The notes beneath the pieces are model-generated. The model ran no database searches, was not told where the DNA came from, and was given only the letters and a program-made list of their open reading frames with translations. The position numbers were made by a program, and so were the translations under genes. A stretch of 64,000 bases of DNA from Pseudofrankia coriaricola (GTDB taxonomy: Bacteria > Actinomycetota > Actinomycetes > Frankiales > Frankiaceae): the NCBI RefSeq assembly GCF_001854805.1, contig NZ_MBLO01000180.1, positions 1 through 64,000 on the forward strand, in the 5' to 3' direction. Below are positions 1 through 64,000 of this stretch, one piece after another (within the stretch, counting starts at the first letter, position 1; the number at the start of each line of letters is the position of its first letter).

Positions 1-2
1 GG

Positions 3-35
3 CAGATGGCGGTGGTGGAGCTGGGACCGGGCTGA
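3..35 (+). CDS. C-terminal tail of an upstream gene (partial)
   Basis: An open frame enters from the left edge and ends at TGA 33-35, reading QMAVVELGPG. The fragment is too short to identify. A stop about 220 bases before nucS on the same strand fits the end of an upstream co-directional gene. It could equally be chance, because almost any frame is open over 30 bases here. Confidence 0.25.
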   Translation, partial: QMAVVELGPG

Positions 36-254
36 CGAGGTGGCTGGGTTGGTATTGCGCCAATGCGCCGTCACCAGCTCTGGCTGGACATCCGAGCCCA
101 TGGGATGTCGGCGCCCGCCGTCGGGCGCTTGCACGTTCTGGAGCGCTCCGGCTGCTCCGGCTGTCTCGGCGGGGCTTGGCTGGTTCCAGCCGGTGACGTG
201 GCCTTGCCATCACCCAAGCCGGGCAGGCGGGGGACTTCGCGATAACGTGGCCCA

Positions 255-917
255 ATGCGCCTCGTGATCGCTCGGTGCAGCGTGGACTACGTCGGTCGGC
301 TCAACGCCCACCTGCCCAGCGCGGTGCGGCTGCTACTGGTCAAAGCCGACGGGTCCGTATCGATTCACGCCGATGGCCGTGCATACAAGCCCCTCAACTG
401 GATGAGCCCGCCATGCGTCCTCACCGAGGGGGAGGGACTCTGGCGCATCACCAACAAGGCCGACGAGTCTCTGTTGATCACCATCGAAGAGGTGATGCAC
501 GACTCCACCCATGAGCTCGGCGTGGACCCGGGCCTGCGGAAGGACGGCGTCGAGGCACACCTGCAGGTGCTGCTGGCCGACCGGCCGGATGCGATCCGCG
601 AGGACCTCACGCTGGTGCGCCGCGAGTACGAGACCGGGATCGGGCCGGTTGACCTGCTCTGCCGGGCCGGCGACGGCGCGAGCGTGGCCGTCGAGATCAA
701 GCGCCGCGGCGAGATCGACGGGGTGGAGCAGCTGACCCGCTACGTCGCCAGGATGGTCGAGGACCCTGGGTTGCCGCACCCGGTCCACGGCATCCTGGTT
801 GCCCAGTCGATCACGCCCCAGGCCCGCCTGCTGGCCACCGACCGCGGCCTGGCCACCGTCACCGTGAACTACGACGCCCTACGCGGCCTGGAACCCTCCA
901 TCCCGACCCTGTTCTGA
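255..917 (+). CDS. nucS: Endonuclease NucS (EndoMS), mismatch-specific
   Basis: A 220-residue protein of the NucS/EndoMS family, which cuts both strands at mismatches and provides non-canonical mismatch repair in actinobacteria lacking MutS/MutL. The N-terminal half is the DNA-binding beta domain ([22 protein letters not shown]). The C-terminal half is the RecB-like nuclease domain, with the acidic residue in GIGPVDLLC and the E-x-K signature in [13 protein letters not shown], followed by QLTRY. The extreme C-terminus PTLF resembles the beta-clamp-binding tail known in this family. ATG 255 gives the expected full length. The stop is followed after three bases by a dispersed repeat element. 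Identification is firm; the mismatch specificity is family knowledge. Confidence 0.95.
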
Positions 918-920
918 CCG

Positions 921-1557
921 CTGTATTTCTGGTTCGCTCCGTGCGGGCACGGCGCTGTGACATTGGTTCGCTCCGTCCGGGCACGGCCCTCCGGCAGCCC
1001 GCTCGCCTGGCGGCTCGCGGGCTACCTCCGGGCCGTGTCCTCCTGCGCGAACGTGCGCTGCGGCGACCTCGCTGCGGCCTCCCTACTTCGCTTCGCTCGT
1101 AGGGAAGCCTCCGCGAGGCGCGCCTCCGCGCCAGCTCGGTTGCGTGCCGCTGTACGTCGCCAACCCGAAGCCACAGCGCTCGTCTGGGTAATTCGCTTCG
1201 CTCGTGCGGTCTTCGCGTCTCCACGAGCGATGCGACGTGGCCTACGGATGGGCCTGCTGTGGATGGGTGACGTTCAGCGGCGGGTGACCGTGCGGGTGCG
1301 GAGGCGCGCCTCGCGGAGGCCCGGCCCACGAGCGAAGCGACGTGGGTTGGGCCGCAGCGAGGTCGCCGTAGCGCCCGTGAGCGGAGGAGGACGGCGCGCG
1401 GAGGTCCCGTGGGAGCGAAGCGAGTACGGGGCCGGAGCGCGCCGCCCGGACGGAGCGAACCAGAGACAACCTTCCAGCCCGACCCTCGCTCTTGTCCGGC
1501 GTCTGTCGCACCTGAACTGGTCCCGGAGCGCGCCGCCCGGACGGAGCGCACCAAAAA
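921..1557. repeat. Mosaic inverted-repeat element, copy 1
   Basis: This non-coding element fills the whole gap between the convergent nucS and 3-hydroxyacyl-CoA dehydrogenase genes. The left arm begins CTGTATTTCTGGTTCGCTCC, 3 bases after the nucS stop. The right arm carries the same boxes reverse-complemented and ends at CGGACGGAGCGCACC, 5 bases before the stop of the facing gene. Internal hairpins share a loop related to TCGCTTCGCT: 1081-1104 (CCCTAC/GTAGGG), 1221-1240 (CCACG/CGTGG), 1325-1346 (CCCACG/CGTGGG) and 1406-1430 (CCCGT/ACGGG). Long open frames cross it on both strands but have no recognisable protein content. It may act as a 3' mRNA-end structure or terminator, or be a non-autonomous mobile repeat. 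Confidence 0.85.
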
Positions 1558-3330
1558 TCAACCGTTGTGGTTGTGGAAACCTCTACCGGTCTTGCGGCCC
1601 AGGTAGCCGGCCCGCACGAGGTGCTCGAGCAGCGGCGCGGGCGCGTAGCCCGGCTCGCGGAACTCCAGGTAGAGGGTGCGCTGGATCGCCAGCGTCACGT
1701 CCAGCCCGACGACGTCGGCCAGCTCGAACGGGCCCATCGGATGCCCGCAGCCGACCTTCATCGCGGTGTCGATGTCCTCGACCGTCGCGTAGTGCGCCTC
1801 CAGCATCCGCACCGCGTCGTTGAGGTATGGGAACAAAAGCGCGTTGACGATGAAACCGGCGCGGTCGGCGCAGGTCACCGGGTGCTTGCGCGCGGCTCTG
1901 GCGACGGCGAGCACGGTCGCGACGACGTCGGGCGCGGTGAGCACCGTCGGCACCACCTCGACCAGCTTCATCGCCGGCGCCGGGTTGAACCAGTGCATGC
2001 CGATGACGTCGGCCGGCCGGGAGGTCACCGCCGCGCACTCGACGACGGGCAGCGACGAGGTGGTCGTGGCGAGCACCGCCCCTGGCTTCGCGACCTTGTC
2101 CAGCTGCGTGAACAACTCCCGTTTGACGTCGAGGTCCTCGACGACCGCCTCGATGATCAGGTCGGCCTCGGTGAGGTCGGCGAGGTCGGTGGTGCCCTGT
2201 AGCCGGGAGAGCGTGACATCCCGGTGGTCCGAGGACATCCGGCCCTTGGCGACGGACTTCTCCAGCGACGACTCGACCCGCTTGCGCACCGCCGCCACCT
2301 TCTCCTCGCCGCGCGCCCGGACGATGACGTCGTAGCCGGACCGGGCGAGCACCTCGACGATCCCGGCCGCCATCGTCCCGGTGCCGACGACGCCGACGGT
2401 GCGCACCGCGCGGGCGTCCGCGCCGGCGACGGTGGTTGGCGGCGCCGGGTCGACGACCTCGGGTGAGTCCGGCGCGGCGTAGGTGTAGAAGCCGCGGCCG
2501 GTCTTGCGGCCCAGCATCCCCGCCGTGATCAGCTGCTTGAGCAGCGGCGCCGGTGCGTGCAGGTGGTCGCGTGACGTGTGGTAGATCGAGTCGAGGATCG
2601 CGTAGGCGGTGTCCAGGCCGATGAGGTCGAGCAGCGCCAGCGGGCCCATCGGGTGGCCGCAGCCGAAGCGCATCGCCGCGTCGACGTCCTCGCGGCTGGC
2701 GTAGCGGGCCTCCAGCATCCGTACCGCGTTGTTGAGGTAGCCGAACAGCAGCGCGTCGACGATGAACCCGGCCCGGTCGCCGGCGGTCACCGCGCTCTTG
2801 CCGACCCGCTCGACGAGGGTGGTGACGTCGGTCAGTACCACCGGGTCGGTGACGACCGTGCTGATGATCTCGACGAGGCCCATCACCGGGGCGGGGTTGA
2901 ACCAGTGCGTGCCCACCACCCGGCCCGGCCGGCCGGTCGCGGCCGCGAGCTCGGTGACCGACAGCGAGCTGGTGTTGGTGGCGAAGATGGCCTCGGCGGA
3001 GCAGAGCTCGTCCAGCCGCGCGAACAGGGCCTTCTTCTCGTCGAGATCCTCGTCGATCGCCTCGATGACCAGCCGCGCCGGGGCGACGGCGCTCAGGTCG
3101 GTGCCCGTCCGGATCCGGCCGAGCAGCACGTCGCGCTCCTGCCCGGTCAACTTCCCGTCGCGCACCGCCCGGTCGGTCGAGTGCGCCAGGTGACCGAGCC
3201 CGCGCCGGAGCCCGGCGTCGTCCTTCTCGACGCCGATCACCTCGATGCCGGCCCTGGCGAGCACCTCGGCGATGCCGGCGCCCATCGTGCCGAGGCCGAC
3301 CACCGCGACCGTCGTCAGCTCGAGACCCAT
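1558..3330 (-). CDS. Tandem-duplicated 3-hydroxyacyl-CoA (3-hydroxybutyryl-CoA) dehydrogenase
   Basis: A 590-residue protein made of two complete 3-hydroxyacyl-CoA dehydrogenase units in tandem, each about 285 residues with an N-terminal Rossmann and a C-terminal dimerisation domain. The family oxidises 3-hydroxyacyl-CoA or reduces the 3-keto form. Unit 1 has VGLGTMGAGIAEVLARAG ending in an acidic beta-2 tip (VIGVEKDD), THWFNPAP and CGHPMGP. Unit 2 has VGTGTMAAGIVEVLARSG, MHWFNPAP and CGHPMGP, but its beta-2 tip reads VIVRARGEEK, with Arg replacing the acidic residue that normally binds the NAD ribose. ATG 3328-3330 follows an AGGGGG ribosome site; further upstream sequence in frame looks non-coding. 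Double proteins of this kind occur in actinobacteria. Thiolase, Ccr and MeaB nearby suggest a C4-CoA role. Its 3' end abuts a repeat element. Confidence 0.9.
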   Translation of the reverse strand: MGLELTTVAVVGLGTMGAGIAEVLARAGIEVIGVEKDDAGLRRGLGHLAHSTDRAVRDGKLTGQERDVLLGRIRTGTDLSAVAPARLVIEAIDEDLDEKKALFARLDELCSAEAIFATNTSSLSVTELAAATGRPGRVVGTHWFNPAPVMGLVEIISTVVTDPVVLTDVTTLVERVGKSAVTAGDRAGFIVDALLFGYLNNAVRMLEARYASREDVDAAMRFGCGHPMGPLALLDLIGLDTAYAILDSIYHTSRDHLHAPAPLLKQLITAGMLGRKTGRGFYTYAAPDSPEVVDPAPPTTVAGADARAVRTVGVVGTGTMAAGIVEVLARSGYDVIVRARGEEKVAAVRKRVESSLEKSVAKGRMSSDHRDVTLSRLQGTTDLADLTEADLIIEAVVEDLDVKRELFTQLDKVAKPGAVLATTTSSLPVVECAAVTSRPADVIGMHWFNPAPAMKLVEVVPTVLTAPDVVATVLAVARAARKHPVTCADRAGFIVNALLFPYLNDAVRMLEAHYATVEDIDTAMKVGCGHPMGPFELADVVGLDVTLAIQRTLYLEFREPGYAPAPLLEHLVRAGYLGRKTGRGFHNHNG

Positions 3331-3838
3331 GCCAGCCCCCTGTGTCGAGTTGCGTCCGCGTCCCAGGCCCGCGCCAGAAGAGTCTGCCGCTGACCGGATC
3401 CTCCCAGATTGGTGACGGACAAGCTTGTGATCGCGAAGCAGAGTGCCTTCTATGGACCGCCTTCCGTCGCTCACCGCACGCGTCTCGGTGCGGGCTCGTT
3501 CGTCGTCGCGGCCGCGCGGTCGACGGGAGTGTCCCCACGGAGTCCGGTCGCGCGCCAACCGGGCGCCCGACTCCTGCGCCGACCGGCCATTGGTGAGGAG
3601 GCACTCTGGACGCGCGGGGCGTTGCCCCCGCCGCGCGCCGTCCGGCCGGGGACTGGCGGGAGCGGGTGCTCGTCGGGCGGCTGTGTCGTCGTACGCCCGT
3701 TCTAGGATGGGTTGCCAGATGGCGCCGGGCCGGTACCGGCCCGGCCGTGTGTCGGTGGCTTGCTCTCGCCGTTGCGTCACGGTGGCCGGGGCTCGCGCGC
3801 GACGGCACGGCAAGCTGGACGGGGAGGAAGGTCGGCCG
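3331..3838. other. Divergent intergenic region
   Basis: About 500 bases lie between the divergent dehydrogenase and DUF1232 genes, so promoters for both are expected here. Frames crossing it lack ribosome sites and recognisable domains. I see no clear -35/-10 pair, hairpin or known riboswitch. Confidence 0.5.
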
Positions 3839-4384
3839 ATGGTCTCGCTGGACAAGGACGCGTTGCGCACCTTCGGCCGAGAGGTCGCGACGTTCCTGCC
3901 GGACCTGGTGTTCATGCTTCGCGGAGTGGTAGTCGATCCGCGCGTGCCGCAGCAGGCCAAGCTCGAGGCGGGGGCCGCGCTCGCCTACCTCGTGTCACCC
4001 AAGAACAAGATCACTAACATGGTTCCCCTCATCGGGCAGCTCGACGACGTCGCGGTGGTCGCGTTCGCGTTCCGCCGGCTGGTCGTCGGGGCAGGGGAGC
4101 CGATCCTGCGCGAGCACTGGCGGGGAAGCGACCGGGCCTTCCACGCGCTCATCGGGGCGTCATCCGCGCTTGCCAGCCCCGCCGGAGTGCTGCGCCGGGC
4201 GAAGGTCGCGACCACGATCGCCACCGCCGCGTTCGGTCGCGTGGGCGGCGTCGGTAGCTGGGGGAAGTTCGGCGGCGGTTCCGACCGTGTCGTCGACGGC
4301 GAGGTGATCGGTCGCGTGGACGAGGCCGCGCCGGGCGGCCCGGCGCCGGGCAAGGGCGCCAGCGGCGATCGTCTCCGCAAGTAG
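3839..4384 (+). CDS. DUF1232 (YkvA-family) membrane-associated protein
   Basis: A 181-residue protein of the DUF1232/YkvA family, whose function is unknown. The core (residues about 15-85) has the family pattern: a hydrophobic helix LPDLVFMLRGVV, then VPQQAKLEAGAALAYLVSP and the hallmark PLIGQLDDVAVVAFAFRRLV. The C-terminal 60 residues are Gly-rich and probably disordered. ATG 3839 follows a strong GGGGAGGAAGG ribosome site. A longer in-frame extension upstream is probably not translated. It may pair with the small downstream gene (36-base gap). Confidence 0.85.
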   Translation: MVSLDKDALRTFGREVATFLPDLVFMLRGVVVDPRVPQQAKLEAGAALAYLVSPKNKITNMVPLIGQLDDVAVVAFAFRRLVVGAGEPILREHWRGSDRAFHALIGASSALASPAGVLRRAKVATTIATAAFGRVGGVGSWGKFGGGSDRVVDGEVIGRVDEAAPGGPAPGKGASGDRLRK

Positions 4385-4420
4385 GCGCGGGCACTGGACG
4401 GCCGGGCGCCCGATGACCAG

Positions 4421-4750
4421 GTGGCGGCAGTGAGCCCGCGACGCACGCGGCCCGAGCGCCGTGCTCCGCGTTCCGGGCAGACAGGCGACAGCGCGGACGA
4501 CAACAAGCGGCGGCCCTCCTGGCTGGTCGACGCCGTGGTGGTCGACGGCGAGGACTGGGCGGTCCGCCCGGTGACCGGGGCGGCCAGCACGAAGGCATAC
4601 CGATGCCCGGGCTGCGACCATGAGATCCCGCCGGGCGTCCCGCACGTGGTGGCCTGGCCGAGCGGTCGGATGGAGCACCGTCGTCACTGGCACACGCCGT
4701 GCTGGAACCGGCGCCGCGCTGGCGCCAGGCCCTACCGAGCGCCGTACTGA
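4421..4750 (+). CDS. Small Cys/His-rich actinobacterial protein, possible Zn-binding
   Basis: A 109-residue basic protein. Residues 1-35 are Arg/Pro-rich. The rest holds SWLVDAVVVDGEDWAVRPV, then CPGCDHEIPPG, then MEHRRHWHTPCW. The Cys-x2-Cys pair and the downstream His/Cys cluster look like a four-ligand metal site. Similar short proteins are widespread in actinobacteria and are often labelled ATP/GTP-binding without evidence; I see no P-loop. GTG 4421 and GTG 4430 are both possible starts. It is co-directional with the DUF1232 gene. The function is unknown. Confidence 0.7.
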   Translation: MAAVSPRRTRPERRAPRSGQTGDSADDNKRRPSWLVDAVVVDGEDWAVRPVTGAASTKAYRCPGCDHEIPPGVPHVVAWPSGRMEHRRHWHTPCWNRRRAGARPYRAPY

Positions 4751-4902
4751 CCGACCCGTGCATGGCGCGGGCCGGTGTCCGGTATCAGGCGCCGATCGGT
4801 GCCGCGCGGGTCGGCCAGTACTCCTGGCCGCGGATGGCTCCGCCCGGGCCAGGCACGCCGGGTGGGCCCGAGGGCCTGGTCTCGGCGGTCAGGTCCCGAC
4901 GG

Positions 4903-5592
4903 TCAGATGCGGGAGCCGGCCTTGGGCGTGGAGCCGACCGCCTTGGCCTCGTCCACGCCGGGGAGCTCGATCGCGGCGGTGGCGGCGGCCAGCTGGTTGC
5001 GCAGCGCGGACAGCTGCGAGGTGACCTGGTCGCGCAGCGCGCCCAGCTGCGAGGTGACCTGGTCGCGCTGGCGCTCCAGCTCGCTCAGCCGCTGCTGCGA
5101 CTCGCCCTCGAGCTTGTGCGCCTTGCTCCGGGAGGTCTCGATGATGTGTTCGGCCTCGCCGCGCGCGGTCGACACGATCCCGGCCGCCTGCTCATCCGCC
5201 TCGCGCAGGGTGCGGTCGCGGGTGTGCTCGGCGTCGGAGACGATCCGCCGGGCCTCATCGAGCTGAGACTCGGCGTCCCTGGTCCGCTCGGACCGTACGG
5301 TGGCGGCCTCTTCCTCAGCGAGCATGAGGATCTGGGTGATACGACCCCCGAAGTCGTCCCAGGCGGGCCGGCCCGAGGCCAGGTCGTCGCGGATGCGCGC
5401 TGCTTCGGCGGCGGCCTCGGACGCGGCCGCTTCGGCGGCAGCCCGGTGGGCCTCTGCCTCCCGAAGCTGCTCCATCAGCCAGGCGACGTGGGAGTTGACC
5501 TGGTGCGGGTCGTAGCCGCGGCGAACCAGGTCGAAGCCGGGGGAGCCCTCGCCCTCGCCGGCCATCGGGATGAGATCGGAGTGCTCGGTCAT
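4903..5592 (-). CDS. DivIVA-like coiled-coil protein
   Basis: A 229-residue protein with the N-terminal DivIVA-type element FDLVRRGYDPHQVNSHVAWL (about residues 20-39), followed by a long, mostly Ala/Glu/Arg heptad region (about 40-215) predicted to be coiled coil. DivIVA-type proteins in actinobacteria mark poles or organise the cytoskeleton; Streptomyces relatives include Scy/FilP-type and so-called cellulose-binding proteins. The segment QVTSQLGALRDQVTSQLSAL (near residue 180) is an internal 11-residue duplication, visible in DNA as a 33-base repeat around 5008-5073. The start ATG at 5590-5592 has only a weak AGG upstream. It is probably a single-gene unit. Confidence 0.8.
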   Translation of the reverse strand: MTEHSDLIPMAGEGEGSPGFDLVRRGYDPHQVNSHVAWLMEQLREAEAHRAAAEAAASEAAAEAARIRDDLASGRPAWDDFGGRITQILMLAEEEAATVRSERTRDAESQLDEARRIVSDAEHTRDRTLREADEQAAGIVSTARGEAEHIIETSRSKAHKLEGESQQRLSELERQRDQVTSQLGALRDQVTSQLSALRNQLAAATAAIELPGVDEAKAVGSTPKAGSRI

Positions 5593-6332
5593 ACGAGACC
5601 TGCATTCCAGACGGTGGCGTGGCTAGTCACAGCCGCCACCTTACCGCCCCCCCTTCCACCGCGCGCATGGCCCCTACCCCTTCGCCGGGACCCGCCGGAA
5701 GCGCGCTTTCCGTCGCTCCGGCGGCACCTTCCGCGTCTGCTTTCGGTGCTGGTCGTGACGCGGCGGGCAGACATTCCCGCCAGTCGGCGCCGGCCCGCGC
5801 ATCCGCTGAGATGTCTGCCTGTTACACGTCGTGTTCGGATCGCGCCGGCTCGAGGGGCCACTCCCTAACGCCGCCGACGGGCTGATCCTCCGCACCCGGT
5901 ATGCCGGTTAGATGCCGTTTGTACCTATATATGCCTGCTTGCGCGATCTGTCGGCGCATCTGACGCCCGGCCGGAGCCCGGTAGCCAGACCAGCGGGTCG
6001 GACCTTCCCACCAGTTCGATGTCTGTCCGCAACTTCAGCGTCCGGCCGCGGTCGGGTCGGCCATCACGTTCGGTGCTGGTCGCGGAAGCTGTTCAGACGC
6101 TCGGGCATCCACGGATCTGATCGTCAAGCGGCTTGGCGGGTGTGCCCTGTTCCGGTCGCTTGTCCAAACGGCCTAGCCACCGCCGGTGACGGCGCCTTCA
6201 GCGCAGCACCAACTCAGCCACGTCCTCAACCCAGCACCACGCCAGCCACGGCTATACGCCTGTGCCCAACACCACGCAGGGAGGACGCTCAGCGTCCGAA
6301 AGGCAGGCCGGCGCGTTCAGCGCCCGGACGCC
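5593..6332. other. Long intergenic region with a diverged dispersed repeat
   Basis: This is 740 bases between ccr and the DivIVA-like gene, both on the minus strand. Short frames here have poor composition and no recognisable product. The segment about 6183-6286 (starting CCGGTGACGGCGC and ending CACCACGCAGGGAGGA) resembles 12795-12894, which suggests a diverged repeat. The promoter of the DivIVA-like gene should lie near 5593-5700, but I could not pick it out. Confidence 0.5.
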
Positions 6333-7682
6333 TCAGACGCCGCGGAAGCGGTTGATTGCGGTCAGGTGACGGTCGCGCACGGCCTGGTCGCGGACGCCGA
6401 GGCCCTCGCGGGGGGACAGGCAGAGCACGCCGACCTTGCCCTGGTGGGCATTGCGGTGCACGTCGTACGCCGCCTGCCCCGTCTGCGCCAGCGGGTAGAC
6501 CCGAGACAAGGTGGGGTGGATCAGTCCGCGCGCGATGAGCCGGTTTGCCTCCCAGGCCTCCCGGTAGTTCGCAAAATGTGAGCCGATTATGCGCTTGAGG
6601 TTCATCCACAGGTAACGGTTGTCATAGCTGTGCATGAATCCGCTGGTCGAGGCGCACGTGACGATCTGGCCACCTCGCCGGGTGACGTAGACCGAGGCGC
6701 CGAACGTCTCGCGGCCCGGGTGCTCCAACACGATGTCGGGATCCTCGCCGCCGGTGAGCTCACGGATCCGCTTACCGAAACGCTGCCACTCCTTCGGGTC
6801 CTGCGTCTGCTCGTCGCGCCAGAATCGGTAGCCCTCGGCGGCACGGTCGATGACCAGCTCCGCGCCGAGTGAGCGGCAGATGTCGGCCTTCTTGGGCGAC
6901 GACACGACGCAGACCGGGATCGCGCCGCCGTTCAACGCCATCTGAGTGGCATACGAGCCCAGCCCGCCAGAGGCGCCCCAGATCAGAACGACGTCGCCCT
7001 GCTTCATCGCCGCCCCGTTGCGGGATACGAGCTGGCGGTAGGCCGTCGAGTTCACCAGCCCGGGGCTCGCCGCCTCCTCCCAGGTCAGATGGTCGGGCTT
7101 CGGCATCAGCTGGTTGGCCTTCACCAGCGCGAGCTCGGCGAGGCCGCCGAAGTTCGTCTCGAACCCCCAGATCCGCTGCTCCGGGTCGAGCATGGTGTCG
7201 TCGTGCCCCTCGGGCCGCTCCAACTCGACCGACAGGCAGTGCGCGACGACCTCGTCGCCCGGCTTCCAGGCGTGCACCCCAGCGCCGGTGCGCAGGACCA
7301 CGCCGGCCAGGTCCGAGCCGACCACGTGGTAGGGCTGGTCGTGCCGCTTCGCCAGTGGCGACGTGCGGCCGTAGCGCTCCAGGAAGCCGAACGTCGACAG
7401 CGGCTCGAAGATCGACGTCCACACCGTGTTGTAGTTGATCGACGACGCCATTACCGCCACCAGCGCCTCGCCTGGCCCGAGCTCGGGCGTGGCCACCTCG
7501 TCGAGGTGCAGCGACCGGCGGGGGTCCTTGTCGCGGGACGCCATGCCCTCGAACATGCCCGTCTCGTCCTTGCGGACGACCATGCCCCGGTACGACTCGG
7601 GAACGGGCAGCGCGCTGAACTCCTTCTCCCGGGTCTCGGCTGGGGCTGCCTCGGCGAGGATGGCGTCGAGGATGTCCTTCAC
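6333..7682 (-). CDS. ccr: Crotonyl-CoA carboxylase/reductase
   Basis: A 449-residue enzyme that reductively carboxylates crotonyl-CoA to ethylmalonyl-CoA using NADPH and CO2, the key step of the ethylmalonyl-CoA pathway and a supplier of polyketide extender units. It is a zinc-less medium-chain dehydrogenase with the nucleotide-binding segment VVLIWGASGGLGSYATQMA (about 231-249). The residues known to bind CO2 in Kitasatospora Ccr (Asn81, Phe170, Glu171, His365) all align at a constant offset of four: Asn85 in SINYNTVW, Phe174-Glu175 in WGFETNFGG, and His369 in IGSHFANY. Carboxylation, not only reduction, is therefore predicted. The GTG start follows GGAGGT. The partner mutases and epimerase are not in this window. 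Confidence 0.96.
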   Translation of the reverse strand: MKDILDAILAEAAPAETREKEFSALPVPESYRGMVVRKDETGMFEGMASRDKDPRRSLHLDEVATPELGPGEALVAVMASSINYNTVWTSIFEPLSTFGFLERYGRTSPLAKRHDQPYHVVGSDLAGVVLRTGAGVHAWKPGDEVVAHCLSVELERPEGHDDTMLDPEQRIWGFETNFGGLAELALVKANQLMPKPDHLTWEEAASPGLVNSTAYRQLVSRNGAAMKQGDVVLIWGASGGLGSYATQMALNGGAIPVCVVSSPKKADICRSLGAELVIDRAAEGYRFWRDEQTQDPKEWQRFGKRIRELTGGEDPDIVLEHPGRETFGASVYVTRRGGQIVTCASTSGFMHSYDNRYLWMNLKRIIGSHFANYREAWEANRLIARGLIHPTLSRVYPLAQTGQAAYDVHRNAHQGKVGVLCLSPREGLGVRDQAVRDRHLTAINRFRGV

Positions 7683-8111
7683 GGTCTACCTCCGGCAGTC
7701 GGGCGAGCGAGCGACATCGCAAGTGTCATCGATTGAGCCCGCTCGGTCGCGCGGAAGGGCGACGTCCGCGTGCGGCTGTGGCCGGCGACACCCGGTCGCC
7801 CACGCCGGCCCGCGGCCCCCGCCATCGGCACCGACCCGGTGCTGGTCCGCGCGTTCGACCTGGTCGGAGCCGGAGGCGTCGAACGGTGGAGACCGGCCGC
7901 CACTACTGGGGACCAGGGCGCGCGGACCCACTCTCGGGCCGCCTGGAAGCACCGACCGGGCAGGGTCCAACGGCCGACAAGCACGGCTTCCTGGAGAAGC
8001 CTGTCTCCCTTGGGCGCAAAGCGGTAGAACGGTGGAGACAACCCATACGGCACGGTCAGCGTCAGAGATGTCGTGACCGCGCCCATGACCTTGGTGGAAG
8101 GGTGGCGACCC
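7683..8111. other. Divergent promoter region, ccr / sigma factor
   Basis: About 430 bases separate the divergent ccr and sigma-factor genes and must contain both promoters. GGAGGT for ccr lies at the left end and GGAAGGG (8096-8102) for the sigma gene at the right. No autoregulatory promoter consensus could be recognised with confidence. Confidence 0.45.
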
Positions 8112-8642
8112 GTGCCTGCGCGGAGCGACGCCGCCCGTAGCGCCGTCGCCAGGGACGCCGACCAAGCTCTCACCGCCCTGTACTCGGAGCACTACCGTTC
8201 CCTCGTCCGCCTCGCCGCCCTGCTGCTCGACGACATCGGCCTCTGCGAGGAGGTCGTCCAGGACGCCTACATCCGCGTCCATGCCGCCTGGGGACGCCTC
8301 CAGGACAAGGACAAGGCGCTCGCCTACCTTCGCCAGACCGTCGTCAACCTCGCCCGGTCGACGCTGCGGCGCCGCCTCGTCGCGCTGAAGCACGCACCCA
8401 AGCCGATGCCCGACGCCGCCAGCGCGGAGGAGGGGGCCTACTCTCTGGTCGAACGGGCCGCGGTCATACAGGCGCTGCGGGAGCTGCCCCGCCGGCAACG
8501 GGAGGCCGTCGTCCTGCGTTACTACGCGGACATGTCCGAGGCCGCCGCCGCCGCCGTGATGGGGTGCAGCGTGGGCTCGGTCAAGGCCTACACGTCCCGG
8601 GGGCTGGCCGCCCTGTCGACCAAGCTGGCGGACCTACGGTGA
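8112..8642 (+). CDS. SigE-family RNA polymerase sigma factor (ECF type)
   Basis: A sigma-70 group 4 protein of 176 residues. Region 2 is LYSEHYRSLVRLAALLLDD to EEVVQDAYIRVHAAW, a -10-recognition helix. Region 4 holds LRELPRRQREAVVLRYYADM followed by a helix-turn-helix, AAAAVMGCSVGSVKAYTSRG. I chose GTG 8112 because GGAAGGG sits nine bases upstream; in-frame GTG 8073 and ATG 8085 are alternatives without a ribosome site. The stop overlaps the next gene by GTGA, so the two are translationally coupled, the usual arrangement for an ECF factor and its regulator. The regulon is unknown. Confidence 0.9.
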   Translation: MPARSDAARSAVARDADQALTALYSEHYRSLVRLAALLLDDIGLCEEVVQDAYIRVHAAWGRLQDKDKALAYLRQTVVNLARSTLRRRLVALKHAPKPMPDAASAEEGAYSLVERAAVIQALRELPRRQREAVVLRYYADMSEAAAAAVMGCSVGSVKAYTSRGLAALSTKLADLR

Positions 8643-9631
8643 ACGGCTCGGAGCAGTCCCAGCTCAGCCCCGAGGAACTGAGCAGGCTGCTGCATGCCGC
8701 CGTCGACCCGGTCCGGCCGTCGCCGGAGGCCTATCAGCGGATCCGGGCCGGCGTCGAGCGGCGAGGACGCTTTCGGATACCGCTACTTGCGGCCGGTGGC
8801 GCCGTGCTCGCCGGGCTGGTCGTGCTGACCGTGCTCCTGATGCGGCCGTCGCCCTCGTCCCAGGTCGTGGAACCTGCGTCTCGCCTGAGCCTGACGCCGG
8901 GGACCGCCGCGCAGTCCGACCCCAGCGTCGGGACGAGCGGCACGGGCACCACCCCCCGCGGCTCGTCCACGCCCGACCCAAGCCAGTCCGCGACGCTGCC
9001 GGTCCTCACTCCGCCCGTCAACCCGATGTCGACGCGCCCGACGACCCCCAGCAGCACCGGGCCCGACGAAAACAGCCCGACCCGGCCGCCCCTGACCGGC
9101 GGCCGCCCGGCCATCGCCGGTGATGTCGACGGCGACGGCAAGGCCGACACGGTCCGGCTGGCCGGCGCCACCGTCGAGGTGGCCCTGAGCCGTGGCGAGA
9201 CCGCGACGGTGACCCTGCGGGACGGGGCGACGGCCACCAAGTGGGCCGGCTTTGACCTCGACGGAGACGGCTTCTCCGAACTGGTCGTGCAGACCGGGTC
9301 CTCGGGCGGCGTCAACCAGTTCGCGGTGCTGCGTTTCATGGCGCTCGACCAGATCTCCGAGCTGGACGACACCGCGGCGCAGCCGGTCACCACCGGCACC
9401 ATCTCGACCGGGTCCACGACCACGGGCACCGGGTTCAGCTGCTCGGCCAGCGGCATCCAGCTGGTCGTCGGCACGTCGACGGACGGCGGCGCGAACTACG
9501 ACGTCACGACGACCACCATCGCCGCGACGATGGACGGGCTGACCAAGGTGGGTACGCCGTTGAGGAGCACCCTGCCCGCCGCCTCCGCGACCCCGTCCTT
9601 CGCCGCCCGCTGCGGTAGCTGGTCCAGCTGA
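8639..9631 (+). CDS. Single-pass membrane protein with extracellular FG-GAP-like segment, putative sigma-factor regulator
   Basis: A 330-residue protein. Residues 1-45 are a short cytoplasmic part (LSPEELSRLLHAAVDPVRP, AYQRIRAGVERRGRF). Residues about 48-68 are one membrane helix (IPLLAAGGAVLAGLVVLTVL). A Thr/Ser/Pro-rich stalk runs to about 155. An FG-GAP/VCBS-like domain follows, with two calcium-loop motifs, DVDGDGKAD and DLDGDGFSE. GTG 8639 overlaps the sigma-factor stop. The topology matches transmembrane anti-sigma factors, but no classical zinc-anti-sigma motif (HxxxCxxC) is present, so an anti-sigma role rests on the overlap and topology only. The outer domain could sense envelope ligands. 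Confidence 0.75.
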   Translation: MNGSEQSQLSPEELSRLLHAAVDPVRPSPEAYQRIRAGVERRGRFRIPLLAAGGAVLAGLVVLTVLLMRPSPSSQVVEPASRLSLTPGTAAQSDPSVGTSGTGTTPRGSSTPDPSQSATLPVLTPPVNPMSTRPTTPSSTGPDENSPTRPPLTGGRPAIAGDVDGDGKADTVRLAGATVEVALSRGETATVTLRDGATATKWAGFDLDGDGFSELVVQTGSSGGVNQFAVLRFMALDQISELDDTAAQPVTTGTISTGSTTTGTGFSCSASGIQLVVGTSTDGGANYDVTTTTIAATMDGLTKVGTPLRSTLPAASATPSFAARCGSWSS

Positions 9632-10027
9632 GGTGGGGGCGCTGAGCGCCGCCACCGTCGGACGCCGGCGCGCCCGGCCCGCCTGAGCCCGGCGTTGACG
9701 TATATGCCCGTGGCTGGTGCTTGTTCCTGGCTGGCGAGGTGGCCGGTTGGCGACGGGCGTTTCGGTAACCCGGTAACCCGCCCGTCGGGCAGCGCGATAG
9801 CAGGAACGGGATGGCGCGGAGCGCTCAGGTCGTTGACGCTAGGACGGGCACGTTGCGCTGGGACCGGTGGCGGCCCGCACGGCCGGGCCGGGCAGGCGGT
9901 GGTGTCGGGACCGGCGAGGGTGTCGCTGGCCACGCTCCGCCGGCACGTCGGCCAAGATCACGTTATGGTTTCAAGCACAGCGAACAAAGTTTTCCCTCCC
10001 TCCCATCGTTCTCTCCAGGAGGCAGCC
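9632..10027. other. Intergenic region upstream of thiolase
   Basis: Nearly 400 bases without a convincing gene. The final 70 bases are less GC-rich (AAGATCACGTTATGGTTTC) and end in the ribosome site AGGAGG before ATG 10028, so the thiolase promoter probably lies in 9930-10000. No riboswitch or strong hairpin was seen. Confidence 0.45.
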
Positions 10028-11218
10028 ATGCCTGGTTCGGTCATCGTGGCCGGAGCGCGGACCCCGGTCGGCAAGCTCTCCGGGGCGCTCAAGGGCTTCT
10101 CCGCGACCGAGCTGGGCGGGATCGCGATCAAGGGCGCGCTCGAACGGGCCGGTATCGCGGGCGACGCCGTCCAGTACGTCATCTTCGGTCAGGTCATCCA
10201 GGCCGGCTCCGGCCAGATGACCGCGCGCCAGGCGGCGGCCAAGGCCGGTATACCGCTGAGCGTGCCGTCGATCACGATCAACAAGGTGTGCCTGTCCGGC
10301 CTGGACGCGATCGCGCTCGCCGACACCTACGTCTCCAGCGGCGAGTACGACGTCGTCGTCGCCGGCGGCATGGAGTCGATGACGAACACCCCGCACATGC
10401 TGCTGAACGGCCGCGCCGGGATCCGTTACGGCACCGCGCCGCTGGTCGACGCCACCGAGCACGACGCGCTGACCTGCGCCCTCGACCAGGTCGGCATGGG
10501 TGTGTCCACCGAGCGCTACAACGTGCCGCTGAACATCAGCCGCGCCGAGCAGGACGAGTTCTCCGCGCTGTCGCACCAGCGCGCCGCGGCCGCCGCCAAG
10601 AACGGCCTGTTCGACGAGGAGATCGTCCCGGTCGAGGTGCCGCAGCGCAGGGGCGACCCGATCATCGTCAAGGACGACGAGGGCGTGCGTGGCGACACCA
10701 CCGCCGAGACGCTCGCGAAGCTGCGCCCGGCGTTCGACAAGAACGGCACGATCACCGCCGGTTCGTCCTCGCAGATCTCCGACGGTTCCTGCGCCGTCGT
10801 CGTGATGAGCAGGGCGAAGGCCGAGGAGCTGGGCCTGCCCATCCTCGCCGAGATCGGTCACCACGGTTTCGTCGCCGGCCCGGACACCTCTCTGCAGTCG
10901 CAGCCGGCGAACGCCATCAGGACGGCGCTCGCGAAGGAGGGCCTCACCCCGGCCGACGTCGACCTGTATGAGATCAACGAGGCGTTCGCCTCGGTCGGCA
11001 TCCAGTCGATGCGTGAGCTGGGCATCACCTCCGAGGTCACCAACGTCAACGGTGGCGCGATCGCGCTCGGCCACCCGGTCGGCATGTCCGGCGCACGCAT
11101 CGCCCTGACGCTGGCGCTGGAGCTTCGTCGCCGCGGCGGGGGCATCGGCGCGGCCGGGCTGTGCGGCGGCGGTGGCCAGGGCGACGCGCTGATCCTGCGG
11201 GTGCCGGCGGCTTCCTGA
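10028..11218 (+). CDS. Acetyl-CoA C-acetyltransferase (thiolase)
   Basis: A 396-residue thiolase that reversibly condenses two acetyl-CoA to acetoacetyl-CoA. It has the acyl-accepting Cys88 in [11 protein letters not shown], the family segment [31 protein letters not shown], the catalytic His in [17 protein letters not shown], and the C-terminal proton-relay Cys in [14 protein letters not shown] 10028 has an AGGAGG site eight bases upstream and gives a standard thiolase N-terminus; the longer frame upstream is not supported. It is followed 17 bases later by meaB. With Ccr and the 3-hydroxyacyl-CoA dehydrogenase it could feed the ethylmalonyl-CoA route or butyrate-type metabolism. Confidence 0.95.
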
Positions 11219-11235
11219 CCCGGCCTCGTTCCCAG

Positions 11236-12300
11236 GTGACGTCCAGGTTGGACACGCCCGGGCCGGCCGCCGGTAGGCCGGCGCCGTACGGGAGCCCGGC
11301 AGAGCTGGTCGCCGCGGCGGTCGAGGACCGGTCGCCGCGCGCGGTCGCCCGGCTGATCTCGCTGGTCGAGGACAGCTCGCCGTGGCTGCGGGAGATCTCG
11401 CGGCTGCTAGCGCCGCGGACGGCGCGTGCCGAGGTCGTCGGCATCACAGGCTCGCCCGGGGTCGGCAAGTCGACGTCCACGTCGGCGCTGGTGGCCGCCT
11501 TCCGGGGGGCCGGCCGGCGGGTCGGGGTGTTGGCCGTCGACCCGTCGTCGCCGTTCACCGGTGGCGCGCTGCTCGGCGACCGGGTGCGGATGACGGCGCA
11601 CACGACCGACCCGGGCGTCTACATCCGCTCGCTCGCCTCCCGCGGTCATCTCGGCGGCCTGTCCTGGGCGACGCCGCAGGTACTGCGGGTGCTCGACGCG
11701 GCCGGCTACGACGTCGTGCTCATCGAGACGGTGGGTGTCGGCCAGGCCGAGGTTGACATCGCCTCGCTGGCCGACACCACGCTGGTCCTGCTGGCGCCCG
11801 GGATGGGCGACGGCATCCAGGCGGCCAAGGCCGGCATTCTGGAGATCGCCGACGTCCTGGTCGTCAACAAGGCCGACCGTCCCGGTGCCGACGACACCTA
11901 CCGCGACCTGAAGAACATGGTCGCGCTTTCCCGGGCCGCCGGGAACGGTGGCCGTGACCGCGGTGCCGCGCCCGTGCCCGCGCGGGACGCGGGCCACTGG
12001 GTCCCGCGGGTGGTGCGCACCGTCGCCGCCGACGGGAGCGGCGTTCCCGAGGTGGTCGAGGCCATCACCGCCCACCGCGGCTGGCTCGCGGCCACCGGCG
12101 AGCTGACCCGTCGGCGCGAGCGGCGCGCGGCGGACGAGATCGAGCAGATCGCTCTGGGGGCGCTGCGCGCCCGCTTCGGTGATCCCCGCGGCACGCGGGA
12201 CCTGGGCACCCTCGCCCAGGAGGTCGTCGCCGGCCGCCTGGACCCCTGGACCGCCGCCGACCACCTCCTTGCCACTCTCACGGGCGGAACGGAGCGGTGA
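11236..12300 (+). CDS. meaB: Methylmalonyl-CoA mutase-associated GTPase MeaB
   Basis: A 354-residue G3E-family GTPase that protects and reactivates B12-dependent methylmalonyl/ethylmalonyl-CoA mutases. The P-loop is GITGSPGVGKST (about residue 70). The MeaB hallmark VDPSSPFTGGALLGDRVRM, the switch segment IETVGVGQAEVD and the guanine motif NKAD are all present. An Ala/Gly/Arg-rich insertion (AGNGGRDRGAAPVPARDAGH) follows the NKAD region. Likely start is GTG 11236; TTG 11248 is possible. No mutase gene is adjacent. The coupling to thiolase upstream and the four-base GTGA overlap with the cupin gene downstream suggest one transcript. Confidence 0.93.
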   Translation: MTSRLDTPGPAAGRPAPYGSPAELVAAAVEDRSPRAVARLISLVEDSSPWLREISRLLAPRTARAEVVGITGSPGVGKSTSTSALVAAFRGAGRRVGVLAVDPSSPFTGGALLGDRVRMTAHTTDPGVYIRSLASRGHLGGLSWATPQVLRVLDAAGYDVVLIETVGVGQAEVDIASLADTTLVLLAPGMGDGIQAAKAGILEIADVLVVNKADRPGADDTYRDLKNMVALSRAAGNGGRDRGAAPVPARDAGHWVPRVVRTVAADGSGVPEVVEAITAHRGWLAATGELTRRRERRAADEIEQIALGALRARFGDPRGTRDLGTLAQEVVAGRLDPWTAADHLLATLTGGTER

Positions 12301-12746
12301 GCGCGATCGGCCGTCATCCACTGATCGACACGCTGGGGCTGGCTCCGCACCCGGAAGGCGGCTGGTACCGGCGCACCTGGGCGAGCCCCGACGAGATCCC
12401 CGCGCATGGCGGTACCCGCGCGGTCGCCACCTCGATCCTGTTCCTGCTCCAGCCGGGCGAGGTGTCCGCCTGGCACCGGGTCGCCTCCGCGGAGATCTGG
12501 CTCTGGCAGGGCGGCGGCCGTCTTGTCCTCACCCTTGGCGGCTCGGGCCCCGATCCCGTCCCCGCGGAACGGGTCGTCCTGGGCCCCGATCCGGCCGCCG
12601 GTGACGCCCTCCAGGCGGTCGTTCCGGCCGGCCACTGGCAGACGGCCCAGCCCGTGGCCGGGGAGGCCGTCCTCGTCGGCTGTGTCGTGGCCCCCGGGTT
12701 CGACTTCGCCGACTTCGAGCTCCACAGAGGGCCACAACCAGCCTGA
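12297..12746 (+). CDS. DUF985-type cupin protein
   Basis: A 149-residue single-domain cupin of the DUF985 (cupin_5) family. Diagnostic segments are LGLAPHPEGGWYRRTW, SILFLLQPGEVSAWHRV (metal-site His) and AEIWLWQGGGRLVLTL, then VPAGHWQTAQPV. The family is sometimes called a predicted epimerase-like sugar-binding fold, but the reaction is unknown. GTG 12297 overlaps the meaB stop (GTGA), so the two genes are translationally coupled. A hairpin downstream separates it from the facing histidine kinase. Confidence 0.88.
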   Translation: MSAIGRHPLIDTLGLAPHPEGGWYRRTWASPDEIPAHGGTRAVATSILFLLQPGEVSAWHRVASAEIWLWQGGGRLVLTLGGSGPDPVPAERVVLGPDPAAGDALQAVVPAGHWQTAQPVAGEAVLVGCVVAPGFDFADFELHRGPQPA

Positions 12747-12794
12747 GTGGCAAGCACGGAGATCGGCGGCCGGGCCTCGGGGAGCGACCGACTC

Positions 12795-12900
12795 GACCGG
12801 TGACGGCGCATCAGCGCTGTGCTGACTCAGCCATCTCGTCAGCCCTCGAACAAGCCCGACCACCGCCATACACGCCGGCCCGAAACCACGTAGGGAGCAG
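12795..12900. repeat. Diverged ~100-base dispersed repeat
   Basis: This segment, CCGGTGACGGCGC through ACCACGTAGGGAGCA, aligns by eye over about 100 bases with 6183-6286, with roughly two-thirds identity and small gaps. Both copies are intergenic. Immediately after it, CCCTGCCGGATCGCG occurs at about 12930 beside a near copy at 12905. It has no coding content. The family and boundaries are uncertain. Confidence 0.45.
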
Positions 12901-12998
12901 GGTTCCTGCCGGATCGCGAAGCCGGGGTCCCTGCCGGATCGCGGAGCGATCTGGGAGGTCTGCTGGGAGGTCGGGCTCCGCGCCCGACGGCCGCGCCC

Positions 12999-13025
12999 GG
13001 TGCCGGGCGCGGAGCGCCCGGCACG
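12999..13025. terminator. Hairpin between convergent cupin and histidine kinase genes
   Basis: A perfect 11-base-pair stem GTGCCGGGCGC / GCGCCCGGCAC with a GGA loop lies in the 290-base gap between two genes that point at each other. There is no T-tract, as is usual in GC-rich actinobacteria, so it may terminate both transcripts. Confidence 0.6.
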
Positions 13026-13033
13026 GGACGGCC

Positions 13034-14584
13034 TCAGGCGGGGCGCCGGGCGGCCGGGTGGTGGGGGGCGACCGGTTGGTGCCCCAGCGCCGGAACCGTG
13101 GCGGTGCCCGCGGCGCCCTTGACCGCGATGACGAGGGCGCCGGTGTCCATCGGGGAGGGAACGACGTCGCGGGCGCCGGCCTGGCGCAGCCGCAGGACCT
13201 CGACCGGGTCGTCGGCGGCCGACAGCACGACGGTCGGGATCGCGCCGGCCGTCGGGTCGACCGCGAGATGGGCGAGCAGCTCGGCGGCGGTGGTGTCGGG
13301 GAGCTGCTGGTCGATCATGATGAGGTCGGGCCGCGCGCGGTGGACGGCGTCGAGCGCCAGCACGCCGCGCGGCACGCTGACGGTGTCCGCCGCGAAGGTG
13401 CGGGTGAGCGTCTGGCTCACCTGGGCGCGCATCGCCGGGTCGCCGCTTATGTGGACCACGCGCATGCCGGCGTCGGTGGGGACCCGGCCGCCGATGCCCG
13501 GCGGGAACATGTCCAGGTCGGGGTCCGGGTGCGGGTAGCGGACGTCGACGGCGTCGAGCACCACGGCGAAGACGCTGCCGACGCCGTGGCGGCTGGCGGC
13601 GGTCAGCACGCCGCCCATCGCCGTGACCAGTGCGTGCGAGAGGGCGAGCCCGAGCCCGCTGCCCTCGATCCGAGAGTGCTCGGCGCCGAGCCGCTCGAAG
13701 GGGCGGAAGAGCCGGCTCATCGCCTCCTGGGGGAGGCCCTGCCCGTCGTCCTCGACCTCGATGCGCAGCCGGCCGCCGGTGACCGGGACGATGCCGACCC
13801 GGACCGTGCCGCCGTCGCGCCCGTACTTGATCGCGTTGCCGAGCAGGTTGAGCAGCACCTGCCAGAGGCGGCGCCGGTCGGCGTCGGCGACCAGCGGCTC
13901 GGCGGGGTCGATGACCCGGCGGATGCCGCGCCGCTGGGCGAGCGGCTCGACCAGCTCGACGACGCCCTCGACGATGTCGAGGACGTTGACCGGCGCCTTG
14001 GTGATGTCGCCGCGGCCGGCGCGCAGCCGGGCGAGGTCCAGCACGTCGTCGATGATCGCCTGCATGTGCCGGCCGCCAGTGATGATCCGCTGGACGTCGT
14101 CGAGCACGCCGTCGGGCAGCTGCTCGAGCTCGAGCAGCTGGGCGAAACCGAGCATGGCGTTCAGCGGGGTGCGCAGCTCGTGTCCCAGCCGGGCCATGAA
14201 CTCGTCCTTGGCCCGGGAGTCCCGCTCGGCCGCGGCCCGAGCCTGTCGGTCGGTGGTTTCCCTGGCCACGAAGACCACCCAGCCGGCCCGGTCGGCCCGG
14301 ATCGTGACGTCGAACGGTGCCGGGTTGCCGGCCATGTCGAGCAGGTTGGCCGAGCCGCGCCACTCGCCCGTGTGCGTCAGCGTGTCCAGCACCGCGTCGG
14401 GGGCCGCCTCGGCTGAGGGCTCGACGACGCCGGCGAGCTCGCGTAGGCAGGTGACCCCGGCCAGCCGGTCGCCGAGGAAGGCGCGTGCGGCCGCGCCGAC
14501 ATCGAGGAGCCGGCCGTCGGTGCCGACTACAACCACGAGGTCGTTCAACGCGTCCAACAACGTGCGGGTGCTCACCTGGACCAC
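13034..14584 (-). CDS. Hybrid sensor histidine kinase (PAS-HisKA-HATPase-receiver)
   Basis: A cytoplasmic hybrid kinase of about 516 residues. An N-terminal PAS-like domain (TLLDALNDLVVVVGTDGRLLDV) is followed by the HisKA box with the phospho-acceptor His in ARLGHELRTPLNAMLGFAQ. The ATPase domain has N box NLLGNAIKYG, G1 VEDDGQGLP and G2 EGSGLGLALSHALV. A C-terminal receiver-like domain contains PDLIMIDQQLPDTTAAELL, where the Asp is the expected acceptor. No membrane helices are seen. The frame is open to 14743, but the first 53 residues are Arg/Ser/Pro-rich and unlike the family. I prefer GTG 14584 (or GTG 14575), though neither has a strong ribosome site. No response-regulator gene is adjacent. 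Confidence 0.88.
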   Translation of the reverse strand: MVQVSTRTLLDALNDLVVVVGTDGRLLDVGAAARAFLGDRLAGVTCLRELAGVVEPSAEAAPDAVLDTLTHTGEWRGSANLLDMAGNPAPFDVTIRADRAGWVVFVARETTDRQARAAAERDSRAKDEFMARLGHELRTPLNAMLGFAQLLELEQLPDGVLDDVQRIITGGRHMQAIIDDVLDLARLRAGRGDITKAPVNVLDIVEGVVELVEPLAQRRGIRRVIDPAEPLVADADRRRLWQVLLNLLGNAIKYGRDGGTVRVGIVPVTGGRLRIEVEDDGQGLPQEAMSRLFRPFERLGAEHSRIEGSGLGLALSHALVTAMGGVLTAASRHGVGSVFAVVLDAVDVRYPHPDPDLDMFPPGIGGRVPTDAGMRVVHISGDPAMRAQVSQTLTRTFAADTVSVPRGVLALDAVHRARPDLIMIDQQLPDTTAAELLAHLAVDPTAGAIPTVVLSAADDPVEVLRLRQAGARDVVPSPMDTGALVIAVKGAAGTATVPALGHQPVAPHHPAARRPA

Positions 14585-15178
14585 ATCCCGTTGGGCTGCC
14601 CGTGGCGCGAGATCCCTTCGGACCGACCGCGACGGTGTGGTGTGGCTGGACGGAGGGACACGGCAGTGCCCGCCGAGACCCCTCGGCGGGTCAGCGCTGC
14701 CTGTGTCCGTCCCACGGCGGCCAATAGTAGGGCGTGCCGTCATCCGGCGTTGTGGCGGGTTTGCGTAGCAAGGCCGGCCGTAGCTTCATCGTGGACCGCA
14801 GCGCGACCATTCGTTACCGCTGCCGGCCGGGCTTGGCGCTTACGTCACGTGCTGGATCGTGTCCGCCGCCACGCGTGTTCGAAGCGTGCCCGATGACGGC
14901 GAGGCGGCCGGTTGTGGGTACGTATCGTAGTTCCCGCTATGTGGTCGGCCCTCCGCCCCCGCCGACTGGCTGGTCGGAGCCTCGGCGCGAGCCGAAACGT
15001 TGGGCGCCCGCCAGGTAGCCGGTCTCCGACCTCGCGGCGGACTTCTCTGATCGCCGAACTCCCGGCCGGCCTCCTGGAGACCTCGCGGAGCCGAGGCGGC
15101 CGCCGGACCGGCGGGCCGGACAGGGCGGAACCGGCGGGAGCGGGATCGGCCGCGACGCGGACGTGGTAAGCCGAGACC
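14585..15178. other. Divergent intergenic region
   Basis: About 590 bases between the kinase (minus) and the thiamine-binding gene (plus). Local base composition is lower in GC around 14770-14960. Short frames have no recognisable product. I looked for a TPP riboswitch because of the downstream gene and found no CTGAGA-type core. Confidence 0.5.
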
Positions 15179-15472
15179 ATGCTTGTGGCGTTCAGCGTGA
15201 CCCCGATCGGTGCGGGCGAGGATGTCGGCGCCTTGGTGGCCGAGGCCGTCCGGGTGGTGCGGGCCAGTGGCCTGCCGAACGAGACCACCTCGATGTTCAC
15301 GACGATCGAGGGGGAGTGGGACGAGGTCATGGACGTCGTGCGCAGGGCGACGGCGGCGGTCGCCGCCCGCGCCGGGCGGGTGAGCCTTGTCCTCAAGGCG
15401 GACATCCGCCCTGGCACCGTCGACGCGCTTCATGCCAAGGTGGCAACCGTCGAGCACTATCTGGAGCCCTGA
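15179..15472 (+). CDS. Thiamine-binding protein (MTH1187/YkoF family)
   Basis: A 97-residue protein covering the whole Thiamine_BP (MTH1187) domain: [23 protein letters not shown], then [21 protein letters not shown] and a C-terminal [12 protein letters not shown]. Members form ferredoxin-like dimers or tetramers that bind thiamine or related small molecules; the physiological role is not settled. The motif [10 protein letters not shown] is typical. The ATG start has no clear ribosome site. It stands alone, with a 180-base gap before the thioredoxin gene. Confidence 0.85.
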
Positions 15473-15654
15473 CCGCGGCCCGGCGTCGTCGCGGCGCGGG
15501 TGAGTTCGTTCCCGGGGGCCGGGTTAGTGATCATTTTGTGCGGCGCCCGGCCGCCGTGGGCGACGGCGCGGGCCTGGCCAGCGGGCGATGGCCGGCTGGA
15601 CGCGGAGAAAACTCTCGCGGGCGCCGCGGCCAACGTGCCGTGGGAGATGTCACG

Positions 15655-16689
15655 ATGGTAGGTATGCAACGTAGGCCTCCTGTCCCCGGACGCCCGCCAG
15701 GCGCACAGCCCTCGCGTGCCCAGCCCTCGCGTGCCCAGGCCGGCCCGCTCCCGGACCGGCTCGGTGGGCTGCGGCTGGCTGGCGCGGTGCCGCTCGACCC
15801 GAAGCCGGCATCGCCACCATCGCCACCACCGGCGGCGGCCCGCCAGGCCGCGGCCGGCGCGCCTCCTCCCGGTGCCCCGGGGGGTGGGGCGCCCGGCGGG
15901 CCGATGGTCATCGACGTCACCGAGGCGACCTTCGCCCAGGAGGTCGTCAACCGGTCGATGCAGGTGCCGGTGGTGCTGGACTTCTGGGCGTCGTGGTGCG
16001 GCCCGTGCAAGCAGCTCAGCCCGGTGCTGGAGCGCCTGGCCGAGGCGGACGGCGGGCGGTGGGTGCTCGCCAGGATCGACGTGGACGCCAACCCCGGCCT
16101 CGCGCAGGCCGCCGGCGTCCAGGGCATCCCGGCGGTGAAGGCCGTCGTCGGCGGCCGCATCATCGGTGAGTTCACCGGGGCGCTGCCGGAGCGGGAGGTA
16201 CGCGGCTGGCTGGACCAGCTGCTGGCCCTCGTCGCGGAGGCGCTCGGCGGCGAGCCGGGTGCCGCGGGCCCCGCGGGCGACCCGAATCTGGCCGCCGCCG
16301 ACGAGGCACTTGAGCGCGGCGACCTGCCGGCGGCGGCCGCGGCGTTTCGCGCCCGCCTCGCCGAGGCGCCGGCCGACCCGGAGGCGACCCTCGGTCTCGC
16401 CCGGGTGACCCTGCTTGAGCGGGTCGGCGGGCTGGACCCCGCGGACGTGCTGCGCCGGGTCGCCGCCAACCCCGACGATGTCGACGCGGCTCTCGCCGCC
16501 GCCGACCTGAGGATCGCGCAGGGGCAGGTCGAGGAGGCGTTCGGCCAGCTGGTCGCGTTCGTCCGGCGCGCCTCGGGCGATGAGCGCGAGAAGGCTCGTG
16601 CTCACCTCGTCGGCCTGTTCCAGGCCCTCGGCGACGCGGACCCGGCAGTGGCCCCGGCCAGGCGAGCCCTGGCAGCGGCTTTGTTCTAG
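15655..16689 (+). CDS. Thioredoxin-TPR protein, CnoX/YbbN-like co-chaperone
   Basis: A 344-residue protein. Residues 1-80 are Pro/Ala-rich and include a duplicated PSRAQ repeat. Residues about 85-190 form a thioredoxin domain with active site WASWCGPCKQLSPVLERLA and cis-Pro QGIPAVKAV. The rest is an alpha-helical TPR-like region (AADEALERGDLPAAAAAFR; ADLRIAQGQVEEAFGQLVAF). This layout matches CnoX (YbbN) chaperedoxins, which guard clients from oxidation and hand them to GroEL or DnaK. Actinobacterial relatives often keep WCGPC, as here. ATG 15655 follows GGGAG; ATG 15664 is an alternative. A repeat element begins about 40 bases after the stop. Confidence 0.9.
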   Translation: MVGMQRRPPVPGRPPGAQPSRAQPSRAQAGPLPDRLGGLRLAGAVPLDPKPASPPSPPPAAARQAAAGAPPPGAPGGGAPGGPMVIDVTEATFAQEVVNRSMQVPVVLDFWASWCGPCKQLSPVLERLAEADGGRWVLARIDVDANPGLAQAAGVQGIPAVKAVVGGRIIGEFTGALPEREVRGWLDQLLALVAEALGGEPGAAGPAGDPNLAAADEALERGDLPAAAAAFRARLAEAPADPEATLGLARVTLLERVGGLDPADVLRRVAANPDDVDAALAAADLRIAQGQVEEAFGQLVAFVRRASGDEREKARAHLVGLFQALGDADPAVAPARRALAAALF

Positions 16690-16729
16690 CTGGTTCGCGG
16701 CTCCGCCCCAGCCGGGATGGTTGGCGGAC

Positions 16730-17385
16730 GTGGGTCGGGGTTGGGGTCGGCCGGGGTTGGACGGGAAGGTTGTTGCTGGGGTTGTAGTCGTAGTTGGGCG
16801 GGGTTGGGCGGGAAGGTTGTTTTTGGTTCGCTCCGTCCGGACGGAGCGCTCCGGTCCCGTACTCGCTTCGCTCCCACGGGACCTCCGCGCGCCGTCCTCC
16901 TGCGCTCACGGGCGCTGCGGCGACCTCGCTGCGGCCCCCCTACGTCGCTTCGCTCGTAGGAGGGCCTCCGCGAGGCGCGCCTCCGCGCCCAGCGCGGTTG
17001 CGTTCTGTCGCACGTCACGAAGCCGAAGCCGCACGCCGGGCGGGACCATTTCGCTGCGCTCGTGGTCGCGCCTCCGGGGACGTCCCCACGAGCGAAGCGA
17101 AGTGGCCCTACGGATGGGTCTGCTTCGGACGGGTGACGTTCAGCGGCGGGTGACCGTGCTGGGCGCGGAGGCGCGCCTCGCGGAGGCCCGGCCACGGAGC
17201 GAAGCGAACGTGGTTGGGCCGCAGCGAGGTCGCCGGAGCGCCCGTGAGCGCAGGAGGACACGGCCCGGAGGTAGCCCGCGAGCCGCCAGGCGAGCGGGCT
17301 GCCGGAGGGCCGTGCCCGGACGGAGCGAACCAGCAACAACCTTCCCGACCGGCCCGAGGCTTGTTCCGGAGCGGACCAGAAATAC
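16730..17385. repeat. Mosaic inverted-repeat element, copy 2
   Basis: This fills the gap between convergent cnoX-like and glgB genes and ends two bases before the glgB stop. The left end has a doubled terminal motif, GGTTGGACGGGAAGGTTGTT then GGTTGGGCGGGAAGGTTGTT. The complement, ACAACCTTCCCGACC, flanks the right arm near 17335. Hairpins around the shared loop occur at 16856-16880 (CCCGT/ACGGG), 16939-16960 (CCTACG/CGTAGG), about 17086-17105 (CCAC/GTGG) and about 17184 (CCACG/CGTGG). The palindromic outer box TCCGTCCGGACGGA is also present. No protein-coding content is supported. Confidence 0.85.
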
Positions 17386-17387
17386 CC

Positions 17388-19820
17388 CTACTCCTCACCC
17401 TCGTATGCGAACCAGATGGTCGCCAGAGCCGGGAGGGTGAGTGGGGCCGAGGCGGGCTGGCCGTGGTGAGGCTCGTCGGAGGCATACACCGCGCCGAGGT
17501 TGCCCTGGCCGGCGCCGCCGTAGCCGCTGGCGTCGGTGTTCAGGACCTCCCGCCAGCGCCCGGCGCGGGGCAGGCCGAGCCGGTAGCCGTAGTGCGGTGC
17601 ACCGGAGAAGTTCGTGACGCAGGCGAGCATCGTCGGCCCGTGGCCGGCGGCCGCGGGCTCGGTCGCGGCGGCCTCGGGGCGCGGGGGTGCCCCATGGGAG
17701 TTCGGGTGGCCGGTCACGGGCTGGTCGCCGAGGCGAAGGAACGACAGGACGTTGTTCTCGGCGTCGTTGGCGTCGATCCAGCCGAAGCCGCTCGGCTCGT
17801 TGTCGCGGGTCCACAGCGCCGGCGTGGCGCGGTAGGCGCGGTTGAGGTCGGTGACCAGGCGGGAGACGCCGCGGTGGCCCGGGTCGTCGAGGCGGTACCA
17901 GTCGAGCGTTGTCGACTCGTCCCATTCCCGCTCCTGGGCGAACTCGCTGCCCATGAACAGCAGCTGCTTGCCGGGATGTGCCCACATGTAGGCATAGAGC
18001 GCGCGCAGGTTCGCCAGCTGCTGCCAGCGGTCGCCGGGCATCTTGCCGAGCAGCGAGCCCTTGCCGTGCACGACCTCGTCATGACTGAACGGCAGCATGT
18101 AGTTCTCGGAGTAGGCGTAGACCATCGAGAACGTGACCTGGTTGTGGTGGTACATCCGGTAGATGGGCGCCTTGGTCATGTAGTCGAGCGTGTCGTGCAT
18201 CCAGCCCATGTTCCATTTGAACCCGAAGCCGAGGCCGCCGAGGTGGGTCGGGCGGGTCACGCCGGGCCAGGACGTGGACTCCTCGGCGATCATCATCGCG
18301 CCGGGCGCCTTGCGGTAGACCGTCGCGTTGACCTCCTGCAGGAATGCCACCGCGTCCAGGTTCTCCCGGCCGCCGTGGATGTTCGGCACCCATTGGCCCT
18401 CTGGGCGGGAGTAGTCGAGGTAGAGCATCGAGGCGACGGCATCCACCCGCAGGCCGTCGATGTGGAACTCCTCGAACCAGTACAGGGCGTTCGCGACCAG
18501 GAAGTTGCGTACCTCGGAGCGGCCGAAGTCGAAGACGAAGGTGCCCCAGTCCGGGTGCTCGCCGCGGCGCGGGTCGCCGTGCTCGTACAGCGGCGTGCCG
18601 TCGAACCGGCCGAGGGCCCAGTTGTCCCGCGGGAAGTGCGCGGGCACCCAGTCGACGAGCACCCCGATGCCGGCCTGGTGTAGCGCGTCCACCAGGTAGC
18701 GGAAGTCGTCGGGGCTGCCGAACCGGGAGGTCGGCGCGTAGTACGCGGAGACCTGGTAGCCCCAGGAGCCGCCGAACGGGTGCTCGGCGACCGGCAGGAA
18801 CTGGACGTGGGTGAACCCGGTTTCCTTGATGTAGTCGACCAGCTCGGTGGCCAGCTGGCGGTAGGACAGACCACGGCGCCACGAGCCCAGATGCACCTCG
18901 TAGACGGACACAGGCGCCGCGTGCCAGAGCGTGCCGGCGCGTTCGGCCATCCACGCCTCGTCCGACCAGGAGTAGTCGGATTCGTACACCACGCTGGCGG
19001 TCGCCGGCGGGGTCTCGGTGTGCATGGCCATCGGGTCGGCCTTCTGCCGCCAGACCCCGTCGAAACCGAGGATCTCGTACTTGTAGCGGGTGCCGGTGTC
19101 GATGCCGGGCACGAACAGCTCCCAGATGCCGGTGTGGCCCAGCGAGCGCATCGGGAAGGCTCGGCCATCCCAGAAGTCGAAGTCGCCGACCACCCGCACG
19201 CCGCGCGCGTTGGGCGCCCAGACAGCGAAGCTGATCCCGCTGACCACCCGGCCGTCCTCGGCGGCGTAGCGGCGCACGTGCGCGCCCAGGACGGTCCACA
19301 GCCGCTCATGGCGGCCTTCGGCGATCAGATGCAGGTCGATCTCGCCGACCGTCGGCAGGTACCGGTAGGGATCGTCGACGAGGTAGCGCCCGTCGGGGTA
19401 GCCGACCTCCAGCCGGTAGTTCGGCACCTGGCCCCAGGGGACGGCGACGGCGAAGACACCGCCGCTGTGCAGCCGGGTCGCCTCGTACCGCTCCTCGCCA
19501 ACGACCACGGCGACGCCCACCGCGTCCGGGCGCAGGGCCCGCACGATGGTCCAGTCACCGGCCTGGTGGGCGCCCAGGACCCCGTGCGGGTCATGGTGGC
19601 GCCCGTTGACCAGCCGGTCGAGGTCGGCGCGGGGCAGGTCAACATCGGGCAGCGGGGCGAGGACAGCCGGCGCGGCGGAGGCCGGCGGGCGGCCCTCGGC
19701 GGCCGGCGACCGTCCGGCCGCTCCGTCTGAGCTCGCGGGCTGCCCGGCCGTGGCGCCCACCATCTCGCGGGCCGGGCCGGCGGCCGATGGCCTGGGGCGA
19801 CCGTCGTCGGTGTCGATCAC
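17388..19820 (-). CDS. glgB: 1,4-alpha-glucan branching enzyme
   Basis: An 810-residue GH13 branching enzyme that makes alpha-1,6 branches in glycogen or GlgE-derived glucan. Two N-terminal beta domains ([38 protein letters not shown]) precede the barrel. Catalytic motifs are [17 protein letters not shown] (nucleophile Asp), [15 protein letters not shown] (acid/base Glu) and [15 protein letters not shown] (transition-state Asp). The first 70 residues are low-complexity. GTG 19818-19820 with GGGAG upstream is the best start. It is the last gene of the minus-strand order glgE-treS-mak-glgB, 148 bases after mak. Identification is firm. Confidence 0.96.
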
Positions 19821-19968
19821 TGCTTCTCCCAAGCTTGTCCGGCTTGCGTCACCAAATTTCTCGCCGCGGCGGCCGAGGGCCGCGCGACCGGGCCTGCCGG
19901 CCCCGTCCCCTGGCGGTTTCACGTGGTATGCCCCCGGAACGGGGTCGCCACGCGAGGCCGCGCGGGCC

Positions 19969-21444
19969 TCATACCGCGGCCGATCCCGTCGCCAGCGGCG
20001 GGCGCAGCGAGGTGAGGCGGCGCACCGCCCCGAGTGGGATCTCTATCCAGGCCGGCCGGTGCCGCGCCTCGTACAGCACCTCGTAGACGGCCTTGTCGAG
20101 TTCGAAGGCGCGCAGCGCGACCTCGAACGCCGCCAGGTCGAGACCGCTGCCGGCCTGGTAGCCGGCGAGGAAGGCTCCCTGGTTGCGGTCGGCCCACTCG
20201 CGGGCGCGATAGCCGAGCCCCTCCTCGCCCTGGCGCTCCAGCAGCATTGACTGGGCCGCGTAGTCGAACGAGCGGAGCATGCCCGCGATGTCGCGTAGCG
20301 GTGAGGCCAGCCGGCGCCGTTCCGGCACCGGCCGGGCGGGCTCACCCTCGAAGTCGAACAGCACCCAGCCGCTGTCGGTGCGCAGCGCCTGGCCCAGGTG
20401 CAGGTCGCCGTGGACCCGCTGGAACGGTGGCGCCGAGGTCTCGGTGGCCAGCGCCTCGAAGGCGGCGCGGGCGCCGGCCTCGTAAGGGGCGAGCCGCGGA
20501 ACGCCGGCCAGCGCCACGTCGAGCCGGGAATGCAGTTGGCTGGCTGTCGCGCGCAGCGTCGCGCGGTCGACGGGGACGGTGGGGAAGCAGCGGGCGAGCA
20601 GCGTGTGTACCTCCGCGGTGGCATGGCCCAGCCGCTCGGACTCGCCGGCGAAGTCACCGCCCACCTCGTCGGCGTGTAGGTCGCCCTCGGCGTAGAGGTC
20701 CCGCACGCTCGTCTGCGCGAGCTTCCAGCCCTCGGTGCCGCTTCGCAGGTACTCCTGCATGAACGCGAACGTGGTCGGCCCGTCCGGGTCGCCGCCGGCG
20801 GTCTCGATGCCCGCGGCCGCCGCCTCGGCGGCGACCGCGTCGTCCTCGGTCGCCGAGGTCGCCGAGGTTGCGGAGGCGGGTCCGGAGAGGCGCCCGTCGA
20901 GCCAGGCGAGCGGGCGGGCGACGTGCGGGCTGCCCGCGTCGGCCAGCGCCCTGGTCACCTCGAGGTCGGGGTTCACACCAGGCCAGAGCCGGCGGAACAC
21001 CTTCAGGATGTACGCCTCGCCATAGATGATCGACGTGTTGGACTGCTCGGCGCCGACGGAGTGCGCCGGCAGCTCGGCCAGCGGCGTCACGGCATGCGCG
21101 GCCAGCCCGTCCCGGCTGCGCTGGGCGGCGAGGAAGTCGAGCAGGGCGGCACTGCCGTCCGGGTCGTGCAGCCCGTCGTAGACCAGCCCGCTCGATGCCT
21201 CACCCAGCAGGAAGCCGGAGTGCCCGTGCGGCGCGTCGGGCCGGATCACCAGCGGGACCTGGTAGTTGTCGGCCGGCCCGCCGTCGTCATAACGGACCTC
21301 GACGACCAGATGGCGTAGCAGGTCGGAGACCCCGACGTCCTGGCGGATCTCCAGTCGCGCGCCGGGGCGGCCCTTGCCCGCGAACCAGCGCTGTTTGGGT
21401 AGCCAGTCTGTCAGCAGAGACCCGAGCTCGGAGTGGTCTCGCAC
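19969..21444 (-). CDS. mak: Maltokinase
   Basis: A 491-residue maltokinase (Pep2-type) that phosphorylates maltose to maltose-1-phosphate, the GlgE substrate. N-terminal cap motifs [13 protein letters not shown] and VEQSNTSI-like [21 protein letters not shown] are typical. The aminoglycoside-phosphotransferase-like core has [12 protein letters not shown] (catalytic Asp) and [11 protein letters not shown] (metal site). A low-complexity insertion ([19 protein letters not shown]) sits in the middle. GTG 21442-21444 follows GGGAGGT. In many actinobacteria mak is fused or adjacent to treS; here the two are separated by about 716 non-coding bases. Confidence 0.95.
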
Positions 21445-22160
21445 GGTCGACCTCCCTTTGGCCGGAGGCAATGCGATCATGTTTTCGCCGCACTGCCGGA
21501 GGCCTACGCGATGTCACAGGTCCAGGAGCGGTGCGACCCAGTGGCAGGTTGGTCGCACAGCCGGAGAGCCGTCGTCCCCGGAGCCGCGGGCCGGGTTCCC
21601 GCGGGATCGGCTTCGCCGGTCCCGCGGGTCCGTGATCCCCCACCGACCGGGTGAACCCGAGCGAACCGGGGTCAGAGTGGGCGGATCGACGGAGGAGGTA
21701 CTCCCCGCGTGCATCGGATGTAAGCACTGTTCAGTTCAGTGGTTCCCCCGAGAGGCCGACCAAGACCGGCGACCTTGCGGCGGCCGCTCCGGCTGCCCCC
21801 AGCGGTCCGGCTGAAGTTCGAGCTTGACGTCAGTGGCCGGCAGCCGCCCTGGGCGGACGGGATCGCCTTCGGCGAACATATGCGGCGCCCACCATGAAGC
21901 CGGCCTTCGCCAGCGGCCGCGGTGGGCCGCACCGGAACGGGCGTACTGCCTGTCTGTCAACCTAACGGACATGCCGCCCGGGAGACAGCACTTGTTCAAC
22001 TGATTTTCGCGGGGATGGCAAACGGTGCCCAACCGTAGGCAGTCGCCGCGCGAACCTGGCGCTGACTCAACCAGACCCAGGCGCTTCCCACGACGACAGC
22101 CCTCTGCTGGAACCATCGGACGCGCGGTGCCCGGCGGACAGGGTGCTTCGTACCCCTCGT
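21445..22160. other. Unusual 716-base gap inside the GlgE-pathway cluster
   Basis: No gene is convincing here on either strand. The part 21700-22020 is lower in GC (e.g. AAGCACTGTTCAGTTCAGTG at 21724-21743, and a second TTGTTCAACTGATTTTCGCG near 21990). This may hold a promoter that lets mak-glgB be transcribed apart from glgE-treS. No hairpin element of the mosaic type is present. Confidence 0.5.
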
Positions 22161-23860
<1,700 letters not shown>

Positions 23861-23864
<4 letters not shown>

Positions 23865-25846
23865 GAGCGCCGCGCCAACGTCAGCACATGCGCTGGCTCG
23901 ACGAACGGGTCGAGCCGGACGTAGTTCTCCTTGCCCCACGTGTAGGTGGCGCCAGTGATCTCGTCCCGGACGTCGAAGGTGTCCCACCACTCGAGACCGA
24001 GGGCGGGCATGTCAAGTCGCACTGTTGTCTCCCGGGCCGCATGCGGGTCAAGGTTGACGATGACGAGGACGACGTCGGCGTCCGGTCCGGTTCCGGACCG
24101 CTTCGAGTACGCGATGATCTCGTCGCCATCCGCATGGTGGAGGTGCAGGTTGCTCAGCCAGTGCAGTGCCGGGTGGGCGCGCCGGACGGCGTTGAGCCTG
24201 CGCAGGTAGGGCGCGAGCGACGCCCCGCTACGTTCGGCCGCGGCCCAGTCGCGCGGGCGGTACTGGTACTTCTCCGAGTCGAGGTACTCCTCGCTGCCCG
24301 GGCGTACCGGCACGCGCTCGTAGAGCTCGTACCCCGCGTACACGCCCCAGGTCGGGGAGAGCGTCGCCGCCAGCGCCGCGCGGATCCGGAACGCCGCCTG
24401 GCCGCCGTGCTGCAGGTACTCGCTCAGGATGTCCGGGGTGTTCACGAAGAAGTTGGGCCGCATGTAGTGCGCGCCCTCGACGAGCTCGCGAGCATACTCC
24501 TCGAGCTCCCACTTCGCATTGCGCCAGGTGAAATAGGTGTACGACTGGGTGAATCCCACCTTCGCCAGCGTGTGCATCATGGCCGGCCGGGTGAAAGCCT
24601 CCGCGAGGAAGAGCACGTCCGGCTCCGTCGCCTTCACCTCGCGGATGAGCCACTCCCAGAACTCCACCGGCTTCGTGTGCGGGTTGTCCACCCGGAATAT
24701 GCGAACACCGTGCGCGGTCCAGTGGCGGACCACTCGCAGGACCTCCCGGTAGATGCCCGCGGGGTCCGTGTCGAAGTTCAGCGGATATATGTCCTGGTAC
24801 TTCTTCGGCGGGTTCTCGGCGTACGCGATCGAACCGTCGGAACGCACCGTGAACCATTCTGGGTGCCGCTTGGCCCACGGGTGGTCGGGAGCGCACTGGA
24901 GTGCCAGGTCCAGCGCGACCTCCATGCCCAGCGAGCGGGCCCGCGCGACGAACTGGTCGAAGTCCTCGAGTGTTCCCAGGTCGGGGTGCACGGCGTCGTG
25001 GCCGCCGTGCTCGCTGCCAATCGCCCAGGGCGAGCCCGGGTCATCGGGGCTGGGGACGAGGGTGTTGTTCGGGCCCTTGCGGTTCACCTCGCCGATCGGG
25101 TGGATCGGCGGCAGGTAGACGACGTCGAAGCCCAGCTCGGCGATCGCGGGCAGCCGTTCCGCCGCGGTGAGGAAGGTGCCCGAGCGGGGCGGGTCCAGGG
25201 ACGCGCCCTCGGACCGGGGGAAGAGCTCGTACCAGCTCCCGTAGAGCGCGCGCTCGCGGTCGACCCAGACCCGCTGCAGCGGTGAGCGGGTCACCAGCTC
25301 CCGCATCGGGTAGCGGGCCAGCAGGTCGGTGAGCTCCGGGTCGCACGCGGGGGTGATGCGCGCGAAGGGATCGTCGACGGAGTCGTCGCGCAGCGCGGCG
25401 GCGGCGCGCGCCACCGCCGCCCGCTCGCTCTCGGGCACCCCGGGCAGCGCGCGCAACAGCAGGCGCGCGCCGTCCTCGAAGTCGACGGCAAGCTCGTCGG
25501 TGGTCTGTCCCGCGCCCACCTTCAGCTCGATGCCGTGCACCCAGGTCGCGAGGGGATCCGCCCACGCCTCGATCCGGAAGCCCCACAGGCCCTGCGCGGT
25601 TACTGTGAGATCGGCTTCATAACGATCGGTTCCGGCCGCGACCAGCCGCATCCGGGTGAACGGTGCGCCAAGCCCGTCTGGGCCTGACAGCACCGCGTTC
25701 ACCCCGATGAGGTCGTGACCTTCCCGAAACACGGTAGCGCCCACGGTGATGGTTTCGCCGATCACCGCGCGCGAGGGCCAACGGCCACACGAGACGGCCG
25801 GGGTGACGTCGGAGATGACGACCCGGCCTACTGAACGTCCGATCAT
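23861..25846 (-). CDS. glgE: Maltose-1-phosphate maltosyltransferase GlgE
   Basis: A 661-residue GH13_3 enzyme that extends alpha-1,4-glucans with maltosyl units from maltose-1-phosphate. The N-terminal domain N (VISDVTPAVSCGRWPSRAVI) and YLPPIHPIGEVNRKGPNN are signatures. Catalytic residues are the Asp in IFRVDNPHTKP and the Glu in FLAEAFTRPAMM. I chose ATG 25844-25846 because it gives MIGRSVGRVVISDV, matching family N-termini, and AAGG lies upstream. It heads the glgE-treS-mak-glgB order. The divergent partner to its right is the Ter island, beyond a 1.5-kb repeat-filled region. Confidence 0.96.
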
Positions 25847-26169
25847 CACATCGACCTTATCCAGGCGAACCACGCCCCAATGATCCGCCTCCCAGATGGC
25901 AAATGGCGACACCCCAACGTGAACTCAGTGAGACCACCGGATGCCCCAAGTTGTGGGCCGGGAGGGCGTACCCTGGGTGCGTCCGCGCCAAGGGGTCGGT
26001 CGGCCCGTGGTCGATGTTCCCAGGTTGGGCCGACGAAACCACGTAATCCGCCGCCAGATGCGCACCGGCTCGGGCACCGGCCGTGCCGACGCCGTCCACC
26101 GCGGTGTCCCGCCGACCGACCGTGGTGGACCGACGGACGCGAAATCGCCCGTTTCCATGGCACGTTCGG
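25847..26169. other. glgE upstream region
   Basis: About 320 bases between glgE and a repeat element. It should contain the glgE promoter. No known regulatory motif was recognised. GC content is somewhat lower around 25850-25935. Confidence 0.4.
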
Positions 26170-27168
26170 GCTGTGACATTGGTTCGCTCCGTGCGGGCGG
26201 CGCGCTCCGGCCCCGTACTCGCTTCGCTCCCACGGGACCTCCGCGCGCCGTCCTCCTCCGCGAACGTGCGCTGCGGCGACCTCCGCTGCGGCCCCCCCCT
26301 ACGTCGCTTCGCTCGTAGGAGGGCCTCCGCGGAGGCGCGCCTCCGCGCCAGCTCGGTTGTGTTTCGTCGTACGTCACCAAACCGAGACCGCGCTCCGTGC
26401 GGACGGCGCGCGGAGGTCCCGTACTCGCTTCGCTCCCACGGGACCTCCGCGCGCCGTCCTCCTCCGCGCCAGCTCGGTTGTGTTTCGTCGTACGTCACCA
26501 ACCCGAGACCGCGCCCCGCCCGGGCCGCTTCGCTTTGCTCGTGGGGGAGCCTCCGCGCCAGCTCGGTTGCGTGCCGCTTGAACGGATCAACGTTGGCCAG
26601 CTTCTGCGTGGGGGGCACTTCGCTTCGCTCGTGGGTGGCCTTCGCGGCTGGTCGGCACGGAATCCGCAACCAGTACCAGTCCCAGTCCGGACGTTCCACG
26701 AGCGAAGCGAGGTGGCTCCGCAGGGTCTGAATGTGGATCGGGGCCGGTCTTGGATTGGTGCCGCTCAAGCGAGAGGCGACCGTGCTGGGCGCGGAGGCGT
26801 GCCTCCGCGGTGGGCCCGGCCACGAGCGAAGCGAAGTGGCCTCCCGAGACGGTGGCTTCGGGTTGGCGACGTACAGCGTGACGCAACTGAGCTGGCGCGG
26901 AGGCGCGCCTCCGCGGAGGCCCGGCCACGAGCGAAGCGAAGTGGCCCCCCGAGACGGTGGCTTCGGGTTGGCGACGTACGGCGTGTCGTCACTGAGCTGG
27001 CGCGGAGGCGTGCCTCCGCGGAGGCCCGGCCACGAGCGAAGCGACGTGGTCGGGCCGCAGCGGAGGTCGCCGTAGCGCCCGTGAGCGGAGGAGGACGGCG
27101 CGCGGAGGTCCCGTGGGAGCGAAGCGAGTACGGGGCCGGAGCGCGCCGCCCGGACGGAGCGAACCATA
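26170..27168. repeat. Mosaic inverted-repeat element, copy 3 (largest)
   Basis: A nearly 1-kb composite between divergent glgE and terD. The left end, GCTGTGACATTGGTTCGCTC, is identical to a segment in copy 1. Hairpins include 26212-26236 (CCCGT/ACGGG) and 26298-26319 (CCTACG/CGTAGG). A 121-base spaced duplication of CGCGCCAGCTCGGTTGTGTT (26345 and about 26466) and a 105-base tandem array add length. The right arm repeats the left boxes in reverse complement and ends CGGACGGAGCGAACCA. A 438-codon frame on the minus strand and others run through it but consist only of repeat translations. Confidence 0.85.
26820..27050. repeat. 105-base tandem repeat within copy 3
   Basis: The box CCACGAGCGAAGCGA starts at 26820, 26925 and 27030, an exact 105-base period. 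Two near-identical full units are followed by the start of a third. Each unit contains GACGGTGGCTTCGGGTTGGC, a GTACGGCGT or GTACAGCGT box and the palindrome GCCTCCGCGGAGGC. It shows the mosaic element growing by unit duplication. Confidence 0.85.
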
Positions 27169-27372
27169 AACACGGCGCGCCGCCCGCGTTGGGAACTTCC
27201 GGCCCGCCATCATTCGTATGGCTCGTAGAAGTCCCGGCGGATGCCGCCCAGGCGGGCGAGCGTCCGGTCTGCCCACCTATGGGCATAGGCTGCCGATCAC
27301 ATTGGCAGCGAGCCGGGGCGAGGGTGCTCGGGGCGCCGAAGCCCCGTCCGCACGGACAGCGGGAGGAACACA

Positions 27373-27948
27373 GTGGGAGTCAGCCTCAGCAAGGGTGGCA
27401 ACGTCTCGTTGTCGAAGGAGGCGCCCGGTCTCACGAGCATGATCGTCGGCCTCGGCTGGGACGCTCGGACGACGACCGGGAGCGACTTCGACCTGGACGC
27501 GAGCGCGATCGCCTGCCGCGCCGACGGCCGGGTGCTCTCCGACCAGTACTTCATCTTCTTCAACAACCTGCGCAGCCCGGACGGCGCGATCGAGCACCAG
27601 GGCGACAACCTCACCGGTGAGGGTGAGGGTGACGACGAGCAGGTGAAGATAAACCTCGGCAGCCTGCCGTCGGAGATCGACAAGATCGTGTTCCCGGTGT
27701 CGATCTACGATGCCGAGGCGCGTCAGCAGAGCTTCGGCCAGGTGCGCAACGCCTTCATCCGGATCGTCAACGACCTCGGTGGCGCCGAGATCGCTCGGTA
27801 CGACCTGTCCGAGGACGCGTCGACCGAGACCGCCATGATCTTCGGTGAGGTCTACCGGCACGGCAGCGACTGGAAGTTCCGCGCGGTCGGCCAGGGCTAC
27901 GCGACCGGCCTGCGCGGCATCGCGCAGGACTACGGCGTCAACGTCTGA
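27373..27948 (+). CDS. terD: TerD-family calcium-binding stress protein
   Basis: A 191-residue TerD protein. TerD proteins are cytoplasmic, bind calcium and belong to tellurite/stress-response systems. Hallmarks are [45 protein letters not shown], and the calcium loop [16 protein letters not shown], then [21 protein letters not shown]. All canonical acidic residues are present, so calcium binding is expected. GTG 27373 follows GGGAGGAACACA. It is the first gene of the plus-strand Ter island, just right of repeat copy 3. Confidence 0.96.
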
Positions 27949-27960
27949 GGCGCTCCCGCG

Positions 27961-27983
27961 GCCCGGGCGCGCAGCGCCCGGCC
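27961..27983 (+). terminator. Hairpin after terD
   Basis: CCGGGCGC / GCGCCCGG with a GCA loop, 15-34 bases after the terD stop. It has no T-tract. It could end or attenuate the terD transcript before the downstream TerC-like gene. Confidence 0.45.
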
Positions 27984-28389
27984 GCCGGGCAGCGGGTTCT
28001 GCCGGGTCGTGTTCGCCGACCCGGCGGAACCATCGGTCCGACGGGTGACGCCCGGTGCGAGGCGGCCGGCGGAGGGTGGCCGTTCAGGTCGGGACGGTGA
28101 TTGTTGGCATCGTGTCGCCCGCTTGTCACTTTTGTCCGTGGTGGTGCTGGCTACGATGCCGAGAGCCGCGCAAGTACCACGAGCGTGTCGAAGGTCGTTC
28201 GTCCGGTGGCCCAGATCACCGGAGCCACACGGCGCCGCCAGGCGCGGGTGGACGGCCGGGTGCTCGGGCCGGCGCGACAGACGGCGGCGCCGATGACGGC
28301 GGTGCGGCGGACTCCGGCGGACCGGAGCCGTAGTGCCAGGGCGCCCGCCGGTCACATCCCTCGACCGGTCCGCGGAGGTGCTGGTACTG
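27984..28389. other. Intergenic region before the TerC-like gene
   Basis: About 400 bases without a supported gene. TTGTCACTTTTGTCC and TACGAT near 28120-28160 are promoter-like but their spacing does not fit a standard -35/-10 pair. GGAGG at 28372-28376 is a candidate ribosome site for GTG 28390. Confidence 0.4.
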
Positions 28390-29529
28390 GTGCACATCTT
28401 GCGGATCTTTGGTTGGTCCTTCGCGATAACCGCCGTGGTCATCGCGGGCGCCGGCGTGCTAGGCGGCTGGCACGCCGCCGCGATCGTGACGATCCTGGCG
28501 GTCCTGGAGATCAGCCTGTCGTTCGACAACGCGGTGATCAACGCGACCATCCTGGGTCGGATGAGCCCGGTCTGGCAGCGGCTGTTCCTCACCGTGGGTG
28601 TGCTCATCGCCGTCTTCGGGATGCGGTTGATCTTCCCGATCGTTGTTGTCGCGCTTACCGCGCACCTTGGCCCGGTACAGGTCATCGACCTGGCGGTCAA
28701 CTCGGACAAGGTGAGCGACGGGTTCACCTATGCCGGCCATCTGCACAACGCCCACCCGGCGATCGCGGCCTTCGGCGGCATTTTCCTCTTCATGATCTTC
28801 CTGGACTTCATGTTCGACCCCGAGCGTGAGGTCCAGTGGCTGCGCTGGATCGAGGAGCCGCTGCGCAAGGCTGGCCAGCTCGACGTCATTCCCGTGGTGC
28901 TCGGGCTGGTCGCGCTGCTCGTGGTCGGCGAGGCGTTCTCCGACGGCCACACCGAGCAGGTCCTCGTCGCCGGGCTCGCGGGCCTCGCGACCTATCTGGG
29001 CGTGCGCGGTCTCGGCGAGTTCTTCGAGGCACAGGGGATCGGCGCCGACGAGGAGGACGGCGACGCCGAGGCGGAGCCGGGCGCCGTCGCCAAGCGCGGC
29101 GGCGTGGTCCAGGCGACGGGGAAGGCCGCGTTCTTCCTCTTCCTCTACCTCGAGGTCCTCGACGCGTCGTTCTCGTTCGACGGCGTCGTCGGCGCGTTCG
29201 CCATCTCGCAGGACATCTTCGTCATCGCCGCCGGCCTGGGCATCGGCGCGATGTACATCCGGTCGCTCACGGTCTACCTGGTGCGGCGGGGAACGCTGTC
29301 GGAGTACGTGTTCCTGGAGCACGGTGCTCACTACGCGATCGGCGCGCTCGCCATCATTCTCGCCGTGTCGATCGAGACCGAGGTTCCCGAGATCGTCACC
29401 GGGCTGATCGGCGTCGCCTTCATCGGTCTCGCCCTGCTGTCGTCGATGCGACACCGCGACGCGAACCGTGACGAGGGCGACGAGGCTGGCGAGCAGGAGG
29501 TGCCGGAACCAGTCGGCGCCAAGTCCTGA
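28390..29529 (+). CDS. TerC-like integral membrane protein (DUF475)
   Basis: A 379-residue polytopic membrane protein of the DUF475 branch of TerC. It has about eight or nine hydrophobic helices. The first half carries ILRIFGWSFAITAVVIAGAG and VLEISLSFDNAVINATIL, with the TerC Asp-Asn pair. The second half repeats it as YLEVLDASFSFDGVVGAFAI. An acidic loop (ADEEDGDAEAEPG) separates the halves, and the C-terminus is acidic and cytoplasmic. TerC proteins are implicated in metal-ion export or metal loading with TerD partners. GTG 28390 matches family N-termini (HxLRIFGWSF); earlier in-frame starts give a non-conserved extension. Confidence 0.92.
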   Translation: MHILRIFGWSFAITAVVIAGAGVLGGWHAAAIVTILAVLEISLSFDNAVINATILGRMSPVWQRLFLTVGVLIAVFGMRLIFPIVVVALTAHLGPVQVIDLAVNSDKVSDGFTYAGHLHNAHPAIAAFGGIFLFMIFLDFMFDPEREVQWLRWIEEPLRKAGQLDVIPVVLGLVALLVVGEAFSDGHTEQVLVAGLAGLATYLGVRGLGEFFEAQGIGADEEDGDAEAEPGAVAKRGGVVQATGKAAFFLFLYLEVLDASFSFDGVVGAFAISQDIFVIAAGLGIGAMYIRSLTVYLVRRGTLSEYVFLEHGAHYAIGALAIILAVSIETEVPEIVTGLIGVAFIGLALLSSMRHRDANRDEGDEAGEQEVPEPVGAKS

Positions 29530-29814
29530 CCGCGTGCTGACCGCGCGGCCGCGGGAGAAGACGGGCAACGGTCAGGCAAAACGCGGCCTTCACATCGGCC
29601 GCCCGTCCCGTGCCTGTTCACGGGCCGGGCGGCCAGCCGGGTGGAAGCCCCTCCCGGGGCAGGGCCGTGACGGCGATACTCCACCACTTCTACCGCCGTG
29701 CAGAATGGTTGGCGGGGTCGTCGGGCCGGTGACGGCCGGGAGGTCTGCCCCGGGGACGCCCCCGGTCTCCCCGATCCGACGGGCCGCCGCGGACGACACC
29801 GCAAAGGAGCGGAC

Positions 29815-30486
29815 ATGGCAATCGACTACTCGAAGCGTCCGAGTGACACGCCTGGCGCGGCGCCCGGCGTGTCCCTGAGCAAGGTCACCCTCACTAAGTC
29901 CGCCCCCTCCGTGTCGCTCTCCAAGCAGGGCGGCGGCGGGCGGCTGCACGTCAACCTCAACTGGAACACGGGCGCCGCCCCCCAGAAGGGCGGCTTCCTC
30001 AAGCGCGTGCTCGGCGCGAATGGCGGGATCGACCTCGACCTCGCCGCCATGTTCGAGCTGTCCAACGGACAGTCCGGCGTGGTCCAGGCCCTGGGCAACA
30101 GCTTCGGGTCCTTCGACGCCCCGCCGTTCGTCAACCTGGATGCCGACGACCGGACGGGGGCGGCGGTCGGCGGTGAGAATCTCTACGTCAACCTCGCGCA
30201 GGCGGCCCACATCCGCCGAATCCTGATCTTCGCGTTCATCTACGAGGGCGTCGCGTCCTTCGACCAGGCCGACGCGGTCGTGACGCTGACCCCGGCGCAG
30301 GGCGCGCCGATCGAGGTTCGCCTCGACGAGAAGGCCGGCGGCTCCCGGATGTGCGCGATCGCACTGCTCACGAACAACGGCGCCGGCGACTTCACGGTCA
30401 GCCGGGAGGTCCGCTACGTCGGCGGTCACCGTGATCTCGACAAGGCGTACAACTGGGGTCTGAACTGGACTCCGGGCCGCAAGTGA
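29815..30486 (+). CDS. TerA-like TerD-superfamily protein
   Basis: A 223-residue protein of the TerD superfamily, closer to the TerA branch. After a linker with PGVSLSKVTLTKSAPSVSLSK it has LHVNLNWNTG, IDLDLAAMFELSNG, VVQALGNSFGSF, and VNLDADDRTGAAVGGENLYV. These correspond to the TerA core with a modified calcium loop (DADDRTG instead of [12 protein letters not shown]). ATG 29815 follows AAAGGAG. Its stop overlaps the GrpE-like gene (GTGA), tying the Ter proteins to the chaperone pair in one transcript. Confidence 0.9.
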   Translation: MAIDYSKRPSDTPGAAPGVSLSKVTLTKSAPSVSLSKQGGGGRLHVNLNWNTGAAPQKGGFLKRVLGANGGIDLDLAAMFELSNGQSGVVQALGNSFGSFDAPPFVNLDADDRTGAAVGGENLYVNLAQAAHIRRILIFAFIYEGVASFDQADAVVTLTPAQGAPIEVRLDEKAGGSRMCAIALLTNNGAGDFTVSREVRYVGGHRDLDKAYNWGLNWTPGRK

Positions 30487-31403
30487 CCGAGCCGCACTCC
30501 CGTCGCCGCCGAGAGCGGTCCGGCCGCTGGTTTCCCGGGCCGGACCCTCTCGGGCCGTCCGGACAGGGCCAGGGCGCTGGCCCGGACGACGGCGACGCGG
30601 CGGGGCTCCCCGGAATGGGGGGCCCCGGCGGTGCCCCGACGACGCTGCCGATCATGTCGGTGTCCGACGGGGCGCGCGGCAAGCCCTCGGCCGCGAACGC
30701 CGTCGACATCTCCCCGATCTCGAACCCGCGAGGTATGTCGGGCAGGCCCGGTGGGGCGCTCGACGGCCGGCCGTCCTTCGACGGTGGCCCTTACGACAGC
30801 TACGACCCGGTCGACGAACCAACGAACGGTGGCCCGGACTGGGGCGCGCCGGCCCAGCGGCCCCTCACGCCCCCGGGCGGCGAGCGCGTGGCCGGCGGAA
30901 TGCCGGCCGGGCTCGCTGTGGGCCCGCCGACGCCGCCGGGCGGGGCCGCCGGTGACCTGGTCGAGCAGCTGGCCACACTCGCCCGCCGGGTGGACGAGCT
31001 CGCGCGGCTGCGCCGGCACGACGTCGAGATGGTCGACCGGCTGCACGAGGAGAACACCCGGCTGCGCCAGGGCGAGCTGACGGAGGCGATGGCGCCTCTG
31101 CTGCGCGGCCTGATCAGGCTGCACGACCAGATGTCCAGCCTCGGCGCGGACGATCCGCAGAGCGTCGCCGGGATCCTGCGCAAGCAGCTTCTGCAGGTAC
31201 TCGATATCGCCGCCGACGTGCGGCCATACATCGCCGTGCCAGGCAGCCAGTTCGATCCGACGCGCCACCTCGCGCTGCGCGGCATCGGGACCGATGAGCC
31301 CGCGCGCGACCGCACGGTCGCCCGCGGCGTCCGGCCCGGCTTCGTGCGTGGCACCTCGACCGTGCTGCGCCCCGCCGAGGCCGAGGTCTACCGCCACCGG
31401 TAA
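30483..31403 (+). CDS. Divergent GrpE-like nucleotide exchange factor
   Basis: A 306-residue protein. Residues 1-155 are Gly/Pro-rich, probably disordered. Residues about 158-205 form the long helix (DLVEQLATLARRVDELARL; VDRLHEENTRLRQGELTEA), followed by GrpE-like MAPLLRGLIRLHDQMSSL. The C-terminal beta domain has FDPTRHLALRGIGTDEPARD and VRPGFVRGTSTVLRPAEAEV, closely following the GrpE pattern (FDPxxHEA, V-x-PGY, LRPAxV). It is therefore predicted to release ADP from the Hsp70 encoded next. The long disordered N-terminus is unusual. It overlaps the TerA-like gene by GTGA. Confidence 0.85.
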   Translation: MTEPHSRRRRERSGRWFPGPDPLGPSGQGQGAGPDDGDAAGLPGMGGPGGAPTTLPIMSVSDGARGKPSAANAVDISPISNPRGMSGRPGGALDGRPSFDGGPYDSYDPVDEPTNGGPDWGAPAQRPLTPPGGERVAGGMPAGLAVGPPTPPGGAAGDLVEQLATLARRVDELARLRRHDVEMVDRLHEENTRLRQGELTEAMAPLLRGLIRLHDQMSSLGADDPQSVAGILRKQLLQVLDIAADVRPYIAVPGSQFDPTRHLALRGIGTDEPARDRTVARGVRPGFVRGTSTVLRPAEAEVYRHR

Positions 31404-31410
31404 GAGCCTC

Positions 31411-31486
31411 CCCCACCGATCTGCCGGGTCGCTCCTTTTCCGATGGTCCGGCGCTGGTCGGGGGTCGGTGTGTCAGATCGGCGGGG
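31411..31486. repeat. Inverted repeat upstream of the Hsp70 gene
   Basis: CCCCACCGATCTG (31411-31423) and CAGATCGGCGGGG (31474-31486) pair over 13 bases with one mismatch, with a 50-base loop. It lies just after the GrpE-like stop and 200 bases before hsp70. It may be an attenuating hairpin or a binding site. No HspR (HAIR) or CIRCE box is present in the 283-base gap. Confidence 0.4.
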
Positions 31487-31686
31487 ACCCCTGGCCACTG
31501 CTACCGGTGACCGCACGGCGCCCGGGTAGGCGTGGATGCAAGGTCCATGTGAAAACGGGGGGAGGACTCGGCGCAGCGGGCTGGATGGGGGCGGTGGCGA
31601 GGGGGATGGTTGCGGTAGGTACAACACATAGAGACATGTAGTCAGGCGCGTGACGGGCAGGGCGCGTCGGAAGGGACGGTGGCGGC

Positions 31687-33378
<1,692 letters not shown>

Positions 33379-34017
33379 CTGTATTGCTGGTTCGCTGTAT
33401 TTCTGGTTCGCTCCGTCCGGGCGGCGCGCTCCGGCCCCTTACTCGCTTCGCTCCCAAGGGACCTCCGCGCGCCGTCCTCCTCCGCTCACGGGCGCTCCGG
33501 CGACCTCGCTGCGGCCCGCCTACGTCGCTTCGCTCGTAGGAGGGCCTCCGCGAGGTGCGCCTCCGCGCCCAGCGCGGTTGCTTGCCGCTGTACGTCACGA
33601 GACCACAAGACGCGTGCGCGGGGTCCACGTCGCTTCGCTCGTGGGCCGGGCCTCCGCGGAGGTGCGCCTCCGCGCCCAGCACGGTCACCCGCCGCTGAAC
33701 GTCACCTATCCGCGGCAGGCCCATCCGTAGGCCACGTCGCTTCGCTCGTGGAGACGCGAAGACCGCACGAGCGAAGCGACGTACCCAGACGAGCGCTGTG
33801 GCTTCGGGTTGGCGACGTACAGCGGCACGCAACCGAGCTGGCGCGAAGGCGCACCTCGCGGAGGCCCGGCCCCGGAGCGAAGCGAACGGGGCCGGGCCTC
33901 CGCGAGGTCGCCGGAGCGCCCGTGAGCGGAGGAGGACACGGCCCGGAGGTAGCCCGCGAGCCGCCAGGCGAGCGGGCTGCCGGAGGGCCGTGCCCGCACG
34001 GAGCGAACCATGTCAAC
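33379..34017. repeat. Mosaic inverted-repeat element, copy 4
   Basis: This begins at the base after the Hsp70 stop codon, with CTGTATTGCTGGTTCGCTGT then CTGTATTTCTGGTTCGCTCC, the same left end as copy 1. Hairpins around the shared loop are 33436-33460 (CCCTT/AAGGG), 33519-33540 (CCTACG/CGTAGG), 33625-33644 and 33732-33751 (CCACG/CGTGG), and 33869-33893 (GGCCCCG/CGGGGCC). The right arm ends GGAGCGAACCA with AACCTTCCCGCCCAACC beyond it. The remaining 270 bases to the next gene hold nothing recognisable apart from the GAGGTGAGG ribosome site. Confidence 0.85.
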
Positions 34018-34284
34018 CTTCCCGCCCAACCCGGCCCGACTTCGGCCCCGACGCCTGGAAACCCGTTGTATCGGCGCCTCAGGGCGGTCCGTAACCTGGG
34101 TGGCGTATGGATCCGGCCGCCGGGGGCGCCGGTCTGTTGCCGTCGAGTGACGTCGCCCGGTTGACGGTGGCGGCGCGATCGCGAGGCTCGGTATCCGGGC
34201 GGCTGCCCGTTCGGCTCTGACGGTGGCGGATGTACGGGGCGGCTGGCGCCCGCTCGCTCGGCACGGCGTTACATGAGGTGAGGC

Positions 34285-37200
34285 GTGAGCGCGGCGTTTG
34301 ATGGCAGCGGATACCGCCAGCGGGTGCTGGCGGTGCTGCGCGCGCGCTCTCCGCTGCGGCTCGACGACCCGTTCTTCGTCGCCGATCTGGATCCCGAGGG
34401 CGGGGACACCGACGCCGAGGTGCAGGCGAGGCTCGCTCGGGTGCTCGCGTTCCTGCAGCGGGAGCGCAGCTCGGCGAAGTACGCGACGCTCGCCGCGGAG
34501 CTCGTCCGCCGCCGGGCGGAGTGGGAGGCGCCGCTGCGTGACGCCGAGGCGCGGGAGCGGACCCGCCAGCGGGTCGTCGAGGCTCGCCGGGACGGCGACA
34601 CCGAGCGGCTCGCCAAGGTCGACGGCTACCTGGCCACCGTGCGCGAGCGGTTCGGCGGCATCCCGATCTCCCGGGTCGAGGGCCTGCGCCGCCTCGCCGC
34701 CCAGGCCGGGGTGGTCGGCGAGCGCTTCGACACACGGCTAGCCAGGGAACGGCTCATCGACGACGCGGCCGGGGTGGGCGTCGCGCCGCTGCCGGCCGAC
34801 GCGCGCGGCCAGATCCGGGAGCGGCTCGACGAGCTGCGGGCCCTGCGCCGCGGCGACCACGCCTCGACCGCCTCGCTGTGGGCCTTCCTCGGAGTGGGGC
34901 CCGACGGGCCGCCGGCCCGGCTCGTGGCCGCGTACGAGGCGGTCGCGGCGGTGAACGCCCGCCGGCCGCACGACCGGGAGAAGACGGTGACCGCGGACCT
35001 GCTCGCGCTGGTCCGCACCCGCCTGCTGGAGGGCGACCCGGCCGCCTACACCGCCGGCCTGCTCGCCGACGCGGCCGACGAGCTGCGTGCCGCGGTGGAG
35101 GAGCACGTCCTCCTGGACGGCGAGATCACCGCGGTCGCCTTCGAAGGCCTGATGCGCCGGACGCTGGGCGCCGGCCGTGGCCTGTCGGCGGCCCAGGTCA
35201 GATCGGTCGTGCTGGGCCTGGCCCGCGACCTGGGCGTCCCGGTGAGCACCGGCGCGACGGTCGACTTCGTCGTCTGCCCTGGCTGCGGGCGCCCGGAACC
35301 GGTCGGCGAGGTCCGGGTCTGCCGGTACTGCGACACCGATCTCTACATCGTCTGCCCCACCTGCGGGCGGCTGACCGAGGCGGCGGCCGCCGTCTGCCGG
35401 CAGTGCGGGCAGAGCGTCCGCCAGTCCAGGGACGCGACGGAGGCGCTCACCGCGATCCGCCGCGCGCTCGACGACGGCAGGCCGGCCGAGGCGGTCGAGC
35501 TGATCGGCCGGGCGCGGCCGGCGCTCGCCGCCGTGGGCGCCCCCGCCATCGCCGCCGGTGACGAGCTCGCCGCGCGCGTGGCGGCCGCCCTCGCCGCCGC
35601 CGACGCGGGGTGGCGGGCGCTCGCGGACGACCGTGGCGCGGGCCGGGCCGAGGCCGCGCTGGAGCGGGCGCGCTGGCTGGTCGCGCAGGCGGCCGACGTG
35701 CCCGGCCCGGACGGCCGAGGCGCCGCCGAGGTTCTCGAAGAGCTGACCATGGCCCAGGCGATGATCCGGCGGCGGGTGGACGCGGCGCTCGCGTTGCCGC
35801 CGGCGGCGCGGGAGGCCGCGCTCGTCGCCGTGCTGGCCAGCGCCTCGGACAGCCCGGAGGCCCTCGCGGCGCTGGCCGCTCTCCCGCTCGCGCCGGTGGT
35901 CGACCTGGCCGCGATGCCGGCCGGGGGCGCCTCCTCGGGTGCCGCCGGGGCGGTGCTGCTGCGCTGGCGGGCCGCCGACACCGCGACGCCGTTGTCGTTC
36001 CGGGTGGACCGGGTGGTCGCCGGGACGCTCGGCGCCCCGCCGGCCCGCTTCGCCCTCGGTACCACCACGGCCATGGAGCTGACCGATGCCGGCGCGCCCG
36101 CGTGGACGCCGGTGTATTACGAGGTGACGGCGGTCTCCGGCAGCCGCCACTCGCCGGTCGCGCGGACCGAGTCGCTGGTCCTCAGCCGGGACGTCGAGGG
36201 GCTCCGGGCCCAGCAGACCGCGGACGGTGTCCGGCTGACCTGGCGCCTGGAGGGCCCGGTCCAGCTGGTGACCGTCGAGCGGGCGGTCGAGGCGGTCGAG
36301 GTGCTCGAACCGATGGAGGCGCTCGACGACGGGAGCGCCGGCCCGCCCACCGGGGGGCTCGCGGTGGGCGACGGGGAGCCTCGGGACGTGGACCGTTCGG
36401 TCCGGCATACCCGGGTCAGCGGCGGGGTGCTGACCGATCCGGACGTGCAACCGGGTGTCACCTACCGTTACCGGCTCTCGGTGGAGTATGTCGAGGGCGA
36501 CGGCTCGCCCGCCCGCACGCCGGGCGTGGAGACCTCGGTCGCGGTGGCGCTGCGGCCGCGGCCGGTCCTCGACCTGTCCGTCGCGTTCGCGGGTGGCGAG
36601 ACCATGCTGCGCTGGACGGCGCTTCCCGGTTCGGACGTGCGGATCTACGCCACGTCGGGCGTGTTGCCGGACACGGCGGCGCCGGCAGCGGGCCGGTACC
36701 CGACGCAGCCATCCGCCCCGGCTGGGCCGTTCGGACCAGAGAACACCGACCTGCCGCTGGGCGCCGCCACGGGGCCGGCCCGCCTCGTCGGCGCGAGCCG
36801 GCGCGGCCGGCTGCTGGACTCGGCCGCGGTCGGCCCGGTGATCTACACCCCGGTCAGCGTTCTCGGCGGCAGGGGTGTCGTCGGCCGGCCGGTCCAGCAC
36901 GTGGCCCCCGGCGGGGTCACGGAGCTGCGCGTCGAGGACCGGGGCGACGAGCTGGTGCTGTTCTTCCGTCTCGCGGCTGGGCTGACCGAGGCCAGGGTGC
37001 TCTGGCGGCGTGACCGGATGCCGACCGGCCCGGACGATCCCGTGGCCTCGGCCGCGACGGTGACCATCGCGGGTCTCGCCCTGCGCGGTGGTGGCTGGCG
37101 GCTCGCCGCGCCGCGCGATGGCTGGCCGTACTACGTGTCCTGCTTCCCGGTGTTCCGGGTGAACGGCCAGCCGCGCGCCGCGTCGGCCGGCGCCGAGCTG

Positions 37201-38796
37201 CTCGCCCGGGCGCCCGCCGTGCCGCTTCCGGCCGCCGGAAGCGGCACCGGGCCGATGGCCCTGCCGGGAGCTCCGGCCGGGCCGGAGGCGTCCTATCTCA
37301 CGCCACTGCCGCCCGGCCCGCCGACCGGCGCGTTGCCTGTCCCCACCGGGGCCATGCCGGTGCCGTCTCCCGCCAGCGCCGCGCTGCTCCTCCCGTCGGC
37401 GACGTCGGCGATGCCCATGGCACCGGCGCGCGGTCACGCGCAGCCACCTGGTGCCGTGCCGCTGCCCGGCCCGGCGCCGGCCGCCGGGCCGGGCACCGCC
37501 GGGATGCCGGTCGGTCTGGGCAGGGCGCCCGCGCCCGCGGGGCCGCCCGTGTCCTCTCCGGGCGCGGCGCCGCCGGTGCCGCCACCCGCCGTGATGCCGC
37601 ATGTGCCGCCCCCGGCGGCCGTTCCGCCCGTACCGTCGCCTGCCGGGATGCCATCGGCGGGGATGCCAGGAGCCCCACCGCCCGGAGCGGTGCCGCCCAT
37701 GCCGCCCTTGGGCCAGGGGCAGGCCTCGGTGCCGCTTCTCCCCTCGCCCCCCGCCCCGGTGGCCGGGCCGGGGGTGCCGCCGGGCCCGCGGGGCCAGGCC
37801 GCACCCGCCGGGCCGTTGCCGCCGATGGTGAACCCGCCGACGTCGGGCTCTGGACTGCCTGTCATGCCCAGGCCAGGGGCGCCGGCCCAGCCCGGCCAGG
37901 AGCCGCCCCCCGCGCCCATGCCGTCCACTCCGCCCGCGCCGTCGCACCAGCCCGCGCCGTCGCACCAGCCCGCGCCGTCGCACCAGCCAGCGCCGCCGTC
38001 GCCCGTGTCCGAGGCGGCCGCGTGGCCAGGCCCGGCGGGTTGGGCGAGCCCGCCGGCCCCGCCTCAGGGCCCAGCGGGACTGGCCGCGCTGCCGCCGTGG
38101 ATCCCCGCCACTCCGACGGGTGGCACGGCTGGCTGGGATGGGCACCTTCCGGCGCTCGGCGCGCCCGCCTGGCCCGCGCCCGCGAACGGCCCGGCGGCGG
38201 GCCCGCGGCCTGGCTGGACGTTGCCGGCGATGCAGGGCGGCCTGTTCGCCCCGGCCGGTCCGGGCGGCCAGTTCGATGACGGCGCCGGGACGCCGGAGCA
38301 CGTCGGGTACCAGGACCAGCTGACCCTCTCGCCACCGGACGAGTTCACCGGCCACGCCACCGTCCCGCCGCCGGCGGGCAGTCCCGGCGGCAGGTTCGAC
38401 GACGGTGCCGGAGTGACCGCGGCGTCCGACGAGGACGCGGACGACGACCTGGCCGACGAGCCGCCGGAGGGCGGCTCGGGGGAGCCCTGGGTGGCCTACT
38501 CGGTGGCGCGCGCCGGCTGGCGGCGGCGCGTCCTGCGGGTCCGGGTCCGCAGCGGGGGCACCGTGCCCGAGCTGGTGCTCGTCGCCCGTCCCGGGACACT
38601 GCCGCCGGCGGAGCTCGCCGAGGGGCAGGCGCTCGCCCGGCTCGCGCCGTCCGCGCAGCGCGTCACCCGGACCATGGAGGTCCGTCTCGACGGCGCCCTG
38701 CTGCCCTGGGGGATCAGGGTGCTGCCCGTGGCCGACGGCGCGGACGAGCCGGTCACGGTCGAGCACCCGTCGGATGACGCACTCGTAGTTCGCTAG
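34285..38796 (+). CDS. Giant zinc-ribbon / FN3-like / Pro-rich protein of the Ter-Hsp70 island
   Basis: A 1503-residue protein with no signal peptide or clear membrane helix. Residues 1-325 are alpha-helical and Arg/Glu/Ala-rich (RERSSAKYATLAAELVRRR). Residues 331-374 hold four Cys-x2-Cys pairs (CPGC, CRYC, CPTC, CRQC), two tandem zinc ribbons. Residues about 380-540 are helical. About 545-790 contain fibronectin-III-like units (AVLLRWRAADTATPLSFRV; VRLTWRLEGPVQLVTVERA; PGVTYRYRLSVEYVEGD), then more beta-rich sequence to about 965. About 1000-1340 is Pro/Ala-rich, with HQPAPS repeats. The C-terminal 130 residues form a beta-rich domain. GTG 34285 follows GAGGTGAGG. It lies downstream of the GrpE-Hsp70 pair, which suggests a client adaptor or J-protein substitute; this is inference, and no HPD motif is seen. 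The biochemical function is unknown. Confidence 0.88.
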   Translation: MSAAFDGSGYRQRVLAVLRARSPLRLDDPFFVADLDPEGGDTDAEVQARLARVLAFLQRERSSAKYATLAAELVRRRAEWEAPLRDAEARERTRQRVVEARRDGDTERLAKVDGYLATVRERFGGIPISRVEGLRRLAAQAGVVGERFDTRLARERLIDDAAGVGVAPLPADARGQIRERLDELRALRRGDHASTASLWAFLGVGPDGPPARLVAAYEAVAAVNARRPHDREKTVTADLLALVRTRLLEGDPAAYTAGLLADAADELRAAVEEHVLLDGEITAVAFEGLMRRTLGAGRGLSAAQVRSVVLGLARDLGVPVSTGATVDFVVCPGCGRPEPVGEVRVCRYCDTDLYIVCPTCGRLTEAAAAVCRQCGQSVRQSRDATEALTAIRRALDDGRPAEAVELIGRARPALAAVGAPAIAAGDELAARVAAALAAADAGWRALADDRGAGRAEAALERARWLVAQAADVPGPDGRGAAEVLEELTMAQAMIRRRVDAALALPPAAREAALVAVLASASDSPEALAALAALPLAPVVDLAAMPAGGASSGAAGAVLLRWRAADTATPLSFRVDRVVAGTLGAPPARFALGTTTAMELTDAGAPAWTPVYYEVTAVSGSRHSPVARTESLVLSRDVEGLRAQQTADGVRLTWRLEGPVQLVTVERAVEAVEVLEPMEALDDGSAGPPTGGLAVGDGEPRDVDRSVRHTRVSGGVLTDPDVQPGVTYRYRLSVEYVEGDGSPARTPGVETSVAVALRPRPVLDLSVAFAGGETMLRWTALPGSDVRIYATSGVLPDTAAPAAGRYPTQPSAPAGPFGPENTDLPLGAATGPARLVGASRRGRLLDSAAVGPVIYTPVSVLGGRGVVGRPVQHVAPGGVTELRVEDRGDELVLFFRLAAGLTEARVLWRRDRMPTGPDDPVASAATVTIAGLALRGGGWRLAAPRDGWPYYVSCFPVFRVNGQPRAASAGAELLARAPAVPLPAAGSGTGPMALPGAPAGPEASYLTPLPPGPPTGALPVPTGAMPVPSPASAALLLPSATSAMPMAPARGHAQPPGAVPLPGPAPAAGPGTAGMPVGLGRAPAPAGPPVSSPGAAPPVPPPAVMPHVPPPAAVPPVPSPAGMPSAGMPGAPPPGAVPPMPPLGQGQASVPLLPSPPAPVAGPGVPPGPRGQAAPAGPLPPMVNPPTSGSGLPVMPRPGAPAQPGQEPPPAPMPSTPPAPSHQPAPSHQPAPSHQPAPPSPVSEAAAWPGPAGWASPPAPPQGPAGLAALPPWIPATPTGGTAGWDGHLPALGAPAWPAPANGPAAGPRPGWTLPAMQGGLFAPAGPGGQFDDGAGTPEHVGYQDQLTLSPPDEFTGHATVPPPAGSPGGRFDDGAGVTAASDEDADDDLADEPPEGGSGEPWVAYSVARAGWRRRVLRVRVRSGGTVPELVLVARPGTLPPAELAEGQALARLAPSAQRVTRTMEVRLDGALLPWGIRVLPVADGADEPVTVEHPSDDALVVR
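37933..37994 (+). repeat. 18-base tandem repeat encoding SHQPAP units
   Basis: Three exact copies of CCCGCGCCGTCGCACCAG and a partial fourth lie inside the Pro-rich linker of the giant protein, giving SHQPAPSHQPAPSHQPAP. The copies are identical at third positions, so the expansion is recent and length variation between strains is likely. Confidence 0.85.
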
Positions 38797-39277
38797 ATGG
38801 GACTGGGGCGCGAGGGGGTCGCGAGGGTGACGCGCGGCCAGGGGCCGAGGGCGGGGCACTGACGTGGCCCAGATGGTTGACCTGACGTAGATCTTCCGTA
38901 GCTTCTTGGTTGGTTTGCGGGGGCGGTTGACGCCCTTTTGCCGGAATCGCGGCGCACATGCGGACAGCCGTCCCGAAATGTCCGGAAGTGTTTTCCCATG
39001 GGCGCTGCCGCGGGTGCCGGCACGGCGATTACCATGCTTGTGATCAAGTATTGCCGTGTATCCGAGGGTGCGCCGGTATTCGGCACGTCGTCCAGGGCCA
39101 CGGTGGCGGGCGCCGTTTGGGAGGGCCGTTACGGCCGCTCCGGAGGGGACGGGGCCACGCGCCGCCGCTCGTGACGTGCGCCGACACCTCCGGGTGCTCC
39201 ACACCCACGGCGGAAGGACGAGCCGGCGCCACGCGGTCGCCGCCTCGCCCGCCACGACCGAAAGGCAGCGCGTTCGC
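38797..39277. other. Intergenic region before the GH26-like gene
   Basis: About 480 bases, distinctly lower in GC at 38870-39070 (GTAGATCTTCCGTAGCTTCT; ATTACCATGCTTGTGATCAA). It probably contains a promoter for the secreted protein gene. I looked for a c-di-AMP riboswitch core, which often precedes cell-wall genes in actinobacteria, and did not find one. Short frames here are not convincing. Confidence 0.45.
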
Positions 39278-40786
39278 ATGGCCTTGGCAGACAACGGTCG
39301 CCTGTCCCCTCCGGCGAGCCGTCCGGTTCAGCGAGCCGTCCATTCCATGCCCGCCGTAGCGGCGGGCGGACCCACCTGGCGCCGTTCCCGCCGGCGCCAC
39401 TCCCGCCGGCGTCAGTTCGCCGCGCTGGCGAGCGTCTTCGCCGTCGCGCTGCTGACACTCACGGTGCCCGGCGTGACGGCCGCCTCAGCGGCCACCACAC
39501 CGCCGGCCACCACACCGCCGGCCACCACGCCACCACTCGACCAGAGCGGGCAGACCAGCGGGGTGGCCGCCGTGCCGGCCCTGGCGATCGTGCTGTTCGA
39601 CAGCGACATCGTGCTCGTCGGCGGCCGCGGCTTCCTCCCCGGCCAGGACGTGAAGATCGAGGCGGCCACCGAGCAGCTCGGCGGCTCGGCCTCCATGAAG
39701 GCAGGCGGCGAGGGTCGTTTCCTGCTCGGCTTCCAGCTGCCGGCCAGCTTCGCCGGGAAGGTGTCGGTGACCGCCACCCAGGGCGAGCGGAAGGCCTCCG
39801 GCGAGCTGGCCGTGGGTGGCCCGGCGCCGGCGCCGACGATCACGCCGACCGTGCCCGCGGGCGCGCCTGAGACGACGAGCAAGCTGGACACCGCCGGCAA
39901 GAACTCCGGGCTTCCGTGGATGTCCGGCGTCCATCCGGCGAACGAGATGCAGCCCTACCTGGACTTCGGCACGTGGCGGGGCCGGCAGGTCGACCTTGCC
40001 CACGTGTTCACGGTCCGCGAGCAGGGCTGGGACCCGATCGTCGAGCCGACCTGGCCGGTGGAGGACTTCGCCAGCTTCCCCGGCAAGCTGGTAATCAGCC
40101 AGCCGCTGTACCCGGAAGGGGTCGGCAACAACGCCGACTGCGCGAACGGCGCGTACAACGACCAGTGGAAGCGGTTCGGCACCTTCCTGGTGAACCACAA
40201 CCGCGCCGACACGATCGTGCGGATCGGCTGGGAGTTCAACGGCTGGTTCATGTACTGGCACGTCGACGCCGACCCCACCAACTGGGTGAAGTGCTTCCAG
40301 AACGTCGCGACCGCGATCCGGTCCACCGACCCGGACATAAAGATCGACTGGACCTTCAACGCCCACAACTCGCCGGTCCCCGACGGGGGCTCGCCCTGGC
40401 CCGCCTACCCGGGTGACGAGTACGTCGACTACATCGGGATCGACCCGTACGACATGTTCCCGCCGTCACCCGACGAGGCCACCTTCGACCGGCAGTGCAA
40501 CGACCCGAACGGCCTCTGCTACGCCGCCAAGATGGCCCGGGAGCACGGCAAGAAGCTCTCCGTCGGTGAGTGGGGCGTCACGTCCTGCTCCGGTGACCCT
40601 GGTGGCGACAACCCGCTCTACATCCGGAAGATGTGGGAGACGTTCGTCGCCAACAAGGACGTCATGGGCTACGAGTCGTACTACGACGACCCGATGCCGA
40701 ACAACGTCTGTTCCACGATCTTGAATGGCGGGGTGAACCCCAACTCGGCCGCCGAGTACAAGAAGCTCTGGGACGGCGGGGTCTAA
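39278..40786 (+). CDS. Secreted GH26-like (beta-mannanase superfamily) glycoside hydrolase
   Basis: A 502-residue secreted protein. An Arg-rich n-region (RRSRRRHSRRRQ) is followed by a hydrophobic core, FAALASVFAVALLTLTVPGV, and AASA cleavage; the twin Arg may allow Tat export. A TPPAT repeat linker and a small beta domain (about 95-190) precede a catalytic barrel. The two GH26-type acids are visible: Glu319 in RIGWEFNGWF and Glu431 in SVGEWGVTS. Substrate is unknown; relatives act on beta-mannan or other beta-glycans. Start ATG 39278 has GAAAGG upstream; ATG 39347 is also possible. The gene sits between the giant protein and the Ter biosynthetic operon and is followed by a strong terminator. 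Confidence 0.85.
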   Translation: MALADNGRLSPPASRPVQRAVHSMPAVAAGGPTWRRSRRRHSRRRQFAALASVFAVALLTLTVPGVTAASAATTPPATTPPATTPPLDQSGQTSGVAAVPALAIVLFDSDIVLVGGRGFLPGQDVKIEAATEQLGGSASMKAGGEGRFLLGFQLPASFAGKVSVTATQGERKASGELAVGGPAPAPTITPTVPAGAPETTSKLDTAGKNSGLPWMSGVHPANEMQPYLDFGTWRGRQVDLAHVFTVREQGWDPIVEPTWPVEDFASFPGKLVISQPLYPEGVGNNADCANGAYNDQWKRFGTFLVNHNRADTIVRIGWEFNGWFMYWHVDADPTNWVKCFQNVATAIRSTDPDIKIDWTFNAHNSPVPDGGSPWPAYPGDEYVDYIGIDPYDMFPPSPDEATFDRQCNDPNGLCYAAKMAREHGKKLSVGEWGVTSCSGDPGGDNPLYIRKMWETFVANKDVMGYESYYDDPMPNNVCSTILNGGVNPNSAAEYKKLWDGGV

Positions 40787-40796
40787 CCGTCGTGCC

Positions 40797-40839
40797 GCCC
40801 TGTGAGCCGGCCCGCCCGCGGCGGGCCGGCTCACAGGGC
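40797..40839 (+). terminator. Strong terminator after the GH26-like gene
   Basis: A perfect 20-base-pair stem (40797-40816 with 40820-40839) and a three-base loop start 11 bases after the stop codon. The left strand begins GCCCTGTGAGCCGG. It probably isolates the GH26-like gene from the biosynthetic operon downstream. Confidence 0.85.
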
Positions 40840-41148
40840 AATGGCGAGGCCGCGCCGTCGCGGAAAGTAGCCATCCGATGATCGTCGCGTTGTGGCGGAT
40901 GGCGACCGGGTGGATGCTGATCGGATCCGTAACCGGTTGAACCGGCTTGGTATGGAACGGCGGCATTACGGACAAATGTCGGAAAGGCGTCAGTGGGACG
41001 TTTCCCAGCGTCCCGCCCCTTCTGGAGGGTACGGTCCGACGCGTCGGACGTTCTCGCAGGTCCGGCGGCGCGTGAGCGCACCCCGGCGGGAATTCGCCGA
41101 GCCGCGCGCCCAGGGGCGAGGCCCGTCGAGCTAGAAGGAGCCGCTGCG
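40840..41148. other. Promoter region of the Ter biosynthetic operon
   Basis: About 310 bases between a terminator and the CitE-like gene. No coding content is supported. It must hold the operon promoter; a lower-GC part lies at 40910-40985 (GGTTGAACCGGCTTGGTATG). AGAAGGAG at 41133-41140 is the ribosome site for GTG 41149. Confidence 0.5.
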
Positions 41149-42342
41149 GTGCGACACTTCGCCTTCCTCGACTCGGCGGCCAGTGACGCGTTGTTCCACC
41201 TGCCGCCGGTCGAGATCACCCGCGACGACGACCGGCGGATGGTCGCGACGGCACTCGGCGCGACGCTGTACGCGCCGGGGACCCGGCCGCGGCTCGCGGA
41301 CGACGTGCGCCGTCAGTCGGCCGCCGGCGTCGCGTCGATGGTGCTGTGCCTCGAGGACGCGGTCGCCGACCACGAGGTGGCGGCGGCGCAGGCGAACGTG
41401 GTGCGCGCCCTCAACCAGCTGGGCGACGAGCCGCCACGCGTCGGCGACGACTCCGGCATGCTGTTCGTGCGGGTGCGCGCGGCCGAGCAGATCCCCGCCC
41501 TCATCGCCGGGCTCTCGGCCGCGGCGGCGGACGTGCTCACCGGCTTTGTGCTGCCGAAGTTCGTCGAGGACAGCGGCGAGCCGGCGCTCGAGGCGGTGCT
41601 GCGGGCCAGCGACACGATCGGCCGCCCCCTGTGGGCCATGCCCGTGCTGGAAAGCCCGGAGGTCATCTACCGGGAGACTCGGCTGGACACGCTGCGCGGG
41701 GTGCGCCGTCTCGTCGACAAGCACGCCGACCATGTGCTGGCGGTGCGGCTGGGCGCCACCGACCTGTCCGGGCTCTACGGGCTGCGCCGCGACCGCGATC
41801 TGACCATCTACGACATCGCCGTGGTGCGGGACTGCATCGCCGACATCGTCAACGTCTGCGCCCGCGGCGGTGACCACGTCGTCACCGGGCCGGTCTGGGA
41901 GTACTTCGCTCAGCCCGAGCGACTGTTCCTCAGCACGCTGCGGGTCACCCCGTTCGCCACGGCGGATCTCGCGAACCCGGACGTCCAGGGCCCCGCGCTG
42001 CGCCAGGACCTCGTCTCCGCCGACCTCGACCGGTTGATCAAGGAAGTCGTGCTGGACAAGGCGAACGGCCTGATCGGCAAGACCGTCATCCATCCCAGCC
42101 ACGTCGCCGCCGTCCATGCCCTCTACGTCGTGACCCACGAGGAGTACGAGGACGCGCAGACGGTGCTCGCCGGCGAGTCGGGTGGCGTCCAGCCCAGCCG
42201 CTACGCGAACAAGATGAACGAGCTGCGCCCGCACCGGATCTGGGCGCAGACCGTGACCAGGCGCGCCGCCGCCTTCGGGGTGCTCCGCGAGGGCCACACC
42301 TTCGTCGACGTGCTCGCGGCCAGCCAGGTGGTGGCCGCTTGA
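41149..42342 (+). CDS. CitE-like HpcH/HpaI-family lyase of the Ter biosynthetic module
   Basis: A 397-residue protein of the HpcH/HpaI (citrate-lyase beta-like) aldolase family. Family motifs are ATLYAPGTRPRLADD, MVLCLEDAVADHEV (metal-ligand Glu69/Asp70 region), FVRVRAAEQIPAL, TGFVLPKF, and the C-terminal GLIGKTVIHPSHVAAV. CitE-like enzymes cleave or form C-C bonds in CoA or phospho-sugar substrates. Comparative genomics links this subgroup with TerD-type operons and a predicted nucleoside-like metabolite. GTG 41149 has AGAAGGAG eight bases upstream. It opens a four-gene operon in which every junction overlaps by four bases. Confidence 0.92.
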   Translation: MRHFAFLDSAASDALFHLPPVEITRDDDRRMVATALGATLYAPGTRPRLADDVRRQSAAGVASMVLCLEDAVADHEVAAAQANVVRALNQLGDEPPRVGDDSGMLFVRVRAAEQIPALIAGLSAAAADVLTGFVLPKFVEDSGEPALEAVLRASDTIGRPLWAMPVLESPEVIYRETRLDTLRGVRRLVDKHADHVLAVRLGATDLSGLYGLRRDRDLTIYDIAVVRDCIADIVNVCARGGDHVVTGPVWEYFAQPERLFLSTLRVTPFATADLANPDVQGPALRQDLVSADLDRLIKEVVLDKANGLIGKTVIHPSHVAAVHALYVVTHEEYEDAQTVLAGESGGVQPSRYANKMNELRPHRIWAQTVTRRAAAFGVLREGHTFVDVLAASQVVAA

Positions 42343-43991
42343 AACCGCCGGCACCCGGCGGCTCGGCGACTGGCGGCTCGGCACCCGCGGCCGCGGGTGC
42401 CGGCCGCGCTGTGGTGGGCATCTCGGCCCCAGGCGGTTCCACGGCCGGCCGATTCGCGGATGGTGGACCAGTGTTGGACAGCTCCCCGCTCGCCGGCCGG
42501 GCGGACCGGTCTCCCGCGAGCCCGTGGCCGCCGGCCGGGGACGGCGGGGACGACGACGGCTGGCTGTGGGTGGCACTGGGACTCGCGGCCGAGGTGACCG
42601 AGGACGTCACCGGCGCCGGGCTGGGCGGCATTGTGGGCCTGGCGCTGCGGCGCAACCCGCGCCGTGCCCACCTGCTGGTCAGCCGGGTGCTTGGCAAGCA
42701 CCTGCCGGTCCGGCCCGAGGTCGCGCTCGGCGCGGCCGCCGCGCTCGCCGCCAGGGCGCGCGACGTCTCCGCTGTCGGCCGCGCCGGCGGCGCGCCGTTC
42801 GTCCTCGGCTACTGCGAGACGGCGACCGCCCTCGGGCACGCGGTGGCCGACGGCTTCGCCGACGCCGACTACCTGCACACCACCCGCCGCGCGGTCGCCG
42901 GGATGCGCTCCGAGCTGGAGCTCGCCGAGACGCACTCACACGCCGTGCACCACTGGCTGCTGCCCGCCGATCCGCGGCTGCTGACCGACCCCCGCCCGCT
43001 GCTGCTCGTCGACGACGAGCTGTCCACCGGCAACACGGCGCTCGGCACGATCCGGGCGCTGCACGCGCTCGCCCCGCGCCCCGCCTACACGGTGGCGACG
43101 CTGCTGGACGCGCGGCCGGCGGCCTCGCGGGCGCGCTTCGACGAGGTGGCGGCCGAGCTGGGCGTGCCCGTCGACGTCGTCTCGCTGGTGTCCGCGACCG
43201 TCGCGGTGCCGCCCGACGTGGCCGACCGTGCCCGGGCGCTGCGCGAACGCCACGGCGCGGCGGCGGGCGGCGCCGCCCGCGCGAACGACGGCGTGGGTGG
43301 CGCACCCGACGGCTCGGCGATGACCGGGCTGGGCCCGCCGAGGTCGGTGACGTGGCTGCGCCCGCCGTGGCCGGCCGAGCTGCCCGATGGGGGGCGGCAC
43401 GGCTGGGCGCCGCGCCACCGCGGGCTGCTCGACGAGACGGTGGGGAACGTGGCCGCCGCCATCGCGGACCGGCTGGTCGAGCCGGGCGGGCGGACGCTCG
43501 TGCTGGGGACGGAGGAGCTCATGTACACCCCGATGCGGCTTGCCGCGGCGCTCGGCCGGGCAACCGGCGGCGACGTGCGCTACCAGTCGACCACCCGGTC
43601 GCCGGTGCACCCGCTCGACGTGCCCGGCTACGCGATCCGGTGCGCGCTGGAGTTCCCGGCGCCGGACGACCCCGGCCGTGTCAGCCAGGTCTACAACGTC
43701 GCGCCAGGCCGCTACGACGACATCGTTGTGGTCGTCGACGACGGCACGGACGCCACGGCGCCGGCCGCCGGCGACGGCCCGCCGCCCGAAGCGGCTGGCA
43801 GGCTGGCCCATGGCCGGCCGCGGAGGGCATCGAAGGCGGCGTGGCCCGAAGCGGCTGGCAGGCTGGCCCATGGCCAGCCGCGGAGGGCGTCGACGGCGGC
43901 ATGGCCCGCGGGCCTGGTGGAGGTGCTGCGCCACTGCGCGCCGGTCACCGTCGTCACGTTGCCGTCGTTCGTCCCGGCGGGCGCCCGGTGA
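42339..43991 (+). CDS. Phosphoribosyltransferase with TRSP domain
   Basis: A 550-residue protein. The first 70 residues are Gly/Ala/Pro-rich. Residues about 85-320 form a PRTase fold with the PRPP-binding loop LLLVDDELSTGNTALGTI (about 222-239). Residues about 350-550 match the TRSP partner domain found in Ter-associated PRTases (WAPRHRGLLDETVGNVAAAI; TLVLGTEELMYTPMRLAAAL; RYQSTTRSPVHPLD). TTG 42339 gives a TTGA overlap with the CitE-like stop; an internal start nearer residue 45-70 cannot be excluded. A 20-residue duplication interrupts the TRSP domain. It is predicted to join a base-like moiety to PRPP. Confidence 0.9.
   Translation: MKPPAPGGSATGGSAPAAAGAGRAVVGISAPGGSTAGRFADGGPVLDSSPLAGRADRSPASPWPPAGDGGDDDGWLWVALGLAAEVTEDVTGAGLGGIVGLALRRNPRRAHLLVSRVLGKHLPVRPEVALGAAAALAARARDVSAVGRAGGAPFVLGYCETATALGHAVADGFADADYLHTTRRAVAGMRSELELAETHSHAVHHWLLPADPRLLTDPRPLLLVDDELSTGNTALGTIRALHALAPRPAYTVATLLDARPAASRARFDEVAAELGVPVDVVSLVSATVAVPPDVADRARALRERHGAAAGGAARANDGVGGAPDGSAMTGLGPPRSVTWLRPPWPAELPDGGRHGWAPRHRGLLDETVGNVAAAIADRLVEPGGRTLVLGTEELMYTPMRLAAALGRATGGDVRYQSTTRSPVHPLDVPGYAIRCALEFPAPDDPGRVSQVYNVAPGRYDDIVVVVDDGTDATAPAAGDGPPPEAAGRLAHGRPRRASKAAWPEAAGRLAHGQPRRASTAAWPAGLVEVLRHCAPVTVVTLPSFVPAGAR
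43785..43908 (+). repeat. 60-base in-frame tandem duplication in the PRTase gene
   Basis: Two 60-base copies (43785-43844 and 43845-43904) differ at only a few positions and encode PEAAGRLAHGRPRRASKAAW and PEAAGRLAHGQPRRASTAAW. They lie between the strand VVVVDDGTD and the helix LVEVLRHCAP of the TRSP domain. The near identity points to a recent slip or recombination event. Confidence 0.9.
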
Positions 43992-45217
43992 CCGCGACCA
44001 CCGCGGCGACACCGGCCGCCGGCCGGCCCGCGTCCGGCCCGGTCCCACCGGACGCGCCGCCCGGCGCGGGCCTGCCTGGCACGATCGGCTCCGGCTCCTA
44101 CGACCCGGCGGACGTCACGTTCCTGCTCAAGGACCTCTCCGCCGTCGCCCTCGAGCGGTCCACCGAGGACCGCGAGGAGGACATGCAGCGCGGCCGGCAC
44201 TACTCCGAGGACCTGCCGGTCGAGTACCAGCCGGACGACGGCTACCTGGAGCTGTACCACCAGGCCCTGGAGCGCTCGGCGACCAGAGTGGCGCTGGCCG
44301 CGGGCGTCGTCTCCGAGCTGGTGCGCGTCGCCAAGCCCGCGCCGGTGCTGGTGTCGATCGCGCGGGCCGGCACGCCAGTCGGCATCCTGATGCGCCGCTG
44401 GTACGCCTTCCGCTACGGCCTCGACGTGCCGCACTACGCGATCTCGGTGATCAAGGACAGGGGTGTCGACCTCAACGCGGTCCGCCACCTCACCGCCCGC
44501 CACGACCCGGCCGCGCTGCAGTTCGTCGACGGCTGGACGGGCAAGGGCGTGATGACCCGGGTGCTCACCGAGACGGTCGTCCCGCTCGGTCTCGACGACA
44601 CCCTGGCGGTGCTCGCGGACCCCGCCCGGTGCGTGCCGCTGTACGGCACCCGCGACGACTTCCTCATCCCGAGCGCCTGCCTGAACTCCACGGTCAGCGG
44701 GCTCGTCAGCCGGACGGTGCTGAACGCCGAGCACATCGGCCCGGGCGACTTCCACGGCGCGAAGTACTACCGCGACCTGGAGCCGCACGACCTGTCCCGC
44801 CACTTCGTCGAGACGGTCGTCGCCCGGTTCGCCGACGTCGCCGACGAGGTGGCCGAGACCTGGCCCCGGCTGTGGGCCGGCGACCGGACCCCGACCTGGG
44901 AGGGCTGGGCCGCCGTCGAGCGGATCGCCGAGCGGTACGACATCCCCGACGTGGCGATGGTGAAGCCGGGCGTCGGCGAGGCGACCCGGGTGCTGCTGCG
45001 CCGGGTGCCGTGGCGGGTGCTGATCGCCCCGGGCGCGGCCGGCGAGCTCGCGCACGTGCTCGCCCTGGCCGAGGCGCGCGGCGTGCCGGTCGAGGAGATG
45101 CCCGGCCTGCCGTTCTCGTGCGTCGGCCTCGTCCGCCCGGTGCGCGCCGACGGGGAGGCCCCGGAGTTCCACACGGCGCAGTCCCGGTACCGCCCGGTCA
45201 CCGAAGCCGGGCAGTGA
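43988..45217 (+). CDS. StiP-family protein (cysteine-protease/PRTase-like with PELOTA domain)
   Basis: A 409-residue StiP-family protein, named for its predicted cysteine-protease-like domain and found in Ter operons. Hallmarks are GSYDPADVTFLLKDL, the START segment RHYSEDLPVEYQPDDGYLEL, PVLVSIARAGTPVGILMRRW, HYAISVIKDRGVDLNAVRHL, FVDGWTGKGVMTRVL and YGTRDDFLIPSACLNSTVSG. The C-terminal RNA-binding-type PELOTA domain is VAMVKPGVGEATRVLLRRV (about 321-395). The GTG start overlaps the PRTase stop (GTGA). The true substrate is unknown; family models place it in synthesis or transfer of a nucleoside-like compound. Confidence 0.92.
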   Translation: MTATTAATPAAGRPASGPVPPDAPPGAGLPGTIGSGSYDPADVTFLLKDLSAVALERSTEDREEDMQRGRHYSEDLPVEYQPDDGYLELYHQALERSATRVALAAGVVSELVRVAKPAPVLVSIARAGTPVGILMRRWYAFRYGLDVPHYAISVIKDRGVDLNAVRHLTARHDPAALQFVDGWTGKGVMTRVLTETVVPLGLDDTLAVLADPARCVPLYGTRDDFLIPSACLNSTVSGLVSRTVLNAEHIGPGDFHGAKYYRDLEPHDLSRHFVETVVARFADVADEVAETWPRLWAGDRTPTWEGWAAVERIAERYDIPDVAMVKPGVGEATRVLLRRVPWRVLIAPGAAGELAHVLALAEARGVPVEEMPGLPFSCVGLVRPVRADGEAPEFHTAQSRYRPVTEAGQ

Positions 45218-46059
45218 CGCTCCCGGAGGCCGCGCCGGGCGCGCGGTGGCTGGTCGCGTGCGACCTCGACCAGACGCTGATCTTCTCGCGGCGCTCGTTC
45301 CGGCTGCCCGAGGGCGCCGCCGAGCCGCCGCTGGTCACCGTCGAGCACCTCGACGGCGAGCCGGCGGCGTTCATGACCGAGACGGCGTTCGCCAGCGTCG
45401 CCGAGCTCGCCGGCCGCGCCGTGCTGGTGCCGGTGACGACCCGCACGCTCGGCCAGTACCGCCGTGTCGACCTCGGGGTCGCGCCGGCCTACGCCGTCGC
45501 GGCGAACGGCGGCCATCTGCTCGTCGACGGCGAGCCCGACCCGGCCTGGGCCGCCACCGTCGCCGAGCGGCTGCGCGCCGGGGCGCCGCTCGCCGCCATG
45601 CTCGACGTCGCCGCGCGGCTCGCCACCGGCGGCTGGTGCCGGCTGACCCGGGTCGCCGACGACGTGTTCGTCTACCTGGTCGCCTACGACCGTGACGGCA
45701 TCCCGGACCTCGCCGAGGTGACCGCCGAGGTCGAGGCCGCCGGCTGGACCGTCTCCGTGCAGGGCCGCAAGGTCTACCTCGTCCCGGCCGCGCTCACCAA
45801 GCAGGCCGCGCTCGCGGAGGTGGCCCGCCGCGCCGGCGCCGACCGGGTCGCCGCCGCCGGCGACTCGCTGCTCGACGCCCCGATGCTGCTCGCGGCCGAC
45901 GCCGCCGTCCGCCCCGCCCACGGCGAGCTCCACGACCGCGCCTGGGCCGCCCCCAACCTGCGCGTCACGGCGGCCCCCGGCCTCCTCGCCGGCGAGGAGC
46001 TCCTCGCCCACCTCAACGGCCTTGTCTGCGCCCCCGCGCTGCCCGTTTCACAGGCATGA
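45214..46059 (+). CDS. HAD-family phosphatase of the Ter module
   Basis: A 281-residue HAD hydrolase. Motif I is CDLDQT (nucleophile Asp17, acid/base Asp19), motif II VPVTTRT, motif III the Lys in TKQAALAEVARR, and motif IV GDSLLDAPML (about 216-225). The cap is of the sucrose-phosphatase/Cof type. It would dephosphorylate the phosphoribosyl product of the preceding PRTase. The GTG start overlaps the StiP stop by GTGA. It closes the operon; I see no ATP-grasp gene, which often accompanies this set elsewhere. Confidence 0.9.
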   Translation: MTLPEAAPGARWLVACDLDQTLIFSRRSFRLPEGAAEPPLVTVEHLDGEPAAFMTETAFASVAELAGRAVLVPVTTRTLGQYRRVDLGVAPAYAVAANGGHLLVDGEPDPAWAATVAERLRAGAPLAAMLDVAARLATGGWCRLTRVADDVFVYLVAYDRDGIPDLAEVTAEVEAAGWTVSVQGRKVYLVPAALTKQAALAEVARRAGADRVAAAGDSLLDAPMLLAADAAVRPAHGELHDRAWAAPNLRVTAAPGLLAGEELLAHLNGLVCAPALPVSQA

Positions 46060-46610
46060 CCGCGCCCTGGATCGTTGATCTGGTCTTGCGGAGCAGGGCC
46101 GTGGGCACGGACCGGTCGTGGGCGCGGACCGCCGCCGACCACCCTTGAGTGATCCTGGGGACAACGGCCGCCGGGCGTGCGAAGGAAGATCATTTTCGCA
46201 CACCCTTTGGCCCTCTAGATGATCTGGGACAGGTCGTCGCCGCGGGTGGAGTTCGCGAATTCCGGAGGGAGGCGCGGCGCCTCGCGCCCGCCTGGGGCGG
46301 CCCCGCGCCGGGGGGCCGAGAACGATACGGAGCCCTTCCCGGGCCGCTGACATCTGGCCGGGGCCGGCCACTGGGCGCTTGGGCCGTACCGCCCGGCGTG
46401 CCGGCAATCGACGCTCCGTTCGCGTTCGTGGTAGAGACGGACCAGTCCCGGCCCTCGCCGGGACCCCGCGCTGGCCGTCGAGGCGCCCGGTCCTGACCCG
46501 GCCGGTGCCAGTCGGCCCAGCGGCCGAGCCCACGACCAGGGCGCCGGCCGGCGGGCGGGGCCCGGGACTGGAGTGGGTGGCCAGACTCCCTCGACGACGT
46601 AGGAGGACGC
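46060..46610. other. Intergenic region before acsA
   Basis: About 550 bases. A frame of about 115 codons on the plus strand lacks a ribosome site and family resemblance. A lower-GC stretch near 46180-46230 (GGAAGATCATTTTCGCACAC) may be the acsA promoter. GTAGGAGG (46600-46607) is the acsA ribosome site. Confidence 0.45.
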
Positions 46611-48632
46611 GTGAGCACCACCGACGAGACCGACACCAGCCAGGCGGCCCCGGCCGGAACGCTCGAGGCGGAGCTTGCGCGGCTGCTCGCGGTGGAGAGC
46701 TTCGGCCCGCCAGCCGGGTTCACCCGCCGCCACGCGGTCGAGGCCGACGTGGCCGCCGCCGCGGCCGACCCGGTCGCCTTCTGGGCCGACAAGGCCCGCG
46801 AGCTGCTGAACTGGGACCGGCCGTTCACCACCGTTCTCAACGATGCGAACCCGCCGTTCTACAAGTGGTTCGAGGACGGGGAGCTCAACCTCTCCGCGAA
46901 CTGCCTGGACAGGCATGTCGCCGCCGGCCGGGGTGACCGGGTCGCGTTCTACTGGGCCGGCGAGGAGGGCGAGCGGCGCGCCGTCACCTACGCCGACCTG
47001 CTCGACGAGACGCAGCGGCTCGCGAACGGGCTGCGCTCGCTCGGCGTCGGCAAGGGCGACGTCGTCGGCATCTTCCTGCCGATGATCCCGCAGGTCGCCG
47101 CGGCGATGCTCGCCTGCGCGCGGATCGGCGCCGTGCACAACGTCGTCTTCGGGGGGTTCGCCCCGTCCGCCGTGAGGGAGCGGATGGAGGTCTCCGACGC
47201 GAAGGTGCTCATCACCGTCGACGGCGCGCGCCGCAAGGGCCGCACCGCGCCGGTGAAGGCCGCCGTCGACACGGAGATGGGCGACCTGAAGGGCCTCGAG
47301 CACATCATCGTGGTGGAGGCGGTCGGCGCCGCCGGCCTCGGTGGCGAGCGCGCGCCGATGACGCCCGGCCGGGACGTCTGGTACGAGGAGCTCGTCGCCG
47401 CGGCGGACCCGGTATGCCCGCCGGAGCCGATGTCGGCGGAGGCGCCGCTGTTCATCCTCTACAGCTCGGGCTCCACGGCGAAGCCGAAGGGCATCCTGCA
47501 CACGACGGCCGGCTACCTGCTCGGCGCGACCTACACCTACCGCACGGTCTTCGACATCGACCCGGCGTCCGACATCTACTGGTGCTCCGCCGACGTCGGC
47601 TGGATCACCGGGCACTCCTACATCGTCTACGGCCCGCTGTCGAACGGCGCGACCAGCGTGATGTACGAGGGCGCCCCGGACTACCCGGACTTCGACGCCT
47701 GGTGGAAGCTGATCGACGAGTACAAGGTCACCGTCTTCTACACGGCGCCGACCGCGATTCGCTCCTGCATGAAGTGGGGCGCCGAGTACCCGGACCGGCA
47801 CGACCTGAGCTCGCTGCGCCTGCTCGGGAGCGTCGGCGAGCCGATCAACCCGAAGGCATGGCTCTGGTACCACAAGGTGATCGGCGGTGGGCGCTGCCCG
47901 GTCGTCGACACGTGGTGGCAGACCGAGACCGGCGCCATCATGATCTCCCCGGTCCCCGGCGTCACGCCGACGAAGCCCGGCTCGGCGACGAAGCCGCTCC
48001 CCGGTTACAGCCCGGCGCTGCTGACCGAGCAGGGCCAGCCGCTCAGCGAGGGCGTCGGCGTCCTTGTGATCACCCAGCCGTGGCCGTCGATGCTGCGCAC
48101 TCTGTACAAGGACGACGACCGGTTCGTCGAGACGTACTTCTCCCGGTTCGGCCCGGCGACCTACCTGGTCGGGGACGCCGCCCGCCTCGATGCCGACGGC
48201 TACTTCTGGATCATCGGCCGGATCGACGACGTCATCAACGTCTCCGGGCACCGTCTGTCCACCGCCGAGGTCGAGTCGGCGATCGTCGCGCACGAGGCGG
48301 TCGCGGAGTCCGCGGTCGTCGCCCAGGCCGATGAGCAGACGGGCCAGGCGATCGTCGCGTTCGTGACGCTCGCCGGCGGCCGGGTCGGCGACGACGCCAT
48401 GGTCGCCGAGCTGCGTGACCACGTCGCCGCGCGGATCGGCAAGCTGGCCCGGCCGAAGCGGATCATCTGGGCCGACGACCTGCCCAAGACCCGGTCCGGC
48501 AAGATCATGCGCCGGCTGCTGCGGGACGTCGCGGAGGGGCGTGCTCTCGGCGACGTGACGACGCTGCGTGACCCCGCCGTGATGGCGGCCCTCGCGACGA
48601 AGGTCGCCGAGGGCGACTCAGAGGACAAGTAA
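46611..48632 (+). CDS. acsA: Acetyl-CoA (or short-chain acyl-CoA) synthetase
   Basis: A 673-residue ANL-family AMP-forming synthetase that activates acetate, and possibly propionate, with ATP and CoA. Motifs present are GAVHNVVFGGFAPSAVRERM, the P-loop-like ILYSSGSTAKPKG (Ala in place of the usual Gly), VGWITGHSYIVYGPL, VDTWWQTETGAIMIS, and PKTRSGKIMRR with the regulatory/catalytic Lys that is acetylated in Acs enzymes. The TWWQTE context favours acetate/propionate over longer acids. GTG 46611 follows GTAGGAGG. A strong terminator follows. It could feed acetyl-CoA to the thiolase/Ccr route. Confidence 0.94.
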   Translation: MSTTDETDTSQAAPAGTLEAELARLLAVESFGPPAGFTRRHAVEADVAAAAADPVAFWADKARELLNWDRPFTTVLNDANPPFYKWFEDGELNLSANCLDRHVAAGRGDRVAFYWAGEEGERRAVTYADLLDETQRLANGLRSLGVGKGDVVGIFLPMIPQVAAAMLACARIGAVHNVVFGGFAPSAVRERMEVSDAKVLITVDGARRKGRTAPVKAAVDTEMGDLKGLEHIIVVEAVGAAGLGGERAPMTPGRDVWYEELVAAADPVCPPEPMSAEAPLFILYSSGSTAKPKGILHTTAGYLLGATYTYRTVFDIDPASDIYWCSADVGWITGHSYIVYGPLSNGATSVMYEGAPDYPDFDAWWKLIDEYKVTVFYTAPTAIRSCMKWGAEYPDRHDLSSLRLLGSVGEPINPKAWLWYHKVIGGGRCPVVDTWWQTETGAIMISPVPGVTPTKPGSATKPLPGYSPALLTEQGQPLSEGVGVLVITQPWPSMLRTLYKDDDRFVETYFSRFGPATYLVGDAARLDADGYFWIIGRIDDVINVSGHRLSTAEVESAIVAHEAVAESAVVAQADEQTGQAIVAFVTLAGGRVGDDAMVAELRDHVAARIGKLARPKRIIWADDLPKTRSGKIMRRLLRDVAEGRALGDVTTLRDPAVMAALATKVAEGDSEDK

Positions 48633-48638
48633 GACCGG

Positions 48639-48678
48639 GAGCCGGGGTCGAGACGCTCCCGCGTCTCGACCCCGGCTC
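48639..48678 (+). terminator. Strong terminator after acsA
   Basis: An 18-base-pair perfect stem (48639-48656 with 48661-48678) and a TCCC loop begin seven bases after the acsA stop. The left strand starts GAGCCGGGGTCGAGACGC. It separates acsA from glgP. Confidence 0.88.
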
Positions 48679-48922
48679 CTGGCCGCCAGGCGTTGTCGCC
48701 TCATGCCGTCGCCGAGTGCCGACGCTGACGTGGGTGACCGTACGGGCCGTGAGATGACCCGAAGGTGTAGACGTCAACACAGTCCGGAATGGGGTGCTAT
48801 CGGAGCATCGGCGCCCCATTCCGCCTGTTCCGCCTGTGACATCGAAGGGTTTTCCTGTTGGTAACCCTGGGGTGAGACCCGGGTGCGGCCAGTTCACGTG
48901 GCCTGTCTAGGCTGACGTCTTC

Positions 48923-51478
48923 GTGAGAGCACTCCGACGGTTCACCGTCCGCGCGCAGCTTCCCGAGCAGCTTGCTCCGCTCGCCGACCTGGTCATGAAC
49001 CTCCGCTGGTCGTGGCACCCGGAGACGCTTGACCTCTTCGAGTCCGTGGATCCCGAGCTGTGGCGGGCGACCAAGGGTGACCCGGTCCGCCTGCTCGGCG
49101 AGGTCGACCACGGCCGGTTGGTCGCGCTCGCCGGTGACCGCCGCTTCCTGCGTAGGCTCACCGACGCGTTCGACGAGCTTCAGGAGTATCTGAACGCCCG
49201 TCTGTGGTACCAGGAGCGGAATCTGTCCGGCGCGCCGTCGGCGATCGGCTACTTCTCGCCGGAGTTCGGCATCACCGAGGTGCTGCCGCAGTACTCCGGC
49301 GGCCTGGGCATCCTGGCCGGCGACCATCTCAAGACCGCGAGCGACCTCGGCGTGCCCATCATCGGCGTCGGGCTGCTCTACCGCGCCGGCTACTTCGTCC
49401 AGTCGCTGTCGCGGGACGGCTGGCAGCAGGAGCGCTACCCGGGCATCGACCCGCATGGCCTGCCGCTCACCCAGCTCACCGACGCCGACGGCGTCCCGCA
49501 GAAGGTGGCCGTCGGGCTGCCCGAGGGCCGTACCCTGCACGCCCAGATCTGGAAGGCGCAGGTCGGCCGCGTCCCGCTGCTGCTCCTCGACTCGGACGTC
49601 GAGGACAACCAGCCCGCCGAGCGGGGCGTCACCGACCGGCTCTACGGCGGGGGCACCGACCACCGGCTGCTGCAGGAGATGCTGCTCGGCATCGGCGGCG
49701 TCCGGGCGCTGCGGGTGTACTCCGAGGTCACCGGCGCCCCGGCGCCCGACGTGTACCACACCAACGAGGGCCACGCCGGCTTCCTGGGACTGGAGCGGAT
49801 CCGCGAGCTGGCCGCCGGTGGGCTGAGCTTCGACGAGGCGCTGGAGGCCACCCGCGCGGGCACCCTGTTCACAACCCACACGCCGGTCCCCGCCGGCATC
49901 GACCGGTTCCCGAAGGACATGGTCGCCCGGCACTTCGGCGGTGACAACGCCTGGGACGGCGTGCCCGTCGAGCGGGTGCTCGCGCTGGGCACCGAATCCG
50001 ACCCGAACATGTTCAACATGGCGCACATGGGCCTGCGCCTCGCGCAGCGCTCCAACGGCGTGAGCGCGCTGCACGGCATCGTAAGCCGGGAGATGTTCAA
50101 CGGCCTGTGGCCCGGGTTCGACCCGGCCGCCGTGCCGATCGGCTCGGTCACCAACGGCGTGCACGCGCCGACCTGGGTCTCGCGGACGCTCATCGAGCTG
50201 GCCGACCGCGAGTCGGAGCCGCCGCTGCTCTCTCCCGACGGCCAGGGCTTCGCGAAGATCGACAAGATCTCCGACGAGGTGCTGTGGGCGACGCGCCGGG
50301 AGCTGCGCGAGGGCCTCGTCGCGGAGGTGCGCCGCCGGCTGCGCGCCTCGTGGCTCGCCCGCGGCGCCGCCGCCGGCGAGCTCGACTGGGTGGACAGCGT
50401 CTTCGACCCGGACGTCCTGACCATCGGCTTCGCCCGCAGGGTGCCGTCGTACAAGCGGCTCACGCTCATGCTGCACGACCGCGACCGGCTCACCCGGCTG
50501 CTGCTGCACGCCGAGCGGCCGATCCAGATGGTCATCGCGGGCAAGGCCCACCCGGCCGACGACGGCGGCAAGCAGCTGGTCCAGCAGATCGTCCAGTTCG
50601 CCGACGACCCGGCCGTGCGTCGCCGGATCGCCTTCCTGCCGGACTACGACATCGGCATGGCCCGCTACCTCTACTCCGGCTGTGACGTGTGGCTGAACAA
50701 CCCGCTGCGCCCGCTGGAGGCCTGCGGCACGTCCGGGATGAAGTCGGCGCTCAACGGCGGCCTGAACCTGTCCATCCGGGACGGCTGGTGGGACGAGATG
50801 TTCGACGGCCAGAACGGCTGGGCGATCCCGACCGCCGACGGCGTCGAGGACCCGGACCGGCGCGACAGCATCGAGTCGGCCGCGCTGTACGACCTGCTGG
50901 AGAACGCCGTCGCCGCCCGGTTCTACGACCGTGCGGACGGCATGCCGCGCCGCTGGACCGCGATGGTGCGCCACACCCTGTCCACCCTTGGGCCGAAGGT
51001 GCTCGCGACCCGGATGGTCCAGGAATACGTCGAGAAGTACTACGTCCCCGCCGGGGTCTCCGCGCGGGCGGCGGCGGCTGACGGCTTCGGCGGCGCCAGG
51101 GACCTCTCGGGCTGGAAGGCGAAGGTGCGCTCGTCCTGGTCGGGCGTGCGGGTCGTCAACGTGGACTCGACCGGCCTTGGTGACACCCCGCAGGTCGGTC
51201 AGGAGCTCGTCGTCCGCGCGACGGTCGAGCTCGGTGACCTGGCCACGTCCGACGTCGTCGTGCGGGCTTCCTATGGCCGGGTCGACGAGACCGACCGGCT
51301 GCTCGCCCCGGCGACGCTCGACCTGCACCCCGCCGGCGACGCCGAGGGCGGCGGCCACCGCTTCGAGGGCACCATCCCACTCTCGCGCACCGGCCCGTTC
51401 GGCTACACCGTCAACGTCCTGCCCGCCCATGTCCTCCTCGCCAGCTCCGCCGAGGTCGGCCTGATCACCACCCCGTAG
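48923..51478 (+). CDS. glgP: Alpha-glucan phosphorylase
   Basis: An 851-residue GT35 phosphorylase of the actinobacterial type with an N-terminal DUF3417 domain (LAPLADLVMNLRWSWHPETL). It releases glucose-1-phosphate from glycogen-like glucans. GYFSPEFGITEVLPQYSGGLGILAGDHLK is the recognisable core, cited here in two parts: GYFSPEFGITEVLPQ and YSGGLGILAGDHLK. The pyridoxal-phosphate lysine lies in ACGTSGMKSALNGG. VDSVFDPDVLTIGFARR and VWLNNPLRP are also present. GTG 48923 is the only reasonable start, with no clear ribosome site. It converges on glgX across a perfect hairpin. Confidence 0.95.
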   Translation: MRALRRFTVRAQLPEQLAPLADLVMNLRWSWHPETLDLFESVDPELWRATKGDPVRLLGEVDHGRLVALAGDRRFLRRLTDAFDELQEYLNARLWYQERNLSGAPSAIGYFSPEFGITEVLPQYSGGLGILAGDHLKTASDLGVPIIGVGLLYRAGYFVQSLSRDGWQQERYPGIDPHGLPLTQLTDADGVPQKVAVGLPEGRTLHAQIWKAQVGRVPLLLLDSDVEDNQPAERGVTDRLYGGGTDHRLLQEMLLGIGGVRALRVYSEVTGAPAPDVYHTNEGHAGFLGLERIRELAAGGLSFDEALEATRAGTLFTTHTPVPAGIDRFPKDMVARHFGGDNAWDGVPVERVLALGTESDPNMFNMAHMGLRLAQRSNGVSALHGIVSREMFNGLWPGFDPAAVPIGSVTNGVHAPTWVSRTLIELADRESEPPLLSPDGQGFAKIDKISDEVLWATRRELREGLVAEVRRRLRASWLARGAAAGELDWVDSVFDPDVLTIGFARRVPSYKRLTLMLHDRDRLTRLLLHAERPIQMVIAGKAHPADDGGKQLVQQIVQFADDPAVRRRIAFLPDYDIGMARYLYSGCDVWLNNPLRPLEACGTSGMKSALNGGLNLSIRDGWWDEMFDGQNGWAIPTADGVEDPDRRDSIESAALYDLLENAVAARFYDRADGMPRRWTAMVRHTLSTLGPKVLATRMVQEYVEKYYVPAGVSARAAAADGFGGARDLSGWKAKVRSSWSGVRVVNVDSTGLGDTPQVGQELVVRATVELGDLATSDVVVRASYGRVDETDRLLAPATLDLHPAGDAEGGGHRFEGTIPLSRTGPFGYTVNVLPAHVLLASSAEVGLITTP

Positions 51479-51492
51479 CCGCGTCATGCGCC

Positions 51493-51540
51493 ACGCGCCG
51501 GGCCCGGGCCGACCACCACGTCGGCCCGGGCCCGGCGCGT
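51493..51540. terminator. Bidirectional terminator between glgP and glgX
   Basis: A perfect 21-base-pair stem (51493-51513 with 51520-51540) with a six-base loop CACCAC lies in the 130-base gap between the convergent glgP and glgX. The left strand begins ACGCGCCGGGCCCGGG. It would serve either direction. Confidence 0.88.
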
Positions 51541-51609
51541 TCCCGACCACGAGTTGACCACCGCGCCTCGGTGCCGGGTACTCCGAGGAGTGCCCGGCGC
51601 CGTGGGCCG

Positions 51610-54117
<2,508 letters not shown>

Positions 54118-54383
54118 TGATCACGTCCGGGTGAACGGGGCGCCTGTGGACCAACGGCGCCCTGTCGGCCGATCCCGCGGACGTTCTCCCAGCCGGCGCG
54201 CGCCGGTACCCGTCTCGGGACGTCGCGTGAGATGCGTCACCGCCACCGGGTAGGCGCGGGCCGCCGCGCGGTGCGATGGTCGTCGGCACGGGAAGTGCGC
54301 GGCCTGGCCCCGCGAGGCTGGGGCGACGGCCGGCGTGCGGGGTGGGCGCCCGGCTCAGGGACAGCGGACGAGGAGGTCGGCCA

Positions 54384-55160
54384 GTGGCGGTCGTACGACT
54401 AGAGGTTGCGGACGGGGTGGGGACCATCCGGCTGGACCGGCCGAAGGTGAACGCCCTCAATGCCGAGCTCACGGCCGAGTTGCGGGAGGTGGCGCTGGAG
54501 GCATCCCGGCGCGCCGACATCCGCGCCGTCGTGATCTACGGCGGCGAGCGGGTGTTCGCGGCCGGTGCCGACATCAAGGAGATGGCGGCGAAGGACCTGG
54601 CGGGTATCTCGAGCTGGGCCACCGAGCTGACCAGCACGTTCGAGCTTGTCGCCCGCATTCCCAAGCCGGTGTTCGCCGCCGTGACCGGCTACGCGCTCGG
54701 CGGCGGTCTTGAGCTGGCGCTGTGCGCCGACTTCCGGATCCTCGCGGACAACGCCAAGGTCGGTCAGCCGGAGATCCTGCTCGGCGTGATCCCGGGTGCC
54801 GGCGGCACCCAGCGGCTGCCTCGGCTGGTCGGCCCGGCCAGGGCCAAGGAGCTGGTCTTCTCCGGCCGCCAGGTCGGCGCCGAGGAGGCGCTGGCGATCG
54901 GGCTCGCCGATGCCGTCGTCCCGGCGGCCGAGGTCTACGCCGAGGCGGTACGGCGGGCCAAGCAGTACGTCGACGGCCCGGCGCTCGCGCTGGCGGCGGC
55001 CAAGCGCGCCATCGACGACGGTCTGGAGACAGGGCTGTCGGAGGCGTTGCGGCTGGAGACCGGCCTGTTCGTCGGCCTGTTCGGCACCGAGGACCAGAAG
55101 AACGGCATGGAGTCGTTCCAGCAGAACGGCCCCGGCAAGGCCAAGTTCACGGGCCGCTGA
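54384..55160 (+). CDS. Enoyl-CoA hydratase
   Basis: A 258-residue crotonase-family protein that hydrates trans-2-enoyl-CoA. The oxyanion-hole segments are RVFAAGADIKEMA and TGYALGGGLELAL. The two catalytic Glu positions are in LGGGLELALCADFRIL and GQPEILLGVIPGAGGTQRL (Glu). GTG 54384 follows GAGGAGG. It may act as crotonase for the thiolase and dehydrogenase 40-50 kb away. Its stop is followed at once by a half copy of the mosaic repeat. Confidence 0.94.
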   Translation: MAVVRLEVADGVGTIRLDRPKVNALNAELTAELREVALEASRRADIRAVVIYGGERVFAAGADIKEMAAKDLAGISSWATELTSTFELVARIPKPVFAAVTGYALGGGLELALCADFRILADNAKVGQPEILLGVIPGAGGTQRLPRLVGPARAKELVFSGRQVGAEEALAIGLADAVVPAAEVYAEAVRRAKQYVDGPALALAAAKRAIDDGLETGLSEALRLETGLFVGLFGTEDQKNGMESFQQNGPGKAKFTGR

Positions 55161-55350
55161 GTCTCTGGTTCGCTCCGTGCGGGCACGGCGCTCCGGTCCC
55201 TTCCCTCGCTTCGCTTCGGGAAGGGACCTCCGCGCCGTGTCCTCCTGCGCTCACGGGCGCTACGGCGACCTCCGCTGCGGCCCAACCCACATCGCTTCGC
55301 TCGTGGGCCGGGCCTCCGCGGAGGTGCGCCTCCGCGCCCAGCTCGGTGGC
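55161..55350. repeat. Mosaic repeat element, copy 5 (left arm only)
   Basis: A solo left arm starting at the base after the enoyl-CoA hydratase stop (GTCTCTGGTTCGCTCCGTGC). It has the same box order as the other copies, but no reverse-complement arm. The hairpin 55197-55226 has stem TCCCTTCCC/GGGAAGGGA around TCGCTTCGCTTC, an alternative sequence to CCCGT/ACGGG elsewhere that keeps pairing. A second hairpin is at 55286-55307 (CCCAC/GTGGG). The sequence decays after AGCTCGGT at about 55346. A palindromic GCCTCCGCGGAGG is present. Confidence 0.85.
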
Positions 55351-55485
55351 GACACGTTTGAACCTTGCGAGACGACGACAGCCCTGACAGCCCAGAAGCA
55401 GGTCAGCCAGGAACTAACAGCCCCCGCCATATTGTTGCGTGGGAAACTACCTTGGTCGTGTGGATCATGGAGGGGGCTGTCGGCG

Positions 55486-56469
55486 ATGAGCGGACCGGTG
55501 ACCAGTGAGGATGTCGTCCCCGTAGAGGGGATCCCGGGAGCTCGGGCCGATGGGTGGGCCGTGGAGATCACCGAGAGCAGGCCGCAGACGGTCGGGGCGG
55601 TCCCGGTGCGCCGAGCGCTGCCGATCCGTGCCCGGCGGACCGTGGGCGCCTGGTGCTTCGTCGACCACATGGGGCCGTTGGCGGTCGCGCCGGCCACGGG
55701 GGCCGCCGGCACGCGCGGCATCGACATCGGCCCGCATCCGCATACCAGCCTGCACACCGTCACCTGGCTGCTCGCGGGCGAGGTACGCCATCTCGACAGC
55801 CTCGGCTCCGAGCAGGTGGTGCGGCCCGGGCAGCTGAACCTGATGACCGCGGGCCACGGCGTCGTCCACGCGGAGGAGGGAACCGACTACCGCGGCGCGC
55901 TGCACGGCGTCCAGCTGTGGGTGGCGCAGCCGGAGGCGACCCGCCACGGCCCCGCCGCTTTCGAGCACCACGCCGAGCTGCCGCGCGTCGAGATCGGCGA
56001 CGCCGTCGCGACGGTGCTGGTCGGCGAGCTCGCCGGTGCGGCCTCGCCAGCCCGCCGCGACACCGAGATGGTGGGCGCGGACCTGGCGCTGCGGCCCGGC
56101 CGGGCGGTGCTGCCGCTGCGCCCCGGCTTCGAGTACGCGCTGGTCGTCACCGAGGGCGCGGTGCGGGTGGGGAACGGCTCGGCACCCGCGGCCGGCATCC
56201 AGGCGGTGGCGCGGACCGGCCAGCTCGCCTACCTCGGCGCGGGCCGCGACGAGCTGGCGCTGGACGCCACCGAGCCGGCCAGGGTGCTTCTGCTCGGCGG
56301 CGCGCCGTTCGAGGAGCCGATCGTCATGTGGTGGAACTTCGTCGGGCGCTCCCGCGCCGAGCTGACCGCCGCGTTCGAGCAGTGGGAGGACCGTGACGGC
56401 GCTGGCCGCTTCGGCCCGGTGGCCTCCCACCTCCGTCGCATCCCGGCACCACCCCCGCCCTGGCGCTGA
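55486..56469 (+). CDS. Pirin-family protein
   Basis: A 327-residue two-cupin pirin. The N-terminal cupin has the iron-binding His set in IGPHPHTSLHTVTWLLAGEVRHLDS and, later, MTAGHGVVHAEE (written here as separate motifs: GPHPHTSLHTVTW, GEVRHLDS, GHGVVHAEE). The C-terminal cupin has AVLPLRPGFEYALVVTEG and the terminal MWWNFVGRS. Some pirins show quercetinase or redox-sensing activity; the role here is unknown. ATG 55486 lies after AGGGGG. The last 15 residues are Pro-rich. Confidence 0.92.
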   Translation: MSGPVTSEDVVPVEGIPGARADGWAVEITESRPQTVGAVPVRRALPIRARRTVGAWCFVDHMGPLAVAPATGAAGTRGIDIGPHPHTSLHTVTWLLAGEVRHLDSLGSEQVVRPGQLNLMTAGHGVVHAEEGTDYRGALHGVQLWVAQPEATRHGPAAFEHHAELPRVEIGDAVATVLVGELAGAASPARRDTEMVGADLALRPGRAVLPLRPGFEYALVVTEGAVRVGNGSAPAAGIQAVARTGQLAYLGAGRDELALDATEPARVLLLGGAPFEEPIVMWWNFVGRSRAELTAAFEQWEDRDGAGRFGPVASHLRRIPAPPPPWR

Positions 56470-56556
56470 CCCGGGGCACTCTGACCCCGGGGCACTCTGA
56501 CCGGGGGCACTCCGCCCTCCGCGCGGCCTTCCGTGCAGTCCGGCTCCGGCCGGCGC

Positions 56557-57600
56557 CTAGCCCTCGTCTGGCTGATCGGCGGAATCGGGGCTCCGCAGCG
56601 CCAGGTCGGCGATGACCGGGAGGTGGTCGCTGCCGTAGTGGCCGCCCCGCTGGTAGCCGGTCACCGCGAACGCCGGCGAGGCGAGCACATGGTCGATGCG
56701 CAGCACGGGCGGCAGGAGGCCGTTCGCCGGCCAGGTCGGGCTCCAGCTTGTGCCGGTGGCGTCGTGCGTGTCCCGGACACCTGAGCTCAGCAGCCGCCGG
56801 AACGGGCGGTGGTCGTGGGTCGCGTTGAAGTCGCCGGCCAGCACGACCGGCAGCCGGGAGCCGTGCACCTCGGTGGCCAGCTGGCTGAGCTGGGCGCGCC
56901 ACTCCCGGGTGTTCTCGGCGCTCGTCGGAGCGATCGTGTGAACCGGGTAGAGCACGAAGCGCCGGCCGCCGTCGAGGGCGACGGTCATCCGGGCCAGCGG
57001 CTGCCCGCCGACCACGGGCGCGGACAGGTCGGACAGCGGGTAACGCGAGTAGACGGCGTAGCCGAACGCCCCCGCGGCCGGCTTGTCCACCCGGTAGGGG
57101 TAGTGCGCGAGCGCCCCCGATTTCTGCACCGCGCCGAGAGTGAGCGGCGAGGCCTCCACGAGCACGACGATGTCGGGGTGCGCTGCCTCGATCTGGCTGC
57201 CCAGCCGCCCGGCGGACGCGTTGTGGTAAAGCAGGTTCGCCGAGAGCACCCGGACTGGCTGGGCGCCGTCCGGTGCCTTCTCCGCTCCGCCGGGCCAGAT
57301 CTCCGGCACCGTCCAGAACAGGTGCAGCCCGATCAAGGGCACCGTCGCCAGCATCAGCGCGTTGCGCCTCAGCCCGAAGCCGACGACCAGCGAGGCGTAG
57401 ACCGGCAGGTACAGCAGCGGTGTGAGCGCGTTCAGCGCGGCGTACGGCCAGCTCAGCACGTCGTCCAGATAGACCAGCCGACCCAGCGCCACCACGCTCA
57501 GCGCGCCGACGACCAGCCAGGCCGCGGCCGCGAGCAGCGTGCGCCCGACGTCGGTCGGGTACCACCGCGGTTTCTCGGTCTCGATGCCCGCCCCGGTCAT
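56557..57600 (-). CDS. Membrane-anchored endonuclease/exonuclease/phosphatase-family protein
   Basis: A 347-residue protein. Three N-terminal membrane helices (LLAAAAWLVVGALSVVALG; LNALTPLLYLPVYASLVVGF; NALMLATVPLIGLHLFW) precede an extracytoplasmic EEP domain: RVLSANLLYHN, DIVVLVEAS, LAGDFNATHDHRPF, and the C-terminal GSDHLPVIADLAL. These are the metal and catalytic residues of the family. Such VanJ-like actinobacterial proteins may act on lipid or wall phosphates, or extracellular DNA. ATG 57598-57600 is preferred; a longer frame to 57732 is possible, and neither has a strong ribosome site. Confidence 0.85.
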   Translation of the reverse strand: MTGAGIETEKPRWYPTDVGRTLLAAAAWLVVGALSVVALGRLVYLDDVLSWPYAALNALTPLLYLPVYASLVVGFGLRRNALMLATVPLIGLHLFWTVPEIWPGGAEKAPDGAQPVRVLSANLLYHNASAGRLGSQIEAAHPDIVVLVEASPLTLGAVQKSGALAHYPYRVDKPAAGAFGYAVYSRYPLSDLSAPVVGGQPLARMTVALDGGRRFVLYPVHTIAPTSAENTREWRAQLSQLATEVHGSRLPVVLAGDFNATHDHRPFRRLLSSGVRDTHDATGTSWSPTWPANGLLPPVLRIDHVLASPAFAVTGYQRGGHYGSDHLPVIADLALRSPDSADQPDEG

Positions 57601-57880
57601 GGCCCGTTTCGCGCCGAGGCCGTCATCGGCGCTTGGCGGGCCGGCTACGGCACCTTCCCCCGACCTGCTCACCCCATCAGGGTGCCGGATGCGCACGTCC
57701 GGCCCATACCCGGCCAGGCGAGAGGTGATCAACCTGAGACGACCATCACAACGACCACAACGACCCGCTCCCGGCGGCCGGGTTCCGGGCCTGGTGACAA
57801 CCGAGCGGCGCGGGGGACGGATTCAGACATGGGAAGGCGGGCCGTTCGGCATGGCGACGACCGGCGGGGGCAGGCGGCGA

Positions 57881-59305
57881 CTACCGGGTGGAGTCGGGCC
57901 CGGCACCGGACGGGAAGCGCCGCAGGACGGGCGCGGCGTTGGTGCGCCATTCCTGCACGGTCACTGAGCCGCTGTGCGGGGCGAACGCCGTGTCGAGCTC
58001 GCGCAGCTTGTCCGTGACCCGGACGGAGGACACCGGCCCGGCGTACTCGACGGCGCGCTGGCCGGCGTCGACGGCGGCCTCCAGGTCGGGGGAGCGCCCG
58101 CGCAGGTAGGCGATGGCAAGATCGGCCTCGGCGTAGCTGCGGGTCCTGGCGCGGGAGCTGACCTGCAGGTCGCGCGCCTCGAGCAGGTGCTCGGCGGCCT
58201 GCTCCGGCCGGTCCATCAGCAGGTAGCAGTGGCCCACGCATTCGGCGACGTCGCCCGCGTTGTAGTGGGACGCCCAGGCCGGCTCGTCGTCGCACGAGCC
58301 GCGGCCGATCGCGCGCTCGATCGCGCGCTCCATGGCGGTAAGCGCCTCGACGCAACCGGCCTCGTCATGTGCCTGAGCCAACGCCCAGGCATGTTTGTCG
58401 TGGAGCATCGCCTCGACTGTCGGGGCGGCCGTGTGGTTCGCCCGGTCCACGGCGGCGCGGGCCATCGACAGGCTTTGCCGGTTGTATCCCAGCCGGGCGG
58501 CCTGGTCGCTCATGGCGGCGAGCACCCGCCCGGCGAGCTGGACGTCGTCGGCATGCTCGGCGAGGCTCAGCGCCTGGATGTAGTAGCGCTGCGCCAGTGC
58601 CTGACGGTCGCTGTCCTGCGCGAGCCAGCCGCCGAACTGGGTGAGCTCCGCGAGCGCGCTGCACAGCTCGGCGTCGGGGTCCTCACTCATCGCCGCCCGC
58701 GTACGGTCGTGCAGGAAGGTGATCACCTGGTTGCGGATCTCCCCGCTGCCAAACCGGGCATCCAGCCGGCGGAAGGCCGCCGTCATGTCTCTGATCATGG
58801 CGGCGTTGCTGCCGCCCGCGGCCTCGGTACTCGCGCTCAGCGCCCGCCGGACGACACCGGTGATGCTCGACAGCACCGGCTCGGCGAACGCACTGGCGAC
58901 GAAGGCCGTCGAGTCCTGGAGCATCTCGCGACGTCGCATGTCCCGCCCCGTAAGTCCAGCCAGGGTCCTGACGGTCTGGACAGGGGCGTCGGCGACGTGC
59001 AGTCCCAGGTCCTCGCGCCCGTAGTGCTCCCCGCGCCAGCCCAGGTCCACGGGCAGCACCGGGTAACCGACGAGCGCCGACACCTCGGCGGCGGCGAGCT
59101 CGGCCACCATCGGGTCGCGGGGCCGCATGCCACGCCGCCAGTGCCCCACGGTCGTCCGCGCCAGCCCGAGCTCGATCCGCCGGTGGTGGCGGGCACGGCT
59201 GTTCACCTGCCTGGCGAACCGGGTGTCGGAGACGCCGGACTCGCGCAGCAGGCGGTCGAACACGGTAGGTGAGGCAGGGTCGCTGGCGGGCGTGGAGCTG
59301 GACAT
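57881..59305 (-). CDS. HTH/TPR-type transcriptional regulator
   Basis: A 474-residue protein with an N-terminal HTH region (FDRLLRESGVSDTRFARQVNSRAR; ARTTVGHWRRGMRPR) and about 350 residues of helical TPR-like repeats (AQRYYIQALSLAEHADDVQLAG; ECVGHCYLLMDRPEQAAEHLLEA, each quoted only in part: AQRYYIQALSLAEH and ECVGHCYLLMDRPEQ). Such large XRE/TPR regulators are abundant in actinomycetes and often sense peptides or metabolites. ATG 59303-59305 with GGGGG upstream is the best start. No obvious target is adjacent, but the 760-base divergent gap toward etfB may contain its operator. Confidence 0.85.
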   Translation of the reverse strand: MSSSTPASDPASPTVFDRLLRESGVSDTRFARQVNSRARHHRRIELGLARTTVGHWRRGMRPRDPMVAELAAAEVSALVGYPVLPVDLGWRGEHYGREDLGLHVADAPVQTVRTLAGLTGRDMRRREMLQDSTAFVASAFAEPVLSSITGVVRRALSASTEAAGGSNAAMIRDMTAAFRRLDARFGSGEIRNQVITFLHDRTRAAMSEDPDAELCSALAELTQFGGWLAQDSDRQALAQRYYIQALSLAEHADDVQLAGRVLAAMSDQAARLGYNRQSLSMARAAVDRANHTAAPTVEAMLHDKHAWALAQAHDEAGCVEALTAMERAIERAIGRGSCDDEPAWASHYNAGDVAECVGHCYLLMDRPEQAAEHLLEARDLQVSSRARTRSYAEADLAIAYLRGRSPDLEAAVDAGQRAVEYAGPVSSVRVTDKLRELDTAFAPHSGSVTVQEWRTNAAPVLRRFPSGAGPDSTR

Positions 59306-60069
59306 CGAACCCCCGGGGTCGAATCCTGTCACTTAACGTGGGAGAGTCGTCGCCTGACGCATATCCAGGGCCAGAAAGTAGCGGACTCGTAACTTCCCAC
59401 CGAGAGAGTGTGCAGAGTCACGGGCGAATGCACGGGCTTGGAGGGCGGTGTGTCGGGCATCCTGCTCGGATCCGTGACGATGGGTCCACTCGATTGGCAC
59501 GACAAATGGTCACAGGCGAGGGGAAATGACCTCAACTGGAGGTTGGCGGGCCCGGCGGCGGGTTCGCCCGCCCCGGGCAAGCCGGCGCGAGGGCATTGGC
59601 ACTGACGGGTGATAGGCATACCCGTGGCGGTCTGCTCCCCTCCGGACGGGCGGCCCTGGACCGCTCCCCATCGGGCGGTGGGCGCTCGCCGGACCGGCTA
59701 GTCACTCGGAGGCCTGTCTCAGCGGGAAGGCATCAGGTAGAAAGGCCATAGGCAAAGGCAGGCGGACGGCGGCGGGTGGATGCCCACGAAGCGCCTGCCG
59801 GCCCCCGCCGGTGGGCGCGGTCGACGAGGCCGCGAGCGGGCGAGCGGGACGAGAAAGGCGGCGGGGCCCGCTCACCTCGGTGATCTTGGTCCGGGCGCCG
59901 GCCGGGACGACCGGGTTACTCGGCGGCGGGTGGCTGCCAGGCCGGTAAGGGATTGTGACGTAATGCGTCCGGCGTCACGCCGCCGATCATCGGGCATGTC
60001 GCGGCTACCAATGCCACCATGTCAAGAGCACTGGACACCTGATTATGTTGGCTACGGAGGCCCCTAGGC
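59306..60069. other. Divergent intergenic region, regulator / etfB
   Basis: About 760 bases, lower in GC over 59330-59540. A 65-codon frame at 59408-59605 has mixed codon use and no family resemblance. The etfB side has TGATTATGTTGGCTACGGAGG, where TATGTT could be a -10 box and ACGGAGG is the ribosome site. Imperfect GC-rich hairpins near 59550-59580 are not distinctive. Confidence 0.45.
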
Positions 60070-60855
60070 GTGAACATCGTCGTTACCGTCAAGCAGGTTC
60101 CTGATACCTGGGCGGAGAAGAAGCTCGACGCCGCGGACAAGACGGTCGACCGCGTCAGCGTCGACAACGTCATGAACGAGATGGACGAGTACGGAGTCGA
60201 AGAGGCCCTCAAGATCAAGGAAGCGCACGGCGGCGAGGTCACCGTCGTCACGATGGGCCCGGCGAAGGCGCTCGAGACGATCCGCAAGGCGCTGTCCATG
60301 GGCGCCGACAAGGCGGTGCACCTGACCGACGACGCGCTGCACGGCTCGGACGCGCTGCAGACGTCCGCCGCGCTGGCGAAGGTCATCGCCACGCTGTCCC
60401 CGGATCTCGTCATCACGGCGACCGAGGCCTCCGACGCGCGTGGCGGTGTGATGGGCGCGCTGTTGGCCGAGCGGCTGGGGCTCCCGCAGCTCACCCAGGC
60501 CCGCAAAGTGACCGTCGACCCGGCCGCGGGCAAGGTGTCGATCGAACGGCTGGCCGACAACGGCTACGCGCTGGTCGAGGCGAGCCTGCCGGCCGTCGTC
60601 GGCGTCGTCGAGAAGATCAACCAGCCGCGGTACCCCTCGTTCAAGGGCATCATGGCCGCGAAGAAGAAGCCGCTGACCACGTTGTCGTCCGGCGACGCGG
60701 GCCTTGACGCCGGTTCGGTGGGCCTCGCGGGCGCGGGCTCGACAGTCGTCGACGCCCAGTCGGCGCCGCCGCGGCAGAGCGGCACCATCGTCAAGGACGA
60801 GGGTGACGGCGGCGTGAAGATCGCCGACTTCCTCGCGGCGCAGAAGCTCATCTGA
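60070..60855 (+). CDS. etfB: Electron transfer flavoprotein beta subunit
   Basis: A 261-residue EtfB. It opens MNIVVTVKQVPDTWAEKKLD, with NVMNEMDEYGVEEALKIKE and VTVVTMGPAKALETIRKALSM, and the signature VEASLPAVVGVVEKINQPRYPS. It binds AMP and, with EtfA, carries electrons from acyl-CoA dehydrogenases to the quinone pool. GTG 60070 follows ACGGAGG. It is 13 bases upstream of etfA. Confidence 0.95.
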   Translation: MNIVVTVKQVPDTWAEKKLDAADKTVDRVSVDNVMNEMDEYGVEEALKIKEAHGGEVTVVTMGPAKALETIRKALSMGADKAVHLTDDALHGSDALQTSAALAKVIATLSPDLVITATEASDARGGVMGALLAERLGLPQLTQARKVTVDPAAGKVSIERLADNGYALVEASLPAVVGVVEKINQPRYPSFKGIMAAKKKPLTTLSSGDAGLDAGSVGLAGAGSTVVDAQSAPPRQSGTIVKDEGDGGVKIADFLAAQKLI

Positions 60856-60868
60856 GGGGTAACGATCG

Positions 60869-61828
<960 letters not shown>

Positions 61829-61870
61829 GACGGCGCGACAGCTCGCCGCCCGCGTAACGCGGACATACCA

Positions 61871-61914
61871 AAGACGGCCGGGTTCCGCCCGAACAGGCGG
61901 AAACCCGGCCGTCT
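61871..61914 (+). terminator. Terminator after etfA
   Basis: AGACGGCCGGGTTCCGCC pairs with GGCGGAAACCCGGCCGTCT with one bulged base and a six-base loop. It starts about 40 bases after the etfA stop. Confidence 0.85.
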
Positions 61915-61991
61915 CGCTGTTCGACGGTGTTCTGGTAGCGGATCCGGAGCGGCGGATCCGGGATCGGTGGTCTCTGCCCCGGCAGCGGGCG

Positions 61992-62267
61992 ATGATGAGC
62001 GCACCAGTCGCCACCGGGAGTGACACGGCCGACACCGAGGCTGCCGGTGGCGCGGATCCCCTGCGGAGGTGGGCCGTGCGGACCTTCGACCTCGACGCCT
62101 TCGATCCCCACGACCGCACCGGCGAGCACATCCTCCCCTGGGAAATGTGGGAGCGCGACCGCCCCTGGCGCGCGGATACCCCTGACCCCGCGCCCAGAGT
62201 GGTGGCGCCCCCGGAGGGGACGCCGCTGGCGCCGGACGGCCCGCCAGACGACCGCCCTCGGGAGTAA
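61992..62267 (+). CDS. Small acidic hypothetical protein
   Basis: A 91-residue frame with a clear GC-rich third position: WAVRTFDLDAFDPHDRTGEH and ILPWEMWERDRPWRAD are followed by a Pro-rich tail. Codon use is gene-like, but I recognise no family. The ATG-ATG start has no convincing ribosome site. It could be translated with the short Pro/Trp-rich frame that follows. Confidence 0.5.
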   Translation: MMSAPVATGSDTADTEAAGGADPLRRWAVRTFDLDAFDPHDRTGEHILPWEMWERDRPWRADTPDPAPRVVAPPEGTPLAPDGPPDDRPRE

Positions 62268-62325
62268 CGCCCACGGGAGTGACCGAGGCCGGCCAGCCCA
62301 CGCGCCTTCATCTCCGGTCTTCCGC

Positions 62326-62553
62326 GTGCCGCCTGACTGGCCGCCGCCACCGCCGGGGTGGTCACCGTGGCCCGGCTGGCGGCCTGACCCGGCCTGGCCC
62401 GTGCCGCCGCCCGGCTGGCGGTTCTGGCACCAGCAGCCCGACGGATGGCGGCGGAAGGCGCGACCGGACCGGCCCCGGCCGCGACTTCCGCGTGCCCGAC
62501 AAAGACCCGTGGGACAGCAGCGGTCAGTGCGCGATGATGATCCGGCAACGTAG
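62326..62553 (+). CDS. Possible short Pro/Trp-rich protein
   Basis: A 75-codon frame starting at GTG 62326 reads VPPDWPPPPPGWSPWPGWRP then PPPGWRFWHQQPDGW. PPGW-type repeats like these occur at the ends of many actinobacterial proteins (cell-surface or DUF2510-like). The start is uncertain, there is no ribosome site, and the region may be the remnant of a longer gene. Other frames here are clearly shadows. Confidence 0.35.
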   Translation: MPPDWPPPPPGWSPWPGWRPDPAWPVPPPGWRFWHQQPDGWRRKARPDRPRPRLPRARQRPVGQQRSVRDDDPAT

Positions 62554-62724
62554 CGCGCGGGACCCGTCCGTCAGGGCGGTCCCGGCGGGTCGCGGCCGGC
62601 ACTGCTCCATCCGGAGCCGCGGGCGCACCGGTCTGGCATCCGCCGCTCGCGGTGCGGAGGGCGTCGATCCTCGGCGCGATCCGGAGTCCGCGGCCGAAAC
62701 CGAGGAAGAGGAAAACTGAGCGCG

Positions 62725-63966
62725 ATGGCGACGGGCGGCAGTCGGGATACGCATACGGCGACGAGCTCCACCGGGCCGGTCACGGTGACCGCCGGGCCGG
62801 TGACCACGACGACGACCACGACGGTCACGGTGACCTCGTCGGCGGGATTCGGCGGCGCGAGCGGCCGGAACCGGACCGCGCTCGCGCTCGACATCGGCGG
62901 GACGAAGCTCGCCGGTGGCGTCGTCGACGCCACCGGCGCGGTTCTCGGCCGGGCGCGCAGAGCGATGCCGAAGACCCTCGACCCCGAGGTCACGTTCGCC
63001 GCCGCCGTCGAATGCCTGCACTCCGCCCTTGGCGACGCGGGGCTCGGCGGGCGTTACGACTACGCGGGCCTGGCCGGGCTCGGGGTCGGCTGCGGTGGGC
63101 CGATGATCTGGCCGGCGGGAGAGGTCTCGCCGCTGAACATCCCGTCGTGGCGGGATTTCCCGCTGCGCGCCCGGCTGCGTGACGAGTTCGGCGGCCTGGG
63201 GGTGCTTGTCCACAACGACGCGGTGGCGCTCGCCGCTGGCGAGCACTGGATGGGCACCGGCCGAAACACGCGCAACCTGCTCGCCGTGACGGTCTCGACC
63301 GGGGTGGGCGGCGGTCTGGTCCTCGACGGGCGGCTCTACCACGGGCGGTCCGGCAACGCGGGGCATGTCGGTCACCTCGTCGTCGACCCGGCCGGGCCGG
63401 ACTGTGCCTGCGGCGGTGTCGGTTGCCTGGAGGCGATCGCCTCCGGACCGCGCACTGTCGCCTGGGCCATCGAGGAGGGCTGGAAGCCCGTCGAGGCCGG
63501 GCCAGGCACGGGCAGGCCCGGACCGGACGACGGCGGGACCAGGCCGAACGAGGCAGGGACCGGGTTTGGCGACTCCGGGCCCGATACGTCCGGAGCCTCA
63601 GCGGCGCGGGGCGACGGCGGGGGGCCGGATGAGGAGCGAGCCCCCGACGGGCGCGCGCTCGCCGCCTCGGCGGCGGCGGGCGACAAGATCGCGCGGGCGG
63701 CGCTGGCCCGCTCCGGGAACGCGGTGGGAATCGCGCTCGCGTCCTGCGCGGCGACCTTCGACCTCGATCTCGTCACCGTCGCGGGTGGCTTCTCCCAGTC
63801 CGGGCCGATCTTCTGGGACGCGCTGCGAGCCGCCTACGACCGGCATACCGGCATGGAGTTCGCGCGCGCCGTCCCCGTCGAGCCCAGCTCGGCCCCGAAC
63901 GACGTCGCCCTGCGCGGCGCCGCCGCCTTCGTTCTCGTCCCAGACTGCTACGCCTGGGCCGGCTAG
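62725..63966 (+). CDS. ROK-family sugar kinase (probable glucokinase)
   Basis: A 413-residue ROK protein. The phosphate-binding loop is ALDIGGTKLAGGVV. The substrate region has VLVHNDAVALAAGEHW (catalytic Asp) and VSTGVGGGLVLDGRLYHGRSGNAGHVGHL (quoted in part: STGVGGGLVLDG and GNAGHVGHLVVDP). The zinc-binding ROK motif is CACGGVGCLEAIASGP. A 60-residue Gly/Pro/Asp-rich insertion (from VEAGPGTGRPGPDDGG to DEERAPDGR) lies between that motif and the C-terminal helices. The first 45 residues are Thr/Val-rich, so a later start is possible. It may phosphorylate glucose released by glucan turnover; substrate is inferred. Confidence 0.9.
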   Translation: MATGGSRDTHTATSSTGPVTVTAGPVTTTTTTTVTVTSSAGFGGASGRNRTALALDIGGTKLAGGVVDATGAVLGRARRAMPKTLDPEVTFAAAVECLHSALGDAGLGGRYDYAGLAGLGVGCGGPMIWPAGEVSPLNIPSWRDFPLRARLRDEFGGLGVLVHNDAVALAAGEHWMGTGRNTRNLLAVTVSTGVGGGLVLDGRLYHGRSGNAGHVGHLVVDPAGPDCACGGVGCLEAIASGPRTVAWAIEEGWKPVEAGPGTGRPGPDDGGTRPNEAGTGFGDSGPDTSGASAARGDGGGPDEERAPDGRALAASAAAGDKIARAALARSGNAVGIALASCAATFDLDLVTVAGGFSQSGPIFWDALRAAYDRHTGMEFARAVPVEPSSAPNDVALRGAAAFVLVPDCYAWAG

Positions 63967-64000
63967 CGCCGGGTGAAGCGCCCTCGCCGCGGCTGGCGCG

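What the first reader, a model, noticed from the sequence alone, without database searches (positions are those of the whole stretch)
27373..46059. Integrated Ter - Hsp70/GrpE - giant adaptor - nucleoside-metabolite island
On one strand lie TerD, TerC-like DUF475, TerA-like, GrpE-like, Hsp70, a 1503-residue zinc-ribbon/FN3-like protein, a secreted GH26-like protein, and the four-gene set CitE-like / PRTase-TRSP / StiP / HAD. TerD/TerC and that biosynthetic set are known to co-occur and have been proposed to make a nucleoside-like compound. A dedicated chaperone pair physically joined to them by a GTGA overlap (TerA-like to GrpE-like), plus a giant uncharacterised partner, is the part I do not recognise as described. 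I suggest a stress response in which calcium/metal-sensing Ter proteins, a specialised Hsp70 and a modified nucleoside act together.
Basis: partly seen in the sequence, partly recalled or inferred. Interest (0 to 1): 0.8.

Follow-up and report, generated by a model that had tools for sequence, protein, structure and literature searches.

The report
Chaperone module wired into tellurite-resistance operon
In Frankia-type soil bacteria a dedicated protein-folding machine (an Hsp70, its exchange factor and a giant helper protein) is built into a stress-response gene cluster for tellurite-type resistance and a predicted nucleoside-like signal; the machine is related to a module known from predicted bacterial defence systems.

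Summary
Window 27373-46059 holds TerD, DUF475/TerC, a divergent TerD-like gene ("TerA"), GrpE-like, Hsp70, a 1503-aa protein, a GH26-like protein, CitE-like lyase, PRTase-TRSP, StiP-PELOTA and HAD, all on +. TerA-GrpE-Hsp70-giant is contiguous in 16 of 20 fetched Frankiaceae loci; three others reach contig ends, one an apparent transposase. In the deepest genome TerA is followed directly by CitE. The giant has a J-domain-like fold, double zinc ribbon, TPR-like helices and FN3-like repeats. GrpE-Hsp70-giant is related to the HSP70 theme of GAP1-N2 double-GTPase conflict systems (Kaur 2020), which occur elsewhere in Frankiaceae; here no GTPase or GAP1 was found and Ter genes are the neighbours. 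In a second family, such triads sit beside TerA-like or TerD genes in 5 of 16 genomes, and 16 of 16 carry StiP (127 of 251 overall). HPD is absent from the J-like segment and the matching Arg167 from the Hsp70s, suggesting an insulated pair. Against generality: 18 of 19 Ter-StiP loci outside Frankiaceae lack the chaperones. New variant of a known kind; the mechanism (chaperone-driven assembly of Ter proteins) is inferred.

The parts
27373..27948 (+). TerD
   Evidence: PF02342 281 bits; one of 14 TerD matches in the genome, 13 of them over the cut-off
28333..29529 (+). DUF475 / TerC-family membrane protein
   Evidence: PF04332 399 bits, PF03741 63 bits
29815..30486 (+). TerA-like: divergent TerD-superfamily protein with an N-terminal IDY(S/T)KRP tail
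   Evidence: no Pfam match; hhalign to TerD E 4.5e-5; f4 homologues start at the same motif; start codon
30483..31403 (+). GrpE-like nucleotide exchange factor, low-complexity N-terminus, conserved C-terminal ~145 aa; GTGA overlap with TerA-like
31687..33378 (+). Hsp70, 563 aa, conserved ATPase-domain motifs, rewritten linker, short C-terminus; Asp at the position of DnaK Arg167
   Evidence: PF00012 323 bits; alignment
33400..34010 (.). intergenic inverted/direct repeats between Hsp70 and giant
34285..38796 (+). giant protein, 1503 aa: helical N-terminus, J-like segment, double zinc ribbon, TPR-like helices, FN3-like repeats, Pro-rich stretch, conserved C-terminal end
34870..35034 (+). J-domain-like segment (giant aa 196-250), no HPD
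   Evidence: AF2 model; 31 of the first 37 VIA rows carry a J-domain, DnaJ or Hsp40-type name, the other six are chains of large complexes whose titles do not name them; no HPD in 40 rows
35275..35409 (+). double zinc ribbon (giant aa 331-375), 4 CxxC
   Evidence: PF12773 25.6 bits, below cut-off; CxxC set in 18 of 18 type-A rows, not in other types
35899..37149 (+). FN3-like repeats (giant aa 539-955)
   Evidence: Foldseek to fibronectin type III arrays, E 5e-11
39056..40786 (+). secreted GH26-like protein (accessory; found in 10 of 16 complete relatives' loci; true start probably later)
   Evidence: PF02156 18.4 bits, sub-threshold
40993..42342 (+). CitE-like C-C bond lyase
   Evidence: PF15617 407 bits
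42339..43991 (+). PRTase_2 + TRSP
43988..45217 (+). StiP + PELOTA_1
45214..46059 (+). HAD-like hydrolase
   Evidence: sub-threshold

Best explanation
Shown: a GrpE-Hsp70-[J-like/FN3] triad, related to the chaperone part of GAP1-N2 double-GTPase conflict systems but with no GTPase or GAP1 found beside it, is built into the conserved actinobacterial Ter plus nucleoside-type cluster of most Frankiaceae, and triads of a sister type lie beside TerD-superfamily genes in two genera of another family. Inferred: the giant is the targeting co-chaperone. Its J-like domain docks a dedicated Hsp70, its FN3/TPR/zinc-ribbon parts bind the client, and the client is the TerA/TerD-DUF475 assembly at the membrane. 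When the nucleoside-like product of CitE-PRTase-TRSP-HAD or a metal ion is bound, Hsp70/GrpE cycles would assemble or take apart that complex, the switching role that GTPases are thought to have in the related systems. Loss of HPD together with loss of Arg167 would insulate this pair from housekeeping DnaJ/DnaK.
For: TerA-GrpE-Hsp70-giant contiguous in 16 of 20 fetched Frankiaceae loci, the other 4 cut by contig ends (3) or an apparent transposase (1). GTGA overlap in 6 of 6 same-genus loci. Related GrpE-Hsp70-FN3 genes with DO-GTPase2 and GAP1-N2/M/C, complete by Pfam in L194, GAP1 also in L190, look-alike gene order in L191-L193, as in Kaur 2020 section 29. Tree: type A 98/98, with the other GTPase-less type 97/91, GAP1-type outside. 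Triad next to TerA-like (4 genomes of g20) or TerD (1 of g346) in f4; rough chance estimate 0.2-0.3% a genome. 16 of 16 triad+ f4 genomes have StiP vs 111 of 235 others, Fisher 1.1e-5. J fold; FN3. HPD absent in 40 of 40 rows, Arg167 absent in 44 of 44 system Hsp70s that show the motif. Double zinc ribbon only in type A.
Against: 18 of 19 non-Frankiaceae Ter-StiP loci lack an Hsp70 in the stretch held. 11 of 16 f4 triads have no Ter match in the fetched 20 kb. In the deepest Frankiaceae genome (G014) TerA is followed directly by CitE (L171), so the insertion is younger than the family or was lost there. A second giant-type match occurs in 29 of the 34 Frankiaceae genomes matched, with Hsp70 beside it and mostly no Ter gene. 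J-fold matches have Foldseek E 0.4 or worse and Z at most 7.1; the sequence-profile match is weak (prob 11%). Homology of the giant to the GAP1-type FN3 proteins was detected for L190 and L194 only. No expression or interaction data. The co-occurrence test ignores shared ancestry (4 genera).
Confidence: 0.55

Rival explanations
1. Stable neighbours without shared function: the triad is an independent conflict or stress module that landed once between TerA and CitE in a Frankiaceae ancestor and has been inherited there; the f4 adjacencies are coincidences.
For: Insertion is clade-specific; the triad lives away from Ter genes in 11 of 16 f4 genomes, and 8 of 9 second Frankiaceae copies have no Ter match near; internal gaps of 283 and 906 nt; g3 has the cluster uninterrupted.
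Against: GTGA or short TerA-GrpE spacing kept in two genera; TerD-superfamily neighbours in g20 and g346 on opposite sides of the triad; phyletic co-occurrence with StiP.
Confidence: 0.27
2. A specialised protein-quality-control Hsp70 system: the triad refolds stress-damaged proteins (including Ter enzymes) as an extra DnaK/GrpE/DnaJ set.
For: GrpE, Hsp70 and a J-like protein form a chaperone kit; ATPase-domain motifs conserved.
Against: HPD and Arg167 lost, canonical linker rewritten, no HspR box above chance, giant unlike DnaJ; relatives belong to GTPase conflict systems.
Confidence: 0.1
3. Pseudo-J scaffold: the giant holds the Hsp70 without stimulating ATP hydrolysis; the complex is a static sensor or filament.
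For: HPD absent in 40 of 40 rows; Kaur et al. propose multimeric assemblies for HSP70 and tubulins in such systems (passages).
Against: The Hsp70 contact residue changed as well, as expected of a changed but kept interface, though also of a lost one; ATPase-domain motifs are kept.
Confidence: 0.2

Closest known systems
GAP1-N2 double-GTPase conflict systems, HSP70/GrpE theme (Kaur et al. 2020, PMC7159879; section 29 and passages read)
   Same: GrpE, HSP70 and an FNIII-repeat protein with DnaJ-like or TPR part; same order GrpE-Hsp70-FN3 as in the GTPase versions in Frankiaceae
   Different: No DO-GTPase or GAP1 found in the block; double zinc ribbon on the giant; Ter and nucleoside-type genes as neighbours
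Actinobacterial Ter plus nucleoside-like metabolite cluster (Anantharaman et al. 2012; not held, known here from citing passages and recall)
   Same: TerD, DUF475/TerC, CitE-like lyase, PRTase_2-TRSP, StiP-PELOTA, HAD (one search shows the set in other families)
   Different: Chaperone triad between TerA-like and CitE-like genes
DnaK-DnaJ-GrpE
   Same: Hsp70 ATPase domain, GrpE-like factor, J-domain-like fold
   Different: No HPD, no Arg167, rewritten linker, shorter C-terminus, co-chaperone is a 1503-aa FN3-type protein

Membership tests
Ter plus nucleoside-like metabolite cluster | TerD with TerC/DUF475 next to CitE-like lyase, PRTase-TRSP, StiP and HAD | tested here: met
   same set in non-Frankiaceae loci
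Ter plus nucleoside-like metabolite cluster | makes a nucleoside-like compound / senses metal or calcium | not testable with these tools
   prediction in the literature only (passages)
GAP1-N2 double-GTPase system, HSP70 theme | HSP70 + GrpE + FNIII-repeat protein with DnaJ-like or TPR part | tested here: met
   by fold and homologues, since Pfam fn3, DnaJ and TPR do not match the window's giant
GAP1-N2 double-GTPase system, HSP70 theme | GAP1-N2 protein in the neighbourhood | tested here: not met
   none among the 16 block and flank proteins scanned with Pfam (11 block, 5 flank); other window ORFs not scanned; present in L190 and L194
GAP1-N2 double-GTPase system, HSP70 theme | one or two DO-GTPases | tested here: not met
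   same 16 proteins; two present in L194
DnaK (housekeeping Hsp70) | scores over the NCBIfam DnaK cut-off | tested here: not met
   TIGR02350 310 vs 822.55 bits; tree places it apart
J-domain protein | J fold (helices I-III) | tested here: met
   AF2 model of giant aa 168-282; Z up to 7.1, 3ucs_D rmsd 2.1 over 65 aa; Foldseek E 0.4, so fold similarity only
J-domain protein | HPD motif | tested here: not met
   0 of 40 rows
GrpE | PF01025 match over cut-off | tested here: inconclusive
   window protein 21.3 bits, under the 25.8 cut-off; homologues over it

The most novel reading that the evidence does not exclude
An orthogonal Hsp70 machine dedicated to Ter proteins: an HPD-less, metal-binding (double zinc ribbon) J-like giant and an Arg167-less Hsp70 have co-diverged into a private interface, with a Ter/nucleoside signal in the place of the GTPase switch of GAP1-N2 conflict systems, so that a nucleoside or metal signal gates chaperone-driven assembly of a membrane defence complex.
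Probability: 0.25. Interest if true: 0.85.

Novelty: new variant of a known kind. Interest (0 to 1): 0.6.

Why it matters
It links two predicted but uncharacterised bacterial stress/conflict systems (Ter-nucleoside clusters and GTPase-chaperone systems) through a shared module, gives the role of Ter proteins a testable ATP-driven partner, and offers a natural case in which both sides of the canonical J-domain/Hsp70 contact have changed together.

Tried and rejected
GrpE-like protein as phylum-wide query: 11 of 296 hits including the window's own genome, the other ten weak (best 34 bits, E 1.6e-8); at most 7 candidates per genome were scored, so it is not evidence of absence; replaced by profiles A1 and A4. 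Giant against own DnaJ J domains (4 of 5 DnaJ loci entered the profile): E 0.0027 for one comparison but prob 11%, helices I-II only; kept as weak, fold search used instead. PDB sequence searches: for the GrpE profile a GrpE chain at E 0.02 among 4 rows; for the giant profile 20 rows at E 0.35 or worse, DnaJ-type chains among them. HspR (HAIR, recalled motif) box: 1 match with 3 mismatches, 0.61 expected, rejected. Neighbourhood peculiar to this strain: rejected. Papers: seven searches on Ter, Hsp70, GrpE or GAP1-N2 terms listed no paper that I recognised, from titles, abstract starts and the passages read, as describing a Ter-linked Hsp70/GrpE/FN3 set; the lists were capped and the 2012 Ter paper is not held, so a mention cannot be excluded. 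Read: PMC7159879 section 29 whole, plus passages; PMC7824862, PMC8115787, PMC8215388 and PMC13012618 passages only.

Rows dropped before counts: G672 (23 bits, in-frame TGA). In one search, seven non-Frankiaceae genomes (six of the class outside f3/f4-type hits named above and one each of f3 and f9 among them) with short partial matches of about 31 bits or less, toward the zinc-ribbon and following part of the profile. In one search one truncated Hsp70 (L147) lacks the motif, and L012 (DnaK-like), missed by the pattern, was read by eye as Arg; L184's fragmented giant is not among the 40 rows, and L020 and L140 are one gene. In one search own rows L013, L015-L017, L020, L140, L148-L150 and L080 (L078 was on the same list) were left out by name as duplicate, divergent or cut; the tree holds most of them and gives type B 84/89.
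Full report
Setting. The window is part of an 11.2-Mb, 280-contig genome. The closest named relative at this locus among 29 loci is Pseudofrankia asymbiotica (giant N-terminus 98% identical; near-identical records may be left out there), so it is a Pseudofrankia-like member of Frankiaceae (inference).

What is there. The genes of the finding are on + at the stated coordinates. Strong Pfam matches cover TerD, DUF475/TerC, Hsp70, CitE-like lyase, PRTase_2-TRSP and StiP-PELOTA. The GrpE-like, GH26-like, HAD and double-zinc-ribbon matches are below Pfam cut-offs, and the TerA-like protein has none. GrpE identity is carried by homologues that pass the cut-off; TerA-like is a divergent TerD relative by profile comparison (E 4.5e-5, prob 69%). 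Four-base overlaps join TerA/GrpE, CitE/PRTase, PRTase/StiP and StiP/HAD (coordinates). There are gaps of 283 nt before Hsp70 and 906 nt before the giant gene.

Conservation in Frankiaceae. A GrpE-like match is found in 34 of 35 family genomes; one of them (G034) has only a weak 29% match, and the miss (G016) is 63% complete. The main-type giant is found in 34 of 35. In 20 fetched loci, chosen across genera, TerA-GrpE-Hsp70-giant is contiguous in 16 and 15 run on to CitE-PRTase-StiP. L063, L071 and L080 end at contig ends; L078 is interrupted after GrpE by what looks by eye like a transposase gene. Hsp70-giant-CitE at the start of a scaffold of Protofrankia coriariae (L134) may be the other half, since G024's giant lies at the same place of its contig (inference). 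Named loci agree: 17 of 26 main-type loci have TerA-GrpE-Hsp70-giant, the other 9 begin inside the set at a contig start. The two sets overlap in genomes. The GTGA overlap is kept in 6 of 6 loci of the window's genus; four loci of genus g2 have 15-19 nt instead, other genera longer or unclear spacing. The GH26-like gene is in 10 of the 16. In the deepest genome of the Hsp70 tree (g3, G014) TerD-DUF475-TerA-CitE-PRTase-StiP is uninterrupted (L171), and the triad is on another contig whose upstream side is cut off (L071).

The giant protein. An AlphaFold2 model of residues 1-955 (pLDDT 81, pTM 0.39, so domain arrangement is uncertain) shows a helical N-terminus, a low-confidence zinc-ribbon region, a helical TPR-like stretch and beta repeats. 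Foldseek matches the repeats to fibronectin type III arrays (E 5e-11). A separate model of residues 168-282 (pLDDT 89) resembles J domains: of the first six Foldseek rows four are J-domain entries and two are chains of an axonemal complex, prob up to 0.99 but E 0.4 or worse. Of the first 37 VIA-align rows 31 carry a J-domain, DnaJ or Hsp40-type name (ERdj5 counted, by recall) and six are chains of large complexes; Z is up to 7.1, with rmsd 2.1 over 65 residues for the CbpA J domain. The tool warns that Z under 8 may mean only a common arrangement; the neighbouring Hsp70 and GrpE genes make a J fold more likely (inference). The four CxxC of the double zinc ribbon occur in 18 of 18 type-A rows; type B and the five GAP1-type proteins lack them, one stray CxxC in L184 aside.

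Kinship. Weak GrpE-like hits led to six further fetched loci, five of them annotated by me (L190-L194). There a GrpE-like gene, an Hsp70 (41-44% identical to the window's) and an 890-944-codon gene come in this order, followed by look-alike genes. Pfam on ten proteins from L190, L191, L193 and L194 found GrpE, HSP70, two DO-GTPase2 proteins and GAP1-N2/M/C in L194, GAP1-N2/M/C in L190, and fn3 at 24.9 bits (cut-off 25) in L193. The window's giant matches the L194 protein by BLAST (E 7e-6) and the giant profile matches L190's (E 7e-11); the other three were not detected. This is the second theme of GAP1-N2 systems of Kaur et al. 2020 (section 29 read): HSP70, GrpE and an FNIII protein fused to DnaJ or TPR. 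With own DnaKs as outside group, GAP1-type Hsp70s fall outside a clade (97/91) of two GTPase-less types: A, the window's type in Frankiaceae (98/98), and B, a second Frankiaceae copy plus family f4 (99/98). The grouping of the GAP1 rows themselves is unsettled (62/30) and the program warns that long branches meet there.

A second family. A profile including second-type giants (A4) found them in 16 of 251 genomes of family f4, after dropping one weak hit; f4 is not named by the tools. GrpE, Hsp70 and giant lie together in all 16. Four genomes of genus g20 have a TerA-like gene directly after the giant, same strand, and G686 (g346) has TerD right after GrpE. In G434 (one of the four) TerD, DUF475 and the CitE-PRTase-StiP-HAD set lie around the triad as well; in the other three StiP is on another contig, and in G686 about 160 kb away. 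The other 11 (genera g11, g307) have no TerD or TerA match in the fetched 20 kb; in G631 and G779 a TerD match lies 16-17 kb off (which covered 12 of the 16 genomes). StiP is present in 16 of 16 triad+ genomes and 127 of 251 overall; Fisher 1.1e-5 without correction for ancestry. In a class-wide sample A4 matched 36 of 350 genomes, 34 Frankiaceae and 2 f4; in that search at most 6 candidates per genome were scored.

Limits of the link. Of 19 non-Frankiaceae StiP loci fetched (of 58 such genomes with a StiP match, one below cut-off), 18 lack an Hsp70 match in the stretch held, which is as short as 9.2 kb for one; only G434 has it. Of nine fetched second Frankiaceae copies, eight have no Ter match near and L146 has a TerD-like match (34%) about 5.5 kb from the giant. 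So the chaperones are an accessory of one family's cluster, with echoes in another.

Interface. Published work seen in passages: His33 of the DnaJ HPD contacts the DnaK linker and Asp35 contacts Arg167 (PMC8215388; PMC13012618, which also reports that D35N suppresses R167A). Here none of 40 type A/B rows shows HPD, nor do the first 350 residues of the five GAP1-type proteins, whose J-like fold was not tested. The Arg167 position is Asp in 18 of 18 type A rows, Asp in 5 type B Frankia rows (one more truncated), Gly 15 / Ala 1 in f4 and Asn 3 / Gly 2 in GAP1-type Hsp70s; own DnaK-like proteins have Arg (3 by pattern; L012 by eye). Rows are related and two repeat one gene, so these are few independent events. 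Both halves of the contact being lost together suggests a private or altered interface, or loss of J stimulation.

Mechanism. Passages describe Ter systems as signal synthesis, TerB/TerD ligand sensing and TerC membrane response (PMC7824862). I propose that the triad acts on the TerA/TerD-DUF475 assembly. Shown: homology, order, recurrence. Inferred: client, signal, insulation. Not tested: any binding, metal, nucleoside or expression.

Verdict. Observation confirmed; interpretation partly supported; a new variant of a known kind, interest 0.6.

Noticed in passing
window 1089-1339, 16946-17099, 26150-27180, 33400-34010, 55293: Intergenic-looking repeats with core CGCTTCGCTCG (16 copies vs 0.24 expected); in the two arrays examined about 105-nt spacing and inverted arms up to 128 nt at 91%; one lies between Hsp70 and giant.
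   Followed up: partly
window 22161-25912 (-) and 48923-54117: Glycogen/maltose-type genes (GlgE, an amylase-family protein, phosphorylase, another amylase-family protein) flank the block; GlgE lies next to TerD in many Frankiaceae loci.
   Followed up: partly
L067, L069, L074, L076 (GrpE-like genes): GrpE-like open frames of 945-1107 codons with very long low-complexity N-terminal parts.
   Followed up: no
L078 5348-6772: Gene that looks by eye like a transposase right after GrpE where Hsp70 is expected: IS insertion or assembly join.
   Followed up: partly
L190-L194: GAP1-N2 double-GTPase chaperone systems in Frankiaceae; in L190 it follows two large genes that look by eye like RNA polymerase subunits.
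   Followed up: partly
L140 (own genome C210): Second Hsp70-giant pair among housekeeping-looking genes, with no GrpE-profile match in that stretch.
   Followed up: partly
L146 3773-4288: TerD-like match (34%) about 5.5 kb from a second-type giant in one Frankiaceae genome.
   Followed up: no

Follow-up and report, generated by a model that had tools for sequence, protein, structure and literature searches.

The window analysed in this study is a 64,000-nucleotide stretch of the Pseudofrankia coriaricola genome (~11.2 Mb), in which a run of forward-strand genes resembles a Ter stress-response operon. The run begins with TerD (27373..27948; Pfam PF02342, E = 4e-84), a DUF475/TerC-family membrane protein (28333..29529; PF04332, E = 3e-119, and PF03741) and a TerD-like protein of the TerA type (29698..30486), which has no Pfam match of its own and is conserved in Ter-linked loci, its homologue in locus L078 matching TerD weakly. 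These are followed by a GrpE-like nucleotide exchange factor (30483..31403; Pfam GrpE E = 2.4e-4, slightly below the cut-off, at a position conserved in Ter-linked loci), a 563-aa lidless Hsp70 of a noncanonical class (31687..33378; Pfam HSP70 E = 3e-96, alignment and tree) and the gene under study, which encodes a 1503-aa Hsp70-partner protein (34285..38796) homologous to the FNIII component of GAP1 systems. Further downstream lie a secreted-looking GH26-like protein (39056..40786; PF02156, E = 1.5e-3), a CitE-like C-C bond lyase of the Ter biosynthetic module (40993..42342; PF15617, E = 5e-122), a PRTase_2/TRSP protein (42339..43991; PF15609 and PF12500), a StiP cysteine protease with a PELOTA domain (43988..45217; PF11202, E = 4e-98, and PF15608) and a HAD-like hydrolase (45214..46059), the last named from a weak Pfam HAD match and its position. 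With TerD, TerC and the genes of the biosynthetic module all identified by Pfam, and with Ter genes on both sides, the locus is best described as a Ter operon into which a GrpE-Hsp70-partner trio has been inserted. The GH26-like glycosidase is a conserved neighbour; in many Frankiaceae it separates the partner gene from the Ter biosynthetic genes, and in some it is missing. The intergenic regions 25857-27300 and 33379-34284 carry GC-rich palindromic direct and inverted repeats with a period of ~105 nt and a shared CGCTTCGCTCG core, and this repeat type is thus also present between the Hsp70 and partner genes. Neither CIRCE nor HAIR heat-shock operators were found above chance, and searches with PADLOC and for phages gave no match.

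The partner gene starts with GTG and has 1503 codons with a coding GC3 of 0.92, supporting the open reading frame as first described. An antisense ORF of 1518 aa (34738-39294) fails the same GC3 filter and was ruled out as a real gene. From the N- to the C-terminus, the protein consists of helices, a double zinc ribbon, TPR-like helices, four FN3 domains, a Pro-rich arm and an Ig/FN3-like sandwich. An AlphaFold2 model built from a 43-sequence alignment (mean pLDDT 82.7) placed helices at residues 7-316 and again at 378-532, a ribbon of low confidence between them and, at ~535-978, four FN3 domains. The helical N-terminal region contains a first module (residues 28-123; 34366..34653) that is kept in all family groups, and a profile of the N-terminus had no match among PDB sequences. 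The TPR-like segment (residues 378-532; 35416..35880) is also reflected in weak Pfam TPR matches in relatives. The four FN3 domains (residues 535-978; 35887..37218) were recovered by Foldseek (E = 3.9e-12 to fibronectin 3t1w) and VIA (Z ~13) with a 992-residue model of the partner, the result list being filled by FN3 matches, and Pfam fn3 was detected in 9 of 45 relatives.

Behind the FN3 domains lies the Pro-rich arm, defined by its composition (about residues 981-1340; 37225..38304), whose length differs between relatives and which is almost missing in L070. The helical N-terminus, the FN3-like repeats, a Pro-rich arm of 340 residues and the lack of a secretion signal, all proposed in a first-pass annotation of this DNA, were borne out, the arm having a proline fraction of 0.2-0.45 at ~981-1320 and the N-terminus having no strong hydrophobic stretch. 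The same annotation had called the C-terminus a new-looking beta domain. The last 119 residues are indeed modelled confidently as a beta sandwich (pLDDT 84), but the top PDB matches are generic Ig-like and FN3-like domains, so that a new fold was ruled out; this sandwich (residues 1402-1503; 38488..38793) is shared with the partner protein of the GAP1 system. Across relatives, the partner varies from ~700 to 1520 aa, and the N-terminal region is its most conserved part.

The double zinc ribbon (residues 331-374; 35275..35406) is made of four Cys-x2-Cys pairs within 44 residues (331/334, 346/349, 357/360 and 371/374), as noted at first sight, and residues 331-375 match Pfam DZR with an E-value of 1.4e-5, slightly below the cut-off of that model. 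The spacing of the pairs is fixed or nearly so in each of the 25 Ter-linked relatives whose length covers the ribbon. The ribbon is confined to the Ter-linked clade and one outlier, being missing in the 32 group B relatives of sufficient length and in 18 of 18 GAP1-type relatives. The suggestion that it holds clients in the manner of DnaJ was not sustained, because it contains no CxxCxGxG repeats of the kind found in the zinc domain of class A DnaJ, and because its absence from these 32 and 18 relatives speaks against a core client-holding element. A divergent relative of 1077 aa (L180:7928-11161), whose Hsp70 lies on the opposite strand, has a ribbon in the corresponding position, and its N-terminus can be aligned to the partner family across 264 columns.

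No J-protein gene was found in the window, in agreement with the first-pass annotation; at least five clear J-proteins are encoded elsewhere in the genome. The earlier statement that no J-protein is nearby is qualified by the partner itself, which contains a degenerate J-like segment lacking HPD. This segment lies in the second helical module (residues 198-278; 34876..35118), with a helix order in the AlphaFold2 model that is compatible with a J fold. In hhalign comparisons with genuine J domains, residues 198-226 matched helices I-II (68-89%, 24 columns) and scored 34, shuffles reaching 20 at most; the match is limited to helix I and a portion of helix II. In addition, hmmsearch with a J-domain HMM picked LLGVSPDATRQEI...RRPD in a group B member, gave an E-value of 4e-4 for L069 and let 14 of 78 relatives pass the Viterbi filter. 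Pfam DnaJ gave no match, none of the 78 relatives has an HPD motif within the first 350 residues, the J-likeness of the L180 protein by itself is not significant, and module 2 was not seen in GAP1-linked relatives. At the place of the HPD loop, the partner has an RRPHDREK loop (residues 226-233; 34960..34983).

The adjacent Hsp70 is lidless, as first proposed, the C-terminal helical lid being missing in the alignment. No member of its class has the lid, and in all of them an insert takes the place of the VLLLD interdomain linker (32770..32964 in the window); VLLLD is present in 0 of 68 class members versus 6 of 6 DnaKs. The position of DnaK Arg167, occupied here by Asp157 (codon 32155..32157), is Asp in 62, Gly in 5 and Asn in 1 of the 68 class members, whereas it is Arg in 6/6 DnaKs; Asp or Asn was also found there in 11 additional Hsp70s. 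The ATPase motifs DLGTT, VPAYF, DLGGGTFD and LVGG are intact in all class members. In the canonical system, D35 of DnaJ (the HPD Asp) contacts R167 of DnaK and H33 (the HPD His) contacts the linker (PMC8215388), and stimulation of the R167D variant of DnaK is not effective (PMC7289447). Both halves of the HPD/Arg167 contact have been lost at this locus. The two sides also vary together, an RPHD-type loop in group A and an RPD loop in group B of Frankiaceae occurring with Asp at residue 167 and a PPG-like loop in Mycobacteriales with Gly; this covariation amounts to one evolutionary event and is therefore suggestive only.

Relatives were collected with a profile of the N-terminal 330 residues of the partner. 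The family was found in nearly all sampled Frankiaceae genomes and in three genomes of family f4, which is taken, together with the Nocardia and Tsukamurella loci, as Mycobacteriales, and a phylum-wide profile search yielded nothing beyond Frankiaceae and Mycobacteriales except weak local matches. Most of these Frankiaceae genomes carry two copies, a Ter-linked copy with the ribbon (group A) and a copy without it (group B). The genome studied here has a second Hsp70-partner pair (L063:8268-12533, G000:C210) between a histidyl-tRNA-synthetase-like gene and dapB, with no Ter genes. L078, a group B locus from family f4, also adjoins Ter genes and GrpE. At locus L083 (G111), the partner coding sequence is broken up into three reading frames, by either a frameshift or an assembly error. 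The gene immediately upstream, in the same orientation, encodes an Hsp70 at 26/26 loci of group A and 34/34 of group B, and so at all 60 sampled loci of Frankiaceae and Mycobacteriales. In the reverse search, with the insert and substrate-binding region of the Hsp70 as the query, ten further loci were fetched, and an FNIII partner adjoins the class Hsp70 in all ten, with a GTPase and GAP1 behind it wherever the contig extends far enough. At L188, one of the ten, there is a second Hsp70 slightly farther upstream. Moreover, groups A, B and GAP1 each form one clade in both the Hsp70 and the partner trees; over 42 loci, 34 of 34 supported Hsp70 splits were recovered in the partner tree and 31 of 31 in the reverse direction, with no strong conflict.

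A profile built from the TPR-like segment plus FN3 domain 1 of the partner revealed a wider family. GrpE-Hsp70-FNIII-DO-GTPase2-GAP1 operons were detected in family f17 and in the genus of the window itself, and they fit theme 2 of the GAP1-N2/DO-GTPase systems described by Kaur et al. in 2020, which combines Hsp70, GrpE and FNIII, in some cases with DnaJ or TPR (PMC7159879). An Hsp70 without its peptide-binding domain is also mentioned there (PMC7159879). The partner matches the FNIII protein of the GAP1 operons over 590 columns (hhalign E = 1e-39), and the C-terminal domains of the two match with an E-value of 2e-8; by this homology the partner is a member of the FNIII-component family found in actinobacterial Hsp70-GrpE-FNIII trios, the trio of the window being located in a Ter stress operon. 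Because neither DO-GTPase nor GAP1 was found in the window by tblastn or among the neighbours by Pfam, the locus is a family member by homology and not a complete GAP1-N2 system. In Frankiaceae genomes, a Ser/Thr kinase is fused to partner-related FN3 domains (L172:8402-10531 and L174:8496-10718), and several GAP1 loci hold an FNIII protein with no Hsp70 seen nearby. Homologues away from Hsp70 genes, whose regular occurrence the first-pass annotation took to speak against its proposal, are absent from the family proper and do occur among more distant relatives of the FN3 part.

Taken together, the linkage at 60/60 loci and in 10/10 further loci and the congruent trees give good support, as genome evidence, to the earlier idea of a dedicated partner of the lidless Hsp70. 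Our main reading, with a probability of about 0.6, is that the partner serves this noncanonical Hsp70 as a dedicated co-chaperone or scaffold that does not depend on HPD. Since both proteins appear to be without the standard J-protein contact, the pair may work without a classical J-protein. The N-terminal helical region of the partner, including the degenerate J-like module, most likely docks on the Hsp70, where the matching site would be the altered one (Arg167 changed to Asp, Gly or Asn, and the VLLLD linker replaced). Physical binding of this kind could allow the partner to control the Hsp70 ATPase. Together with the TPR-like helices and the FN3 domains, the C-terminal sandwich would make up a long arm presenting clients or other parts of the system (putatively TerD/TerC in this operon and GTPase/GAP1 at other loci), and the nucleotide state would be reset by GrpE. 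A more specific version is a tentative possibility, namely a charge-swapped, HPD-free Hsp70 drive in which the basic RPD/RPHD loop would meet the Hsp70 Asp at the place of Arg167, the module having been recruited to GTPase conflict systems and Ter operons.

Joint inheritance and operon linkage can also stem from shared expression instead of contact, and other roles of the partner have to be weighed. It might be a passive scaffold, an FN3/TPR protein that assembles Ter or GTPase components, with the Hsp70 as just another member and no J-like regulation. The Pro-rich arm and the FN3 arrays fit such a role, the J-like match is partial, and FN3 relatives without Hsp70 exist in some GAP1 loci and in the kinase fusions; nevertheless, the Hsp70 linkage is complete in groups A and B and the HPD and R167 halves are both altered, so that this explanation appears rather unlikely. 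We consider it improbable that the partner is simply a dedicated client, a long and partly disordered protein folded or held by the Hsp70 without acting on it. A long multidomain protein does adjoin the chaperone at every sampled locus, but its size (~700-1520 aa) and arm vary widely, conservation being highest in the N-terminal region, and the Hsp70 class itself is changed at the J-site. Finally, canonical J-proteins encoded elsewhere in the genome could act in trans on the Hsp70, leaving the partner with an unrelated role in the Ter response. The genome offers at least five of them, yet the two features on which J action depends in DnaK, residue 167 and the linker (PMC8215388, PMC7289447), are changed in every class member, which makes action in trans very improbable.

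The GrpE-Hsp70-FNIII trio was already partly described in 2020 (PMC7159879). As far as a limited literature search shows, the new elements are the Ter setting, the absence of Arg167 and the linker from every sampled class member, the HPD-less J-like loop and the congruent trees. Work on Hsp70s to date treats the HPD/Arg167 contact as essential, and an Hsp70 class that has neither the Arg nor the linker, beside a partner with an HPD-less J-like loop, offers a direct test of a possible alternative way to drive an Hsp70. Ter operons would also be tied to a dedicated chaperone machine.

Compared with known systems, the locus resembles other Ter stress-response operons in having TerD, TerC, CitE-like, PRTase and StiP genes, in an order conserved in Frankiaceae, and differs from them in the inserted trio, of which no earlier account was found in the limited literature search. 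It shares with the GAP1-N2 systems an FNIII component that is homologous from the N-terminal helices via the FN3 repeats to the C-terminal domain and is adjacent to GrpE and a lidless Hsp70, whereas the window has Ter genes instead of DO-GTPase/GAP1 and its partner adds the zinc ribbon and the long Pro-rich arm. Like J-domain proteins, the partner sits beside Hsp70 and GrpE and shows a degenerate helix I/II match with RPD/RPHD at the HPD position, but it lacks HPD, a Pfam DnaJ match and the CxxCxGxG zinc domain, and its Hsp70 lacks Arg167. That Hsp70 keeps the ATPase motifs of canonical DnaK without the lid, the VLLLD linker or Arg167. It resembles HscC-type proteins in being a short Hsp70 (550-580 aa) linked to metal or stress resistance; HscC, however, retains a J-partner and has no GrpE contacts (PMC8215388), whereas the present Hsp70 is linked to GrpE and altered at the J-site.
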